A program made the translations under genes and the position numbers. Under the pieces are notes generated by a model. That model was not told the origin of the DNA, ran no database searches, and was given only the letters and a program-made list of their open reading frames with translations. This document shows positions 1 to 64,000 of a stretch of DNA of 64,000 nt, piece after piece. The stretch comes from Arctopsyche grandis (Eukaryota > Arthropoda > Insecta > Trichoptera > Hydropsychidae), in assembly GCF_051622035.1 (NCBI RefSeq), contig NC_135357.1, forward strand, positions 33,088,191-33,152,190, written 5' to 3'. Position 1 is the stretch's first letter. Each line of letters opens with the position of its first letter.

Positions 1-151
1 TGGTAGTATTTTCTTTCTTTAGAAAAAGCCTTAAAAGTATTCCAAATAATACTATATTACATACATTCAATACCTATTCAATAGGTTTAGTAAAATATGT
101 TCTTTTAAGATAAAATATCTATCTATATATATATATATATATACATATATA

Positions 152-360
152 CTAGTTGTTTTACCCGGCTTCGCTCAGTATTTGTAATATAAACAGCTTA
201 AACATTTGCTTTTTTATTAAATTTATTTGAATCGAAAAAAATATAATATTCAACCAATTGAATTGTCGTCATAGAAACTTTGTTTTGTTTTCGAAGTTCC
301 CAACCAAAGATAATTGCATACTTATATACATACAAAGTCTCTTTCGAAATTATATATTAG
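152..360 (-). mobile_element. Helitron-type non-autonomous element, copy 1
   Basis: On the minus strand the element ends in CTAG followed by T, preceded by CCGGG and a short GC-rich hairpin region derived from CCGAGCGAAGCCGGG. The other end is the TTTCGAAAGAGACTTTG boundary shared with other copies. It abuts a (TA)n tract at 126-150. Helitron classification rests on the CTAG-T end, the subterminal hairpin and the absence of a target duplication. Confidence 0.6.
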
Positions 361-1745
361 ATTTGCACATTATGTATAACAATTATATTTTAAATCATAC
401 TAGATAATATACATATATATATGACTATTGTATTATGTACATATTTAGTTTTATAACCTAAAATAGTACATGTATGAATGATAAGGTTGGTATGCATGAC
501 TAGAGTGAATGATGAGGTTGGTCGAATGTAATGTTACATTCAGTTTAGACTATTGCGGCGCTCCGACTAGTAAACAATGTTTTAAACCGCTCAACGAGTC
601 TTTTACTTTTATACATGACTCTTGACAATCAGATCCTGACAGACAGATATGTATATATTTCATATTAGCCGAATTGCCCGGCGTATCTCGGGAGAATAAA
701 AATTTCATAAGGAGCATTTTATACGACCCTTTTCCAAAATGTTATAAGTTTTACTATGAGGCAAAATACTAAATTTGGTAGTTCTAAATTTAAAACTGCA
801 GATTTACATATATACATAGTGGAAAAATAGACAAGCATTCTTCTGTATTTAGTTTAGTTTATAAGAAAACATGAGAAAAAGAAGAAGAAGATCGTCAAAC
901 CATATTGATCTCGCAACGTACAGTTCAATTAGATAATGAGACAGAAAAAAGTGGTTTGAACGCAACGTATCATCATCCGTTTTACCACGTTCCAAATTGG
1001 CGTTCAAGATTTGCGTAATCTCGTTGCAGTTTTGCGCCGTATCCGAAATTCGCGACCAATTATCCGGATAATTCCGGTTAATCGGGAGCACTCGTCACGA
1101 TCTGATTTCCCACGCTCCACATTGTTCTAATTTCGTCGAATTTTCGGAAAAAATACAAACATATGTATACGTATATAAAAAGTATTCATTACGATAGTCT
1201 AAATTGAGCAATCCGGTTGTTAATTGACGACGGTCATCAATTTGATCAAGGCCTGATAATAGAATAGTACTATGTGCGTATAATTTCTTTCATTGTTTTA
1301 GAAACGAGTGTTTTAAAATTCCTCAATTTTTGGTAAAAAATTCCGTAAGATAAATTGTAGCGTATAGAAAAAGTTTTGAATCATACAAGAAGAGAATTAA
1401 GCTAGTAAGGCAAATGCTTTCTTTTACGAGATTTGGGCAGTTTTGAGCAATATATGGGTAGCTTTCTGGACGGCAATTTTACTGTGCGACAGGAGATCCG
1501 CGCGAGCGATTTTCGTAGCGGCGGTTCCCCTGGTAGCGATTCACATGTGAGATGTAATCATCGAACCAGGTTTGACAGTGATCGATCATTGTGATTTCCA
1601 TAATTGAAGATATGATATAAACTTGTCGGAATAAAGCTGAAAACGCACTGAATCACGTTCTAGGTCTCCCGTAGTGAAAAATTCACAGGGTTACTTTTTT
1701 TCAACAAGTTTCGAATATGGGAACCACCGTCAAACCCATGTCAAT
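361..1745. other. no recognised feature
   Basis: AT-rich sequence. At 665-695 is a short GAATTGCCCGGC motif also seen near 5554 and, more diverged, at 31842 and 44424, probably the end of another dispersed element. Open frames here are short and without family resemblance. Confidence 0.4.
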
Positions 1746-1746
1746 A

Positions 1747-2110
1747 CCAGCAGTAAGGGCTAGTGTTTATCATATTATGCTTTTGAGCAGAGTGGTCATG
1801 GTTCGATTCCCACTAGTAGCTGCTAGCCAGACCTTGGTTTGTGAGTCCAGGTCAATCGTTTCTTATCAGAGTTTGTCAATTTTTCTAATTTTCATTGAAA
1901 CAGTTTCTATAAATTGGCATCTACATTTCAATCTCTCTTGCAAATCCCAAGATATTCTGCGTCTTTGGGTTCACCTATTTGTATAATATAGATTCTCCAT
2001 AGATGTCACTGTGGATGATGTTTATATGAATGCGCATTGTATAATGCTTGTATTGATCGTATTGTATCTGTATTAGTATATGCGTTGCATTGGAGCGATA
2101 TGTAAAGGCC
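1747..2110 (+). mobile_element. tRNA-derived SINE, F-type tail
   Basis: The head has a pol III box B match (GGTTCGATTCC). The central domain matches the other SINEs in the window (TTTGTGAGTCCAGGTC, CAGAGTTTGTCAATTTTT). The tail ends in the diverged hairpin core GCATTGGAGCGATATGTAA at about 2086-2105 and resembles the tail at 16370-16820. No A-rich tract remains; a hAT remnant follows directly. Confidence 0.75.
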
Positions 2111-2585
2111 AGTACCGGTTTTAGGGGGGGGGGTGCTAGGTCAGGCGGTGCCCGAGGGCGCCAAGTAAGATAGGACGACGCTCGATCCGCAAAAAGCGCT
2201 TTAAAATTAAAATTAGAGCGCCAAAGGTCCTACATTTGTACTCGGCAAATTCTATTCAAACAATCTACTGGAAAAACCTGATCTTCAAATTAAGCTCACC
2301 GCGAATTCAAAATCTGATATTATTAGCAATGAACTTATCAATTTAAAAGCCTTTGTTTCAAATAAAGTTCAAGGTAAAATTAATCCACTCATTGTATTCA
2401 ATTTTATAAAACAGCACAATTTACAAGAATTATATCCAAACATTTGGGTTTCTATGCTTTTGCTGACACTGCCTGAAACTGTAGCAAGGTTCGAAGGCCG
2501 GGAAAAAGAAGGATGGTAATCCAGTTTTTATATTTTTTTTCTAAGGGTGTTTAGAAAAAATTGCCCGAGGGCGCCATTGGGTGTA
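2111..2585 (+). mobile_element. decayed hAT transposon fragment
   Basis: A CAGTACCGGTTTTAGGGGG-like start, two copies of GCCCGAGGGCGCC (about 2148 and 2563), and between them coding sequence resembling a hAT C-terminus. The 3' terminus is unclear and no target duplication was found. Confidence 0.6.
2253..2519 (+). pseudogene. hAT transposase C-terminal fragment (ZMYM-type dimerisation region)
   Basis: An open frame without a start codon, ending at TAA 2517-2519. It contains NPLIVFNFIKQHNLQELYPN and then IWVSMLLLTLPETVARFEG, which aligns with the hAT dimerisation segment normally reading ...LLTLPVTVASAERSFSKLK. The conserved SAERSF part is lost, so the fragment is non-functional. The rest of the transposase is absent. 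Confidence 0.65.
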
Positions 2586-3530
2586 AGGCTTGGTAAAGTG
2601 TAAGTGTACATATTCGATTGAAATAAAAATAAAAATACAAGTGTTTTTGGCCTGGGTGTTATAGCATAGATCAGCAGCACAAGCGGTTTTGATACACGTG
2701 CAAAATTATTTATTTAAATACATAGATATTTATTTGAAATCTCACTATACTATAAAGTTGAATATTTGTTCCCTATGCAAATCTGCGGTATTCTATTGAG
2801 AAGCATTAAGTTTGAAACTACATACATATCTATACAATTATGTATATTTAGATCGCCATACTTTTTTTTTCAAACTTGAACGTGCTCGAGTAAATGTTTG
2901 TTAATATATATTTAATAAGAAAAAAAATTCCGTATTGGATCTAAAACTGAATGCAAGTAGTACAGCGAAAGCTGAAGCTCAAAAATAAACATATTTTGAA
3001 GACGAATTGAAGATCATGAAAAAGTTACGTAAATTTGTATGCAACTGAATGACTTCGGACAAATCTAATTAACTACTCGAACGCCAGTAGAGTGGACAGT
3101 GGACAGGCAAACATTACACGTATAGATAAATATTGACGTTGATGATGTTTCAATGACGATGCAATATATGCTTCAAACGTGCAAACATCTTTAACACATA
3201 TTATACATATTTCGCGCGAGAGCGAAATCGCAAGCGAAAACTGGTATGCAAATACCGGAAGTGAAAGATGCACCCGTGCATGTTCAATGTCATCGATGAC
3301 AAAAGGTAATACTGATAATAATGATGATGATGATGATGATGCCCCGATAGATCTGTGGCACGATCGCGGAGAAAGCAAATCGTGATGGCCACTTACATAG
3401 ATCTCAATTTCAGCGTAAACTTACTAGGAATATAGTATATTTGCCTGAAAGTCTGGTCGTGACTTCTAATTCTTATTTGAATGCCATTACATAAATTGTA
3501 TTTGTTTCAACAATAACTGCATATATTCGT
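2586..3530. other. no gene recognised; short ATG microsatellite
   Basis: AT-rich. A (GAT)n run at about 3318-3341 and a TATG run at 3528-3543. The overlapping short frames at 3073-3392 derive from the microsatellite and resemble no family. Confidence 0.4.
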
Positions 3531-3689
3531 ATGTATGTATGTATATAATAACATATACAGGATGTTTGGTAGCTCGATACAAAGCCTTGAAGGGTTGATA
3601 GCTTACATAATTTACAAGCATTTTGAGCCACACGTATCTAAGTACAAAGTCTTACGGTTTTTTTTATTTTTACAAACCTCCTTTACGTT

Positions 3690-3926
3690 GATTATTTTAA
3701 CCTATTTGTCTGGTAGCCTGCGCTCATCACTATTTTCATAATTGAATGTTATGTATGAGTGGAATTTTGATATTCTCTCTTCTATTTGGGCCTCGCAGGG
3801 ATGTTTTGTATTTGCGGCTGGTTCATACACTATGCTGGCTATATATAAGTGCAAGACATTCCCTACTATATACATATTTTATTATTTGATATTTTTACTC
3901 TATGTGCTATTATTATAATGCTATTG
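3690..3926 (+). mobile_element. LINE B fragment, truncated at both ends, flanked by a 23-bp direct repeat
   Basis: Matches the end of LINE B coding sequence (peptide LTYLSGSLRSSL) and part of its 3' UTR, as also seen at 35385-35830. The terminal hairpin is missing. The fragment is bounded by a 23-bp direct repeat (3667-3689 and 3927-3949, core ACAAACCTCCTTTACGTT), as expected of a target duplication made in a pre-existing repeat R. Confidence 0.7.
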
Positions 3927-4128
3927 TTTTTACAAACCTCCTTTACGTTTCACTTACGATTACAATTCAGGAAATAATTTGCCTCTTATCCGATCGTTTT
4001 CATACTTTGCCACATTGCTCATTTGGGCCATTAATATAAGTAAATGGATCCTCCGCCATTACGATAGAGATAAAATATCGTTTAATACGCGTTTGAAGTT
4101 TGGACGTCTATGTAGTCTTTAGTTTAAT
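3927..4128 (+). repeat. dispersed repeat R, copy 1
   Basis: Shares the landmarks ACCTCCTTTACGTTTCAC, CTTATCCGATCGTTTTCAT and CCATTACGA with copies at 4604, 33275 (minus) and 42508. Belongs to the sub-type with TTACGATTACAATTCAGG in place of the GGTTTTCGTGTCAGTGG segment. No open frame is conserved. Confidence 0.75.
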
Positions 4129-4603
4129 ACATAGATGGCGGTAGTAAAATAAAATTATTGTTATTTTTATTCAAAATAATAGTTTATATATCTTAATATT
4201 ATATACAAAACTAAAAAAAAGGTTTGTTTTTAAAAAACTTTTTTTTACAAGGCTATTTTTAAAGATTTTTAGTAAAAACACCAAAATCTCACAGTTAATT
4301 GCTAATACTGCCCAAGTTAAAAGAGGTATGTTAGTCAGTTATTATTTTTTTGTTTGTCTAATGTTTATTCATTCAAATAAAAACAAATACAACCATCTGT
4401 GTCTACAGAAAAAAAATAATAGAGGCACCATAAGCTGTGTTTAGTCGCGTATAATTCTGTTACACAAGTTTTGTTACCAACTTCTGCCAAATCGATTTTC
4501 TTGATATTTGGCACACATTGAGTTGACTCTGTCACCACCAAATTAGGCAAATTGGAAGCTGAGCATTGCTGGGTGTTTTCGCTTGTATGTACATTCAATT
4601 TGA
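4129..4603. other. AT-rich spacer between two R copies
   Basis: Contains a 77-codon minus-strand frame (4598-4365) resembling nothing known. The downstream sequence of both R copies shares a motif around TTTTTAAAAAACTTTTTTTT, so R may be longer than its conserved core. Confidence 0.35.
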
Positions 4604-4800
4604 TTTTTACATACCTCCTTTACGTTTCACTTACGATTACAATTCAGGAAAAAGTTTGCCTCTTATCCGATCGTTTTCATACTTTGCCATATTGCTCATT
4701 TTGGTCATCAATATAAGTAAATGGATCCTCCGCCATTACGATGGGGCAAAAATATCGTGTAAGACGCGTTTGATATCTGCCCGGCGAGATAGTCGTTGAC
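4604..4800 (+). repeat. dispersed repeat R, copy 2
   Basis: Same sub-type and orientation as the copy at 3927; matches from ACATACCTCCTTTACG to the CGCGTTTGA region. The two copies lie about 680 bp apart. Confidence 0.75.
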
Positions 4801-7540
4801 GTTTATCTATCGTTTGTTTATTAGTTTTAAACATAATAATTTTATATACAAATTATAGAAGAGGTATGTTTTTAAAAAACTTTTTTTTAATGTTATATGT
4901 TATTAAATTTGACTAATAAATTGTCGAAAAAAATAAAATGAACGGCAATTGTTCGATTGTTTTGTGAATGCTCAATTTTAATTGGTCGAATCCGAAACGA
5001 ACACATATCAAACGAGTTTATGAGAAAATACCGGTAATTGTTGGGTCGGATAGGCATCGCAATTGTCTCGTTTGAAAATCAAGTCATTCGTATAATTGGA
5101 TACGTAATATGCGTACATTTAATTGAGACGTGTGTTTATATGGGCGTTTCGTTCACAATGATTCGGTTTTTTCCCATATTGTGCAAAAATGGCTAAAGGC
5201 CGAATTCGCTCTTTAGTCCTGTTGCAATCCAATTCATTTAATCCGACGCACAATGCTCGACTTGAGACGATTAGTGAGACCACTCTAGCATAACGTCTCT
5301 CCCACGAAACTGGAGATAAGATCGACCAGTCGTTGTTGTTGTTGTTGTTGTTGTTGCTGTTGCCGTTTTTCAGTTGTCGTTGTTTTCGTTCTGACTTTAA
5401 TTATTTTCGCGCGATACACCGTTGTGAAAGCACTGTGGCAACGCGATCGACAACCGGCGGATTCTGCGCTGGATTTTATGATCTGATTTGATTTGAAGTC
5501 GAAACAGTACATACAAACTTGTTGAAAATACTTTGTTTTATAATCAAAACTAGTCGAATTGCCCGGCATTGATCGGGTGGGCGAAAGGAAAGTAATATGA
5601 GACAGTCTATACAGAGAAATGGTATAATAATAGAAGCGCCCCTACCAATGCTATGCTTGTGTCAATAATACGCGGTACGTCTGCATAACTACGCTACAAC
5701 GCACGGAATATAATCAGGGTCATCACATATTCACTACAGAAATTAAAGTTTTATTTTAATATAGATTTATTTACAATTTAATTATATGGTGTATTTGAAT
5801 ATAATTATATGTAATTTTTATGTTGGTGTTGTTGCCCCCAATTGACAAAACCTAGTCGTATGGGTTGGTTCCTTTTATGAAAACTATGTCTCTTTGTGAC
5901 CTTAACCCTTCCTCACCGAAATGGGGTATGCAAATGCCCCAATTTTACGTTTTTCGTAATAACTATGTGGTGTTCAAAGCTATACACCCTTTATTTCTTG
6001 TATTCCTAGAATGAACTACAAGACATTTATTTTAATAGATTTTGTATGATTTAGAAAAGTGGTACATCGTAAAAAATACATTTATACGTTCCAAAGTATG
6101 ATTTAAAGGTGGTAGCGATAAATCATGTTTTTGACTGTTCGCTTGCATATTCTTATTGATCGATGAATCAATGCGAGAGAAAGAGACTTTAATAAAAAGA
6201 CTTTAAATGAATGAGAGAGAAAGAGAGAGTTATATTTTCGTAAGCTATTGTTTTCGTCGCTTTTGGCGCGTGGCTATTGAGTCATGCCGTCGCCTGTTGG
6301 CCTTACCTATGTGCGTTTGCGTGTTGATGCTTGTCGTTATTTTTTAATACAAAAATAGTCAAAAACATGCTATAGGACTAAAACGTTTTTATGTTGATGT
6401 ATAAAATTATTAATAAGATATATATTGAACCCATTTGTATTGAGAAAAGCTGTATTTTGATTAAAAATACATTCGATTCGGGACACTAGTTTGATCTCAA
6501 CGCTCCGTCCTTCAAAGGTTAAGTGAGATAAATCTTTCTAAAATTAAAATTAAATTTCATTCATGATAACTGGTATCAAATGAGATTCGTTTCTTTTTTG
6601 TTAACAACAAAAAATCTCTCGGTTTGAAAATAAATATTTTACCCGAAAGTAAATAGAATAGAATTATTTGATTATGTTAGATGAATATTCGGTATAATAA
6701 TAAAATGGCTGCGTGTACGTATACATACATATGTAGAAAAAAAATTTGATTTTACTATAAAATGTATAATATGTATAATTGATAGAAAATAATACTATGT
6801 AATAGTGAATAAATTAATCAATCACGAATTGGAGAAATTTTTCATCTTTTCATGAGATGGAATAAAATTGAAATTAAATTTATATTGAATTACGTATGTA
6901 AAAATTTTACCGAATCTATAATGCACAAATAAAAATTTCTCAACTTGCCAATACGTTCATCATAAAGGTTATTTATATTATTCAATGCAAATCGCATTTT
7001 TTCACACGCAGATTATTGCTAATACTTTCGTTGAACTTCAGCACAGAATAATTCGTAAAAAGAAATAAAAAAACACACACACACACACACTCACACACGG
7101 AACGTGGCTTTTAGAGAAAGTCAATAAAAATGAAATTTATATTGTATTTTATTTTAAACATGCCGTTTTAAAATGCAAATAAATTATTTACATGAGATGA
7201 CGAAACTGAAGACGAGCACGTATGTGTGTATGAAATTTATGCAAAATATGCCGACGGATAATAATTTATTCCGACTGTTAAATAATAATTACAACCGAGT
7301 TTCGCACCTCTGACGTATCGATGCAGAATTCGATACACATTGTACTAAAAATGCACCGTTTGTTCGATTCAAAATACTCAATATGAGATCATGTGATGAT
7401 TACTATCGAATATAATGTGATAATTGACGCAGTTATATACATAGAAGTGCATTATATATGATATTCGCTTTGGAATTTCGTATAGTATTTTTATGCACTT
7501 TCGAAAATATTTAATGTAATCAATATTAGATCAGTGATAC
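4801..7540. other. no gene recognised; microsatellites
   Basis: A GTT repeat at about 5332-5357 that reads as polyglutamine on the minus strand but lies in an otherwise unrecognised frame (5569-5285), a GAATTGCCCGGC end motif at 5554, GA-rich tracts at 6170-6230 and an AC repeat at 7075-7090. No conserved coding sequence. Confidence 0.4.
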
Positions 7541-8118
7541 CACTGTTCGACACGAAAAATGGTTCAGAGACAAGATATGACTTTTCTTATAGATCTATGC
7601 CCAGTGAATACGAATCTGGTAATAAAAAATGTTGAATAGCTCGAGATATGGAGGTACATGTGTTTTTTAAATCGCGCGATTTTTCTATATCTTGGTGTTG
7701 TTCGGTCGATGTCTCAAAATCTGTCAATTTCCTTGACAAAATGAATATTGAAATATATATTCGGGTATTTTATCTTTCATTTGTAGTACATTTCAGCTTT
7801 CAAATCTCTCTAAGTAGTCGTCCAGTTCAAATCAAAAGACAAAAATACGTATTTTCATTTGGGATTTTTTCCCACTGTTAATACTATTTTATATTGAGTT
7901 TTTTCTATTGAAACATGTTTATTGGGATAGTGTTCTGGCTACCCAATTTTTTGTTTTCGTTTAAAAGGGATAATTGTAAGTGTGCTGAATTTTAAAACGG
8001 TAAAATTGCGAGCTAAAAGTTCGTACTAGTATTTACTCGTATTTACACGAATCTGAATTGAATTAATTATGGATAATATATATTAAATTGTCTTTATATA
8101 AGAATTAAATAAAATTTC
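7541..8118 (+). repeat. dispersed repeat S, copy 1
   Basis: Homologous to 55033-55613 over its whole length. Contains a 77-codon open frame (7648-7881) that aligns with the one in copy 2 and ends in the same FGIFSHC / LGIFSHC type C-terminus. The family is not recognised; it may be part of a longer element. Confidence 0.7.
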
Positions 8119-8810
8119 GATTATAATTCGATTATAATTATATTTCGACTATTCTTGTGGATTTATAACAAAAATTCGTTTATTTTAAGCCAGTTACTAA
8201 AAGTGTAATATTCTTATGTGTGTAAATATGTATGTATATATGTACGTATTTAAGATAAATTTTGAAGTTATGTGGAAAGTTGAATGCAAAACTGCATTCG
8301 GCTAATGGTGAATGTTCCATAGTGTTGTCGGAGCTTGTAGTGCATTAGAAATTGCAATTTCTCCCACGATTCGCTCCGAATTTGGTCCTTTGGCGACTTT
8401 CTTACATTGAATAGGATATGTGTTAATCTTTAAATGTAAAAATAATACTCGCGAAAGGTACAGCGTGGGTTGAAAGTGACGTTTTACATTAAAAGAGTGC
8501 GATTAATTATGCGATAGTCGGCTCTGTATGAACGTTATGAGTGATTATTTGTATACACATGTACATATATATGCGTGTGTAGGTAATTAATTGACTTTTT
8601 GCGGTTTGTTTTTGTAATTGCGGCGTTGATTGTGTGCAGTTTTTGATTTCGGTTGTTTTTTTAATGTGATCGCTTGTGTGTATTATAATGATCGCAAAAT
8701 GAGCCGGTTATGCAATTCGTACGCGCAGTCTGTGTACGTTTGAAAAGAAATTAATTTGGTTTTAATTGTTTTAGTTGTGTGATTATATTAATTGATTTTT
8801 AAACTAATGC
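8119..8810. other. no recognised feature
   Basis: AT-rich, with TG-rich runs and short palindromic TATG/CATA tracts. No open frame or repeat match. Confidence 0.35.
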
Positions 8811-8811
8811 T

Positions 8812-9925
8812 TGATTACAATGGGCGGTGGAATCGTTAAGTTTATACTATGTATATATGTATGTATAATTGAGGTTCAAATTTTTTCATATTTATTTGAT
8901 GCACTTTTCAGATTTATTTCTATGGAAAATTGTATGATCCGCCGCTTAGTTTAATCAAATTTGATTTTATTTTTATGATAACAATAAGCGGCGGAATTAT
9001 GTGAATTTTTCATTGAAAATTTTGACTATTTTCAGTTTGCGTTATGATTATTTTGAAAGTTTTACAATTCCTCCGCTTAATGTGATCAAATTTGATTACA
9101 ATAGGTGACGGAAATTACATATTTTACAACTAAGAGGCATTGGACTAGAATAATAAAAGTTATTGATACAAATATGTCATTTATTGTAATTTTTATTGTC
9201 TTAAAAGAATAACGATTACAATAAGCGGTGGAATTTTGAAAATTTAGCCAAATCTTAAATAAAACAAATCCGCTCCGCTTAATGTGATCAAATTTGATTA
9301 CAATAGCTGGCGGAAATGATTTATTTTACAATAAAAACCATTGGACTGGTATAATAAAAGTTATCGATAAAAAAGTGTCATTTATTGTAATCTTTATTTT
9401 TTTAAAAGAATAACGATTACAATGCGTTTAATTTGTTGGTACAAATTTGCCGCGTATTTTAATCAAAGTTGTTTTAAAAAATAACGATTGAAATAAGCGG
9501 TGGAAATAAGTACAATCAGTTGAATTGTAAATTGTAACGTTATTGTAATCAAAATCTTCTAATATATAATTTCGAAAGAGACTTTGTATGTATGTTTGTT
9601 GGTTTGGTTCGTAGAATCCGTGATGTTCAATTTAATAAAAAAACAAATGAATATACAAATAAATTTAAATAAAAAAAAACCATCCAAAAAAATTTAGTAA
9701 AATGTTCACTATTAGATTGGCCATGTTTAAGCGGTTTATATTAAAAATGCCGAGCGAAGCCAGGTAAAAGCACTAGTAAATTAAAACAACGTTGATAACA
9801 AAAAGCGGCAGAATTGTAAAATTTACCTACATCTGATCCGTTTAATTTAAAATTTTCTATGCCGCTTATTGTAATCGAATATCATTGTTTTAAAACAATG
9901 CAGTTTACAATAAGCGTCTGAAAGC
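8812..9925. repeat. cluster of short inverted motifs (GATTACAATAAGCGGCGGAA type)
   Basis: The motif, with variation, occurs in plus orientation near 8812, 8973, 9093, 9211, 9294, 9411, 9482 and 9786, and inverted (CCGCTTAATGTGATCAAA type) near 8935, 9067, 9269, 9446, 9540 and 9857, forming several plus/minus pairs. The Helitron-type element at 9555-9776 is inserted in the cluster. A second partial copy lies at 26150-26247. Function unknown; it may be subterminal repeats of an unrecognised transposon. Confidence 0.75.
9555..9776 (+). mobile_element. Helitron-type element, copy 2
   Basis: Runs from ATTTCGAAAGAGACTTTG to a 3' end of GCCGAGCGAAGCC...CTAG followed by T. The 3' hairpin has GC-rich arms around a GAA loop. 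Nearly the same element with the same downstream flank is found at 25963-26138, so the two loci are copies of a larger unit. Confidence 0.68.
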
Positions 9926-10017
9926 TTGAATCGAAATCATCAAATACTGAAATAATACATATGTGTTAGATCACATTAAACACCCAACATATTACCTAAA
10001 CACAATCTGCTTTAGAT

Positions 10018-10304
10018 CATAGACTTTAATTAATATTATGTATTAGATGCATTATGAGCATTTATAAGAATTGTAAATAGGTTTTTGAGCTCTTTTTCCT
10101 ATTATTATGCTCAGTACATTAACATTAGAATAATATAATACTATGATTACTAACGAAATTAAATTGAAATTGTAATATAGAAAATTATCAGTAGATCAGT
10201 AGCTATTCAAATAGATATAAGATGTATTGTGAACATAATTTCGTAATAATAAAAAGCATTTAAAAATCAAAATCAAAAATAAAATGATTTTTTAAGTATG
10301 TGTT
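10018..10304 (+). mobile_element. Jockey-like LINE (J family) 3' tail
   Basis: Carries the J 3' UTR signature (ATTGTAAATAGGTTTTTGAG, GATCAGTAGATCAGTAGCTA) and the terminal GTAATAATAAAAAGCATTT. The tail is shared with the copy at 21757-22490, where it follows reverse-transcriptase coding sequence. It joins directly to the tandem array. Confidence 0.75.
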
Positions 10305-11350
10305 GGAGACTTTAATTAATATTATGTATTTATTTATTTTTAATATACAAGTATACCGCAGTGTCTTTACAGGTCACCCCAATATGACACTGTGGCCAGT
10401 ATTAGATGTATTATGAGCATTTATAAGAATTGTAAATAGGTTTTTCAGCTCTTTTTCCTATTATTATGCTCAGTACATTAACATTAGAATAATATAATAC
10501 TATGATTACTGACAAAATTAAATTGAAATTGTATAATATAAAATGATCAGTAGATCAGTAGCTATCAAAATAGATATAAGATGTATCGTGAACATAATTT
10601 AGTAATAATAAAAAGCATTTGAAACTCAAAATAAAAAAATAAAATGATTTGAAGTATGTGTTGGAGACTTTAATTAATATTATGTATTTATTTATTTTTA
10701 ATATACAAGTATACCGCAGTGTCTTTACAGGTCACCCCAATATGACACTGTGGCCAGTATTAGATGTATTATGAGCATTTATAAGAATTGTAAATAGGTT
10801 TTTCAGCTCTTTTTCCTATTATTATGCTCAGTACATTAACATTAGAATAATATAATACTATGATTACTGACAAAATTAAATTGAAATTGTATAATATAAA
10901 ATGATCAGTAGATCAGTAGCTATCAAAATAGATATAAGATGTATCGTGAACATAATTTAGTAATAATAAAAAGCATTTGAAACTCAAAATAAAAAAATAA
11001 AATGATTTGAAGTATGTGTTGGAGACTTTAATTAATATTATGTATTTATTTATTTTTAATATACAAGTATACCGCAGTGTCTTTACAGGTCACCCCAATA
11101 TGACACTGTGGCCAGTATTAGATGTATTATGAGCATTTATAAGAATTGTAAATAGGTTTTTCAGCTCTTTTTCCTATTATTATGCTCAGTACATTAACAT
11201 TAGAATAATATAATACTATGATTACTGACAAAATTAAATTGAAATTGTATAATATAAAATGATCAGTAGATCAGTAGCTATTCAAATATGTAGATATAAG
11301 ATGTATTGTGAACATAATTTCGTAATAATAAAAAGCATTTAAAAATCAAA
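10305..11350 (+). repeat. tandem array of J LINE tail, 358-bp period, about 2.9 units
   Basis: GGAGACTTTAATTAATATTA recurs at 10305, 10663 and 11021. Each unit is a J LINE 3' tail into which about 70 bp ending in a D-type 3' hairpin was inserted on the minus strand. The units share private changes (GATGTATCGTGAAC, TTTCAGCTC), so insertion preceded amplification. The last unit ends near 11350 with tail sequence of the unamplified type. Confidence 0.88.
10356..10395 (-). other. D-type 3' hairpin (unit 1 of 3)
   Basis: Stem CCACAGTGTC / GACACTGCGG (9 of 10 pairs) around ATATTGGGGTGACCTGTAAA on the minus strand, followed by an A/T-rich tail. Identical copies lie at 10714-10753 and 11072-11111. 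Confidence 0.8.
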
Positions 11351-11849
11351 ACCCCCGATAGTATGTAGTAAACCGATCAAGGAAAGAGGAAAGCGTTCTT
11401 CACCCACCTGGTATTTGTGCGGATAACGTTCGTATGGAAACTTCGCCAGCAGGTAGTGTCTCCTAATCGGGAAGCGGACGATAGACAGCCCACTTTGAGA
11501 AGCACTGTCACTGTACGTGTGTTTGTATGTTTGTGTGTTGGCGCGTTTGTTTCGGTGTTTGGAGAGGCAATGGAGCGTGGTATGTCCGATGGTCTGCTTA
11601 TATGGGTCCTCCCCACGCTCGTGCCCCGCCGGTTGCCACACTCTGGCCTCTTCCAAATCGCACTCGTCAAATTGTTTGACGACAATGGTGACAACCGAAT
11701 GACAACAAGCTCATTACTTTTTTTCAAATGGAATACTCTATTTGAGAAAACGTCGAAAGCTCCGGTCGCCACGGGTGGTCTGAAGCTTGCTTTTGGCATG
11801 CAATATGCTAGATAGTGCTCAGAAGTAAGTGCTCTTAGATACGTGTATC
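11351..11849. other. GC-richer unique stretch; possible minus-strand promoter and first exon
   Basis: On the minus strand CCATATAAGCAGACC (TATAAG at 11602-11597) lies about 190 bp upstream of a strong donor-like ACCAG|GTGGGTG at 11408/11407. Overlapping frames of 105-140 codons exist on both strands without family resemblance. No exon can be assigned with confidence. Confidence 0.3.
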
Positions 11850-11975
11850 ATTTTTTTACTTTATCTATGTATGTACGTAGTGACAATAGATGAAGTTTTG
11901 CGAACATGCGAAAATTCGAACTCGATATTTTGAACTCAGGTTCGATCACTGATCACGTTTTCATGATCTAGAAAA

Positions 11976-12015
<40 letters not shown>

Positions 12016-13152
12016 TTTGGTGATTTTTTGAACACCGTTAGTCCTATCGAACTGAAACTTAGTATCGGTTACTGAAATTCTTATCGATACGACGTAATTT
12101 TTTTTTAAATTTTTAAGTTGACCGGAAATGGTACCTCCCCTTATATGTAGGTGTCGTTTTTTTTAAGTTTTTAAATTAAATTATCTCCCAAACCGCTAAC
12201 CGAATGAAACTGAAATTTTTACTTTATCTGTGTACGTAGTAACAATAGATGAAGTTTTGTGAACATTCGAAAATTCGAATTCGAGATTTTGACTGATTTT
12301 GAACTCGGAATCGATCACTGATCACGTTTTCATGATCTAGAAAAAAATGTGTGTGTGTGTGTGTGTGTGTGTGGCTGTGTATTTTTTGAACACCGTTAGT
12401 CCTATCGAACTGAAACTTAGTATCGGTTACTGAAATTCTTATCGATATTTTATTTTATTTATTGAAAAAATAAAACAGACAACAGGATGTAGATTGTATG
12501 TATAAAAAACAAATAGTAAATATATAATATATGTAACATCCGAGTCCAATAACAGATTTTTACAGATTATAAAAAAAATGAAAAAGATAAATATAAGGAA
12601 AAAAAATGAAAAAGAAAAGAATAAAGGCTATAACATGACAAAATAGAACATTGCATAATTAAACTATAGTATTAAAATATTGGAAAAAGGTTATAAAATA
12701 GAATATAAGAAGAAATTGAAATTTACAAATATAAAACAAATGAAAAAGGTAAATACAAAATAAACAAATGAAAAGGAAAAGAATGAAAGTTATAACATGA
12801 TTAAATAGCACATTACATAACTAAACTAAAGTATAAAAATATTGGAAAAAGGTTATAAAATAGAATAGGAGAAGAAATGAATCAATCGGCCAAGATATGA
12901 TATAAATATTTTTCAAATTTTTAAGTTGACCGGAAATGGTACCTCCCCTTATATGTAGGTGTCGTTTTTTTTAAGTTTTTGAATTCAATTATCTCCCAAA
13001 CCGCTAACTGAATCAAACCGAAATTTTTACTTTATCTATATACGTAGTAACAATAGATGAAGTTTTGTGAACATTCGAAAATTCGAATTCGATATTTTGA
13101 CTGCTTTTGAACTCGGAATCGATCACTGATCACGTTTTCATGATATAGAAAA

Positions 13153-13200
<48 letters not shown>

Positions 13201-13440
13201 CTGTGTATTTTGGTGATTTTTTGAACACCGTTTTGAAACTTCGTATCGGTTATAGAAATTCTTATCGATACGACGTAAATTTTTAAGTTGACCGGAAATG
13301 GTACCTCTCCTTATAGGTATCCTCTTTTTTTTAAGTTTTTGAATTCAATTATCTCCCAAACCGCTAACCGAATCAAACTGAAATTTTTACTTTATCTATG
13401 TACGCACATTACAATAGATGAAGTTTTGTGAACATTTTTG
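11850..13440 (+). repeat. tandem repeat array with a (GT)n tract in each unit, period about 360 bp
   Basis: Landmarks recur in order: GATCACTGATCACGTTTTC at 11943, 12313 and 13121; CTCCCAAACCGCTAAC near 12185, 12993 and 13353; GTTGACCGGAAATGGTACCT in each unit. Each unit carries its own GT microsatellite (11977-12013, 12349-12372, 13154-13199). The second unit is split by a LINE C 3' end (12447-12896). Confidence 0.85.
12447..12896 (-). mobile_element. LINE C 3' end inserted in the tandem array
   Basis: Matches the 3' UTR of the LINE at 23698-24513 (minus) nearly throughout, from just after the shared stop codon to the terminal ATTTTATT repeat. Only non-coding sequence remains. It interrupts array sequence at the ATCGATA site and so post-dates the array. 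Confidence 0.78.
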
Positions 13441-14429
13441 ATTTTTTAAATCACAACAATTTTTTTTCTTATTTTTCCAATTTAATGAAACTTTTCCTGA
13501 ACACTGTGGCCAGGATGATTCCGTATTTCTCAAAGAAGCGGAACGGAAGCTGAGGTGATTAATAAGAGAAGATGTGTGGAGCATAGTTTCGCTGAGCATA
13601 CGTCCATTATGTAAGAGGACAGTCCTTTAGAATTATTTATATTCTAAAATTGCCCTTTGTCCATTATTTTGTAAAATCGACTATATCTAAAAATATTAAC
13701 TGAGATCACTAAAGTAATTACTGGAGTGGAGATTTATCAGTATTTACTAAATTTGACCCGCTAAATTCGAATATGACAATGGTTTTTGTTGGTTTCTTTT
13801 TTTTTATAAAAAAATGTGCAATATTACAGGTTTTTGGCGTTTACAGTCTTTGGAATCAATACTCAGATGTTGGAATCAATACTCGGATGTTTCTCCTATT
13901 GATTGTGACTTTTCAATGCTTTAAATATCTTAATATTTTTTTTATCTAAACGTACTAATTAATTCAGTGGAAAATGTCTTTTAAATTTCAATAATGTGTA
14001 ATAAACATGATTGTTTAAATTTAAAAATTTTTAAATCATTAAGTATAAAACAATTCTTTATATGCACTTCATTTTTTCCTAAAAAATTTGGTCATCGTAA
14101 GCATAGTGGATGAAGATCGTGTAAGATGGACAGGAAATGATGATCTCAGGTTCATTTCAACAGTGAATATACAAAGAAAGTATTTTTAAACAGTACCGAA
14201 GAGATTTTAGATGAAAGTAAGGATCTTTTTAAAAATAAATTTTATCAAACAGAATGCACGATGAATGCTGATATCGATCGGCTTTGCTGGGTTGAAGAAA
14301 TGGATTTACAAAAAAAATCAAACATTTAGGAGATTGTATTGTAAATGAAAGTTGTGCTTGCAGGTAAAAATTCAAAAGAATTGTGGTTCATGATAAAATA
14401 TGAATGTACACACTATGATAATGTTGATT
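13441..14429. other. no gene recognised
   Basis: AT-rich. A stretch at 14100-14340 looks weakly coding (VDEDRVRWTGNDDLRF in one frame) but has stops and no family match; it could be transposon debris. Confidence 0.35.
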
Positions 14430-14456
14430 TATTTATTTATATATTTATTTATATTA

Positions 14457-14498
14457 GTCACAGTGACATTACAGAATACCCTAACGCGTCGCTGTGAC
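14457..14498 (-). other. C-type 3' hairpin with (AAAT)n tail
   Basis: Minus-strand stem GTCACAGCGAC / GTCACTGTGAC (10 of 11 pairs) around GCGTTAGGGTATTCTGTAAT, followed by AAATAAAT repeats (14456-14430). It is likely the 3' end of the minus-strand SINE at 14886-15201, split from it by the Helitron-type element. Confidence 0.75.
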
Positions 14499-14544
14499 CA
14501 AACATATTAGCATAAAACATATGTAATATCTAATTTGGAAAAAG

Positions 14545-14882
14545 ACTTATCGAACAAATAATTCGATTTTTTTGCGATTCAAAGGATTCGAATTCCTCGG
14601 GGGCAAAGTCGCCGAGGGCAAAGCCGCATTCGCACCGGGGGCGAAGCCCTAGGGGGCGCCAGATTCTGGTATACATATAATTTCGAAAGACACTTACCAT
14701 ATATGTATGTTTGTTTGTTCGTGACTGTCAATTTAATAAAAAAAAAAAACAAATGAGTATTCAAATAAATTTATATAAAATAAAACTATTCAAATAAATT
14801 TAATAAAATGTTAACTATTAGATTTGTCATGTTTAAGCGGTTTATATTACAAATACCGAACGAAGCCGAGTAATACAGCTAG
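14545..14882 (+). mobile_element. Helitron-type element, copy 3, with GC-rich internal repeat
   Basis: Shares with 19155-19580 the opening ATCGAACAAATAATTCG, then a GC-rich segment (GGGGGCGAAGCCCTAGGGGG type), then TTTCGAAAGACACTTACC, and ends CTAG before T at 14883. The 3' hairpin is CCGAACGAAGCCGAG, slightly decayed. Confidence 0.65.
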
Positions 14883-14885
14883 TAC

Positions 14886-15201
14886 TATACATACATAAGA
14901 AAATTAGCGAGACATCTATGTTATAGATAATAAACTTTTGAAATCATATTCAAATAGTGGTGACATAGTGGGTAGGATGGTTTTAGCCAATTTGATGGAG
15001 GAACCGCTTCAACAATGAAATCAGATAAATTGGCAAACTCTAATGGAAAATGAATGTCTTGGAGCACAAATATCGAAGTCTGACCAGCAGCATAAAAGAT
15101 AATACTCAGAATAAATTTTTTTCAGAGTGAATAAGCTCACGGTATCGAACCCGGCGGCCTCTTGGTGCTTAGTACCAACGCAACTACCGATCCACGCTGC
15201 T
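14886..15201 (-). mobile_element. tRNA-derived SINE, minus strand
   Basis: Head with box B (GGGTTCGATACC on the minus strand), the conserved central domain (TTCATTGTTGAAGCGG type) and a tail start with TAGATGTCTCG. Its 3' part may continue beyond the Helitron-type element to the C-type hairpin at 14498-14457. Confidence 0.75.
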
Positions 15202-16369
15202 CTTTGATGGAAGGATAATCAAAACTTTCAAAGAAACAAGGAGCTTAGTAAGTATTGCATGTTAGAAGCTCAAATAAAGCAGTAGAAAAATAAGAAGATG
15301 ATATTTGAAATCAAACATTTTACATACTTAAAGTTAAATAACCATATAAACTGCAATAGGACTTCAACCAATGAACTTTTGAATAGAAGATTACCTTGCA
15401 TTTAACAAAAACCTTTTCTGCTTGTAATTTAGCTCACCTGTCACATTACAGGTTTTTGAATGCTAGATAAATTTAATGCCTGAATCCGATTGTTCTAAAG
15501 TTCTGAAATCGCTAGAATATATAATAGATATATCTACGACAGAACAAAATAGGACAAGCTATTTAACTATGTACGTATGTTTATCAAAAAACAATAAAAT
15601 TAAGTAAGTGAAGATGAGATCGAGGTAAACAAGTATATTTCGTGTCAAATGAAAGTACATATGTATGAAGGGAATCATTTATTCATAATAATGTGATGCA
15701 TGCATAGCAATAAAACGATTAAATTGTATGGAGAATTTTTACGAAAGCCAATTAGGAATTGTTTAAAATATTACCAAATCATAATTACACGCGTAATAAA
15801 GAGCGGGAGAGTATTCTCTTTTGAATTTCAAACGACCGGAAGTGATAGTGTTTAGTCTAGAATACGTCAATTTTTTTTATTATTTATTAATGTGATATAT
15901 TTTTAGGATATTTTCACACGGTTATTGCGATAGGATACGATGCAACTTTTTTATATCGACACTTTTTCGTCCAATCTGTATACGAAGTGTATACGAAACA
16001 TTACATTTATTATGTGAAATATTATACATACATATATTTACCGGCCGATTATAATTTTGTTGTAAAGCAAAGTCGGTCAACAGGTTGCAATTAATAATTG
16101 CACAATTTATACAAATGCTGAGAGGAATTATTTTTGATGATGCATTCATTGGTGGATCTTCGGTGGCAATGTGTCACAGTTTAATTCATTCTTTTAATCG
16201 AATATAATCAAATATTGTATGTATTTTATGATTATGACCGAAATTGAGAGGAATGACTTTACAATTGAGTAAAATGTGACTTTAGTTCTAGTAATTTGTC
16301 TGTCGTAGCGGTGAACAGTTAAAAAAAAGAAGAAAATTATTGAATAATGGTAGATATGGTTTATAATAA
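15202..16369. other. no recognised feature
   Basis: AT-rich, with short frames only (for example minus 16149-15922) and no family resemblance or repeat match. Confidence 0.35.
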
Positions 16370-16820
16370 CCAGTGGTGTGGACTATTGGTTAGAATGTTA
16401 TGCTTACAAACAGAGTGGGGGTTCGAGTCCCACTAGAGTCCCGCTGCTGGCCAGACCTTGGTTTGTGACTCCATGTCGATTGTTTCTTAACAGAGTTTGT
16501 CAATTTTCGTTGAAACCGCTCCTGTAAAAGGAGCGTAAAAATAAAAAAAATATAAAAAAAAATATAAAAAAATAAAAAAAAAAAACCTGTAAAAAATCTC
16601 CTTTCCTATCTCTCTTGCTAATCTCAAGTTATTCAGCGTTTTAAGATTCATCAATTTGATTATTTTCTCCATATATATATCACTGTGGATGTTTGTATGA
16701 ATTCGCATTGTATAAAATGCTTATGTATATTGATTGTATTTTATCTGTATAAATGCAATCGTTGCTTTGAAGCGATCTGTAAAGGTGAGTGTTCATGTTC
16801 TATGAAATAAAATAAATATA
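16370..16820 (+). mobile_element. tRNA-derived SINE, F-type tail
   Basis: Head TTGGTTAGAATGTTATGC with box B GGTTCGAGTCC, central domain TTTGTGACTCCATGTCGATT, an A-rich expansion at about 16540-16585, and a tail matching the SINE at 1747 (ATGAATTCGCATTGTATAAA, then GAAGCGATCTGTAAAGG). Ends in AAATAAAATAAAT. Confidence 0.8.
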
Positions 16821-17528
16821 AAATATGTATGTACACAGTACTAAAATATAATAAAATATATATTATAATCAAATTAAAAACCGCCTCCATATAGCAGAAA
16901 AGATGAGTTCAAGAAGCAGGACCTGATATCATTAATTTAAATAAGAATTAGTAGAGGACCTAAATGAGAACCTTGGGGTACTCCCGAGAATGATAATAAT
17001 ATAATAAATAATAGTAAATATATTAATACATTTTATCCCAGACGATAAGAAGAATTTTGCAATGCTTATCGTCCATATAAAATAAATATATCTATGTATG
17101 TGCATATGAATAGATAATAATATAAATATTTGAATAATAATTATATGAAACAATATGTAACAAGAATAATTAAATATATAAATCTGGACCACAATTCAAA
17201 AAATTCCAATGTCCAAAATTGACAAATTCAAACTACATACGTAAGTATTGGGAAGCACATGGAATTTTTCATATTTTTATTTGTTTATATATTTATTTAA
17301 TCATATTTTATGTATTTATTTAATTATATTTTTCTGTTATTTAACGTACAGTAAATGAGATATGTAGGGGGGGGGGGGGATACCCCTAACGAAGCATTTA
17401 AAATAACTTTCACAGCTGTTTTTAATATGAAGTAAAGTAAGCATGTAAATTGAAGGCGTTCAAAGAGTTCATTCAAGAGCCTGTGATTCATATCTCGAAA
17501 TGATTCTCATAATTATAATATATGTATA
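16821..17528. other. AT-rich sequence with a poly-G run
   Basis: No gene. A run of about 13 G at 17366-17380 and many TATA-like tracts. Confidence 0.35.
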
Positions 17529-17870
17529 CTAGTTGTTTTACACGGCTTCGCTCGGTATTTGTAATATAAACCGCTTAAACATGGCCAATCTAATATTTTA
17601 TATAAATTTATTTGAATATTCATTTGTTTTTTTTTTATTAAATTGACTGTAACGAACAAACAAACATATATACTAAGTCTCTTTCGAAATTATATGTATA
17701 ACAGAATCCGGCGCCTGCACCCTAGGAGCCTTCGGTGCCCCTCGAAGGGGCCGGGGGTGAATTTATTTGAATCAAAAAGAAAATATATCGTCACAGAAAC
17801 TTACCTGTTTAAAACGTTACGAATGAACAATACATACATATATACAAAGTCTCTTTTGAAATATTAGATT
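17529..17870 (-). mobile_element. Helitron-type element, copy 4
   Basis: Minus-strand 3' end CTAG at 17532-17529 next to the conserved GTTTATATTACAAATACCGA region. It also holds a GC-rich internal repeat (17705-17760) and a second TTTCAAAAGAGACTTTG boundary near 17850, suggesting a nested or composite copy. Confidence 0.6.
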
Positions 17871-19154
17871 ATATTATTAAAATTGAGGGGGGGGGGGGGC
17901 TCTATGCCCCCCCTGAATTCAGGCGTGTTACTCCGTATGTAAATTGTTAAAACAATCTTATTATTTAATACAATGTCGTGTCATTGAGAAACAAAGACGA
18001 GGGACGACTTAGATCACTCGATTGTGAACAAAAGCCTCATCTGCTGTGAACAAAAGCCTCATCTGCTGTGAACAAAGCCTCAGACATGTTGCTGCTCCCT
18101 AAGGATCCGCTACGGCAGACAAACTACTAGATTTTTTGCAGAAAAATCTCTACGCCAGCTATCACGTCAAAACTATCCCTGTACAAATTTTATGACACAT
18201 TGCAAGGAAAATTTTTACAACAATTAGGCGTAAATTAGAAACGCTCATATGCACTTTTCAAGCAAATATTATACACACTTTCAGTGTTTACACGAGAAAT
18301 GACGAAAGTCGACACGTTGTGGTTGAATAAGATTTTCAGTTTGAAATCACCAAATTGCATTTACGGCTCATTGTTCTCGTTACATACACATACAGGAAAC
18401 CTGCACTTATTTTTATTTATTATATAGGAACTGATATTTTCGATTTAGACAGTGTCTCTCAACGTTTTCTTTAGGCTAATTGTTTGCACTGTTATCGATG
18501 CGCAGACAAACCGCAAAACCGTTAACCTTTTATCTCCGCCCGCGAATAAATTGCACAGTTGAGTTGCGCAATCGGTGCGTTTTATTTACATACATTTTGC
18601 ACATACAGTTTCAGTGTGCAGCGTCTCTCAATCTGCGCTCGGTCAAAAGGGTCCACATAAAAGCAGGCAAAAGGTCAATCGAACGAACGCATCATCCGTG
18701 ACAAAAATGTCGACACACATTCACTAACGACTAGTTTTAAAGTTAACCCATTCGAATCCGAGCTTTGGATGTGTACTTGTTTTTTTGTTGTTGTTGGGTT
18801 TTATTATACAATGATTATAATGTGAGATTTTGACGGTATAGAAAGAACAACGCAACCATTAGTTAAATTTATGTGTTTTGACCTTTTGACTGAATGCTTT
18901 AGACGGGCACAGTCAAGATCGTGATGATGCTATCGTTTCGTCTTGGAAAGTATGCATGTATGTATATGGTGTGTATGCATTTAAATTAAATATTAACAAT
19001 TGGGGGGTTAAATGTTTCGCTTTGACTTTTAATTATTGAACGGAAGTATTATTGATGGTTATAATATATTCTGTTAATTAAATGTAATATACTCGTTTTT
19101 GATAGGCTTGACTTTCTAATAAAAATGAGGAAAAAAATGATTATGTATCTTACA
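17871..19154. other. mostly unique sequence; short tandem repeat
   Basis: A 23-bp unit (GTGAACAAAAGCCTCATCTGC) is repeated about 2.7 times at 18026-18088. A G-run lies at 17886-17899. The stretch 18470-18720 is GC-richer with a 73-codon frame of no recognised family. Confidence 0.4.
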
Positions 19155-19580
19155 TATAAAACACTAAACTTTGTTTGTATGTTTGTTCGTATGTATGTTT
19201 GTATGTATTTTCGTCAACTTAATTAATAGTCGGCAGTCTATTGTTCTGACGTCATCGAACAAATAATTCGCTTTTTTCCGATTCAAAGGATTCGGAGTTC
19301 CCGGGGGCGTAAACGCCGAGGGCGAAGCCCTAGGGCTTCGCCCCCCAGGGGGCGCAGACCCCAGGGGTGTACATATATTTTTTTATAAGAGACTTACTAT
19401 ATACAATGTTTGTTTGTTCGTGACAGTCAATTTAATAAAAGAAACAAATGATTATTCAAATAAATTTATATAAAATAAAACTATTCAAATAAATTTAATA
19501 AAATGTTAACAGTTAGATTAGTCATGTTTAAGCGGTTTATATTACAAATACCGAGCGAAGCCTGGTAATAAGGCTAATAA
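19155..19580 (+). mobile_element. Helitron-type element, copy 5
   Basis: From the AAACTTTGTTTGTATGTTTG start region through ATCGAACAAATAATTCGC, a GC-rich palindromic block (GGGCGAAGCCCTAGGGCTTC at 19320-19340) to a degenerate 3' end (GAGCGAAGCCTGG, then GGCTAATA instead of CTAGT). Confidence 0.6.
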
Positions 19581-19884
19581 TACTATATAATAATAAAAAA
19601 AATGCGTTTTTAATATAATTCATGATTCTCGACCCTTTTTATTTTGTTATTTAATCCCTTTTAGAATATGAAGAAAATTATCCTTATTAAAATGTTTCAT
19701 TGTAAACGTATCTTATACTTATAAAGAAATCTTTCAAATATGATAAAGATTAATAAATTCAATAAAAATGCGCCGCAGCCGGTAGTTTTCACGAGTAAAA
19801 CTTTATCATGCATTTCTTCTACAGAAAAAAATGTGTTGCAGACAATTTTTTCTAGTAAAATTACGTTCGATAGTTTTTTTTATA

Positions 19885-20267
19885 TATACACCAGAAAGGC
19901 CTGACAGGTAAACCCCAATGCGCCTTCCAGCCAATTACAAACATTGCAGTATTTTTTAGTACATAAATCGCTGAATTTTGAGATGCTGAAGAACACGCAA
20001 TTAAATATTAATTAATTAATGAATTAATCCATAGAGACATCTATGAAATTAGGCTTGTACATATATTTTTACACATTTTACATAAATCAAATTCAGATAT
20101 TTGTGACATAATGGGTAGGGTGGTTTTTGCCAATTTGATGGAGGAACCGTTTAAACAATGAAATCAAATATCCAATTCTACAAATATCCAAGTCACAAAT
20201 ATCCAAGTCTAATTATCCCGGGATCGAACCCGATAGCCTCTCGGTGCTTAGCATAGATGCCTCTATG
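19885..20267 (-). mobile_element. tRNA-derived SINE with B-type hairpin, head truncated
   Basis: On the minus strand: box B GGGTTCGATCCC, central domain, TAGATGTCTC tail and a decayed B hairpin at 19930-19891 (core GCATTGGGGTTTACCTGTCA). The head start is missing at the junction with a plus-strand SINE tail at 20268. Confidence 0.78.
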
Positions 20268-20457
20268 ATTATTATTTCTGATTAATTGTTATATGCTATA
20301 TATTCTGATTGTATATGTATTACTGTATTTCTGATTTCTGATTGTTTATGTATTCTGTATTTCGTTAACGTACACCCGTCGCATTGGAGCAAATCTGTAA
20401 TGACGAGTGTATATTGATTTGTAACAATAAAAAATAAAAATAAAAATAAAATAAACG
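20268..20457 (+). mobile_element. SINE 3' end with E-type hairpin
   Basis: Closely matches the end of the SINE at 48065-48598. The hairpin at 20372-20410 has stem ACACCCGTC / GACGAGTGT (8 of 9 pairs) around GCATTGGAGCAAATCTGTAAT. Followed by AATAAAAATAAAAATAAAAT. Confidence 0.78.
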
Positions 20458-20644
20458 CAACCGCCGAGCCATACTGCTGCTTTTAAGTAGTAAAATGTGC
20501 CACAACTGAAAATATTTCTACAGAAAAATCATTTTTCGTATAAAAATGACGGAAAAATGACGAAAAAAGGTCTCAACAAGTACAATCAAAATATGAATGT
20601 GAGCGAATATTATCAGAGATTATTTTAACCTTTGTATTTGTAGA

Positions 20645-20716
20645 AAATAATGATCGAACCCACTGATCACTTGGTGCTAAACATACACGCTACCATTAAG
20701 CCATACTGCTGGCTAA
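20645..20716 (-). mobile_element. SINE tRNA-like head only
   Basis: On the minus strand CCAGCAGTATGGCTTAATGG followed by box B GGGTTCGATC; nearly identical to the head of the SINE at 35930-36364. The body is absent. Confidence 0.7.
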
Positions 20717-20940
20717 ATCTATATATCTATGTAAAATAAAATAAAATAAAATTAAAAATATGATACTATTATGCCTTTTAATTTTGATTTGAAATCCGTC
20801 AGGTCTTTCTGCCGCACTTTAATACACATAAGCAATGTAAATGTGTTTCTGCAAGTCTAATTACACTTTTCCATTCATAAATCATTAATTTGCGAACCTT
20901 GCAGTTTCGGTCATCGGTGAAATAGCCGGCTCGTCCGCGT

Positions 20941-21014
20941 TTGCTCAGTTAACACATTCACGGCCGAAGGTCGCCTCTCAGTCGTTAGAAGCATCATTGA
21001 CTCGAGCACAAAAG
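20941..21014 (+). promoter_or_regulatory. possible transcription start and non-coding first exon
   Basis: TCAGTTAACAC (initiator-like, about 20945) is followed about 65 bp later by ACAAAAG|GTAAGACC, a good splice donor at 21014/21015, in a locally GC-richer stretch (20925-21015). There is no ATG-led frame before the donor. No downstream exon could be identified, so this is only a candidate. Confidence 0.25.
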
Positions 21015-21756
21015 GTAAGACCACAAAATCCTGGCTTTTGTGTTGAAAAAGTTCAAAATTAAACGCCGATTTTGAGGTCGGCTCTTTGAGGATGTTCCAC
21101 GAAAAAAAAAATGCACAATTAATAACGTATGAAAGAAAATGGTTACGATCTTGAACGGATTCGTTTTATATTTATTTAATTATTGTTATTAATAGTGATA
21201 ATATACGTCAATTACGGTGAATGAGATGCTTTTCATTGTATCTCCATAGATTATCGCATTGGCATTGATGATTAGTCTCTTCGTCAGTCCAATTTGGCGA
21301 TTGCATTTATGGTTTTTCATTCGTAATTTGAACGTCTGTCTATTCATTTGCAATCTGGTTGATCATCCTGAATCATTTGAGTCCGTGGGAAATTTAAACT
21401 GTGTTCGTCACGCTTTTTATTATCATGTCTTATGGTTTGAGTCGATCGTTGACTTCAATTCCAGGAATTAAAACGAGTTTAATGCGGAAAGTCTCGTTGT
21501 ATAAGAACAGAGGAAGATGCGGTAGAAAGTATGAAAGGTAAATTAAAAATGGTACCTTATTCATTGAGTTTATATTTGAGTTGAAGGTTCGTGAATTTTC
21601 CAGTAAGTCTTCGCCGAATGAGATCAAAACTTGCAATTTGTTGAATTCATTCATTATTATGAATCTTTTCAGTACTTTCCTCATCCATTTAGAATAAATG
21701 TATCTACTCTTGCTACACTAGTTATACTTCTGAGTCATTTATCCATCAATTATATA
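21015..21756. other. no recognised feature
   Basis: Frames of 70-84 codons on both strands without resemblance to known proteins. The last part may be diverged upstream sequence of the J LINE. Confidence 0.35.
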
Positions 21757-22490
21757 TATGTTATTTTTATTCCAATCACACTTTGTATTCATTCATCATA
21801 CATTCATACTTCATCACAAATCAAACGCTTTTTTGTGGGGTATAATATCCTCAATATATCCAATATTTAATCGCCATAGTTCTTTATCAACTCAAAATAA
21901 AATAAAATTATATCGCGCGCTCATATTACCATTATTAACCTATGCTTCACCTGTATGGAATAACGCCTCGAATACTAATCTTTCCAAGCTCCAAATAATA
22001 CAAAATAAATCCCTAAAAATAATTTATAATACACCCATATATATTAACTTGAAAAAACTACATGCCATATATAATATTCCGTTTGTTACAGACATTACTA
22101 ACAAACTAACCAGTAGATTCTATGACAGAATCACTAATAACCATACTAACACACTTGTGAAGAGTCTCGGTGATTACAACAAAATGTCTTTACCCTTCAG
22201 GTATAAACACAGATTACCTAAACACAATCTGCTTTAGGTCATCGACTTTAGAGAGTCTTTAATTAATATTATGTATTAGATGTATTATGAACATTTATAA
22301 GGATTGTAAATAGGTTTTATAGCTCTTTTTCCTATTATGATGTAGATTAATATTAGAATAATATAATACTATGATTACTAAACGAATTAAATTAAATTGT
22401 AAAATAGAAAATGATCAGTAGATCAGTAGCTATTAAAATAGATACAAGATGTATTGTGAACATAATTTCGTAATAATAAAAAGCATTGGG
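21757..22490 (+). mobile_element. Jockey-like LINE (J family), 5'-truncated copy with coding end and full tail
   Basis: The coding end at about 21836-22237 is followed by the J 3' UTR and GTAATAATAAAAAGCATT. It is the reference copy tying the many isolated J tails in this window to a reverse transcriptase. Confidence 0.85.
21758..22237 (+). pseudogene. reverse transcriptase C-terminal fragment (Jockey-like)
   Basis: The last ~125 residues are typical of the region after the RT palm in Jockey-type LINEs: IYPIFNRHSSLS, then LYRALILPLLTYASPVW, then LQIIQNKSLKIIYNTP, ending PKHNLL at the stop. The palm with its catalytic aspartates and the endonuclease are missing. Upstream residues do not align in this frame but a better match lies in another frame, pointing to a frameshift near 21835. 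Confidence 0.8.
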
Positions 22491-22996
22491 ATTTTCTGTT
22501 TAATATAATGCTCATTTCTAAGACATCATTGTAATATAATGCTATGGAAGAGTCTTAGTATTATACAAGCTACATATATGCATATTTCTGACAATGCTAT
22601 CGAGAATTGCCACTGCCGAAATAAGTTTTAGCAAATTAAGAATAATCAAAACATTTTTTGAGATGTGTTAGTAGTCAAGATCACACTTTTTTAGATTTAA
22701 GCCTTTTGTCATTAGAACATACATACATATGTAAATAAGTGAGTGATTTCATTAATGAGTTTGCTAATATACATAAATGCGAGAAAAAACTATAGACGTG
22801 GTTTTTTATTTAAATTTTAAGTGTGAATGGTTTAAATAGTACCACGAATGAATAAATAATTTTATGTTTTACATTTTTAAAAAATGCTTAGTTTTGTAAA
22901 GCTTTTTTTTAATACAATAAATAATTTTTATAACAAAATTATGTCTTAAAATATAGTGTTTTTACCATTTGGGTATTAAAAAAACATAAATGAGCG
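22491..22996. other. no recognised feature
   Basis: AT-rich sequence without repeats matching elsewhere in the window. Confidence 0.35.
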
Positions 22997-23004
22997 CTTA
23001 TTTG

Positions 23005-23652
23005 GGTGTCACGACAAACGTCTACGGACAAAAGGGCGAACGACTCAACGTCCCCGACAAAATCACAATGCGACATACTGTCTACGGACAAAATGTTTAG
23101 GCGACTTATGATAATATCTCAACTTGATAATAACCTTTCCAATTCTATAACTTATTTTAAATTTTAAAATTGGTTTATTTACTTTTGTTTTGCCTTACAA
23201 TTTTAAATTGTTTATCATGTTCTTTCTTTTTTTTTATCATTCATTTTCCTATTTGTGTATTATTTTCTATTTTATGTGAATTTTTTGCTGTTTATATATT
23301 TGGTCACGGCGTCATTTTGGACAACTTTAAAGACGTTGTGGCATAAAATTCTCTTAAAATAAAATAAAACCTACGGATAAAACGATAACGTGACATAATA
23401 TGACATTCATATGTATGTTCAAAAACGAATTTTTAACGAAAAAAACGTACATGAATTCTATAAAAAGTGTGACGACGAAGATCTATACACATCTTTTGAC
23501 ATATTGATGAATAAGTCGCGCTATCATTTTGTCGTAGACATTATCATAAGTCGCGTAAACATTTTGACTGCAGACATTGTGTCGCGCTATTATTTTGACG
23601 GGGACTTTGTGTCGTTCGCCGTTTTGTCCGTAGACGTTTTGTCGTCGAACCA
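23005..23652. mobile_element. 648-bp foldback element with long inverted arms and 8-bp target duplication
   Basis: Arms of about 110 bp (23005-23115 and 23540-23652) are inverted copies carrying ACGTCTACGGACAAAA and further GACAAAATGTCTACG-like repeats. CTTATTTG flanks both sides (22997-23004, 23653-23660). No transposase frame. The duplication length fits hAT, P or some MULE elements; the superfamily is not settled. Confidence 0.85.
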
Positions 23653-23697
23653 CTTATTTGATATTTGCCAAAATCATTCGTACGGCTCTGTGTATAT

Positions 23698-24513
23698 TTT
23701 ATTTTATTTTATTAATTGAAAAATCAACAGACAGGATGTACATAGATATGTATAAAAAAACAAATAGTAAATAAATAATATATGTAACATCCGAGTCCAA
23801 TAATAGATTTTTACAAAAATGAAAAAGATAAATATAAGGAAAGCAAATTAAAAAGTAAATAATAAAGGCATGACAAAATATGTAGAACATTGCATAATTA
23901 AACTTTAGTATTAAAATATTTGGAAAAGGTTATAAAATAGAATATAAGAAGAAATTGAAATTTACAAATATAAAACAAATGAAAAAGGTAAATACAAAAT
24001 AAACAAATGAAAAGGAAAAGAATGAAAGCTATAATATGATTAAATAGCACATTACATAACTAAACTAAAGTATAAAAATATTGGAAAAATAGAATAGGAG
24101 AAGAAATGAATCAATCGGTCAAGATTCTCTTGATGTTAGACCTGAATTGATGTAGGGAAATACCAAATAGATCAACCTCATTCAGCTCTCCGTTAAACAT
24201 ACGATAAACGCGCTGCAGATAAAAATATTTTTGGGAATTAGTATTGAAAGGATCAAGTGAAAAGAGTGCAACGCGTCTAGAGTACCGAACTGGGATTCTG
24301 AAATTAACCTTATTCAGTAAATCAGAACAATCAAGGAAACCATTTATGAGCTTAAAGAAGAATATAGCATCAGTATGTCGTCGCCTGACAGAAAGATTGT
24401 TAAAAGAAAGGATTTTTAAAATTTCGGAAACAGTAGAATGGGTATAGGTAGGAAAAAGGTAGCGTAAGGATTTAATAAATTTAAGTTGAACTTTCTCAAT
24501 ACAATTAATATGG
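23698..24513 (-). mobile_element. LINE C, 5'-truncated, with coding end and 3' UTR
   Basis: Minus-strand coding end (24513-24111), a 3' UTR of about 400 bp with A-rich TATAAAA segments, and a terminal AATAAAATAAAATAAAAT. The 5' break is in a TA-rich run near 24515. The 3' UTR matches 12896-12447. Confidence 0.8.
24111..24513 (-). pseudogene. LINE C reverse transcriptase C-terminus
   Basis: About 133 codons open on the minus strand without an ATG, ending at TGA (24113-24111). Contains EKVQLKFIKSLRYLFPTYTH and SVRRRHTDAIFFFKLINGF, the usual pattern of the C-terminal region of Jockey/CR1-group LINE polymerases (IEKVQ..F, then LR.RR...A..F..KL). Palm and endonuclease are absent because of 5' truncation. 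Confidence 0.78.
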
Positions 24514-25797
24514 GATAAATATATATGTGTATATAAATATATATGGGTATATGTATGTGTGTAGTTTTGTAAAAAAGATCCAATTCACGTAGAGCTGGCA
24601 GATTTGTTGATATCCAAACCGGGACATTTCCTATTCCTAAAAAAAAAAATCGATTTTCTCAATCTCGCTTTTCTTGCTTTTTTAACTATGGATGTGGATC
24701 TACGGTGAGATTGAGATTCGTGCATTTTTTCGCAGTTTCATAACGGCTGGAGGTTGGTATTTCTGAACAATGAAAGGTCAATAAGCAGCTATCGAAAACC
24801 GGGATATTTGCCTGTCCTGAAAGGTCCCTTCGGGACGCCGGGAAGAGAGGCTTCAAACCGGGACAAACCCGGCACACCAGGACACCTGGCAGTCCTAAAC
24901 TCATGTGATCTATGTACGTTTGAACGAACGCAACTATCTTATTGTAGTAATACAAGCTGTTTAGAAGAACTTGGCTCACTTATTCAAGAGGAAAAAAAAA
25001 TAGTTGGCGTTGATGCAACGTTTGAATTTGTAAAGAGTAGTTCATTCATCTTCCGAATTGGACTTTACAGTGCATAATCGTTGGACTCGAAGAGGTGAGA
25101 GTGGCCATCTTCAATGCAATCGGCCTCGGACGAAAGTGAAAACGCGACAACGACCACGAATTCCATCGAACGAAAATGCCTCTCTTTACGTGTTGTAAAT
25201 CATCCTGAAGATCCATACCGCCAATTAACGATCATAGTTTACGGCACTGAACTAGTTGGACGGGTCAGTTGAGTAACGAACGGCGGTCAATGTCGTCAAA
25301 GTGACCGCACTAGTGTTTGTTCGACAGATGCAGAAGCGAGGCGAACACATTTCTATGTACATACATATATGTAGGAAGGCGACGATGATGCTGATGATTG
25401 CGGTGAAGATTCACCGGTCGATAGATTCAACCTCGCCTGTGACCTTCATGTCGAAAGTAAAAGTGGTCTTCGTGGGCAGCTTTCCTCGCCGAGGATGACC
25501 ACAAGACCACGGGTTCACCAGGGGTGTCCAAGTGCCGGTATGGCACGTGGGTTTTTTCCCCTCCTAGGTGACGATAGAGCAAGTAGAAAGGAAGGGAAAG
25601 TGATGATGGTCGGTCATCATCACGAAGCACCGCCGTTCATGATCCGGTGTTATTGACAACTGTTTCGATGGGCGTTTGTTGTCTGCTGACCCCGACGTGA
25701 TTGAAGGGTTGCGATGATGAGAGTCGTGATGATTTTTGCTTGGCGTGGTTTGCAGTGCATACATACATACATATATTAAGATAAAATGATTTATGAT
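24514..25797. other. no assigned gene; GC-richer unique stretch
   Basis: Two similar segments (CCAAACCGGGACATTTCC near 24615 and CGAAAACCGGGATATTTG near 24792) with CTGGCAG at both ends of 24590-24895 suggest a small decayed element. 25060-25760 is GC-richer; its frames match no family. Confidence 0.35.
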
Positions 25798-25962
25798 AAA
25801 TTGATAACTAATACTAACACACTTGTGAAGAGTCTCGGTGATTACAACAAAATATCTACATATACCCTTCAGATATAAACACAGATTACCTGAACACAAT
25901 CTGCTTTAGATCGTCGACTTTGGAGAATCTTAATTAATATTATGTATTAGATGTATTATATT
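25798..25962 (+). mobile_element. J LINE fragment
   Basis: Coding end (ACACTTGTGAAGAGTCTCGG) and first part of the J 3' UTR, cut off by the Helitron-type element at 25963. Confidence 0.7.
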
Positions 25963-26138
25963 ATGTTTGTTGGTTTGGTTCGTACAATCCGTGGCGTTCA
26001 ATTTAATAAAAAAACAAATGAATATACAAATCAAATAAAACTATTCAAATAAATTTAATAGAATGTTCACTATTAGATTGGCCATGTTTAAGCGGTTTGT
26101 ATTAAAAATTGCCGAGCGAAGCCGGGTAAAAACACTAG
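25963..26138 (+). mobile_element. Helitron-type element, copy 6
   Basis: Same sub-type as 9555-9776, ending GCCGAGCGAAGCCGGG...CTAG before T. Downstream flank matches that of the 9.6-kb copy (AACAACGTTGATAACAAAAA), so the pair belongs to a duplicated larger unit. Confidence 0.68.
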
Positions 26139-26247
26139 TAAATTATAAAAACAACGTTGATAACAAAAAGTGGCTTTTTCTATGCTGCTTATTGTAATCA
26201 AATGCATTTTTAAAACAATGTATGTAGTTTACAATAAGCGTCTAAAG

Positions 26248-27441
26248 CAGCGGTTTCCAAACTGGGAGGCGCGCCTCTCTGGGGAGGCGCGGACTATTGA
26301 CAGGGGAGGCGCCAAAACGTTTTAATAAAAAAATAATTTTCATACCATAATATCTACAAATAAATAAAACTTTATATCGTAGCTTAAAAGTAAAAATTCA
26401 ATTCATGAATGTATATTTTTATTTTTCTTTCATTTTTATATACACATTTATGTAATTAGCAATCTTTCTCGAAGAAAACCAACATGAAGAGGCACATTTG
26501 TGTACGAACGGTAATTTTATTGTTAAACTTGCCTATTTGGCTGAAATTTTTGGAAAATTGAGCGGTTTAAATAAATCTATGCAGGGATCACAAATACATC
26601 CACTTGTTCAAAAAGACAAAGTAAAAGCTTTCATTAAATAGTTGAAGTTATGGAAATCAAATTTACAAAAGAATGAGTTGGATATGTTTTCACTTTCCAA
26701 AGATTTCTGAGTCACAGTCAATATTGAAGCAAGTAAAAATCTTTTTACTGACCACTTTGATGGTATAGTGCTGCATTTTTCCAATTATTTCAAAGACCTT
26801 GATTTCTCAAAGTTTTTGTGGATACAGAATCCATTTAACTACAATGAAGAAGACGAATTCAAGCTGACAACCAACGAAAAAAAAAAATTGATAGAATTAT
26901 CATGCTATAGCTCACTAAAACAAAAGTTTAATAATTAAATCATAATTAAGTTTTGGATGAATCTTAGTGGAGAGTATGAATCTTTGTATTGCAAAGCAAT
27001 GCAAATGCTTTTACCGTTTGTAACGTCTTATTTATGCGAAACGGGCTTTTCGGCACTAGCTGCAATGAAAACCAAATATCGAGCCAGGTTAATAGTCGAA
27101 AAGGAGTTACGAGTGGCACTCTCCATATTGCCCCCAAGAATTGATAAACTTTGTGCCAATAAACAACAACATCCTTCGCATTAATTTGATGTGTTAGATG
27201 TAGTTTAATTAGTAATTTAATATAAAAATAAATATACGTGTTCGTATAAATTTATGTTATAGCAAAACCTTTTTATTATTCTGTCTATTGTAGTGTTCAG
27301 TATTTTTTTTTAAATAAAGGTTTATTATTTAAAACGTGTCTACATATATTATTATATCTATTAAACAATAAAAGGTAGGGAGGCGCGGAAAAAAAATATT
27401 TTTTTAGGGAGGCGTAGTAGCATAAAGTTTGGAAACCGCTG
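26248..27441 (+). mobile_element. hAT transposon, 1194 bp, internally decayed
   Basis: Perfect 16-bp terminal inverted repeats (CAGCGGTTTCCAAACT / AGTTTGGAAACCGCTG) with the 8-bp target duplication GTCTAAAG at 26240-26247 and 27442-27449. The unoccupied counterpart is at about 9915-9922. The subterminal GGGAGGCGCG motif occurs near both ends. Confidence 0.93.
26480..27184 (+). pseudogene. hAT transposase remnant (ZBED5/SCAND3-like)
   Basis: A first block near 26487-26641 reads VKLAYLAEIFGKLSGLNKSM and HPLVQKDKVKAFIK then stops; a last block (26957-27184) reads LPFVTSYLCETGFSALAAMK then KYRARLIVEKELRVALS, the C-terminal dimerisation region of this hAT group. The N-terminal BED finger and most of the catalytic domain are gone and stops separate the blocks, so it cannot make active transposase. 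Confidence 0.85.
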
Positions 27442-27524
27442 GTCTAAAGGCTTGAATCAAAATCATCAAATACTGAAATAATACATACATATGTGTTTGA
27501 TCACATTAAACACCCGATAGATTA

Positions 27525-27830
27525 TCAAAATACAATCTGCTTTAGATCATCGACTTTAGAGAGTCTTTAATTAATACGACGTATTAGATGTATTATGAGC
27601 ATTTATAAGAATTGTAAATAAGTTTTTGAGTTCTGTTTCCTGTATTATGCTGTACATTAACATTAGAATAATATAATACTATGATAACTAACAAAATTAA
27701 ATGTAAATTGTAAAATAGAAAATGATCAGTAGCTATTAAAATAGATATAAGATGTATTGTGAACATTATTTCGTAATAATAAAAAGCATTGAAAAATTAA
27801 AATCGAAAATAAAATGATTTGAAGTGTGAG
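27525..27830 (+). mobile_element. J LINE 3' tail
   Basis: Follows the post-hAT flank in the same order as at 10000-10300. Contains ATTGTAAATAAGTTTTTGAG and ends GTAATAATAAAAAGCATTG. Confidence 0.75.
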
Positions 27831-28524
27831 TTGGTTTGTTTTCAATACAAAATTAAGAAAATACGTTGCGTGTTAAAAAAATTAATTGAATCCATCCTTT
27901 CACAAAATAAACACCAATTTCATAATTGATATGCGGACATATTGTAATTGATTCATCAAATTTTAATCACCCTTTCATAACCGTCTTTTATTACCATACA
28001 CACCATTTTTATGGAGATTCAATCTTTGATTATAATTCAATCAAATAACCCGCCATTAAAAAGAAGCGCTAACTACGATTTGTGTTTTGAATTTAGAAAT
28101 TTTGAATTATATAGGTACATAAAGCTATGTATATTTCTCTGGGCTAAAATATATTACACCTTTAACAGAACATATGTTACATCAATAGTTTTGCAAATGC
28201 ATAGGATTATTGGGCCTCTATCACATTACCTTATTTCCCATTTAATCCTAGCTAATTTTAGTCCCAAGATGACTAATAAGTTTTACATATGTATAATATG
28301 TAAATAGACTCCTTTAAATCTTGAAAAGGTATTAAATATTTATGCAGGAAGTTATGATTTATTTATATGACATAAATTAAGTACACGGCTTCACCCGGAT
28401 TAAGGCGAAAACACACTGAAAGGAACGGCACGACACGTCATCGTGGCTTCCAATCAAGGAAAGACGTTTCCAGTTCATTGTTCAAAGGATCTTAAGTTTC
28501 TTCTACCTTGCTTCAAATATCGGA
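27831..28524. other. no recognised feature
   Basis: AT-rich. A 98-codon plus-strand frame (28011-28307) has no recognisable domain. TACACGGCTTCACCCGG near 28391 may be a decayed Helitron-type end. Confidence 0.35.
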
Positions 28525-29609
28525 TTCACAGCTATCGATTATTATTTTCTCCACGTCTTCTTAAACTCTTTGCTTCTTATCTTAGTGATAGGAAGCAATT
28601 TGTTAGATATGGTATTTATGAATCTCCTTCATTTTTTACGCGATCTGGTGTAACTCAGGGGTCCACCTTAGGCCCTTTACTATTTACAATAGTCATTAAT
28701 AACCTCCCTAAAGTACTACGCAATGCTTCATGTCTCTTGTTTGCAGACGACGTTAGACTATTCTTTGCTGTTAAGGATGAGAGGCAAGCCTCTCTCCTTC
28801 AAGCTGATATTAACGCTGTTTTAGAGTTCAGTTCCAGTTTAGGGCTTGAACTGAATACTAGTAAATGTGCCATTATGAGTTATGGACGTGTGAATTCGCT
28901 CTATTGTCACGGATATTCCATTGGATCCGTATTGTTGAAGCGCGTGGAATCAATGGTCGACTTGGGTATCACTTTTGATCCTCAATTCACCTTTCACAAC
29001 CACATCAAGACAATCGCTGACGCTTCCTTTCGTCGACTTGGATTTGTCTTGAGATATGCTAGATTATTCTCCAACCCCTTGTCTTCTCGCTTGCTTTTCA
29101 ACTCGCTTGTTAGAAGTAAGCTAGAGTACAATGCAATTGTGTGGAATCCGCATGAAGCAAACTACTCTCTTATTATCGAAAAAGTGCAAAAAGCATTTCT
29201 TCGTTTTCTTTATAAGAAAGAGTATGGGTACTACCCATATCTCTATCCTACTCCTTTCCTTTTGGGCATGCTTGGGTATAATTCCCTTGAAATTCGGAGA
29301 AACTTCTCGTTAATTCGTTTCGTTCTCCAGCTATTGCGTGGTAATACGTCATGCCCGTTGTTGCTGGAACAGTTGGGCCTTTATGTCCCTAATAATTATG
29401 TGCGTGGTAGACATCATCATTTGATGGTTGTACCTGCTGCTCGCACAGTTCTTTTTCGAATGGCTCCTATTCCAAGAGCTATTCGACTTCTCAATGAAAT
29501 CGTTGCTGCTGTCCCTGAATGTGATATTTTCCACCTTGGGGAGCGTAGATTATCGAATATTATCTTAACATATTTATCTGGTAACCTGCGCTCATCATTA
29601 CTTTCTTAA
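28443..29609 (+). CDS. LINE A reverse transcriptase, partial (388 codons open)
   Basis: Lacks the endonuclease and the N-terminal part of RT. The LINE-like part begins near SPRLLKLFASYLSDRKQFV. The palm holds SGVTQGSTLGPLLFTIVINN and the catalytic FADD (CLLFADDVRLF); the thumb region follows with VDLGITFDPQFTFHNHI, and the C-terminus ends LTYLSGNLRSSLLS. No RNase H domain. This is Jockey/CR1-group organisation. The ATG at 28443 lies in flanking DNA, so the frame is open by truncation and not a true gene start. Whether any RNA is made is unknown. Confidence 0.85.
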   Translation: MASNQGKTFPVHCSKDLKFLLPCFKYRIHSYRLLFSPRLLKLFASYLSDRKQFVRYGIYESPSFFTRSGVTQGSTLGPLLFTIVINNLPKVLRNASCLLFADDVRLFFAVKDERQASLLQADINAVLEFSSSLGLELNTSKCAIMSYGRVNSLYCHGYSIGSVLLKRVESMVDLGITFDPQFTFHNHIKTIADASFRRLGFVLRYARLFSNPLSSRLLFNSLVRSKLEYNAIVWNPHEANYSLIIEKVQKAFLRFLYKKEYGYYPYLYPTPFLLGMLGYNSLEIRRNFSLIRFVLQLLRGNTSCPLLLEQLGLYVPNNYVRGRHHHLMVVPAARTVLFRMAPIPRAIRLLNEIVAAVPECDIFHLGERRLSNIILTYLSGNLRSSLLS

Positions 29610-30021
29610 TTTGAATGTGATGAATGAGTGGAATCTTAATCTACTCTCTTCCATTTGGGCCTCGCTGTGATTTTATTTTATTTTATTTTACTTTTTCTTT
29701 CTCCTTTGTATATTTTTATATACTATTTTAATTTTGTTCAGTGTAAACAAAGAATGGGATTTATGGATTTTATTTTTAATTTTTCACTTTTGTTATTTTT
29801 TTTTTCTCTCTGAATGATGTATTATTTTCCTTTTGTTACTTTTTTTTATTATTTTATTTTACCATGTTTTCTGCTTTTGCTTTTTTCCTTTATTTACAGT
29901 TTACTTGTTTTTATATCATGTTTTTATATATTTTTCAAATGTAGGCCATTGTGGCGCATTAGGTTCTTCCTGTAATGCCACAATGGTCCAAAACTATTAA
30001 ATAAATAAATAAATAAATAAA
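28525..30021 (+). mobile_element. LINE A, copy 1: 5'-truncated, open coding end, complete 3' UTR and hairpin
   Basis: Reverse-transcriptase coding sequence to 29609, a T-rich 3' UTR, the A-type hairpin at 29945-29988 and an (AAAT)n tail. Over 98% identical by eye to copy 2 (37377-38384) across the shared coding part, so both inserted recently. Confidence 0.9.
29945..29988 (+). other. A-type 3' hairpin of LINE A copy 1
   Basis: Stem GCCATTGTGGC / GCCACAATGGT (10 pairs plus one G-U) around GCATTAGGTTCTTCCTGTAAT, followed by AAATAAATAAATAAAT. Confidence 0.88.
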
Positions 30022-30086
30022 TTATCAAGCCAATGTCAATACAATGATAAAATATAGCCGAAAACACTCCAGGGGGTGATTTTTAG

Positions 30087-30335
30087 TATTAGATGTATTA
30101 TGAGCATTTATAAGAATTGTAAATAGGTTTTTGAGCTCTTTTTCCTATTATTATGCCGTATATTAACATTAGAATAATATGATATAATACTATGATAACT
30201 AACAAAATTAATTTAAAATTGTAAAATAGAAAATGATCAGTAGATCAGTAAGTAGCTATTAAAATATATATAAGATGTATTGTGAACACAATTTCGTAAT
30301 AATAAAAAACATTTAAAAATAAAAAAAACCGTCGA
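30087..30335 (+). mobile_element. J LINE 3' tail
   Basis: Begins TATTAGATGTATTATGAGC; ends GTAATAATAAAAAACATTT. Only 3' UTR. Confidence 0.75.
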
Positions 30336-30399
30336 GAAATTGTATTAAATTAATTTAATTAGTAATAATAAAAAACAATTAGACATTCATTATGATATA

Positions 30400-30820
30400 C
30401 TAGCTGTATTACCCGGCTTCTCTCGGTATTTGTAATATAAACCGCTTAAACATGACTAATCAAATAGTAAACATTTTATTAAATTTATTTGAATACTCAT
30501 TTGTTTTTTTTTATTATTAAATTGACTTTATATTAAGTCTCTTATAAAAAAATATATGCACATCCCCGGCGTCTGCGCCCCCTTGGGCTCCGCCCTCGGC
30601 ATCTGCGCCCCCTAGGGCTTCGTCCAGGGCGTTCCCTAGGGCTCCGCCCCCAACGTCTGCGTCCCCTAGGGCTTCGCCCTCGGCGCCTATGCCCCCGGGA
30701 ACTTTGAACCCTATAAATCGGAAAAAAAATTTTGATGACTTCACAGATTTCTACCAACGAAGGATACATACATACATACATATATACAAAGTCTCTTTCC
30801 AAATTATATATTAGATATCA
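30400..30820 (-). mobile_element. Helitron-type element, copy 7, with GC-rich minisatellite
   Basis: Minus-strand CTAG end at 30403-30400, the GTTTATATTACAAATACCGA region, then about 150 bp of GC-rich repeats (GGGCGAAGCCCTAGGGG-like units of roughly 30-36 bp at 30560-30700) and a TTTGGAAAGAGACTTTG boundary at 30800. Confidence 0.68.
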
Positions 30821-31924
30821 AAGCTTAATAGTAGATAAATGCTTTAAATTGTTTCAGTCGAATTGCAGTTCAAATCGTTTCGAAAATGGGCATTATTTAT
30901 TATCTTTTGCACACGTGTATGAGTGTGGCCTTATTGACGATGCATTACGTCCTCAGGCGACGCCGGGCATATCCATAAATCTGAAACAAAAACTGGCATG
31001 TCGTGCACAGAACATGCCATCACTTATATTTTTATATAAATCCATTCCGGTCCAGATAAACGATCTTACCCACAGATAACACTTTCGTCTACGAAAAAAA
31101 TTACATAATTTGAGAACATATTGTTGTTAATAATACACACATACATATTGTGTGTTATGCAGAAATTTCTACAGTCGCATAAACACTATTGTTTCGCTCT
31201 ATCTGTGCGTCTTTATTTCTACCATTTCGCAACGTTGCACTTCCACTTTCGACTATTTCCGTTATTTTAAAATGATTACTATCCAAAACGAAATGAACGT
31301 ACATATGTATACCCGTTTATATGATATACGTATGCCTGATGACCCGAGTCGATAGCGCCGCAGTCAAAAGGTTAAAACGACAACGTTTATAATTAACACG
31401 TCTTCGAATCGTCGATTATTCAAATCATGCATGCAAATTTTTACTATAGTATAATATTTCGGTCGTAAATTTCTCCACTGGGCTTTTCCATGTCGATTAT
31501 TAGTACCGGTGTTAGGCTACTGTTGAATGAATTATGGGTCTTTAGTTTATTATATGGATGTATAGTTTGGTTTATTTTGGATCTCGTATGCGGCTTTGGT
31601 TCAAAGATTCTGTGATGATTTGGTTATTCACGATGTGCGGTATTCTTTCATAAGCGGAATAGAAAAGGCGCTTTTCTTTTAAATACGCACATACATATGT
31701 ACATACGTTTTCATTCACGTATCTAAATCGCAAATTTTGCTCAGAGAAACTCTTTTGCGAACGATATGTATGTATGTAAGTTCAATTTGTCATCTATTGA
31801 GTCATTTCTTTTTGTCAGTGTTCATTTTATTTATATAATACGATACGCGGCGTTGCTTGGGTGGATGAAAGTTGAAAAAAATCCTTCATAGGACTTTGAC
31901 CTCTTCTGAAACCCGTCTCAATTT
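30821..31924. other. no recognised gene
   Basis: A 115-codon plus frame (30732-31079) overlaps the Helitron-type element and has no domain. 31842-31900 shares a motif (CCTTCATAGGACTTTGACCTC) with 44462-44500, part of another dispersed repeat. Confidence 0.4.
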
Positions 31925-32145
31925 GGGTAGCATGAGATGGTATGACAAATTTTGTGGTCGCAAGATGAAAGCTGTACATTTGTTCATTCAACTGAGGGGT
32001 CATGGGTTCATTCCTTGGCTCGGTGTTGCATATATGACTCCAGGTTGATCGTTTCCTATCAGAGTTTGCTAATTTATCTGATTTCATTGTTGAAACGATG
32101 CCACTAAAATTGGCAACCTGTCCTGTCTTTCGCAAATTTGAATAA
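31925..32145 (+). mobile_element. decayed tRNA-derived SINE, no tail
   Basis: Degenerate box B (GGGTTCATTCC), central domain GACTCCAGGTTGATCGTTTC and TTCATTGTTGAAACGATG. The 3' tail is absent. Confidence 0.68.
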
Positions 32146-32275
32146 TAGACTTGTGAAGAGTCTCGGTGATTACATCAAGATGTCCATACCCTTCAGGTAT
32201 AAACACAATTTGCTTTAGATCGTCGATTTTAGAGAGTTTTTAATTAAAAGTATGTATATAATGTGTTAGACCGAA
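32146..32275 (+). mobile_element. J LINE fragment
   Basis: Coding end (GACTTGTGAAGAGTCTCGG) through the first part of the 3' UTR (TTAGAGAGTTTTTAATTAA). Confidence 0.65.
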
Positions 32276-33274
32276 CAACAAATAAATTTACTGGAGCAGA
32301 GACTAATCAATCGGAGTTCGGATCAAATCTATATATGTATATATATATTTTTTTTTAATTTAAAAATTCACTAGATAATTAGTTATAAACATTTTGAAGC
32401 AATATAGTTAATCAATCAATAGAAAAAGTATCTGATTTTTTATTTTATCTGATTATTGTATACTTAAAAAGTATACTTATGGCACAGTAATACTAAATTT
32501 TGAGTTAAAAACTGTAAAAGTCAAAAATCTGTAAAATGGCGCATATATATTTTGAAACGCTTATATCTCACGAACGGAAAAAAAATCACTATCATATTTG
32601 AATTCAATGGGTCAAATTTAGTAAAGATTAATTAGTCTCCGCTCCGTTCTTTTTGCTTCTCAGTATAATAAGAAAACTAAAAGTAAAATGGGATGTCCAT
32701 AAATATAAACATTATTAATGAGAAGCATATTTAATTGACTTTCATTAAACTTGACACCAAAGAAATGTAAAAAAAAAATTTCCGTTTGATAATTCGACTT
32801 ATGTTTTATGAAACTCACTTTTTATAAATTAACATTTAATAATAAAATGAATTCACTTCATAATTTAACGAATTTAGTATATAATAAGCTTATTGTAAAA
32901 AACTAAATGTATGTAAGCTTATTGTAAATCATATTAACAATTAGATACAACATAACTTCTTATTGAATACTTATCTCGCAGATAAAACGCCATGAAGAGA
33001 TATACTTTTAGCCGTGAAATGTCAGATTTGACATCTTTGGCCATAAATCAATATATATCGTGTATTACCCTACAAGAAGCTACACGCCAAATTTGAAATT
33101 TATATATACATATGAGAGTTAAAACTATAAATATTTATATATTAGAGATAACGAGAACCAATAGAGCAAATTTCATAAAATATAGAGTGAATTATAGGCG
33201 TTTAAACAATTAAAATCTTATATCGCCATATCAAGGTTAACAGGTTGGAAGATACGGGACGAACGCTTATTAAA
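32276..33274. other. no recognised gene; weak inverted pair
   Basis: GGAGCAGAGACTAATCAATC (32297) has an inverted, diverged partner near 32622-32641, possibly a decayed MITE. Otherwise AT-rich. Confidence 0.35.
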
Positions 33275-33478
33275 CGTCAGGGAGATTTACTTTCCGCGTG
33301 TTTAAAACGCGTTGTATACGATATTTTATCTCCAACGTAATGGCAGACGATACATTAACGTGTATTGATGACCAAAATGAGCAATATGGCAAAGTATGAA
33401 AACGATCGGATAAGAGATAAAAATGACCACTGACACGAAAGCCATGTGAAACGTAAAGGAGGTATGTAAAAACGCGAT
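33275..33478 (-). repeat. dispersed repeat R, copy 3
   Basis: Inverted relative to the copies at 3927, 4604 and 42508. Belongs to the sub-type with CATGGCTTTCGTGTCAGTGG. Homology to the 42.5-kb copy extends past the core to CCTTGATATGG near 33230. Confidence 0.78.
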
Positions 33479-33509
33479 TTTTTGTGTTTTGAGCACTTAA
33501 CATAAGAAT

Positions 33510-33710
33510 CACACATAATAATCGTAAATAGATTTTTAAGTTTTTTTCCTATGTAACTGTTTACACTAACATTAAAATAAGATTATACTATAAATACTAA
33601 CAAGAAAAATAATGTGTAAAATAGACGATGAACGTTGAATCAGTAGCTATTAGAATAGACCTAAGATGTATGTAAAAACAATAAAATTATATACATATGT
33701 ACATAAAAAG
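33510..33710 (+). mobile_element. diverged J LINE tail
   Basis: Older copy: AATCGTAAATAGATTTTTAAG, then CAGTAGCTATTAGAATAGAC and AAGATGTATGTAAAAACAAT. Confidence 0.6.
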
Positions 33711-35384
33711 TATGGAGAAATTTTAAATAATTTAATTTTTTATACCAGTTGTAGTAGTCAGCTATGTTTGGATTTAATTGAGTTAGTGCCTCATAAATAA
33801 TCTGCCTAATAAGAAAATGCTTCTCATTAGGCAGATAATATAATTGATAAATGTAATGATTTTTTTTAATTATTAGCATTTTAAAATATTAGCATTTTTA
33901 TACGGTAATTTATACCATCAATAAAGCAATGTTTATGTACTCTCGAAAATATTGTTATTGCTATCATTCATTTTCCACGGAAAACACCTATGTAAATTAC
34001 AATAGGCTAATGTCTAATACAATATTAATGAATTGTATTTATTGTTGACACCAAATTATGATATTAAAGTTGAGGATTATACATGTTTTATGTATGAGGA
34101 ATTTTACAATGTGAACCGACCATTATATTAGGCCGTTAAAGATCTCTTGTGAATAGAATTAGACTAAGCTTTTCAAACTGTCGGTTCGACGGGTGTAAAA
34201 TTTTACTGGGCACTTTCGAAAAATTTTAAATTAATATATAAATAGCCGCATATTTTTAATGCAAAAGAATAAATTATATATTTTAAATGAGAATCAAAAG
34301 TGAAATTTTCACAACTCCCATTCATGCATTTGACATTTTGATGATTATATTGTCTATTTTTATTTTTTTTTTGTTCGTCTTTTTCATATATAGACGTAAT
34401 GTTTATAACATTGTCGAGTTATGATATTGGCCTTCGCCTTTCACGGTTTGTCGCTTAGACTCATCTCGTTTTCTCATAAGATTGCGCAATGTTGTGCAAT
34501 GTTTCCGCGACCGCGGAAAAATCCAACCGAAAGATGAGTTCGGGTACCCGTTGTGAAAAACAAAATTTTTCTGCGCCGTCTCTCAATTTTTTCTCTCCCA
34601 ATTTAAATTGGCCAAATATGTAAGTGGGTGAAAATGGTCTTCTCACGGCATAGAAATTAATTTCGAATGCACTAACCGGCCGTTTCGCAATCGATTTGCA
34701 CTTTTATTTTATAATACATATATAATTCTAGATTATGTTCGGTTCGCACATGGGGTCGCCACCGTTGCGCAAATTTCGCAAAATAAAAAGGAAGCATTTC
34801 TCAAACGATTCAATTGAAAATTCGCATTATGCAATTTTCGTCGGTTTTTCGCCCGCACTTCAGAGACTGCGACGAGCGGACGACCGAGAAACCCACAGTC
34901 GTCGTCGTTATTACATTTTATTACGAATGTAAATATGACCAAACTGGCGTAACATACGCTCGTTCGATGACTATTACCGTATGGAAATATGTGCAATGGA
35001 CGTGCAGAAATTTTATGCATGTTAAATGTCGGATTAATTAGTGTGTCTAATCTTTTTGTTTGTTTTATTAATGGGAAACTATCAAACTTAATTGGTGATT
35101 CAGTCTAATAATGATATACACAATGCAATAGTATCTAATTATATAAAAAATTAATAGAACAAGTACATACGAATATATTGAGACGTATATTTGAGTTATT
35201 CATTCAGTTTTGTTTATTATTTTTTTCATGTTCTGACGGAGCAAATGATACAGCGTGCAAAGATAAGTTGAATTTCAAATCAATAGCAAATAGAATGCAA
35301 AATAATTTTACCGGTGATTACGAATTAAAATCACGTGTCGATTATTTTCCAAAACTACCCGTTGAAATATATTAATTTATTGTA
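33711..35384. other. no assigned gene; one signal-peptide-like small frame
   Basis: 34440-35040 is GC-richer with overlapping frames on both strands, none recognised. At 35178-35375 a 65-codon plus frame starts MRRIFELFIQFCLLFFSCSD, resembling a signal peptide; there is no family match and it may be chance. Confidence 0.35.
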
Positions 35385-35830
35385 TCTCCTTCCGCACAGT
35401 GCTTTATCGGATGGCTCTTATTCCAAAAGCTATGAAATCTCAATTTCAACTTCTCAATGAAATCATTGCTGCCGTGCTTCAATGTGGTATTTTCACCTCG
35501 GTGGGCGTAGGTTATTAGATATTATTTTAAACTATTTGTCTGGTAGCCTGCGCTCATCATTATTTTCATAATTTGATGTTCTTAATTTGGGCTTCGCGAG
35601 GATGCTTTGTATTTACGGTTGGTTCTTATATATTGGTGCTGGTTGTTGATGCAAGGCATTCCCTACTTTGCATTTTATTATTTGATATTTTTACTCTATC
35701 TGCTATTATTTTTTTTATGATTATGTATATATGTTTTTATTTTACTCATCTCTCTGTATTTTTTTCTACCATTGTGGCGCATTAGAGACTCTTGTAATGC
35801 CACAATGGTCGAAACTTAAAGTTAAATAAA
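35385..35830 (+). mobile_element. LINE B, decayed 3' part with perfect A-type hairpin
   Basis: RT C-terminal coding sequence with frameshifts (pieces matching MAPIPRAIRLLNEIVAAV of LINE A, then LSGSLRSSLFS), a 3' UTR distinct from LINE A (GTTGATGCAAGGCATTCCC) and an 11-bp perfect hairpin at 35768-35809. Confidence 0.78.
35768..35809 (+). other. A-type 3' hairpin of LINE B
   Basis: ACCATTGTGGC / GCCACAATGGT, all 11 pairs, around GCATTAGAGACTCTTGTAAT. Confidence 0.85.
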
Positions 35831-35929
35831 TTAAATATATTCATTCTACTTATGTGTGCCAACTCATTATTCATACATGGATTCTTCTTGGCTAGAAAAA
35901 TGCATATATGAATTTATTTTATTTTTACA

Positions 35930-36364
35930 TAGATATTTACCAGGAAGGCTTGACAGGAAGACCCCAAAGCGCCTTCCTGGACAATGAATTACAAACAATG
36001 CAGCATTTTATTATTACATAAATCACTGTATTTCCAGAAGCTAAAGAACACGAAATAACAATTAATTAATTATTTAATTACAGAAATAATCCATGGAGAC
36101 ATTTGTGGATTTAGATTTTGTACATAATTTTTAAAAATTATACACACAACAAATACAGAAGATTTGTGACAATAGGAAAGATGATTTTTTGCCAATTTTG
36201 AGGAACCGTTTCAACAATGATCAGATAAAATTGGCAAACTCTGATAAGAAACGATCGATTTGGAGTCACAAATACCCCCAAATCCAACCAGCAGTATGGC
36301 GGATCGAACCCACTGATCACTTGGTGCTAGACATACACGCTACCATTAAGCCATACTGCTGGCT
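35930..36364 (-). mobile_element. tRNA-derived SINE with B-type hairpin
   Basis: Minus strand: head CCAGCAGTATGGCTTAATGG with A and B boxes (GGGTTCGATCC), central domain, and a perfect 10-bp hairpin at 35980-35940 (CCAGGAAGGC / GCCTTCCTGG, core GCTTTGGGGTCTTCCTGTCA). Followed by AAATAAAATAAAT. Confidence 0.82.
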
Positions 36365-37376
36365 AAATGACTAAATGACTTACCAATATTGTATTTGTCC
36401 TTTTTTACATAATCGATACATCGAAATCGGTCATAATAACCCGCTCTTCCGTAAGATCACTTTTGCAATTCCTTAAGCAATAATAATAATATTACATCGT
36501 CGTAAAATCATCATTAATTATGTACATATGTATGCGAGGAACGTTCATACTTATCGACAATAATACAGTAATAATGTTGTAATGTTGTTTTATTGTTTTT
36601 GTTTTGCATTCTTGATATTTTTCTTTTCAATCACTTATGTACATTCAAAATCTAAAGATAAAGCAAAGTGTGATTGTGATCTTTCGCCTTTTATAACCGT
36701 TTGTGGAATTTTGCCACAACGTACCCACGTTTTTGGTCTTGAAGGCAATTCACATAGTGGAAAAACGCGTACGTTTTGCGCATAGTGTTAAATCGAAGTG
36801 ACAGTTTAAACACAAAAACGCTAAATTGCAAAAACTACGACGACGGTTGAATTTCGGACGAGGGGTATACCTAATCGCGTGCAAACAATGGATGCTGCGA
36901 AACTCACTTGGAATAAATTCGCATCAGATTGGGCAAATCGATATATTTTATTCTGTCTTTGCCAATTGAGGTCACGCCAAATAAAAAAGGTTTGAATTTG
37001 TTGAGTTTTTCAACTGGAATACTATCGGACTGATAAATTCGACTATGTCAAAATATCTATTCTGAAGACACTGCTGTAACTTAACATTAGATACCGGATC
37101 CACAGCGTGCCGTCCACTGTTTAATTGTTGTAAATGTTTTGTTAAATGTTCGCCGTTATTAATGTGCGCGCGCAGAATACGGGAGGAAAAGCCTGTTCCT
37201 CTTGTTCCTGTTGTATCCTGCTCGCGCAAATTAAGTGAGTATGTACCGTTTACCATGCACCCTTTTTTTTTGATCTTTCAACTTAAGATCTTTTTATTTT
37301 CGATCTTTGCCTTCTGATATTTGCGTTTTCCGGCATTTCACATTCCGGCCCGTCATGGAGACCGTATTAATACATA
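36365..37376. other. no assigned gene; possible small secreted-peptide frame and a hAT-MITE-like piece
   Basis: 36582-36785 encodes 67 residues starting MLFYCFCFAFLIFFFSITYV, a signal-peptide-like start followed by a short Cys-containing segment; no family match. 37093-37155 resembles the terminal region of the MITE at 49287 (CAGCGTGC, TTTAATTGTTGTAAATG). Confidence 0.35.
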
Positions 37377-38031
37377 TGTCGACTTGGGTATCACTTTTGA
37401 TCCTCAATTCACCTTTCACAACCACATCAAGACAGTCGCTGACGTTTCCTTTCGTCGACTTGGATTTGTCTTGAGATATGCTAGATTATTCTCCAACCCC
37501 TTGTCTTCTCGCTTGCTTTTCAACTCGCTTGTTAGAAGTAAGCTAGAGTACAATGCAATTGTGTGGAATCCGCATGAAGCAAACTACTCTCTTATTATCG
37601 AAAAAGTGCAAAAAGCATTTCTTCGTTTTCTTTATAAGAAAGAGTATGGGCACTACCCATATCTCTATCCTACTCCTTTCCTTTTGGGCATGCTTGGGTA
37701 TAATTCCCTTGAACTTCGGAGAAACTTCTCGTTAATTCGCTTCGTTCTCCAGCTATTGCGTGGTAATACGTCATGCCCGTTGTTGCTGGAACAGTTGGGA
37801 CTTTATGTCCCTAATAATTATGTGCGTGGTAGACATCATCATTTGATGGTTGCACCTGCTGCTCGCACAGTTCTTTTTCGAATGGCTCCTATTCCAAGAG
37901 CTATTCGACTTCTCAATGAAATCGTTGCTGCTGTCCCTGAATGTGATAATTTCCACCTTGGAGAGCGTAGATTATCGGATATTATTTTAACATATTTATC
38001 TGGTAACCTGCGCTCATCATTACATTCTTAA
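37375..38031 (+). pseudogene. LINE A RT C-terminal fragment
   Basis: About 218 residues of the region after the palm, starting VDLGITFDPQFTFHNHIKTV and ending LTYLSGNLRSSLHS. The FADD palm is lost by truncation, so no enzyme activity is expected. The upstream ATG at 37321 lies in flanking sequence. Confidence 0.85.
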
Positions 38032-38384
38032 TTTGAATGTGATGTATGAGTGGAATCTTAATCTACTCTCTTCCATTTCGGCCTCGCTGTGATTTTATTT
38101 TTTATACTATTTTAATTTTGTTCAGTGTAAGCAAGGAATGGATTTTATTTTTGATTTTTACACTTTTGTTATTTTTTTTGTCTCTGAATGATGTATTATT
38201 TTCCTTTTCTTACTTTTTTTTTGTTATTATTTTATTTTACCATGTTTTATGCTTTTGCTTTTTTCCTTTATTTACAGTTTACTTGTTTTTATATCATGTT
38301 TTTATATCTTTTTCAAATGTAGGCTATTGTGGCGCATTAGGTTCTTCCTGTAATGCCACAATGATCCAAAACTATTAAATAAAT
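37377..38384 (+). mobile_element. LINE A, copy 2, 5'-truncated
   Basis: Begins at GTCGACTTGGGTATCACTTT, equivalent to position 28962 of copy 1, and keeps an open frame to 38031. The 3' UTR carries a deletion relative to copy 1. The hairpin at 38322-38367 has mismatches in its outer stem. Confidence 0.88.
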
Positions 38385-38437
38385 GACAAGCTGAAGAATT
38401 GAGTCTGATTTTTCATGTGCTTTATGTTAAATACAGT

Positions 38438-38470
38438 TGTTTAGTTGCATAGTTGCTATGCAACTAAACA
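38438..38470. repeat. perfect 15-bp palindrome with 3-nt loop
   Basis: TGTTTAGTTGCATAG and its exact reverse complement separated by TTG, just after LINE A copy 2. No repeated family context seen. Confidence 0.9.
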
Positions 38471-39221
38471 TAGCATAGTTGTATCATATTATTTGTACTT
38501 TGTTATACTTTGTATATTGCACATATTATACTTTGTAGCTTCAACTATCAATTCGATACAATATTTCCTTGGATAAGTCACTATAAGAGCCTTTGAAATT
38601 ATTACAAAAATTACGACATTTGAGAAGTACATATGTAGTAAGTCCTAATCTTGTAAATGTCCATCGTCATCTTTTAGAGTACTATCCTTCACTGAAAACT
38701 TCGACAAAAATCGACGATCGGAAAAAGGTGTTTGTGCTTATAAAACAAAAAGGCAATTCAAGTACCACTCGACAGGTAGTTACGGGTATATCACAGGTAA
38801 CTTTTGTGACGTTGCAAATGAGAATTTAAACACGACAAGATGATAGTGGTGAATATGCATATGTATTTCATATGCAAAAACGTGTAGACAGATGAGACGG
38901 TGAAATCGTTACAGAATATTTGGCCGATGGTCGCCAACAATGGCGTTATATCATAAACAGTAGTGGCTTCTTGTCTACCAATTAGTCGCTCTTTGTTGTG
39001 ATCGGAGCGGTCATAGGGTGACTGTGGGTTCATCAATGATGAAATCATTAAATGTATTTTAGAAATCCATTCCATTTTCAACAAAAAGACACTCAAAGAT
39101 TGACGTATTCGATTGTATATACACAAATGGAGGCTGTATATACTTAAAATCCATAGGTTTTGGTCGAAATCCTATGAATATTCTATGAATAGTCTTGTTT
39201 ATTTATTTGATAACCAGTAAC
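38471..39221. other. no recognised feature
   Basis: Short frames only (for example 111 codons, minus 39126-38791) with no family resemblance. Confidence 0.35.
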
Positions 39222-39320
39222 AAGTGGTGTGCGTGTAAAGCTTACAACTGAGTGGTCACGAGTTCGATCCCTAGCCCAGCGCTGGTGGCCAGATTTTTGG
39301 CTTTTGTCCACTTTAACTCA
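39222..39320 (+). mobile_element. SINE head fragment
   Basis: Box B GAGTTCGATCCC followed by a CTGGTGGCCAGA-like start of the central domain. Confidence 0.55.
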
Positions 39321-39423
39321 AAATCTAGTATTGCTGTGCCAAAAATGAGTACTGGAATCAATATTCAGATCTATCTTCTATTAGTTGTGGGCTTTTTTTC
39401 TGCTTTAAAATACATATTGTTGA

Positions 39424-39590
39424 TTCAGCCAACAGTATGGCTCCGAGGCATTAATGGGTTCAAGCCTGTGCTAATATTTAATACTGCTGGTTAGACTTGG
39501 ATATTTGTGACTTCAGATCGATGGCTGATTTCATTGAAACGGTACTAATAAATTTGAAATTTCAGTATCTCCAATTTTATCCATATGATT
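39424..39590 (+). mobile_element. SINE fragment (head and part of central domain)
   Basis: CAGCCAACAGTATGGCTCCG head, GGGTTCAAGCC box B and TTTGTGACTTCAGATCGATG central domain; decayed, no tail. Confidence 0.6.
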
Positions 39591-39744
39591 CTCTATAATT
39601 TTTTATCGACGACTTTTCAGGTTAATTGGCATTTAATTTTTTTATAAATATTTGTACTACCAAAATTAGGATGCATATTTTTGAAGTAACGAAAATCGGG
39701 GGAGGGGGTCGTAAAAATTAAACACTGACCTGGTACTTTTTTAT

Positions 39745-39839
39745 TTAGCACTAAACCACTGTGTACAACTATCAAGTGATGATGTCTACCATGCACATAT
39801 GTAATTATTAGGGTCATAAAGTCCCAACTGATCCAGCAA
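39745..39839 (-). mobile_element. short LINE A RT fragment
   Basis: On the minus strand matches the LINE A stretch encoding QLGLYVPNNYVRGRHHHL, with substitutions and a stop. It abuts the 3' tail of the SINE at 39862. Confidence 0.65.
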
Positions 39840-39861
39840 CGATTTTATTTTTTTTTTTTTC

Positions 39862-40289
39862 ATACCAGGAAGGCATTACAGGTAAACCTCAATGCGCCTT
39901 CCTGGCCAATTACAAACAATACACCATTTTTTATTGTCGCTAAATTACGAGACACTGACTTAAACTCGATAATTAACGAGACATCTATGAATTGTACATA
40001 CATTTTATTGTAATATTTACATTAATCATACTCAAATAGTGGTGACATAGTGGGTAGGAAGGATTTTTAGCCAAATTTTTAATCGGGAACCGTTTCAACA
40101 ATGAAATCAGAGAAAATTGGCAAACTCTGATAGGAAACGATCGACCAGGAGTCACAAATCCTGGTCTGACCAGCAGCATTGCAGATATACTCAGAAAAAA
40201 TCTTTTCAATCGAGGTCAGCTCAAGGGATCGAACCCGGCGCCTCTCAGTGTTAAGCAGAAGCTTAACGACCGAGCCACGCTGCTGGCTG
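39862..40289 (-). mobile_element. tRNA-derived SINE with B-type hairpin
   Basis: Minus strand: head GCGTGGCTCGGTCGTTAAGC, box B GGGTTCGATCCC, central domain, TAGATGTCTCGTTAA and a perfect hairpin at 39905-39865 (core GCATTGAGGTTTACCTGTAAT). Close relative of the SINE at 61830. Confidence 0.85.
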
Positions 40290-40290
40290 A

Positions 40291-40676
40291 TTATTTATTT
40301 ATTTATTTAATAGTTTTGGACCATTGTGGCATTACAGGAAGAACCTAATGCGCCACAATGGCCTACATTTGAAAAATATATAAAAACATGATATAAAAAC
40401 AAGTAAACTGTAAATAAAGGAAAAAAGCAAAAGCAGAAAACATGATAAAATAAAATAATAAAAAAAGTAACAAAAGGAAAATAATACATCAATCAGAGAG
40501 AAAAAAAAAATAACAAAAGTGTAAAAATTAAAAATAAAATCCATAAATCCCATTCTTTGTTTACACTGAACAAAATTAAAATAGTATATAAAAATATACA
40601 AAGGAGAAAGAAAAAGTAAAATAAAATAAAATAAAATCACAGCGAGGCCCAAATGGAAGAGAGTAGATTAAGATTA
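40291..40676 (-). mobile_element. LINE A, copy 3: 3' UTR only
   Basis: Inverted near-identical copy of 29630-30010, including the hairpin at 40362-40320 and an (AAAT)n tail at 40310-40291. The SINE at 39862-40289 follows immediately downstream on the same strand. Confidence 0.85.
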
Positions 40677-42057
40677 TATATGTAGGTACCTAAATATGTA
40701 AAATTTAAATAACATATAATCTCAAACAGCATATTATTCAATCAAACACTTCAGAAAGATGACTTCATAGTGACAATTAGAATTATTTAACGATCTACGC
40801 GTATGTACTGAAAAAACGCTCCTATTGTCTCTGAGCATTCATTTGATTTATGAACACGTTCTTTAATTAATTTGACAACAATCGCAATCGCGGCTAATTG
40901 TTCCGGCAGTTTTCGTTACAGTGTGGTAATCCTACTCTCTATTCTTCTTCATCTCCTTTCTTGCGAATGTACATACATACATACATACATACATACATAC
41001 GTGTTGCGTATTGAATTCTAAATCGGCCACAAAAGGCAGACGATGATGTATTGATTGGTCAGGCTTTCGCCGAGACATTTTCAAGCCGTATTGCGCAATC
41101 CAAGTGCAAGTGCGTTTTCCTCCATCTTTCTTTTCCATTTTTTCTCCGCGTCTTTCTTTCTTTCATTACAATTCTTACTTGTTCTTCTAGAAAGCGTTAA
41201 ATCGTAGCTATACCCAATCAAAGAGTCTTCTTCAATGGTATTATCATGATAATGAACGCTCGACGAAAGAACTACCGCGCTTCCGCATACTATAATATAA
41301 TATGTACACACACACGCAGGGATTTACCCATTGTGAGTTGCACGCCGCATATTTTTTAAGCATCCCTTTTTGTTGCATCTCCTGACGTGTTGGATAATTT
41401 CACTTTTTTTTTTTTTTTTGAAAATGTACGAGTGTACATGTCTCATGTGAAGCGTGACGGGGTTCGTTCGCTTTTATTTGATTTTTGTGTGCGAAATTGC
41501 CCAAATTGCGGGACGTGTCGTACAGCGTTTCCCAATGGATGTGGCCGCGCGTGTGACCCGTCGACCAAAGGCTCTCAAACTTCGTGGGAAACATTGGAAA
41601 TGGCGGAGGACACAACGGGGCACGCCCGACTCGTGGTGCAACTTTCCATCCGTGCTAGATATTGTACCGGTGGTGGATGACAGTTTCAAAAGATGCTCCA
41701 AACACTTGATTCTCAAACTATGGCATCGACTATGATCATAATCAGGTTTTAAAACAGACGCATCTCTTGTTTTTGAAGTTTTTGGCAGTCTGAGAATCTT
41801 AGTTAAGCTGAAACGTTTCAAATTTTCATATGTATAACATTTTTGGTGTCAGAAGTGGGATGTCCAATATGTTACATATGAAAAAACTCGAATGCTACTA
41901 AGAACTTATTCTTATTACTATAAAATTCACAGATTGCAACTGACGTTTCACGTATTTAAAACCATCTACATCAACGTATGTACATATGTATCATTTTAAA
42001 AATAATTGTATTTTCTCTATTTTTATTTCAGGCAATGAAGTCATTTTGGAAGCAATT
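40677..42057. other. no assigned gene; CATA microsatellite; GC-richer block
   Basis: A (CATA)n run at about 40970-40999. 41450-41800 is GC-richer with overlapping frames of 93-115 codons on both strands, none recognised. Confidence 0.35.
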
Positions 42058-42065
42058 GTGATGAT

Positions 42066-42217
42066 CATAGGCTGGCGCGACTCTGCGCACCATTGTTCAT
42101 TTTTATGGTGAACCTTTTATTTTTTGCTCTCTAGCTTTGTAGTTTGTTCTGTTTCCTGAAAAATAGCCCCAAAACGCCATCTTTCCTGGAAAAAGCACGC
42201 TCCATCTCAGAAGACTA
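42066..42217 (-). mobile_element. hAT-type MITE, inverted copy of a pair
   Basis: Reverse-oriented relative of the element at 42226 (shared GAGCGTGCTTTTTCCAGGAA and AAACTACAA...GCTAGAGAGC). Flanked by GTGATGAT at 42058-42065 and 42218-42225. Confidence 0.78.
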
Positions 42218-42225
42218 GTGATGAT

Positions 42226-42351
42226 TAGAGGTAAGATCGGAAGCGTGCTTTTTCCAGGAAACAGGGCAAACTACAACGCTAGAGAGCATAAAAATAAACA
42301 AAGTATGACAAACAATGAACAATAAACGGCGCAAAGTTGGTCCGCTCTTTA
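42226..42351 (+). mobile_element. hAT-type MITE, direct copy of a pair
   Basis: Starts TAGAGGTAAGATCGGAAGCG and ends GTTGGTCCGCTCTTTA, flanked by GTGATGAT (42218-42225, 42352-42359). The 126-bp element has no coding capacity; the 8-bp duplication and termini fit hAT. Confidence 0.82.
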
Positions 42352-42507
42352 GTGATGATATTTCCATACATAAATGAGTGTATATACATATGTACGTATA
42401 AAAAACTCATGAAAAATAGACAAAAATAAGGAATCTACACTGTATCCTATGATACAAAAGTTTTTTTATCAAAAAATTAAGTTTATATAAAAATAATTGT
42501 CTTTTTT

Positions 42508-42740
42508 ACATACCTCCTTTACGTTTCACATGGTTTTCGTGTCAGTGGTCATTTTTATCTCTTATCCGATCGTTTTCATACTTTGCCATATTGCTCATTT
42601 TGGTCATCAATATACGTAAATGTATCGTCTGCCATTACGTTGGAGATAAAATATCGTATACAATGCGTAACAAATATCCAGAATCTCGGATACGGTGACG
42701 TTTATGACGGTACGTAAGGCTACCATAATCTATCTTCAAC
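42508..42740 (+). repeat. dispersed repeat R, copy 4
   Basis: Starts ACATACCTCCTTTACGTTTC and continues through CTTATCCGATCGTTTTCAT and CATTACGTTGGAGATAAAAT; diverged homology with copy 3 extends to CCTTGATATG at about 42751. Confidence 0.78.
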
Positions 42741-44510
42741 CTTTTCGCCTTGATATGCAATTTTTTTTAACTTAAAGGTGTTTGTAATTTTTTTTACCTG
42801 CGGAAAATGCTATGAAAAACGGATATATTTTATTTTTAAATTATAAAATAAGTTCCCCCCCCCCCCTTCAAAAAAAGGTCCAGAATTGTTTTCCCTGGGC
42901 CTGGGTTCATTCTTGAAGACTACTATATTATATTAAAAAAATACAGATGCTAGCGTCACCTCATGTTCCGATACATTGCCTGTCATGGCTACCGTTCGAT
43001 TCAAAGTTTATGATTTATAAGCGTAGTATAACCAAACTTAGACTTTTGCAACTTAAAATATCATATAAATTATACAATCTTTGTAACATGTATATTGGTA
43101 AACCACGATCATGAATTAAATACAACTGTAGAAACACTGAATTTTGCCTTTAATAGTACCCAGTACATGAATGGATCGGTTTATGCACATATAAAAAAAA
43201 ATTAGCATTGACTGGATAACGAGCTCAAGTTTATGAAGACGTTCACCAGAGAAAAGCTCGCTTACTATTCACGCAACTAATTGATTTCATTTCAATGAAC
43301 ACTCATATTATATAATGGCGAATTTAATTAAAGCAAGTGTGGCGAATCGACTATGCATGCAAAACCGATACGAAACAAATTCTTCAAAACGCACATTTCA
43401 TCACTCATATATGTATATGTGCAGTAGTTGAGTAATATCGATTACATTTTTATAGTAACTCTATGATTATTCTAATTATTTATTTATACGTATACGTGAA
43501 AATTTTTCGTAATGCATACGTAAGTATGCATCTACGTAGTACGTGACGATCCCGTAAATTGTATTACGCACAATTATGCGAAATTCTCTTCCATGTAATA
43601 AATAGAATAAATACGCTCGTTTCGTAAGGTAAATCATTAACGAGTCGTGATGGCTTGAATGTGCCTATACATAAACAGACCGCACAATACGAAACGGTTT
43701 CAAGCAATAATATAATAATTGGGCAATGACGTGTGCGACCCGGCGAAAGATGGGTCAATTTTAGCATGACTATCTGAAAAATGCGGAACGGTGCAGATTA
43801 AATTGTTGGTTTTATTATTCAGATCTGTAAGTACTGTGTGAAATTTTGTATGTAATATTACTACATAATACTATTATATGGGTGCATAGTTTGAGACTGA
43901 ATATATAGTAATACGTATTAAACTTATGAATGTGTATTTTAAATGAAATAAAAATAAATGAATGTCATTCTTATGAAAATTTCTCTGTGTGAAAACAAAA
44001 GACGTTTTTTATTTAAATGAATACAATTTTATCAAAAGAAGCAAAAGATAGATTTATAAGCATAAATGAAATATTCAAATCGATACGTTTCTGATATCTA
44101 ATCGGCTGAGTTGAGTCGAGCTTTTTAACATTAAATAATTTAATATATGTATTTCTGTATTTTGTATTGAAAATATGAATTTGTTAATAACGTATGAACA
44201 AGAATATATTTAAATTATTTAATATTAAACAGCTCGGGTTTACCCGGTCAATATTTTTAAGAATAACTTTCTAATAATTTTAGTATTCTTAAAGATTTAT
44301 CTTACCGTTTCTCAAACTTTTCTCTCGTCATTCTGGAAAAATACTTGAAACACTCACAATTAACTCACTAAACAAGATGTCTATACTGTCATTATATGTC
44401 ATTTAATGCTTATTATTTTATATAATACGATTCCCGGCATTGCTCAGGTGGATAAAAGTTGGAAAATAATCCTTCATAGGGCTTTGACCTCTTCCGAAAT
44501 CCGTATATAT
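42741..44510. other. no recognised gene
   Basis: A C-run at about 42857-42866. 44424-44505 shares the ATACGATTCCCGGCATTGCT and CCTTCATAGG motifs with 31842-31900. Only short frames. Confidence 0.4.
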
Positions 44511-45108
44511 GTTACACCGAATCCATGAAATTGTTAAATATGAACAAGCATTCGGCAAGAGAATTGCCGAATGCGTGAAAAATGCAAGCACGTTGCTCAG
44601 TTCACGGATTCCGTAAATTCTTTGCCGAATGCGTGAACTGGACAGCGTGTTATATTAAAACCAAGTGTCAAAGTGACAGCTGAATAAGGATGTTTAATTT
44701 ACATATTATTATGTATAATATGACTACATACAAATGTTTCACTGTTAAAATATTGATCAAAATGTATAAATATGGCATTAATTTATGTATAAGTCATATG
44801 AGATGATCGAAACATATGTATGTATTCATATTATACATAATAATTTGTAAATTAAACTAAATTAAACATCCTCATTCCGCTGTCACTTTGACACTTGTCC
44901 ACGCTGTCCAGTTCTAAAAAGCAACACCGGAGCGCTGCTGTCTATTTGCCGACTCCATGCTTTGAGCAGACAAATTCTTGCCGAATACACGCATTCGCCA
45001 AAGAATTTACGGAATCCGTGAACTGGGCAACATGCTTGCATTTTTCACGCATTCGGCAATTCTCTTGCCAAATGCGTGTAATAGACAATTTCACGGATTC
45101 GGTATAAC
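44511..45108. mobile_element. 598-bp palindromic foldback element
   Basis: Starts GTTACACCGAATCC and ends GGATTCGGTATAAC. Arms of over 200 bp (44511-44723, 44836-45108) are inverted copies, and within the arms ATTCGGCAA and its complement form nested hairpins. The right arm has about 60 bp absent from the left. Flanks are TA-rich so the target duplication is ambiguous. No coding sequence. Confidence 0.87.
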
Positions 45109-45289
45109 ATATACATACATATGTATATATGTACGTGCATATATATGTATTCTAAATTAGGGTATTTTGAGATCATTTAAATATTTTGGTAGTTGAAAGG
45201 TGAAAAATTTGGATTTGTAGACTGTGTGTTAATATAGTACAAACATCCATTTTTTTACCTACATATATTATACATCTAATAAATAATTT

Positions 45290-45344
45290 GGAAGGAGACT
45301 TTGTATGTAAGTTTTGGAGCGTAAATATATAATGAAAATGAATT
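45290..45344 (+). mobile_element. Helitron-type fragment
   Basis: ATTTGGAAGGAGACTTTGTA boundary only, cut by the SINE at 45345. Confidence 0.4.
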
Positions 45345-45690
45345 TTTCAGAGTATGCTGTTGGTCAGACCTGGATTTGTGCTCCAGGTTGATCGTTTCCT
45401 ATCAGAGTTTGCCAATTTTCTCTGATTTCATTGTTGAAACGGTTCCCGGAAAAAAAATTGGCTAAAAATCCTTCCTACCTACTATGTCACCACTATTTGA
45501 AATTTGATGGATGTACAATAAAAATGTATGTACAATTCATAGATGTCTCGTTAATTTGCGAGTTTTTTCAGTGTCTCGCAATTCAACGACTTATAATAAA
45601 AAAATGCTGCATTTGTATTTGTAATTGGCCAGGAAGGCGCATTGGGATTTTCCTGTAAGGCCTTCCTGGTATATATGTAAAATAAAAAAT
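45345..45690 (+). mobile_element. SINE with B-type hairpin, head truncated
   Basis: Starts in the central region (ATGCTGTTGGTCAGACCTGG), keeps TTCATTGTTGAAACGGTTCC and the tail, and ends with a perfect hairpin at 45629-45669 (core GCATTGGGATTTTCCTGTAAG). Confidence 0.82.
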
Positions 45691-45755
45691 AAAATAATTT
45701 TCTATGATGAGGATATCGATATCGAATTCGATGCCGTCATCGATTACGATTACGA

Positions 45756-46013
45756 TTTAGATTCCTATTTCAGTTCCGGTTCTGGATTTCTTTTTCAGTT
45801 CCGGATCCCGATTCCTGTTTCAATTCCAGGCCCTGATTCCTTTTTCAGTTCCAGTTTCCGATTCCTGTTTCAGTTTCAGATCTTGCTTCCTTTTTCAGTA
45901 CCGGATCAGGAGAATCCTGATCCGGTAAACTGAATCCTGTTCCAGTTCCGATTCCGGATTGCCGTTTCAGTTCCAATTCCGATTCCCGGTTCCAATTTTA
46001 GTTCCGAATCCCT
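45756..46013. repeat. degenerate minisatellite (TTCAGTTCCGATTCC type)
   Basis: About 15-20 bp units built from TTTCAGTTCC and GATTCC(T/G), repeated over roughly 250 bp. Frames through it give repeated short peptides and are not judged genes. Confidence 0.8.
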
Positions 46014-46064
46014 TAAACACATATAAAAAAAAACCATTCGTTTCTGATTAGCTGTCGATTCTAA

Positions 46065-46145
46065 TAAATTTAAATTTAAATAAAACAAATTAATGTTTAC
46101 TATTAGATAAAGCGGTTAATATTACAAACACCGAGTTTGACTGGA
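46065..46145 (+). mobile_element. Helitron-type 3' fragment joined to a scrap of J tail
   Basis: Shares TAATGTTTACTATTAGATAA and AGCGGTTAATATTACAAACA with the Helitron-type copies; CAGTAGCTATTAGAATAGAT from a J tail follows at 46146. Confidence 0.45.
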
Positions 46146-46179
46146 TCAGTAGCTATTAGAATAGATCTAAGATGTACTT

Positions 46180-47082
46180 TGGATTTTAAAAACTATTCCG
46201 AGATATGTACTACTTACATATATACATATGTATGTATTTTATAAAATAAGATTGACTTATATATTGTTTAGAGGTTTTATCTGGAACAAAATTTTATCAC
46301 ATATATGTATAATTATTTTTTTCGAATTATAAATTCTTGAATGCATTAGACATTTTATGTATAAATTTGAATGAAATAAATAAAACACAATTATATTGCC
46401 GAAATTATTAAAACGATAGGCATTGAGATATGTCAGTTTGAGGTACATATTCGAGGTAACAAATTAATTATTAAAACAATAAATAATATTTCGTAATATT
46501 TAGTAAAATATGTCACATGGTTTCTCATACATAAACAAATCAATACGAGCTCATTGTGAAAAAAGTTTGCACGGTGAACATTCGAAAATTCCCATCGCTG
46601 AATAGTAAATGAGACCTGCTGGGTCACAAGCAAGACATCTGTTAAGATAACTTTCCGGAATTAAAAAAATATACGAAAAGAAGATTCAGCATTGATGAAT
46701 CGATTGTACATATTGTGTAATTGTATTGCAAGACGGTTGCCAACTTCTGCTTCGGAAGTCGGTTGTTCGTTGACCGTGAATTACGAGAAATTCGCATCAG
46801 GCATTCAGGATTTCCACGTGTCGGTGACGATGGAAGACTTCAAGTTCAGAGAGAGTGGCCTGTCGTGACTCGTCAGGATCACCTTTGATCCCTACGGCAG
46901 AGAGGCATTCACAAAATGGCGCATTATTCGATTACACAAACAAAACAATTAATATTATACGGCTTCTAAAAGACTTCCTTACGAAATGACTTGTACATAA
47001 CTAAAATATTGTACCAAAATGTGGAGGGAGACAATGAAAATCAGTTCGATACGAATGAGTCTTTCTAATTCGTAATCTATAT
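46180..47082. other. no recognised gene
   Basis: AT-rich, with a GC-richer patch at 46730-46920 lacking a recognisable frame. Confidence 0.35.
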
Positions 47083-47822
47083 ATAATATATAAAAATCAA
47101 TGTTTGTCTGTCTCGAATAGGCTCCTAAACCAAAGAATCGATTACGATGGAACTTTCAGGATTTGTTGTATGCACGTCTGGAAAGATGACTGTGAAAAAA
47201 AAGGGAAAAACCTCTTAATAATAATAATATTCGTAATTACGATTTTATCGATGCGAAAGTGTGAAGCGCAAGTGTGTATTTAAGGAAATGTTTACGTTGG
47301 TAACCAACTTGCGCGCACGCATGCCAACGCTTACATTACGTACGACTCATACCAACCTTACATTACGCACCACTCATAACAATCCTACATACATATATAT
47401 AAAAATCAATGTTTGTCTGTCTGTCACGTATGCGTTCCTATACTTTACTATAATTTAATTTGATTATTAAGTATTAATTTGAAACTGAAACATTCACTTA
47501 TCGAAACGCATCGAGAAACGGGAACGGGAACGGGAATTGCATGCGTTATTGTACGATGGAACAATGGAACTTTCAGGATTTATTGTATGCATGTACGGGA
47601 AGCTTATTATGAAAAAAAATCGGCCAAAAACGGGAATGAGTGGCATTGCAACGCAATAATTTCAAATATTTTTGCATCGCGACATGCGTTGTTAGGGTAA
47701 AATAAACAAATAATTGAATGATTTAAAATGTGTTCGCTGCCTGCGTTTTTCCGACAAATGGGAACGGGAACGGAAATTGCAAGCGTTATTGTGGCATTGC
47801 AACGCATGCCGGGTTCAGCTAG
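47083..47822 (+). mobile_element. Helitron-like composite (two 5' ends, one 3' end)
   Basis: 5'-type motif TATAAAAATCAATGTTTGTC occurs at about 47089 and again at 47397; the single 3' end is GCAACGCATGCCGGGTTCAG then CTAG before T. AATGGAACTTTCAGGATTT recurs in both halves, pointing to a nested or duplicated element. Confidence 0.65.
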
Positions 47823-48064
47823 TTAAGATATAAAATGTAATTTCATTTCGTATTGAAACAATTGAAGTAATTTTTTGAAACAAAATTGAGTCAGCTTTTT
47901 TCAAAATGTTAAAACATTTATAGAGTAAGCTTGGGGTAAATAAACCACCCTTCCTGTTATGTGAACCTCCCCGCTAAATTTAAAATCATTCATAAGGCTT
48001 TTTATTACATTTTAAGTACTTACACTTTTTATTACAACCCTTAGATATGAAAGTAATAAATAAA

Positions 48065-48598
48065 ATATAGCCAGCAGTTTGGCTTAGTGGTAGCGTATAT
48101 ATTTAGCACCACTGAGATCAAAGGTTCGAGTCCTCGCCCCTGCTGGTTAGATTTGGGGGTTTTGTGACTCCAAATCGATCGTTTCTCTATCAGAATTTGC
48201 CAATTTTATCTGATCATTGCTGAAACAGTTCCTGAAAATTGGTATTAGATCTAATCCTGTTGTCACAAAATCTGCCTGTGTATAATTTGTAATAATTAAA
48301 CACAGTAATCTGAAATCTATAGACATCTCTATAATTTCATATTTATTATATGTATAAAAATTGTATACAAAAAAAAAATCTAAAAATAATCCATAGATGT
48401 CTCTATGATTATCATTTCTGATTAATTGTTATATGCTATATATTCTGATTGTATATGTATGTATAACTGTATTTCTGATTTCTGATTGTTTATGTATTCT
48501 GTATTTCGTTAACGTAAACCCGTCGCATTGGAGCAAATCTGTAATCGCGAGTGTATATTGATTTGTAACAATAAAAATAAAAATAAATAGAATAAAAA
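48065..48598 (+). mobile_element. tRNA-derived SINE with E-type tail, near full length
   Basis: Head with good box A (TGGCTTAGTGGTAGCG) and box B (GGTTCGAGTCC), the shared central domain (TTTGTGACTCCAAATCGATC), and an E-type tail with GTCGCATTGGAGCAAATCTG at about 48521. Ends AATAAAAATAAAAATAAAT. Confidence 0.85.
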
Positions 48599-49278
48599 TA
48601 TTCAGCCGTTCGTTGGCCTCAGGCTTACGATATCGATTTTACTACAGTTTGACATTTAATTTTTTTGATGATTAATCTTTAAGTTCAATGCACTTTTTAT
48701 AAAAGAACACAATATGCAACGTTAGCTACGTTTTCTATTTTACAAACATTCTCATGCACAGAATTACAACCCGTTTACATGCCATATACATATGCAAGCG
48801 TCGAGCCGTGCGACGAAAATCCGCTTCAAATACACGAACCGATTTAAAATTCAAAAAAAAAGTAAATGAAATGCATCCCACAGTGCGTTAATTCCGCAAC
48901 GACAAACATACCGGAGATATAACATTTTCGAATGAATTATGCATTTTGCGAATCGTCTGCAATAGTCGCACGCGACAATGGTGATTGTGTTCGACTCGAA
49001 TCTGATCTTTATTACCCGTTTCGCAACGTGCGACAGTATGTGCATTGAGCAATTTAGAAGATAAAACCCTAGGTGAGGAGATCAAATCGGAAAAAAGTTC
49101 TATAAGATCGTCTAGAATTACTATTTAGTCTCGGAACTTTCGTGCCGCGTTGAAGTCTTTAGGAGTTGCGAAACTGCACATAAATTTTGAGACCGTTTCG
49201 TTGTTGCAATTTAGACTTTATACACGCTGGGTTGTGTAGGTCTTCGAATGGCCTTAAGGTGGGCATTGACGGAGATCT
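48599..49278. other. no recognised gene
   Basis: Short frames; GC-richer at 48880-49060 without family resemblance. Confidence 0.35.
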
Positions 49279-49286
49279 GTTATATG

Positions 49287-49419
49287 TAGAGGTAGGACCG
49301 GAAGCGTGCTGTTTATTGTTCAATTGTTGTAAATGCTTTGTAAAAAAGCTTCGGCAAACCTTTAAAAATGCATTTACAACATTTGAACAATAAACGGCCA
49401 CTTCAGGGTCCGGGCTTTA
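49287..49419. mobile_element. 133-bp hAT-type MITE
   Basis: Starts TAGAGGTAGGACCGGAAGCG and ends GTCCGGGCTTTA, with GTTATATG duplicated at 49279-49286 and 49420-49427. TIRs include GTTTATTGTTCAA. Related to the pair at 42066-42351. Confidence 0.85.
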
Positions 49420-49584
49420 GTTATATGTATGTATGTTGTAGTCAGAGACGCTACGACAGAACTAACTGCATCAGTGTACGCCACGCGGGCTCTTTTTGGG
49501 CGTAGTTCATTTTTCTAGTATTATCCTGTTGGTCTATTTTTTTATCTATAGAGTGATTGACAAGGGTTTTCAATATATATATAT

Positions 49585-49835
49585 GAGGAAAGGTCTCTCA
49601 GGGCATCTTCGACGTCCGGTTTGTTTACCTATTGTTATGGTCACGTACTAGATGTGCCACGGAAGTCAGTCCCACGCCATCACTGTGGGTTCTGAGAACT
49701 CTACCGGAATGTGACTGAGTTACCGCTACCCCCGCTAAGTGCATTCGGGGGTACCTCATTGTTAGCCGACTTGTACTTAAGCCTGGAGATAATCCTCGAA
49801 ACCAATTATAACGGCGGCTCCTTTTAGTATACGCT

Positions 49836-49838
<3 letters not shown>
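49585..49838 (+). mobile_element. LTR-like element, 3' portion
   Basis: Ends TATACGCTACA (a CA terminus); its first 80 bp are the inverse of 50156-50237. The complete element can be pieced together by position from the two fragments as about 390 bp, beginning TGTTGCGTA and ending TACGCTACA. Confidence 0.55.
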
Positions 49839-49901
<63 letters not shown>

Positions 49902-49908
49902 TTTTTTC
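49839..49908. repeat. (AT)n then poly-T microsatellite
   Basis: About 23 AT units followed by about 24 T. It separates the LTR-like fragment from a LINE B tail. Confidence 0.95.
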
Positions 49909-49911
49909 TTA

Positions 49912-50150
49912 CATATTTATTGAAACTGGCTGTAGGTGCAAGGCATTCCTTATGCTATATTTTATTTTATATTTTTACTTTATCTGTTATTATTAAATGC
50001 TATTTTTTATGTTTATGTATGAATGTATTTATGTTTATGTTTAATTGTTATTTTGTTTTTTTTCTTTTTTGTGTTATATTTTTTGACCATTGTGGCGCTT
50101 TAGGAATTCCTGTTATGCCACAATGGTCTGTTTAAAATAAATAAATAAAT
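49912..50150 (+). mobile_element. LINE B 3' tail with perfect A-type hairpin
   Basis: GTAGGTGCAAGGCATTCCTT 3' UTR, then a 12-bp perfect stem (50085-50096 with 50117-50128; core GCTTTAGGAATTCCTGTTAT) and AAATAAATAAAT. Confidence 0.82.
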
Positions 50151-50155
50151 ATATA

Positions 50156-50375
50156 TTCCGTGGCACATCTAGTACGTGACCGTAACAATAGGCAAACAAA
50201 CCGGACGTCGAAGATGCCCTGAGAGACCTTTCCTTTATAAGGGGGTAGTGATGCGATATCAAGACATTCTGGACAAAACACTGCCAGTGTGTGTATCTCC
50301 TTAATCACCAATAAATGCTGTGCCTTTTGTGACTTTGGCCTTTTACTTGGATCCTCCACCCACCGCTACGCAACA
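50156..50375 (-). mobile_element. LTR-like element, 5' portion, inverted
   Basis: On the minus strand begins TGTTGCGTAGCGGTGGGTGG at 50375, and runs to the CACGGAA point at 50156 where the LINE B tail interrupts it. Confidence 0.55.
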
Positions 50376-51064
50376 ATATAAAATGTATTTTAATAAAATA
50401 ATTCACAGTAAAATAAGTAAACAAGTATGTACTTGTATTAAAATAGATCAACAACAATGTGAATATTTCCGTGCTAAATAATATAGATAAGACCCATCGT
50501 TTATATTTAGCTAGTGTTGTACCCGATGGCATATCATCACATGGGTGTTGGCCAATTAAGTAAATAATAAATATAAAATAATTAAAAGGAATGTGTCGGT
50601 CATGTGTTCGATCAGTATCAATTAATATTTATATTTAATTGTTTGATATGAAAAAACATGGTAAAAATTACCTACCTACCTACATATAAACGATATAAAA
50701 CACCAATACAAAAAAAAAATTAATTAATTAAATACATTTTCAATAGATGGCGATAGATGCTCAGAAACGTCTATAAACCTATAAGAAACATTGGTGGTAA
50801 ATAGTATATATAGAAGTTTTTTTATTTTCTTATTATATTCATACATAGGTTTTGTTGACATTGTGTCAGCTGTGACGTACATATATATGTCGAATCGAAA
50901 CGACTATTATAGTGCAGCGAGCGTTATCTTACACAGACACACAGAATCCCTTTTAATATTAAAAAAATTGACAAATGGAACGATCATATTGAAAAAAAAA
51001 TTGACATCCGTTTATTAAAAAAGTGTACTCATAATGTCTGGTCCATTTTTTAATAAAATATTAA
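50376..51064. other. no recognised feature
   Basis: AT-rich sequence with short frames only. Confidence 0.35.
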
Positions 51065-51345
51065 GTCATACATTTATATAGCAATTTTACAGAGACATCT
51101 ATGGATGCATTTGACAAACATTTTTGCAGTAATATATAAATCAGCTGATAACTCGATCTTTTAGGGTAAGCTTGCCAATTTGTTGGAACCGTTTCAATGA
51201 AACCAAATAAATTAGAAATTCTGATAGGAAATAATTGACCGGGAGTCACATATTCAAGGTCTGGCCAGCAGTACCGTGCCAGGGATTGAACCCGTGACTA
51301 CTAAGTTGAAAGCATTACACGCCAACCACTGATCTATGCTGCTGC
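51065..51345 (-). mobile_element. tRNA-derived SINE, tail truncated
   Basis: Minus strand: head AGATCAGTGGTTGGCGTG, box B GGGTTCAATCCC, central domain (GACTCCCGGTCAATTATTTC) and TAGATGTCTC; the terminal hairpin is absent. Confidence 0.75.
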
Positions 51346-52980
51346 TGTATTGTATTGTAAACAAAGGCATTATCTGTTGACAGAAAGATACAACATGACA
51401 GACACGTCTGTCGTCTGCTAAATCTCTCCGACTCTCCGTCAGTATCCGCCTTAGTTAAGAAATAAATCTATGTATGTATGTTTAAATTATTGTTATCGTT
51501 TCGTTGTGCAACGACGATCCGACCCTGTGTGATTTCGCTTATGTTGTTGCAGATTACAGAAGTTACTTTGCACGTTCGTACGGTTCTATGAAGTTATACT
51601 GGTACTTGATAGTGCGGCATTTGTAATTGTGGGTCACGATGAAAGTGACAATTTTATCAATGATGGATGGTAATGGTAGATGTTTTCATATCAAATGTCA
51701 ACTGAGAATATTTATGCAGTTTGCTTTTAATGGGATTGTGTCAGTATATCGTAGTGAAAATGAAAAATTTACTGAAAACTAAGGCACTTCGATTCCTTCT
51801 TCTCTTATTTAGTGTAATTCTATTTCTACAGGAGAGCTTATCCTCCTGTTGCTGCCGGAAACGGTTTCATCTGTATATCTATTCTTTCATAACTTAACTT
51901 AATCTAAAGAAAATGTACAGACGCCAGGCGTTCTCCATCGAGAAGCCACTTGGATGTGATTTTTGTAGAATTGCTCAGCGGTAAGCGTAGCGTGGCTTTC
52001 TTCACGGTGTCTTCCTTCGTCGTCTGCGGTCTGGTCTCCGCTGATGATGGCTCTGCTCTGTCTCCATCTCTCGTACCGTGTGCGAGAGTAAGCAGGGGGG
52101 AAGGGGGGGGGGGGAGTTCGTATAAACGTGTTGTGTGGCTTGAGGTTATGCACCAAGCACGCGTGTCTGAGTTGTCTGCCTTCGGGACGAAGACAGACCA
52201 GGATTCTGGAGCTGGTCTCCAAGTATCGTCAAACATCACCAGTCTCGAACTGGTGATTCGGGATCGAGGAAGCGCGCCGCTTAGAAGCAGTGTTCAAGCG
52301 GCGACGGTTGGAGCGGGAGTGTCACTGTTGGCCACACCAGTGTGGCGAGTACAAAAAACATGGGACAGCCCGTGGGTCGTAAGGCCACGAAAGCCGACCA
52401 TACGGAAATTGGTCTGAACAGAAAATGATAAGAACCTTGTAAAACATAAGCTATTGTTAACATAATACAAAAATTACAGGGATTGGTAAGTATATAAGTG
52501 TATACATATTACTTTGACTTTGGTTTTCTGTTCAGTTTAGTGTTTAAGTGTTAAAGTCAACTCAACCTATGTACTTTCTGTAAAGTGGATCATACATATA
52601 TTGTTGAAAATTGAATTTTAATTTTATAATTTCATTACATTAATAAATAAAAAATAAATGTTTTTGTGTTCGCTATTGTATTGTATGATATTATACAGAA
52701 GAAGTAATAATTTATGATAATAGTATATCAAAAAGTCTCACTTCATTCTTTTTATACGTAGGTATCCAGTTTTTTTACAACAGTGTAATTTACATTTTAA
52801 TTTTTGGAGGTGAAATGTTATATTTAATACCTGCATGATAAAAACTCATAATGAGAAAGTTGACTCTTGTTCATTTTCTCCAGTACATATGTACATAATA
52901 TTGACTACAAAAAAACGTAAAAATGTATACATATGTACATATATATTAATACACACGTCAATAAATCACACGAAAATTAT
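51346..52980. other. no assigned gene; GC-rich island at 51905-52425
   Basis: The island is much richer in GC and CpG than its surroundings, includes a G-run at 52096-52113, and has a 155-codon plus frame (51950-52417) and overlapping minus frames, none with a recognised domain. It could be an unrecognised exon, a promoter, or a mobile-element remnant. Confidence 0.35.
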
Positions 52981-52986
52981 TTTATT
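52981..52986 (-). terminator. possible polyadenylation signal of the transporter gene
   Basis: AATAAA on the minus strand about 200 nt past the stop codon (TGA at 53191-53189). It fits a short 3' UTR, but such hexamers are common in this AT-rich sequence. Confidence 0.35.
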
Positions 52987-53188
52987 AATTACACAATTAT
53001 TTACACCGACAATTTAAAAACACATAAAGATAAAATACATGAGTGTAATTTTGTACATATAATACAATCACAGATCATTGATTACTAGTTGACTAAATTT
53101 TACAAATAAATCATAATAAAAAATATATCATTACAATTTAGCAGTTATTTTACACTCACAGTGTATTGTTTATATATCAATTTCAATA

Positions 53189-56100
53189 TCAAATGGTCTC
53201 ATTGTCTCTGTTTCTCTTGGGCATGCTGAATATTTTGAAGTCTTTACCGAAATTTTCACCGTCTTCTAAAGTCTGCGGCATCGGAGAGTTCAACGTCTCC
53301 GGTAAGAATATCGAAGCGAACGCTGCCGATAATGAAATCAATCCTAATATTATCATTGGAAGCACTCTTGAGAATTGTGCCTGAAATTTCATATAATATT
53401 AATTAACTGTAAAACATAATAGTGGTTATTTTGATTGATTTATTACCAATTGTAAGATGTATGGGAAAGTTAACATTCCGATGCTGACGACTAATGATGC
53501 AAATCCCATGGCTTGTGAACGGATTACAGTTGGAAAAGATTCACTGACAAATACGTAAAACACGGAAAAGGAAGCCGAAACTCCAAATTTTCCGATCATC
53601 GCCAATGTCACCGTTATCCAAACATACTCTAAAAGTAATCGATACAATTTTGATTATATAATATTTAAAATCAATCTTTTAATAGTCTTAAAACCGATGC
53701 GGTGCAAACGATCGACAAGCGCCAGACAGACTGAACCACAGATTAACGACACGTGTACCTTATGCGTGCGCACTTCTCGCACTTACACTAAGCGAAATCT
53801 ACCCGAAGTCTCGACATACCTACCCTGTATACGTTCTGTGCTTATACTTTAGTTCCGAATTTTGCCTTATTAAACTCACCAGAAAAATCCAACTCAATTG
53901 TAGTAATTACCATTTTAATAATTGCATCTGTGCACATCGAAAGGTTACTCGTCATCTGATGTGCAATCTATCATTCGTGAAGTTGAGAATTGCGTTTAAA
54001 GCAGCCATCCAGTTAATCTGTGGTTCAGTCTGTCTGGTGCTTGTCGATCGTTTGCACCAAACCCTCTTAAAACACATCTTCTTACCTTCTGGAACGAACA
54101 TGCAACATAAACAACCCAAACCACCGACTGTCAAAGCCATACAAAGCACCCATCGTCTGCCCCAAACGTCCATAAGACACCATGCAAGGAGATTAGACGG
54201 AATCTCTATAACAGCAGCTGCAAATTCCAAACCATCATCACACTTAATAACATTGAATACATTTAAAAACTCATTTAATCCTATCAGTAGATTATACAAA
54301 CCGATAAAGAATGCCAAAAAGTCATTCACTCCGAGATTTGTAGTATTATAACTCAAACCATTATAAACCACAGCATTAGCAATCCAATCAAAGGTTAACA
54401 AAAGAAACTTTTTTCTAATGTTTGGATAGCGGAATATATCTAATAGTGTGGCTTCTTGAACGATGATGTTCGAAGTTGTATTGGTCTCCGTTGAATCATA
54501 CTTGGTATTGTTCGAGAAACATGTAGTTTGATACCTTTTCAAGTTATCTTTAGATAAATCTTGACCATCTTTCATATCGTTTTTGTAAGTAAGTGCCATG
54601 GGATACGTCGCAGAATGATCTAAGCTCTTTTCCTTATCGATAATGTCCCAGTTGTTCTTTAAATTGTACTGTTCTGGGGTTGCTAAACAGCTGTTCAAAT
54701 TAGAAATTGGAGGTTTGCCTTCAGGCAGTAGTGGTGATGTTTTAGAATCCTGAATTTAGTTCAGGAATAATGTAAGTGATAAAAATAATACTATATTTAG
54801 TTAGGCATGTGTGTAAAGTTTATACACCTTACATGTAATTGGTGGAGTATTTTCTTCGGAATCGTTGTTCCGTTGAAGTGAGCCATTGATTCTAATACTC
54901 TTTCTGCTTCAGTCAATCTGCCTTTGCTCAGCAGCCATCTAGGTGATTCGGGAATAATCCAATAGTAGCTGAAACAAAAATTCTTGAATTAGAATAAATA
55001 TAATACATAATAATGAGGAAAACCTATAATAACACTGTTCGACAAATGACGACTTTTTTTTGGTTCATAGACGAGATATGACTTTTCTTATAGAAATATG
55101 CCCAGTGAATACGAATCTGGTAATAAAAAATGTTGATTGGCTCGAGATTCGGAGATATATGTGTTCTTTAAATCGCACGATTTTTCTATATCTTGGTGTT
55201 GTTCGGTCGATGTCTCAAAATCTAGCAATTTTCTATTCAAAATTAATATTGGAATCTATAGTCGGGTATTTTATATTCTATTTGTAGTACTTTTGAGCTT
55301 TCAAATTTTTCTAAGTAGTCGTCCAGTTCAAGTCAAAAGTCAAAAGTACGTATTTTCACTTGGGATTTTTTCCCACTGTTAATACTATTTTATATTGAGT
55401 ATTTTCTATTGAAACATGTTTATTGGGATAGTGTTCTGGCCACACTATTTTTTTTACGTTTAAAAGGGTTAATTGGAAGTGTGCTGAATTTTAAATCGGT
55501 AAAATTGCGAGCTAACAGCTCGTACTAGTATTTACTCGTATTTACACGAATCTGAATTGAATTAATAGGGATAATATATTAAATTGTCTTTATATGAGAA
55601 TTACATAAAATTCCACTTGTTAATACTATTTTATATTGAGTATTTTCTATTGAAACATGTTTATTGAGATAGTGTTCTGACTAATTGGAAATGAAAATGG
55701 AAATTGGAAATTCAGCACAATGTAATTGTAATTTTAGTAAATTTGTACATATGTAATTGTAGTAAATTTATGTGCTCATAATAAATATTTTTCCCCTTCT
55801 AATTAGTGTTATCTAGTACTATTTGTGTCAATCTATATCTGTTCTTTGTATAATAAATATGAAAAAATCAGTCAAAAATCTAAAGATAAAGTTTAATATA
55901 CCTGAATAGTAATACAAATGGTATACTTGTTGCTAGCGACAGCGAGAACCAATCCCTTAAAAGAAAAGCTAAGAGTGCCAACAGCGACATGGACATAGCA
56001 AACATCATACAGATCAACATTCCTAAAATAAAACTTTTCATTAAATGACATTCAATCCAATTCAAAGTATGTTTCACGGTATAACTTGACAAGCCTACCT

Positions 56101-57203
56101 GCTAATGTCCGATGCTTCTGTCCCATCATCTCTATACCCAAAATGAACGGAATCTGATACAACGCTGGAAATATCAACCCACCAATAGTTCTCAGCACAA
56201 GATACATTCTATAATTGGTAGTGAAGCACGTGACTATTGACACGGATACCTCGAGACAGATCAGACACATGATGGCAAGCCGGCGGCCCCATCTAAAACA
56301 TTTGTGTGAGTAAAAACAAACATGCACAGTGTTGTGCAATTTGTTTCAGATTGATCTTTATTGAATAACCTGTGGTATACCTGTCTGCGACCCAGCCGAA
56401 GAAGATATTTCCGAAAATTGAGCCCACGTAGAAGAGAGCCGTCGTCGTCTGTGGAAACCAATTGTCTTCGCACACAAGGTTTAGCTGGAATATTATAAAG
56501 AAACGGTCTAAATTAAGAAATGAGGCAACTAGAACAGCATCATAATACGTTATTGACAAAAGAATTGATGTCAAAGCCAGTAGAAATATGTTTGCATAAA
56601 TATTCACTTAAAGCAGATATACATTTATATACGTAGAACACAAGATCGGTCGATTTTGCTCACATATATTGAAAGACATGTCTCAAAATGAAAAATAATT
56701 CCGTTTCAAATACATATTATACTTGTTTTGAATACAAATATACTAACCTCGGTGACTAGAGTGTTTTCATAATACTTTTTATCATATTGCCATCCATATT
56801 GGCAACTTACTACAGGTATTTTCTGATTCGAAGCCAACTCCTCGAAGGAAGCTATCCAATCATTATCAATTCTTAAGCTATCAACATCAAATAGGGCTTT
56901 GTACTCCGTCGAATTATCATCATACATAGTGCACTTGCTGTAAACTTTCTCTCCGTCAGCCCTAATCCGGTACGGAATCGTCAAATGTTTAAGATCTAAG
57001 TTGGATCCGTTGATATGATCCATTCTGGGAGACACCTTGCACCAGTGATCAGGAGTGGCAGTTGTGAAGACGTTGGAGAATGTCAGGAAGGCGACGGGTA
57101 TGGTGGCCGGAATACACAACAGTATGAACATCACTATCTGATATCGTCCCCGGTCCCCGACCATCTTCAAAACTTGATCGAAATCCACAGAAGACGTCGC
57201 CAT
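53189..57203 (-). CDS. SLC22-type organic cation transporter (major facilitator superfamily), nine coding exons
   Basis: Predicted plasma-membrane solute transporter; substrate unknown, the family moves organic cations, carnitine and carcinine. Exons read on the minus strand: 57203-56748, 56484-56381, 56292-56099, 56022-55902, 54968-54833, 54749-54302, 54217-54086, 53628-53447, 53380-53189. Every junction is GT-AG and phases agree, giving 654 residues. Family marks: one N-terminal membrane segment (about 21-43), a large extracellular loop with Cys 55, 91 and 134 and N-glycosylation sequons (NGS, NST), VTELNLVC across the exon 1/2 junction, DRWGRR near 186-191, PESPRWLL near 298-305, MDVWGRR near 502-508, IGKFG in exon 8 and LPETL near 617-621. 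The start at 57203 opens MATSSVDFDQVL, normal for the family. Family members are usually about 550 residues; the excess lies mostly in the cytoplasmic loop after PESPRWLL. Intron 4 (55901-54969) holds repeat S and intron 7 (54085-53629) a MITE. Insect relatives include Orct and CarT; orthology cannot be assigned here. Confidence 0.93.
53695..54064. mobile_element. 370-bp inverted-repeat MITE in intron 7, MULE-like
   Basis: Arms of about 50 bp (53697-53750 and 54007-54060) are near-perfect inverted copies (GGTGCAAACGATCGACAAGC at the left). The element is flanked by a 9-bp direct repeat TCTTAAAAC at 53686-53694 and 54065-54073. The right terminus read inward begins GGG. A 9-bp duplication with GGG-type termini suggests a Mutator-like element; no transposase frame is present. 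Confidence 0.82.
54218..54301 (-). other. 84-bp intron of the transporter gene, readable through in frame
   Basis: Removing this segment joins FFI to AAVIEIP, the spacing expected for the family (FFI-x4-EIP). It starts GTTTGTATAA and ends TTTGCAG on the minus strand. It is 28 codons long with no in-frame stop, so an unspliced transcript would still encode a full-length protein with 28 extra residues before the segment that follows membrane helix 7. Confidence 0.8.
55033..55613 (+). repeat. dispersed repeat S, copy 2 (inside intron 4 of the transporter gene)
   Basis: Closely matches 7541-8118 from CACTGTTCGACA through the shared end region. Each copy keeps an open frame of about 80 codons at the same place (here 55137-55382), with shared peptide stretches such as DFSISWCCSVDVSKS and SSRPVQ. 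No known transposon domain is recognised. A second partial copy of its internal part follows at 55612-55682. Terminal repeats and target duplications were not found. Confidence 0.7.
55612..55682 (+). repeat. partial repeat S duplicate
   Basis: About 70 bp repeating the internal stretch of repeat S that contains TATTGAGTATTTTCTATTG, directly after copy 2, apparently a local tandem duplication. Confidence 0.65.
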
Positions 57204-57234
57204 TTTTATCTTATATTATAATATATTCACTATC

Positions 57235-57240
57235 AACTGA
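57235..57240 (-). promoter_or_regulatory. possible initiator element of the transporter gene
   Basis: TCAGTT on the minus strand, 32 bp upstream of the ATG, matches the arthropod initiator consensus TCAGTY. No convincing TATA box lies about 30 bp upstream. A short 5' UTR is implied if this is used. A chance match is quite possible in AT-rich DNA. Confidence 0.25.
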
Positions 57241-57616
57241 TACAGTTGAGTTTAGTCCACTGTCTAACAAATTTACTATAACGAGTTGACACTTTCATGG
57301 CCGCTTCTCACCGATGGCCATGTTATTGTTTTTTTAAATGCTTCAAACTATTGTTATTATTGGTTGTTTTATATATTTTATTAATTTAAATGTATCTGGA
57401 ATATGATTAGTATGAGACATCATTAGAAACTTCGTTTTACAATCACTTTTTTGAAGATTCATTGTTTGATATAATGAACTATGTATGTATAGTGTATTGG
57501 TGTTAAATGTTGCATTTGCTATTTAAATATTCTAAAAATGGTTATATTAAAAAAATAAGAGGCTATTCAGTCAATAATAAAATACAACTAATTTATCATA
57601 TGTTGTTAGGATACTA

Positions 57617-57890
57617 AAATGCTTTAGGTCATCGACTTTAGAGAGTCTTTAATTAATATTATGTATTACATGTATTATGAGCATTTATAAGGATTGTAAA
57701 TAGGTTTTTGAGCTCTTTTTCTTATTATGCTGTAGATTAACACTAGAATAATATAATACTATGATTACTAACCAAATTAAATTAAATTGTAAAATAGAAA
57801 ATGATCAGTAGATCAGTAGCTATTAAAATAGATATAAGATGTATTGTGAACATAATTTCGTAATAATAAAAAGCATTTAAAAATCAAATT
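57617..57890 (+). mobile_element. J LINE 3' tail
   Basis: Begins GCTTTAGGTCATCGACTTTA, upstream of the gene start and on the opposite strand; ends GTAATAATAAAAAGCATTT. Confidence 0.78.
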
Positions 57891-59147
57891 GATTAGAACT
57901 TGTGCTTGACGAAACTCGTTGTTTCATGTTTTAGGAAGATAATACACATGTTGAATTTGAATTTTAGAATTATCAGGAAAGGATATTGATTATAATATCA
58001 CAGGGAAAATTTTGTATCGAAATAAATGTGAACTACATATATTGATTGTATTACTAATTGGTCAATTAATTCACAAAACATCATAAAAAAAGGCTTTTTT
58101 TTGTACAATTGTCTTGATGAAAGTCTCACGGTCTAATATTATAAGTTCAAAGATTTTACATATGTATATATGGAAGTATATCAATCCTTACTTTATATTG
58201 AAATGATATCGTCCTGCTTTTATACTTGCCTCATTCGAGCAATGAAGTAATACTAATTTTACCGTTGAGTAGCAAATGCCATAATAGTTGTAACATAATT
58301 GTTAATTTGGTACATTTAATTGGGTCGTCTACGATTTTACGACATATTTCTAAGATAAGATAAAATTTTGACTATGTATGCATCTTTGAAAACAATTAGG
58401 TAATAAAGTTTTGCCGCTATAATATATTATGTCCATTATTATGACAACAAAACAAATACATACATATGTGCGTAATTGGATGACCTTATAACGTTTTACT
58501 TTATACGATAATATGACCAAAAGCCAAAAAAACTGGATAAACTATAAATATACTAAATACATACATATATTAGTAAAAATACGAAAACAAAGATAACATT
58601 CTAAGATGAACTAATTATTTATATGTACATATGTCTGATACCGCATTTTGTTTACATACAACAAATACTTTAAATTTAATAGTATATAATATACTACATG
58701 TATCCGGTGCCACTTATTATTAACGAAATATTTGATATTAGATTTAAATAAAAGAGCCGTGTAAAAATAGCAAATACATATGTGTTACATTAAAAAATAC
58801 CTTCACATTATTATTGTATAAGAATCTAATAATTTATTTATTTTTTTAATTTGTAATGATATCACTATTTTTATTCACTGTATTTATTGATTTAATTTTG
58901 TTTTGATTATGTTACTTCTACTATTATATAAATTAACTAAGAAGGTGTGCGCACACGCTGTTTGCTAAAACGTTACTGATCGGAACGATTCAATGCATGA
59001 AAGATCGGTCCAGAGTCGCTGAAGCTCAGTGGCGTCTCGTGTTATCTGAGCAATTTAATTTTTAAATTTAATTTAACATTTCCGAATGTTTCATTTTTTT
59101 AAATGTTGAAAACACATCACACAAGTTCCATACTTTTAACACAATTC
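57891..59147. other. no recognised feature
   Basis: AT-rich intergenic sequence with short frames only. Confidence 0.35.
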
Positions 59148-59160
59148 ATACAACTTTATA

Positions 59161-59361
59161 ATTGTAAATAGGTTTTTCAGCTCTTTTTCCTATTATGCTG
59201 TACATTAACATTAGAATAATATAATACTATGATTACTAACAAAATTAAATTAAAATTGTAAAATCGAAAATGATCAGTAGAGCAGTAGCTATTAAAATAG
59301 ATATAAGATATATTGTGAACATAATATAGTAATAATAAAAAGCATTTAAAAATCAAAATCA
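59161..59361 (+). mobile_element. J LINE tail insertion with 13-bp target duplication
   Basis: Only about 200 bp of 3' UTR (starting ATTGTAAATAGGTTTTTCAG), flanked by ATACAACTTTATA at 59148-59160 and 59362-59374. Shows target-primed insertion of a severely truncated copy. Confidence 0.9.
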
Positions 59362-59446
59362 ATACAACTTTATAAACCAATTTGCCAAATTGCTTTATAG
59401 TAAAATATAAATAGACCTACACTATGTATTTAAATATGTAGGTACA

Positions 59447-59799
59447 GGTTTTTCATTCCAAATTGACCCTTTCTCTTATCAAATTGACCCGTTTTAAATG
59501 TCAATTTTAAGAATTGTAAATAGGTTTTTGAGCTCTTTTTCCTATTATGCTGTACATTTACATTAGAATAATGTAATACTATGATTACTAACCAAATAAA
59601 ATTAAATTGTAAAATAGAAAATGATCAGTAGATCAGTAGCTATTAAAATAGATATAAGATGTATTGTGAAAATAATTTCGTAATAATAAAAAGCATTTAA
59701 AAATCAAAATCCAATGTCAATTTGAAATTAAAAATGATTAATTTGAAATGAAAAACAGTCAATTTGAAATGAATAAGGGTCAATTTGGATTGAAAAACC
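59447..59799. mobile_element. small inverted-repeat element split by a J LINE tail
   Basis: GGTTTTTCATTCCAAATTGA at the left and an inverted partner (CAATTTGGATTGAAAAACC) at the right, with AATTTGAAATGA repeats inside. Interrupted by the J insertion at 59508-59712. No clear target duplication for the outer element. Confidence 0.7.
59508..59712 (+). mobile_element. J LINE tail insertion with 11-bp target duplication
   Basis: Starts TAAGAATTGTAAATAGG, ends AAAAATCAAAATCC region; AATGTCAATTT flanks at 59497-59507 and 59713-59723. Its 5' break is within about 5 nt of that of the copy at 59161. Confidence 0.9.
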
Positions 59800-60060
59800 T
59801 ATACAAGAAAAGAGAGGTATTCTAAAAATATATTTTGATGAATAGAATGTTGAATTTAAGTTTTATTAAATTTTATGTGGACTAAAGATTGACGCATATC
59901 GAAAAATGAATCTTTACAAGCACAATAACATGAAAAATTCTGTACTAACTTTGATAATTTGAATAAAAAATGATTATCTAATCAAAAATAATCTGATACA
60001 AATGGTATGCTGTGCGGAGCTGATCTCTCTTACAAGCTACATAGCAATATTCACAATCTC

Positions 60061-60235
60061 CTACTATAAAAGATAAATGTTTGTTTGTCCATACATTTGC
60101 CTGTCATGTAAATACATATACAGTTTTCAATTTAGAACCATCACAATCAGTATACTATGTAATGATACTAAAATTTGGAATGTAGACTTTTTTTTTCACC
60201 TGCCCGAGCGACGCCAGGCAATTCAGCCAGTTGAA
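60061..60235 (+). mobile_element. short Helitron-like fragment
   Basis: AAAGATAAATGTTTGTTTGTCC start and a GCCCGAGCGACGCCAGGCAA 3'-type end followed by CAGCCAGT in place of CTAGT. Decayed. Confidence 0.45.
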
Positions 60236-61188
60236 CACAAATGGAACAGGACCATTGCCTCGTTTCCCAATATTTTTCAATATGGTATTTATATATTTTA
60301 ATACTTATTCCGGCCCTTCACTGAATGAGATCGACACAAATCGTTTATATCAATCAAACACATAAACATTTTTCTAAACGAAGTGAATATAAACTGCATA
60401 TCAATCTATGGCACATGTTTGATTTTCCGTTTCCTTTATTTGTATACCTTTGCTATTTTTGACAATTAACAAAAAACACATTATAATAAATATTTTTGTC
60501 GATTTCAATGAATAATAAAACTACAATGCATATCTCATTTATATATCACGTATCTGACACACGAATCAAACGAACGTTTGATCGATGGATTTTGTATACT
60601 ATGATTGTGCAATATATATGTTTGTTTAGTTTATTATGCCGCTATCTTTATTAGCGACAGTATATGTATATCTCACATAGATATGAAACATTTCTTGGTT
60701 GTTTGATTGAAATTTAAATTCCAACCGTTGGACCACTGGGCGTTCTGATGCAGGTTGCACATTTGTTCGATGGCCGCGAATTTTATCCAATTATCCGAAC
60801 TTGGCAATGACGATTATCTCATTAACCGGACGACAGACCGTTTGCTAGCCGGACATTGGGAGCAAAAATTGACTGTCAGGGTAACTCGATTGCAACGTCA
60901 TAACGGTCACGTTTGCTTAGTATGTATGTTGCACCGGAAAATGCAATGGGTTTTCCGCAAACGCGACCCTCAAAACAAACCAGTCATAACATATGGACAA
61001 AAGAGATATACTCGAATGGTATCAAAAGAGCTTAAGAAGAAGTCAAGAAGACTACAAGTGCAATATAAGGAAAATATGTGAGGTCAAATGGATGAATGTC
61101 GAAGAAGAATCGCATTGAATTTGATGTTAGTTTTCAAACTTGTGTATTTTCAATTAAATCTGGTACTATTATGAGTACTTCGATAAAA
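60236..61188. other. no assigned gene
   Basis: A 108-codon plus frame (60755-61081) rich in Lys/Arg at its C-terminal end (SKELKKKSRRLQVQ) has no recognised family and no upstream or downstream exon signals that could be tied to it. Confidence 0.35.
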
Positions 61189-61830
61189 TAATAAGATGGG
61201 CATCTCACATTGAGGGAGCGAAATGCAAGGCGATGCGGGGTATATCCTCAATATATCCAATATTTAATCACCATAGTTCTTTATCAACTCAAAATAAAAT
61301 AAAATTATATAGCGCGCTCATATTACCATTATTAACCTATGCTTCACCTGTATGGAATAACGCCTCAAATATTATACTAACCTTTACTATGTAGCTCCAA
61401 GTAATACAAAATAAATCCCTAAAAATAATTTATAATACACCCATATATACTAACTTGAAAAAACTACATGCCATATATAATATTCCGTTTGTTACAGACA
61501 TTACTAACAAACTAACCAGTAGATTATATGACAGAATTACTAATAACCATACTAACACACTTGTGAAGAGTCTCGGTGATTACAACAAAATGTCTATACC
61601 CTTCAGGTATAACACACAGATTACCTGAACACAATCTGCTTTAGGTCATCGACTTTAGAAAGTCTTTAATTAATATTATGTATTAGATGTATTATGAGCA
61701 TTTATAAGGATTGTAAATAGGATTTTAAGCTCTTTTTCCTATTACGCTGTACATATTAACATTATAATAATATAATACTATGATTACTAACAAAATTAAT
61801 TTAAAATTGTAACATAGAAAATGATCAATT
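61189..61830 (+). mobile_element. J LINE, 5'-truncated copy split by a SINE
   Basis: Coding end with in-frame KCKAMRGISSIYPIFNHHSS, then an insertion-disrupted stretch with a stop near 61393, then LHAIYNIPFVTDITNKLTS and the 3' UTR. The tail resumes at 62296 after the SINE and ends near 62370. The coding part is a pseudogene. Confidence 0.85.
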
Positions 61831-62295
61831 AGCCAGCAGCGTGGCTCGGTCGTTAAGCTTCTGCTTAACACTGAGAGGCGCCGAGTTCGATCCCTTGAGC
61901 TGACCTCGATTGAAAAGAATTTTTCTGAGTATATCTGTAATGCTGCTGGTCAGACCAGGATTTGTGACTCCTGGTTGATCGTTTCCTATCAGAGTTTGCC
62001 AATTTTCTCTGATTTCATTGTTGAAACGATTCCCGATTAAAAATTGGCTAAAAATCCTTCCTACCCACTATGTCACCACTATTTGAGTATGATTAATGTA
62101 AATATTACAATAAAAATGTATGTACAATTCATAGATGTCTCGTTAAATTGTCGAGTTTAAGTCAGTGTCTCGTAATTTAGCGACTTATGTATATAATAAA
62201 AAATGCTGTATTGTTTGTAATTTGGCCAGGAAGGCGCATTGGGGTTTACCTGTAATGCCTTCCTGGTATGAAATAAAATAAAATAAATAAAATAA
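61830..62295 (+). mobile_element. tRNA-derived SINE with B-type hairpin, apparently full length
   Basis: Head AGCCAGCAGCGTGGCTCGGT with box B GAGTTCGATCCC, central domain TTTGTGACTCCTGGTTGATC, then TAGATGTCTCG, a perfect 10-bp hairpin at 62226-62266 (core GCATTGGGGTTTACCTGTAAT), ending in AAATAAAATAAATAAAAT. Target duplication ATCAAT at 61824-61829 and 62296-62301 inside the J LINE tail. The best reference copy in the window. Confidence 0.92.
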
Positions 62296-62370
62296 ATCAA
62301 TAGATCAGTAGCTATTAAAATTGATATAAGATGTTTTGTGAACATAATTTAGTAATAACAAAAATCAAAA

Positions 62371-62942
62371 TATATAATAATAATATCATTTCGCTATAGT
62401 AACAAGGTCGAAAATGCAACAGATTGGAAACTATTTGACATCTTGATAGTTGATACAGTATCAATTACAATCACAACTACGACTTCCATATCGATATAAT
62501 TATATGATACAATTTAATACCGAATAATTTTTATATTATTACAATGCGAAACAATTCACAATCGACCTTGAACGTATGTAATGGCCACCATGCTTGGACA
62601 GTGGGCGCAACAAAACGGTGCCATTCAGCAATCAAAATGGCGTCACAAAACTATATGAATCAATATTTAGTCGATTGAGAACATGTGGTTTCACAGATCG
62701 CCGAAGCGTGTTGATCTCATTGGATACGCTCTATCACCCGCAAAGACACTTTCCCACGGCCTTGGGGAAATATGTGTGAATACATTGCACATATCGAAAA
62801 TGCGAGATGTCCTTATTTAATTTTATATCAACTAATCATGCACACTCGCCTAACAGAATGCTCCAAAGCGACTGCTAAACAGAAGAAACAGAAATACATG
62901 ACATTAAAAATTCTTACAATAAATAAAAATATAACAGCCAAG
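62371..62942. other. no recognised gene
   Basis: A 61-codon plus frame (62594-62779) has no domain. Otherwise AT-rich. Confidence 0.35.
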
Positions 62943-64000
62943 TCAACAGTTAAAATTATCAACTATTAACTGCTCTAGTTTGTCGCAATCCCCGTAACCG
63001 AGGAAGCGGTGCAGCGAATGAAAAGAGATATGACAAATGTCAATGGCACCATCCAGGGAATTTAAGAAACGGAAGCCTCGAGGAATATGAAATAGAGGAT
63101 GATGGCGTGTCCAGATCAAACTCTCCGGAGCGTAAAGGCCAATTTCCGCCAGAATAGACTGGTATGAGATAAAACCTCCAAATATAGAAAACAATAACTT
63201 GACGAGGGCAACATTCCCCCGTGTTCAAGAGAAGTGTAGCCTACCATACCATGACAAATCTTAAAGGAAATAAATATGGCTAAATCTCATATTGCTCCTT
63301 ATAAAGAAGCCGGTGAAAGTGTATTTGAATAATTTTAAGTTTAATAGATTGAGTTTTGGCTGAAGGACTCCAGATCATAGAGGCGTACTCCATGATACTT
63401 CTCATCAGAGCATTGTACAACAGCCTTAGAACAGTGGGATTATGGAAATGTCGGGAATTGCGAAAAACAAACCCTAGCAACCTTGAAGCTGAGCAACACA
63501 CAGAATCAATGTGATTGGAGAACCTTAGGTCACTCTGAAAAGCAATCCCAAGATGAACAGTAGATTCAACCCAGTTCAATTCAGAGTTACCAGCTAGATA
63601 AGGAAAGGTACAATCAGGGATAGATCTATATCTAGAGTAACACATTACCTTACATTTGGAGACATTAAGAGGCAAACAGTTAGTTAAAGACCAAGAATGA
63701 AGAGTATTTAAATTCTCTTGTAAGAACTATACTCAAATAGAGCTTTAAATCATAAGCATATAATAAAAAACGACAATTGACCAAGTGCCTACCAATATCA
63801 TTGACAAATAAATTAAAGAGAAAGGGTCCGAGGCTAGAGCCTTGGGGAACCCCGGAGCCAGCAACATAGATGCGGGAGCGAGAGGTACCGAAGACGACAA
63901 ACTGTTGACAATTCATAAGATATAATTTGAAAAACTGCACCAATCTGTCAAGAAAGCCATAAGCGGACATGATTAAAATTATTAAATTAGCGGATTTTGA
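62943..64000 (-). pseudogene. LINE D reverse transcriptase, frameshifted, running off the window
   Basis: Three minus-strand blocks in different frames. The first (63970-63680) has the palm with SGVPQGSSLGPFLFNLFVND and YAYD where the catalytic YADD/FADD is expected; the second (63675-63280) carries NVSKCKVMCYSRYR and VHLGIAFQSDLRFSNHI; the third (63194-62943) ends LEQLIVDNFNC. Same Jockey/CR1 group as LINE A. The first catalytic aspartate is replaced by Tyr, and frameshifts separate the blocks, so it is inactive. Confidence 0.85.

Follow-up and report, generated by a model that had tools for sequence, protein, structure and literature searches.

Related hairpins at the 3' ends of several LINE and SINE families in Arctopsyche grandis pair through outer stems that differ between families

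In Arctopsyche grandis a hairpin of one kind, placed before an A-rich tail, ends the elements of five LINE families or subfamilies and of three SINE families with tRNA-like heads. This confirms what a preliminary description of a 64-kb stretch of the genome (hereafter the window) had proposed, namely a 3' architecture shared by LINEs and SINEs in several variants. An outer stem of about 10-12 bp encloses a conserved asymmetric core, which in most families reads GCATTRGG-loop-CCTGTAAT; a short linker and the A-rich repeat tail come after the hairpin. The letters of the outer stem differ, and the stem has been kept by compensatory change. We consider it very probable, from the sequences, that the hairpin serves related "stringent" LINEs as a 3'-terminal recognition structure and was borrowed by these SINEs; its role would most likely be that of a template handle for target-primed reverse transcription.

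All 15 hairpins that had been listed for the window are there, each at its listed position (Table 1). They stem from 13 independent insertions, since the three hairpins beginning at 10356, which had been taken for separate element ends, are one hairpin-plus-tail insert in tandem triplicate, and their reading as three insertions is rejected. Beyond these, we found three further hairpins at 23.3, 48.5 and 62.85 kb, two of them decayed, as well as SINE ends in a decayed state around 2.09 kb and 16.79 kb.

Table 1. Hairpins and associated element parts, in window positions.
Feature	Position	Strand	Basis
LINE A RT frame, C-terminal part, 401 aa	28404..29609	+	Pfam RVT_1 E 4.8e-15; protein relatives
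LINE A 3' hairpin, stem CCATTGTGGC/GCCACAATGG	29946..29986	+	folding and model; (AAAT)n tail next
LINE A 3' hairpin, second copy	38324..38364	+	RT piece at 37318-38031
LINE A 3' hairpin, third copy	40321..40361	-	model score
LINE B 3' hairpin, outer stem as LINE A, 4-nt loop	35769..35808	+	model score; genomic LINE B-type ends
LINE B-type 3' hairpin	50087..50126	+	model score
SINE S, complete: tRNA-like head, central domain, 3' hairpin, tail	61830..62295	+	target-site duplication
SINE S hairpin, stem CCAGGAAGGC/GCCTTCCTGG	62226..62266	+	folding and model score
SINE S hairpin	39865..39905	-	model score
SINE S hairpin	45629..45669	+	model score
SINE S-like hairpin	35940..35980	-	model score
SINE S-like hairpin, partly decayed	19891..19931	-	model score; 17/200 shuffles equal
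SINE E2 hairpin	14458..14497	-	genomic copies GGTCACAGTGAC/GTCACTGTGGC; stem also given as TCACAGTGAC
LINE D hairpin in 5'-truncated hairpin+tail insert	10356..10395	-	genomic copies CCACAGTGTC/GACACTGTGG
Tandem duplicate of 10356 insert, 358-bp unit	10714..10753	-	repeat unit and model score
Tandem duplicate of 10356 insert	11072..11111	-	repeat unit and model score
SINE E4 hairpin, stem TACACCCGTC/GACGAGTGTA, one mismatch	20371..20411	+	folding, model; related genomic copies
SINE E4 hairpin, decayed	48515..48555	+	25.2 bits, E 7e-5, outside training set; 41/200 shuffles equal
LINE E hairpin	23304..23341	+	E 0.18, non-significant alone; supported only by relatives
LINE C 3' hairpin, decayed copy	62840..62876	-	RT remnant at 63018-63955 (-)

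The listed hairpins score 45.9-61.5 bits with a covariance model, by construction, as 13 of the 15 scored sequences also built it. A held-out model, trained on the stems of LINE A, LINE B and SINE S only, recovers 14458 at 27.0 bits (E 3e-5) and 10356 at 22.6 bits (E 6e-4), the latter a modest score because the antisense strands of the training hairpins also reach about 23 bits; 20371 scores weakly (12.3 bits, E 0.5), and its matches do not include 23304. By folding energy, no more than 4 of 200 shuffled sequences do better than the hairpin in ten of the 12 cases folded, and the hairpins at 19891 and 48515, whose counts are in Table 1, are not special. Rfam, which includes the UnaL2 family, gives no match at the gathering score in the window; around 62130-62310 and 29900-30030 its matches lie far below the gathering scores, and none is a LINE element. 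A search of PDB by sequence returned nothing. In viral contigs, the RT alignment led to no confirmed relative and the pattern of the SINE central domain had no match.

The genome of 475.7 Mb has 3,798 exact copies of the core and none of its reversed pattern. At least eight of the ten outer pairs form at 52 of 55 fetched core sites (34 of 35 from one sample and 18 of 20 from a sample picked for variant cores), and at 40 of 43 when the count is repeated with shorter flanks and near-identical sites merged. The corresponding figure is 1 of 134 for apparent chance matches to the core pattern in collections of genome contigs and viral contigs. The core had been placed at element 3' ends, and there it is found: an A/T simple-repeat tail lies within 60 nt of 72 of the 74 core matches in fetched loci, some of which overlap, as against 147 of 1,580 random stretches. 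The asymmetric core has a single orientation with respect to tail and RT.

The elements bear the marks of LINE-type insertion, with reverse transcriptase, 5' truncation and, in two inserts, target-site duplication. Truncated inserts keep hairpin and tail. Target-site duplications are present in two window inserts with known uninterrupted sites; the insert at 10356 is flanked by AATAC, and the complete SINE S by ATCAAT (61824-61829 and 62296-62301), with its uninterrupted target site seen in three other copies of the host repeat. Among nine SINE S copies tested no clear target-site duplication appeared.

The expectation that changed outer stems still pair was borne out by tests against permutation and tree-based nulls, which are not R-scape itself. 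The distinct stems number six; 59 of their 60 outer cells are paired, and eight of ten positions are altered on both sides. In 2,000 runs each, neither null attained the observed share of paired cells, the pair types or the covariation count; doubly changed positions were as numerous in 32 of the 2,000 permutation runs and in 2 of the 2,000 tree runs, the tree null being home-made with a tree built from the hairpins themselves. As there are only six stems, few independent events stand behind the covariation. SINE E4 and LINE E entered this analysis as consensus strings, every other row being a single copy. The decayed copy at 48515 was omitted from alignment A3, and neither the window's LINE C copy nor the decayed SINE ends around 2.09 kb and 16.79 kb were used.

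Inside the stem the pairing is ambiguous. ATT had been said to be able to pair with AAT in every hairpin, but the fold of lowest energy is a different one from this inner helix, in which pairs 13-31 and 15-29 fail in four and three, respectively, of 12 distinct window sequences; of the inner bulges described, the one on the 3' side reads TG, not GT. Two inner folds are candidates, ATTR/YAAT with two bulges and URGG/CCUG with an internal loop.

LINEs with long open frames carry the hairpin: 18 of 103 scored genome copies of LINE A have a 989-aa frame. In LINE A loci picked by RT, the hairpin is present in 30 of 30, with ten of ten pairs and 353-380 nt past the RT-end marker. The named top protein relatives of this RT are lepidopteran, and a lepidopteran RT used as query returns LINE A copies (68 scored). 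For LINE C, 20 of 150 RT matches were fetched: 14 have the hairpin (intact genomic stem AGCACACTCGTC/GACGAGTGTGCT), two more have it with a looser pattern, and four lack it even so. The loci of LINE D, SINE E2 and SINE E4 were picked by hairpin-containing DNA, so that its presence follows from selection. With this reservation, the LINE D stem is found in ten of ten genomic copies, whose 5' ends are, by eye, cut at various points, and one copy (L225) includes the end of an RT-related frame. The 3' end of LINE E has 34 other genome matches; the consensus of 18 fetched ones has the LINE D stem, and we have withdrawn the 23.3-kb stem as a further distinct one. RT-related sequence lies upstream in 2 of 18 LINE E stretches, 1 of 10 LINE D stretches and 4 of 20 mostly LINE B-type ones. 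These stretches are short, and only a few copies therefore identify E and D as LINEs. In another locus, L178, RVT_1 (E 1.2e-27) is the sole Pfam domain of an 832-aa frame cut at its start.

In the SINE heads, A-box-like TGGCTCGGTCGTTAAG and B-box-like GGGTTCGATCC were recognized by eye; ARAGORN reports no tRNA in the window. The body of the SINE E2 at 14458 extends, across an interrupting repeat, as far as about 15.2 kb, and the arms are identical in eight of ten genomic copies and changed in two. SINE E4 has the hairpin in 12 of 12 genomic copies, with its fixed stem mismatch kept in all of them, and the SINE that ends in the decayed hairpin at 48515 runs from about 48068. The idea that SINEs match LINEs in their stems holds for one of the three families. 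The 3' ends of LINE C and SINE E4 have 80 identities in 110 columns (z 12.6), are each other's best match, and have in common the stem, the core and the linker beyond the hairpin. A LINE with the SINE S stem was not found in a partner search that gave 568 matches, of which one stretch was read, nor one with the SINE E2 stem among the LINE copies fetched. SINE S differs from its nearest LINE (A) in four letters of the 5' arm, and SINE E2 from its nearest (D) in two, with pairing kept in both cases.

Could these hairpins be inverted repeats of separate origin whose likeness is accidental, or DNA palindromes such as those of MITEs? A palindrome also gives a score on its antisense strand, as happens here. 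Yet reversed cores are wholly missing beside thousands of forward ones, the core is asymmetric with a single orientation towards tail and RT, inserts are 5'-truncated and the stems covary, all of which makes this explanation scarcely credible. It is also improbable, if less extremely so, that the stem-loop has been conserved because the RNA needs it for 3'-end formation, export or stability, with no part in recognition by the LINE enzyme. A hairpin at the transcript end beside an A-rich tail would suit such a function, and a host RNA-binding protein could equally tolerate free stem letters around a conserved loop. However, the hairpin is common to LINEs and to SINEs with tRNA-like heads, which are presumably Pol III transcripts, so that their RNA ends would be differently made; what the two have in common is the copying machinery. 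The likeness of LINE C and SINE E4 in stem, core and linker also extends beyond the hairpin itself, and in zebrafish a LINE protein binds a hairpin of this type belonging to its own element (PMC4176376).

A more serious possibility, to which we would give an even chance, is modular exchange of tails: SINEs would have taken ready-made tails of different LINE lineages by template switching, their stem differences would have come to them as whole units, and compensation would have occurred in LINE lineages only. SINEs with a common central domain bear three different stems, SINE E4 matches LINE C past the hairpin, and 3'-tail exchange has been invoked for lepidopteran SINEs (PMC8010984, main text). 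Against this, SINE S and SINE E2 so far have no LINE with the same stem, and the few letters that separate them from LINE A and LINE D leave pairing intact. Tail exchange is compatible with recognition of the hairpin by a LINE enzyme, and would mean fewer independent compensatory events.

If the hairpin is such a recognition structure, the LINE protein would bind it, reading the stem by shape and the core by letters, and would set the tail on nicked target DNA, where reverse transcription would start. Stem letters would be free to drift while pairing holds, so that each lineage would now have its own stem. A zebrafish L2 element likewise needs its own loop and accepts a foreign paired stem (PMC4176376). 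Because LINE lineages differ in stem (CCATTGTGGC, CACACTCGTC, CCACAGTGTC) over a similar core, and because SINE E4 nearly carries the LINE C stem, the outer stem might also act as a family badge, each SINE having the same stem as the LINE by which it is mobilized. We regard this as unlikely; were it true, stem letters would divide the SINEs among co-resident LINEs, the reverse of the loop-specific zebrafish case as presented there. In either event, this one genome supplies a natural stem-swap library, with six stems on a similar core and copies in the thousands, and the long-frame copies of LINE A make the model of stem as shape and loop as sequence testable outside L2 elements. The system also illustrates a way in which insect SINEs may keep step with LINE tails, in a group where many SINE partners are unidentified (PMC8010984, main text). 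Among the papers listed by literature searches that did not extend to Repbase, none evidently reports this hairpin in insects.

Among known systems, UnaL2 of eel and ZfL2-1 and ZfL2-2 of zebrafish have a 3' stem-loop common to LINE and SINE, as here (PMC4176376, in part); they belong to the L2 clade, and the likeness to the Arctopsyche elements is one of descriptions. Maize and sorghum have L1-clade LINEs and SINEs whose 3' hairpin joins a conserved loop to a stem that varies in its letters and shows compensatory changes (Ohshima 2012, recounted in PMC3747384, section 4.3), the same pattern in a plant lineage, whereas here several families with distinct stems reside in one animal genome. Lepidopteran SINEs (HaSE1/2, PxSE1-3 and the pair PxSE5/PxLINE1) resemble ours, by description, in tRNA-like head, conserved central domain, LINE-like 3' end and tail exchange (PMC3272025 and PMC8010984, each in part), and neither "stem-loop" nor "hairpin" occurs in the main text of PMC8010984. 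CR1B of Maculinea and Bombyx is a lepidopteran LINE with endonuclease and RT domains, a 53-bp 3' UTR and a poly(A) tail, for which the words hairpin and stem do not appear in the available part of PMC1925062. Judged from its sequence, the putative recognition hairpin of Arctopsyche is a rich new addition to the known stringent-type 3' stem-loops.

Every place listed in the preliminary description carries a hairpin. Read in element sense, the usual order is an outer arm of 10-12 nt, GC, ATTR, GG, a loop of 4-5 nt, CC, TG, TAAT and the second outer arm, followed in most copies by a short linker and then an A-rich repeat tail. A pattern search of the genome (475.7 Mb, 189 contigs; the window is G000:C3:33088191-33152190) returned 1,904 + 1,894 matches to the exact core, GCATTRGG-N3-6-CCTGTAATG, and none to the core pattern read backwards. 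At least 8 of the 10 outer pairs are formed in 34 of 35 distinct core sites from the first fetched loci (30 have 10/10) and in 18 of 20 further sites, which were picked for variant cores; with near-identical sites merged more strictly, the counts are 25/26 and 15/17. The same level was reached by 1 of 134 chance cores (3-8-nt gap) from prokaryotic and viral contigs. As originally proposed, the core sits at element 3' ends: 72 of 74 matches have an A/T simple-repeat tail no more than 60 nt past the core; among random stretches from the same loci, 147 of 1,580 have such a repeat. Of the 12 window hairpins folded, 10 stand out in energy, with no more than 4 of their 200 shuffles doing better; those at 19891 and 48515 are not exceptional against 200 shuffles.

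The outer stems do covary, with 8 of 10 outer pairs changed on both sides in a window alignment of 12 distinct sequences. No shuffle out of 500 came up to the alignment in paired-cell share, in doubly changed pairs or in covariation score; 5/500 did so in number of pair types, and the signal was lost when partners were slid by 1-3 columns. At the family level, each distinct stem (LINEs A, C and D; SINEs S, E2 and E4) was represented by a single sequence, and 59 of 60 outer cells are paired, with 17 additional pair types. Paired share, pair types and covarying comparisons were each matched in 0/2,000 permutations and 0/2,000 tree-based simulations, and doubly changed pairs in 32/2,000 and 2/2,000, respectively, figures that describe six stems only and a simulation tree built from those hairpins themselves. 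The steadiest outer pairs are columns 10-32 (C-G throughout) and 8-34 (G-C, one G-U), the first and third out from the inner loop. A held-out covariance model built on LINE A/B and SINE S stems recovered SINE E2 (E 3e-5) and LINE D (E 6e-4) and missed SINE E4 (E 0.5) and LINE E; it scores the antisense of its own training hairpins about as it does LINE D.

In the inner part, columns 14, 26, 27, 28 and 30 are invariant among nine family rows, 15 and 29 almost so, and the LINE protein may read these letters. Two inner folds compete, and with so little variation in these columns neither of them is proven. Energy folding mostly prefers URGG/CCUG with an internal loop over the ATT/AAT helix of the preliminary description. 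The ATT/AAT helix is favoured by pair 13-31, where A-U gives way to U-A in LINE E and to G-U in SINE E2; against it, the same pair reads A-A in LINE D and has no partner in LINE C, where 15-29 is U-U, and in the window 13-31 is broken in 4 and 15-29 in 3 of the 12 sequences. The apical loops of LINE C (locus L209) and LINE E can be read as GCAA, a GNRA-type tetraloop; those of LINE A, B, D, SINE S and SINE E2 are not GCAA.

Nearest named relatives of the RT frame at 28404-29609 are lepidopteran, e.g. Melitaea cinxia (48% identity) and Plutella xylostella (52%), which points to an insect as the probable host. The LINE A RT has 103 scored genome matches, which are 96-100% identical to it; an open frame of 989 aa is present in 18 of them, and all 30 fetched copies have a perfect outer stem 353-380 nt past the marker at the RT-frame end. 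LINE B-type ends have the outer stem of LINE A and different loops; in 4 of 20 such stretches a frame shares 69-90% identity with LINE A. The LINE C RT remnant in the window, in three pieces, is 31-40% identical to LINE A, and its stem, AGCACACTCGTC/GACGAGTGTGCT, is very unlike LINE A's; among 20 fetched copies, drawn chiefly from the top of a list of 150 matches, 14 have it, two more do by a looser pattern, and four showed no hairpin by either pattern. The LINE D stem, CCACAGTGTC/GACACTGTGG, is present in 10/10 fetched copies, which were picked by matching that very hairpin; their 5' starts vary, as expected from target-primed reverse transcription, and at locus L225 the frame end is related to LINE A. 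LINE E (23304), with 70-92% identity between matches, is an old family; a consensus built from 18 relatives together with the window copy carries the LINE D stem, and RT-related sequence occurs in 2 of 18 stretches. LINE C copies sharing one internal TAG cluster at G000:C2 30.8-34.4 Mb, as do, at G000:C2 0.9-2.6 Mb, SINE S-stem sites whose matched letters are the same; both are possibly single insertions spread by segmental duplication.

SINE S, E2 and E4 have tRNA-like heads and one common central domain, yet different hairpin stems. Arms equal the consensus in 8/10 SINE E2 and 11/12 SINE E4 copies, all obtained via hairpin-region matches. Differing tRNA-like heads accompany one SINE central domain at 1.7, 16.4, 48.1, 51.2 and 61.9 kb of the window, among others, and heads, central domain and tails look interchangeable. 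The suggested LINE/SINE pair with a common 3' end was found: among 15 pairs of six ends (one copy each, up to ~110 nt), LINE C and SINE E4 rank top (80/110 columns, z 12.6), and their likeness extends past the hairpin into the linker. Nearest to SINE S is LINE A (z 10.3; 4 differing 5'-arm letters) and to SINE E2, LINE D (z 10.0; 2 letters). A partial search found no LINE with the exact SINE S or SINE E2 stem.

Insertions and neighbouring repeats (window positions unless a contig is given)
Feature	Position	Composition or setting	Insertion evidence
SINE S	61830-62295	inside a repeat	flanked by ATCAAT; uninterrupted site in the repeat's other copies
LINE D insert	10356	hairpin and tail alone	duplication AATAC
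Tandem 358-bp unit	10040-11351	piece of another repeat plus hairpin insert	
Shorter insert (L235)	G000:C10:23878290-23879000	within a SINE E2 copy, near the 3' third; a LINE D-like hairpin reduced to its 3' half, then linker and tail, nothing more	
Another repeat	21845-22487, 61242-61827 and elsewhere	target of two insertions studied	
Inverted repeat	44544-45079	101-nt arms, 91% complementary, 334 nt apart	

The tandem repetition made three hairpins out of one insertion. The shorter insert suggests that reverse transcription halted within the hairpin. Nine other SINE S copies show no clear target-site duplication. At the ends of the repeat that received two insertions the hairpin model scores nothing; by eye, this repeat has what we take to be a Jockey-like C-terminal frame. 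The inverted repeat is a possible DNA transposon remnant.

A hairpin so placed at element ends, conserved, covarying, shared by LINEs and SINEs and kept in 5'-truncated inserts would, on a mechanism modelled on zebrafish L2 (PMC4176376), be bound by the LINE protein, with reverse transcription beginning in the tail and SINEs mimicking the LINE stem-loop. In zebrafish L2, according to that paper, the loop is specific, a foreign stem works if paired, and an unpaired stem fails. The literature searched, Repbase being outside that search, yielded no report of the present hairpin; the group of elements, the sequence of their core and how many different stems coexist seem to be new. This kind of structure is itself already known, since for a plant L1 lineage PMC3747384 describes LINEs and SINEs which, like the elements studied here, combine a conserved loop with a variable, compensating stem.
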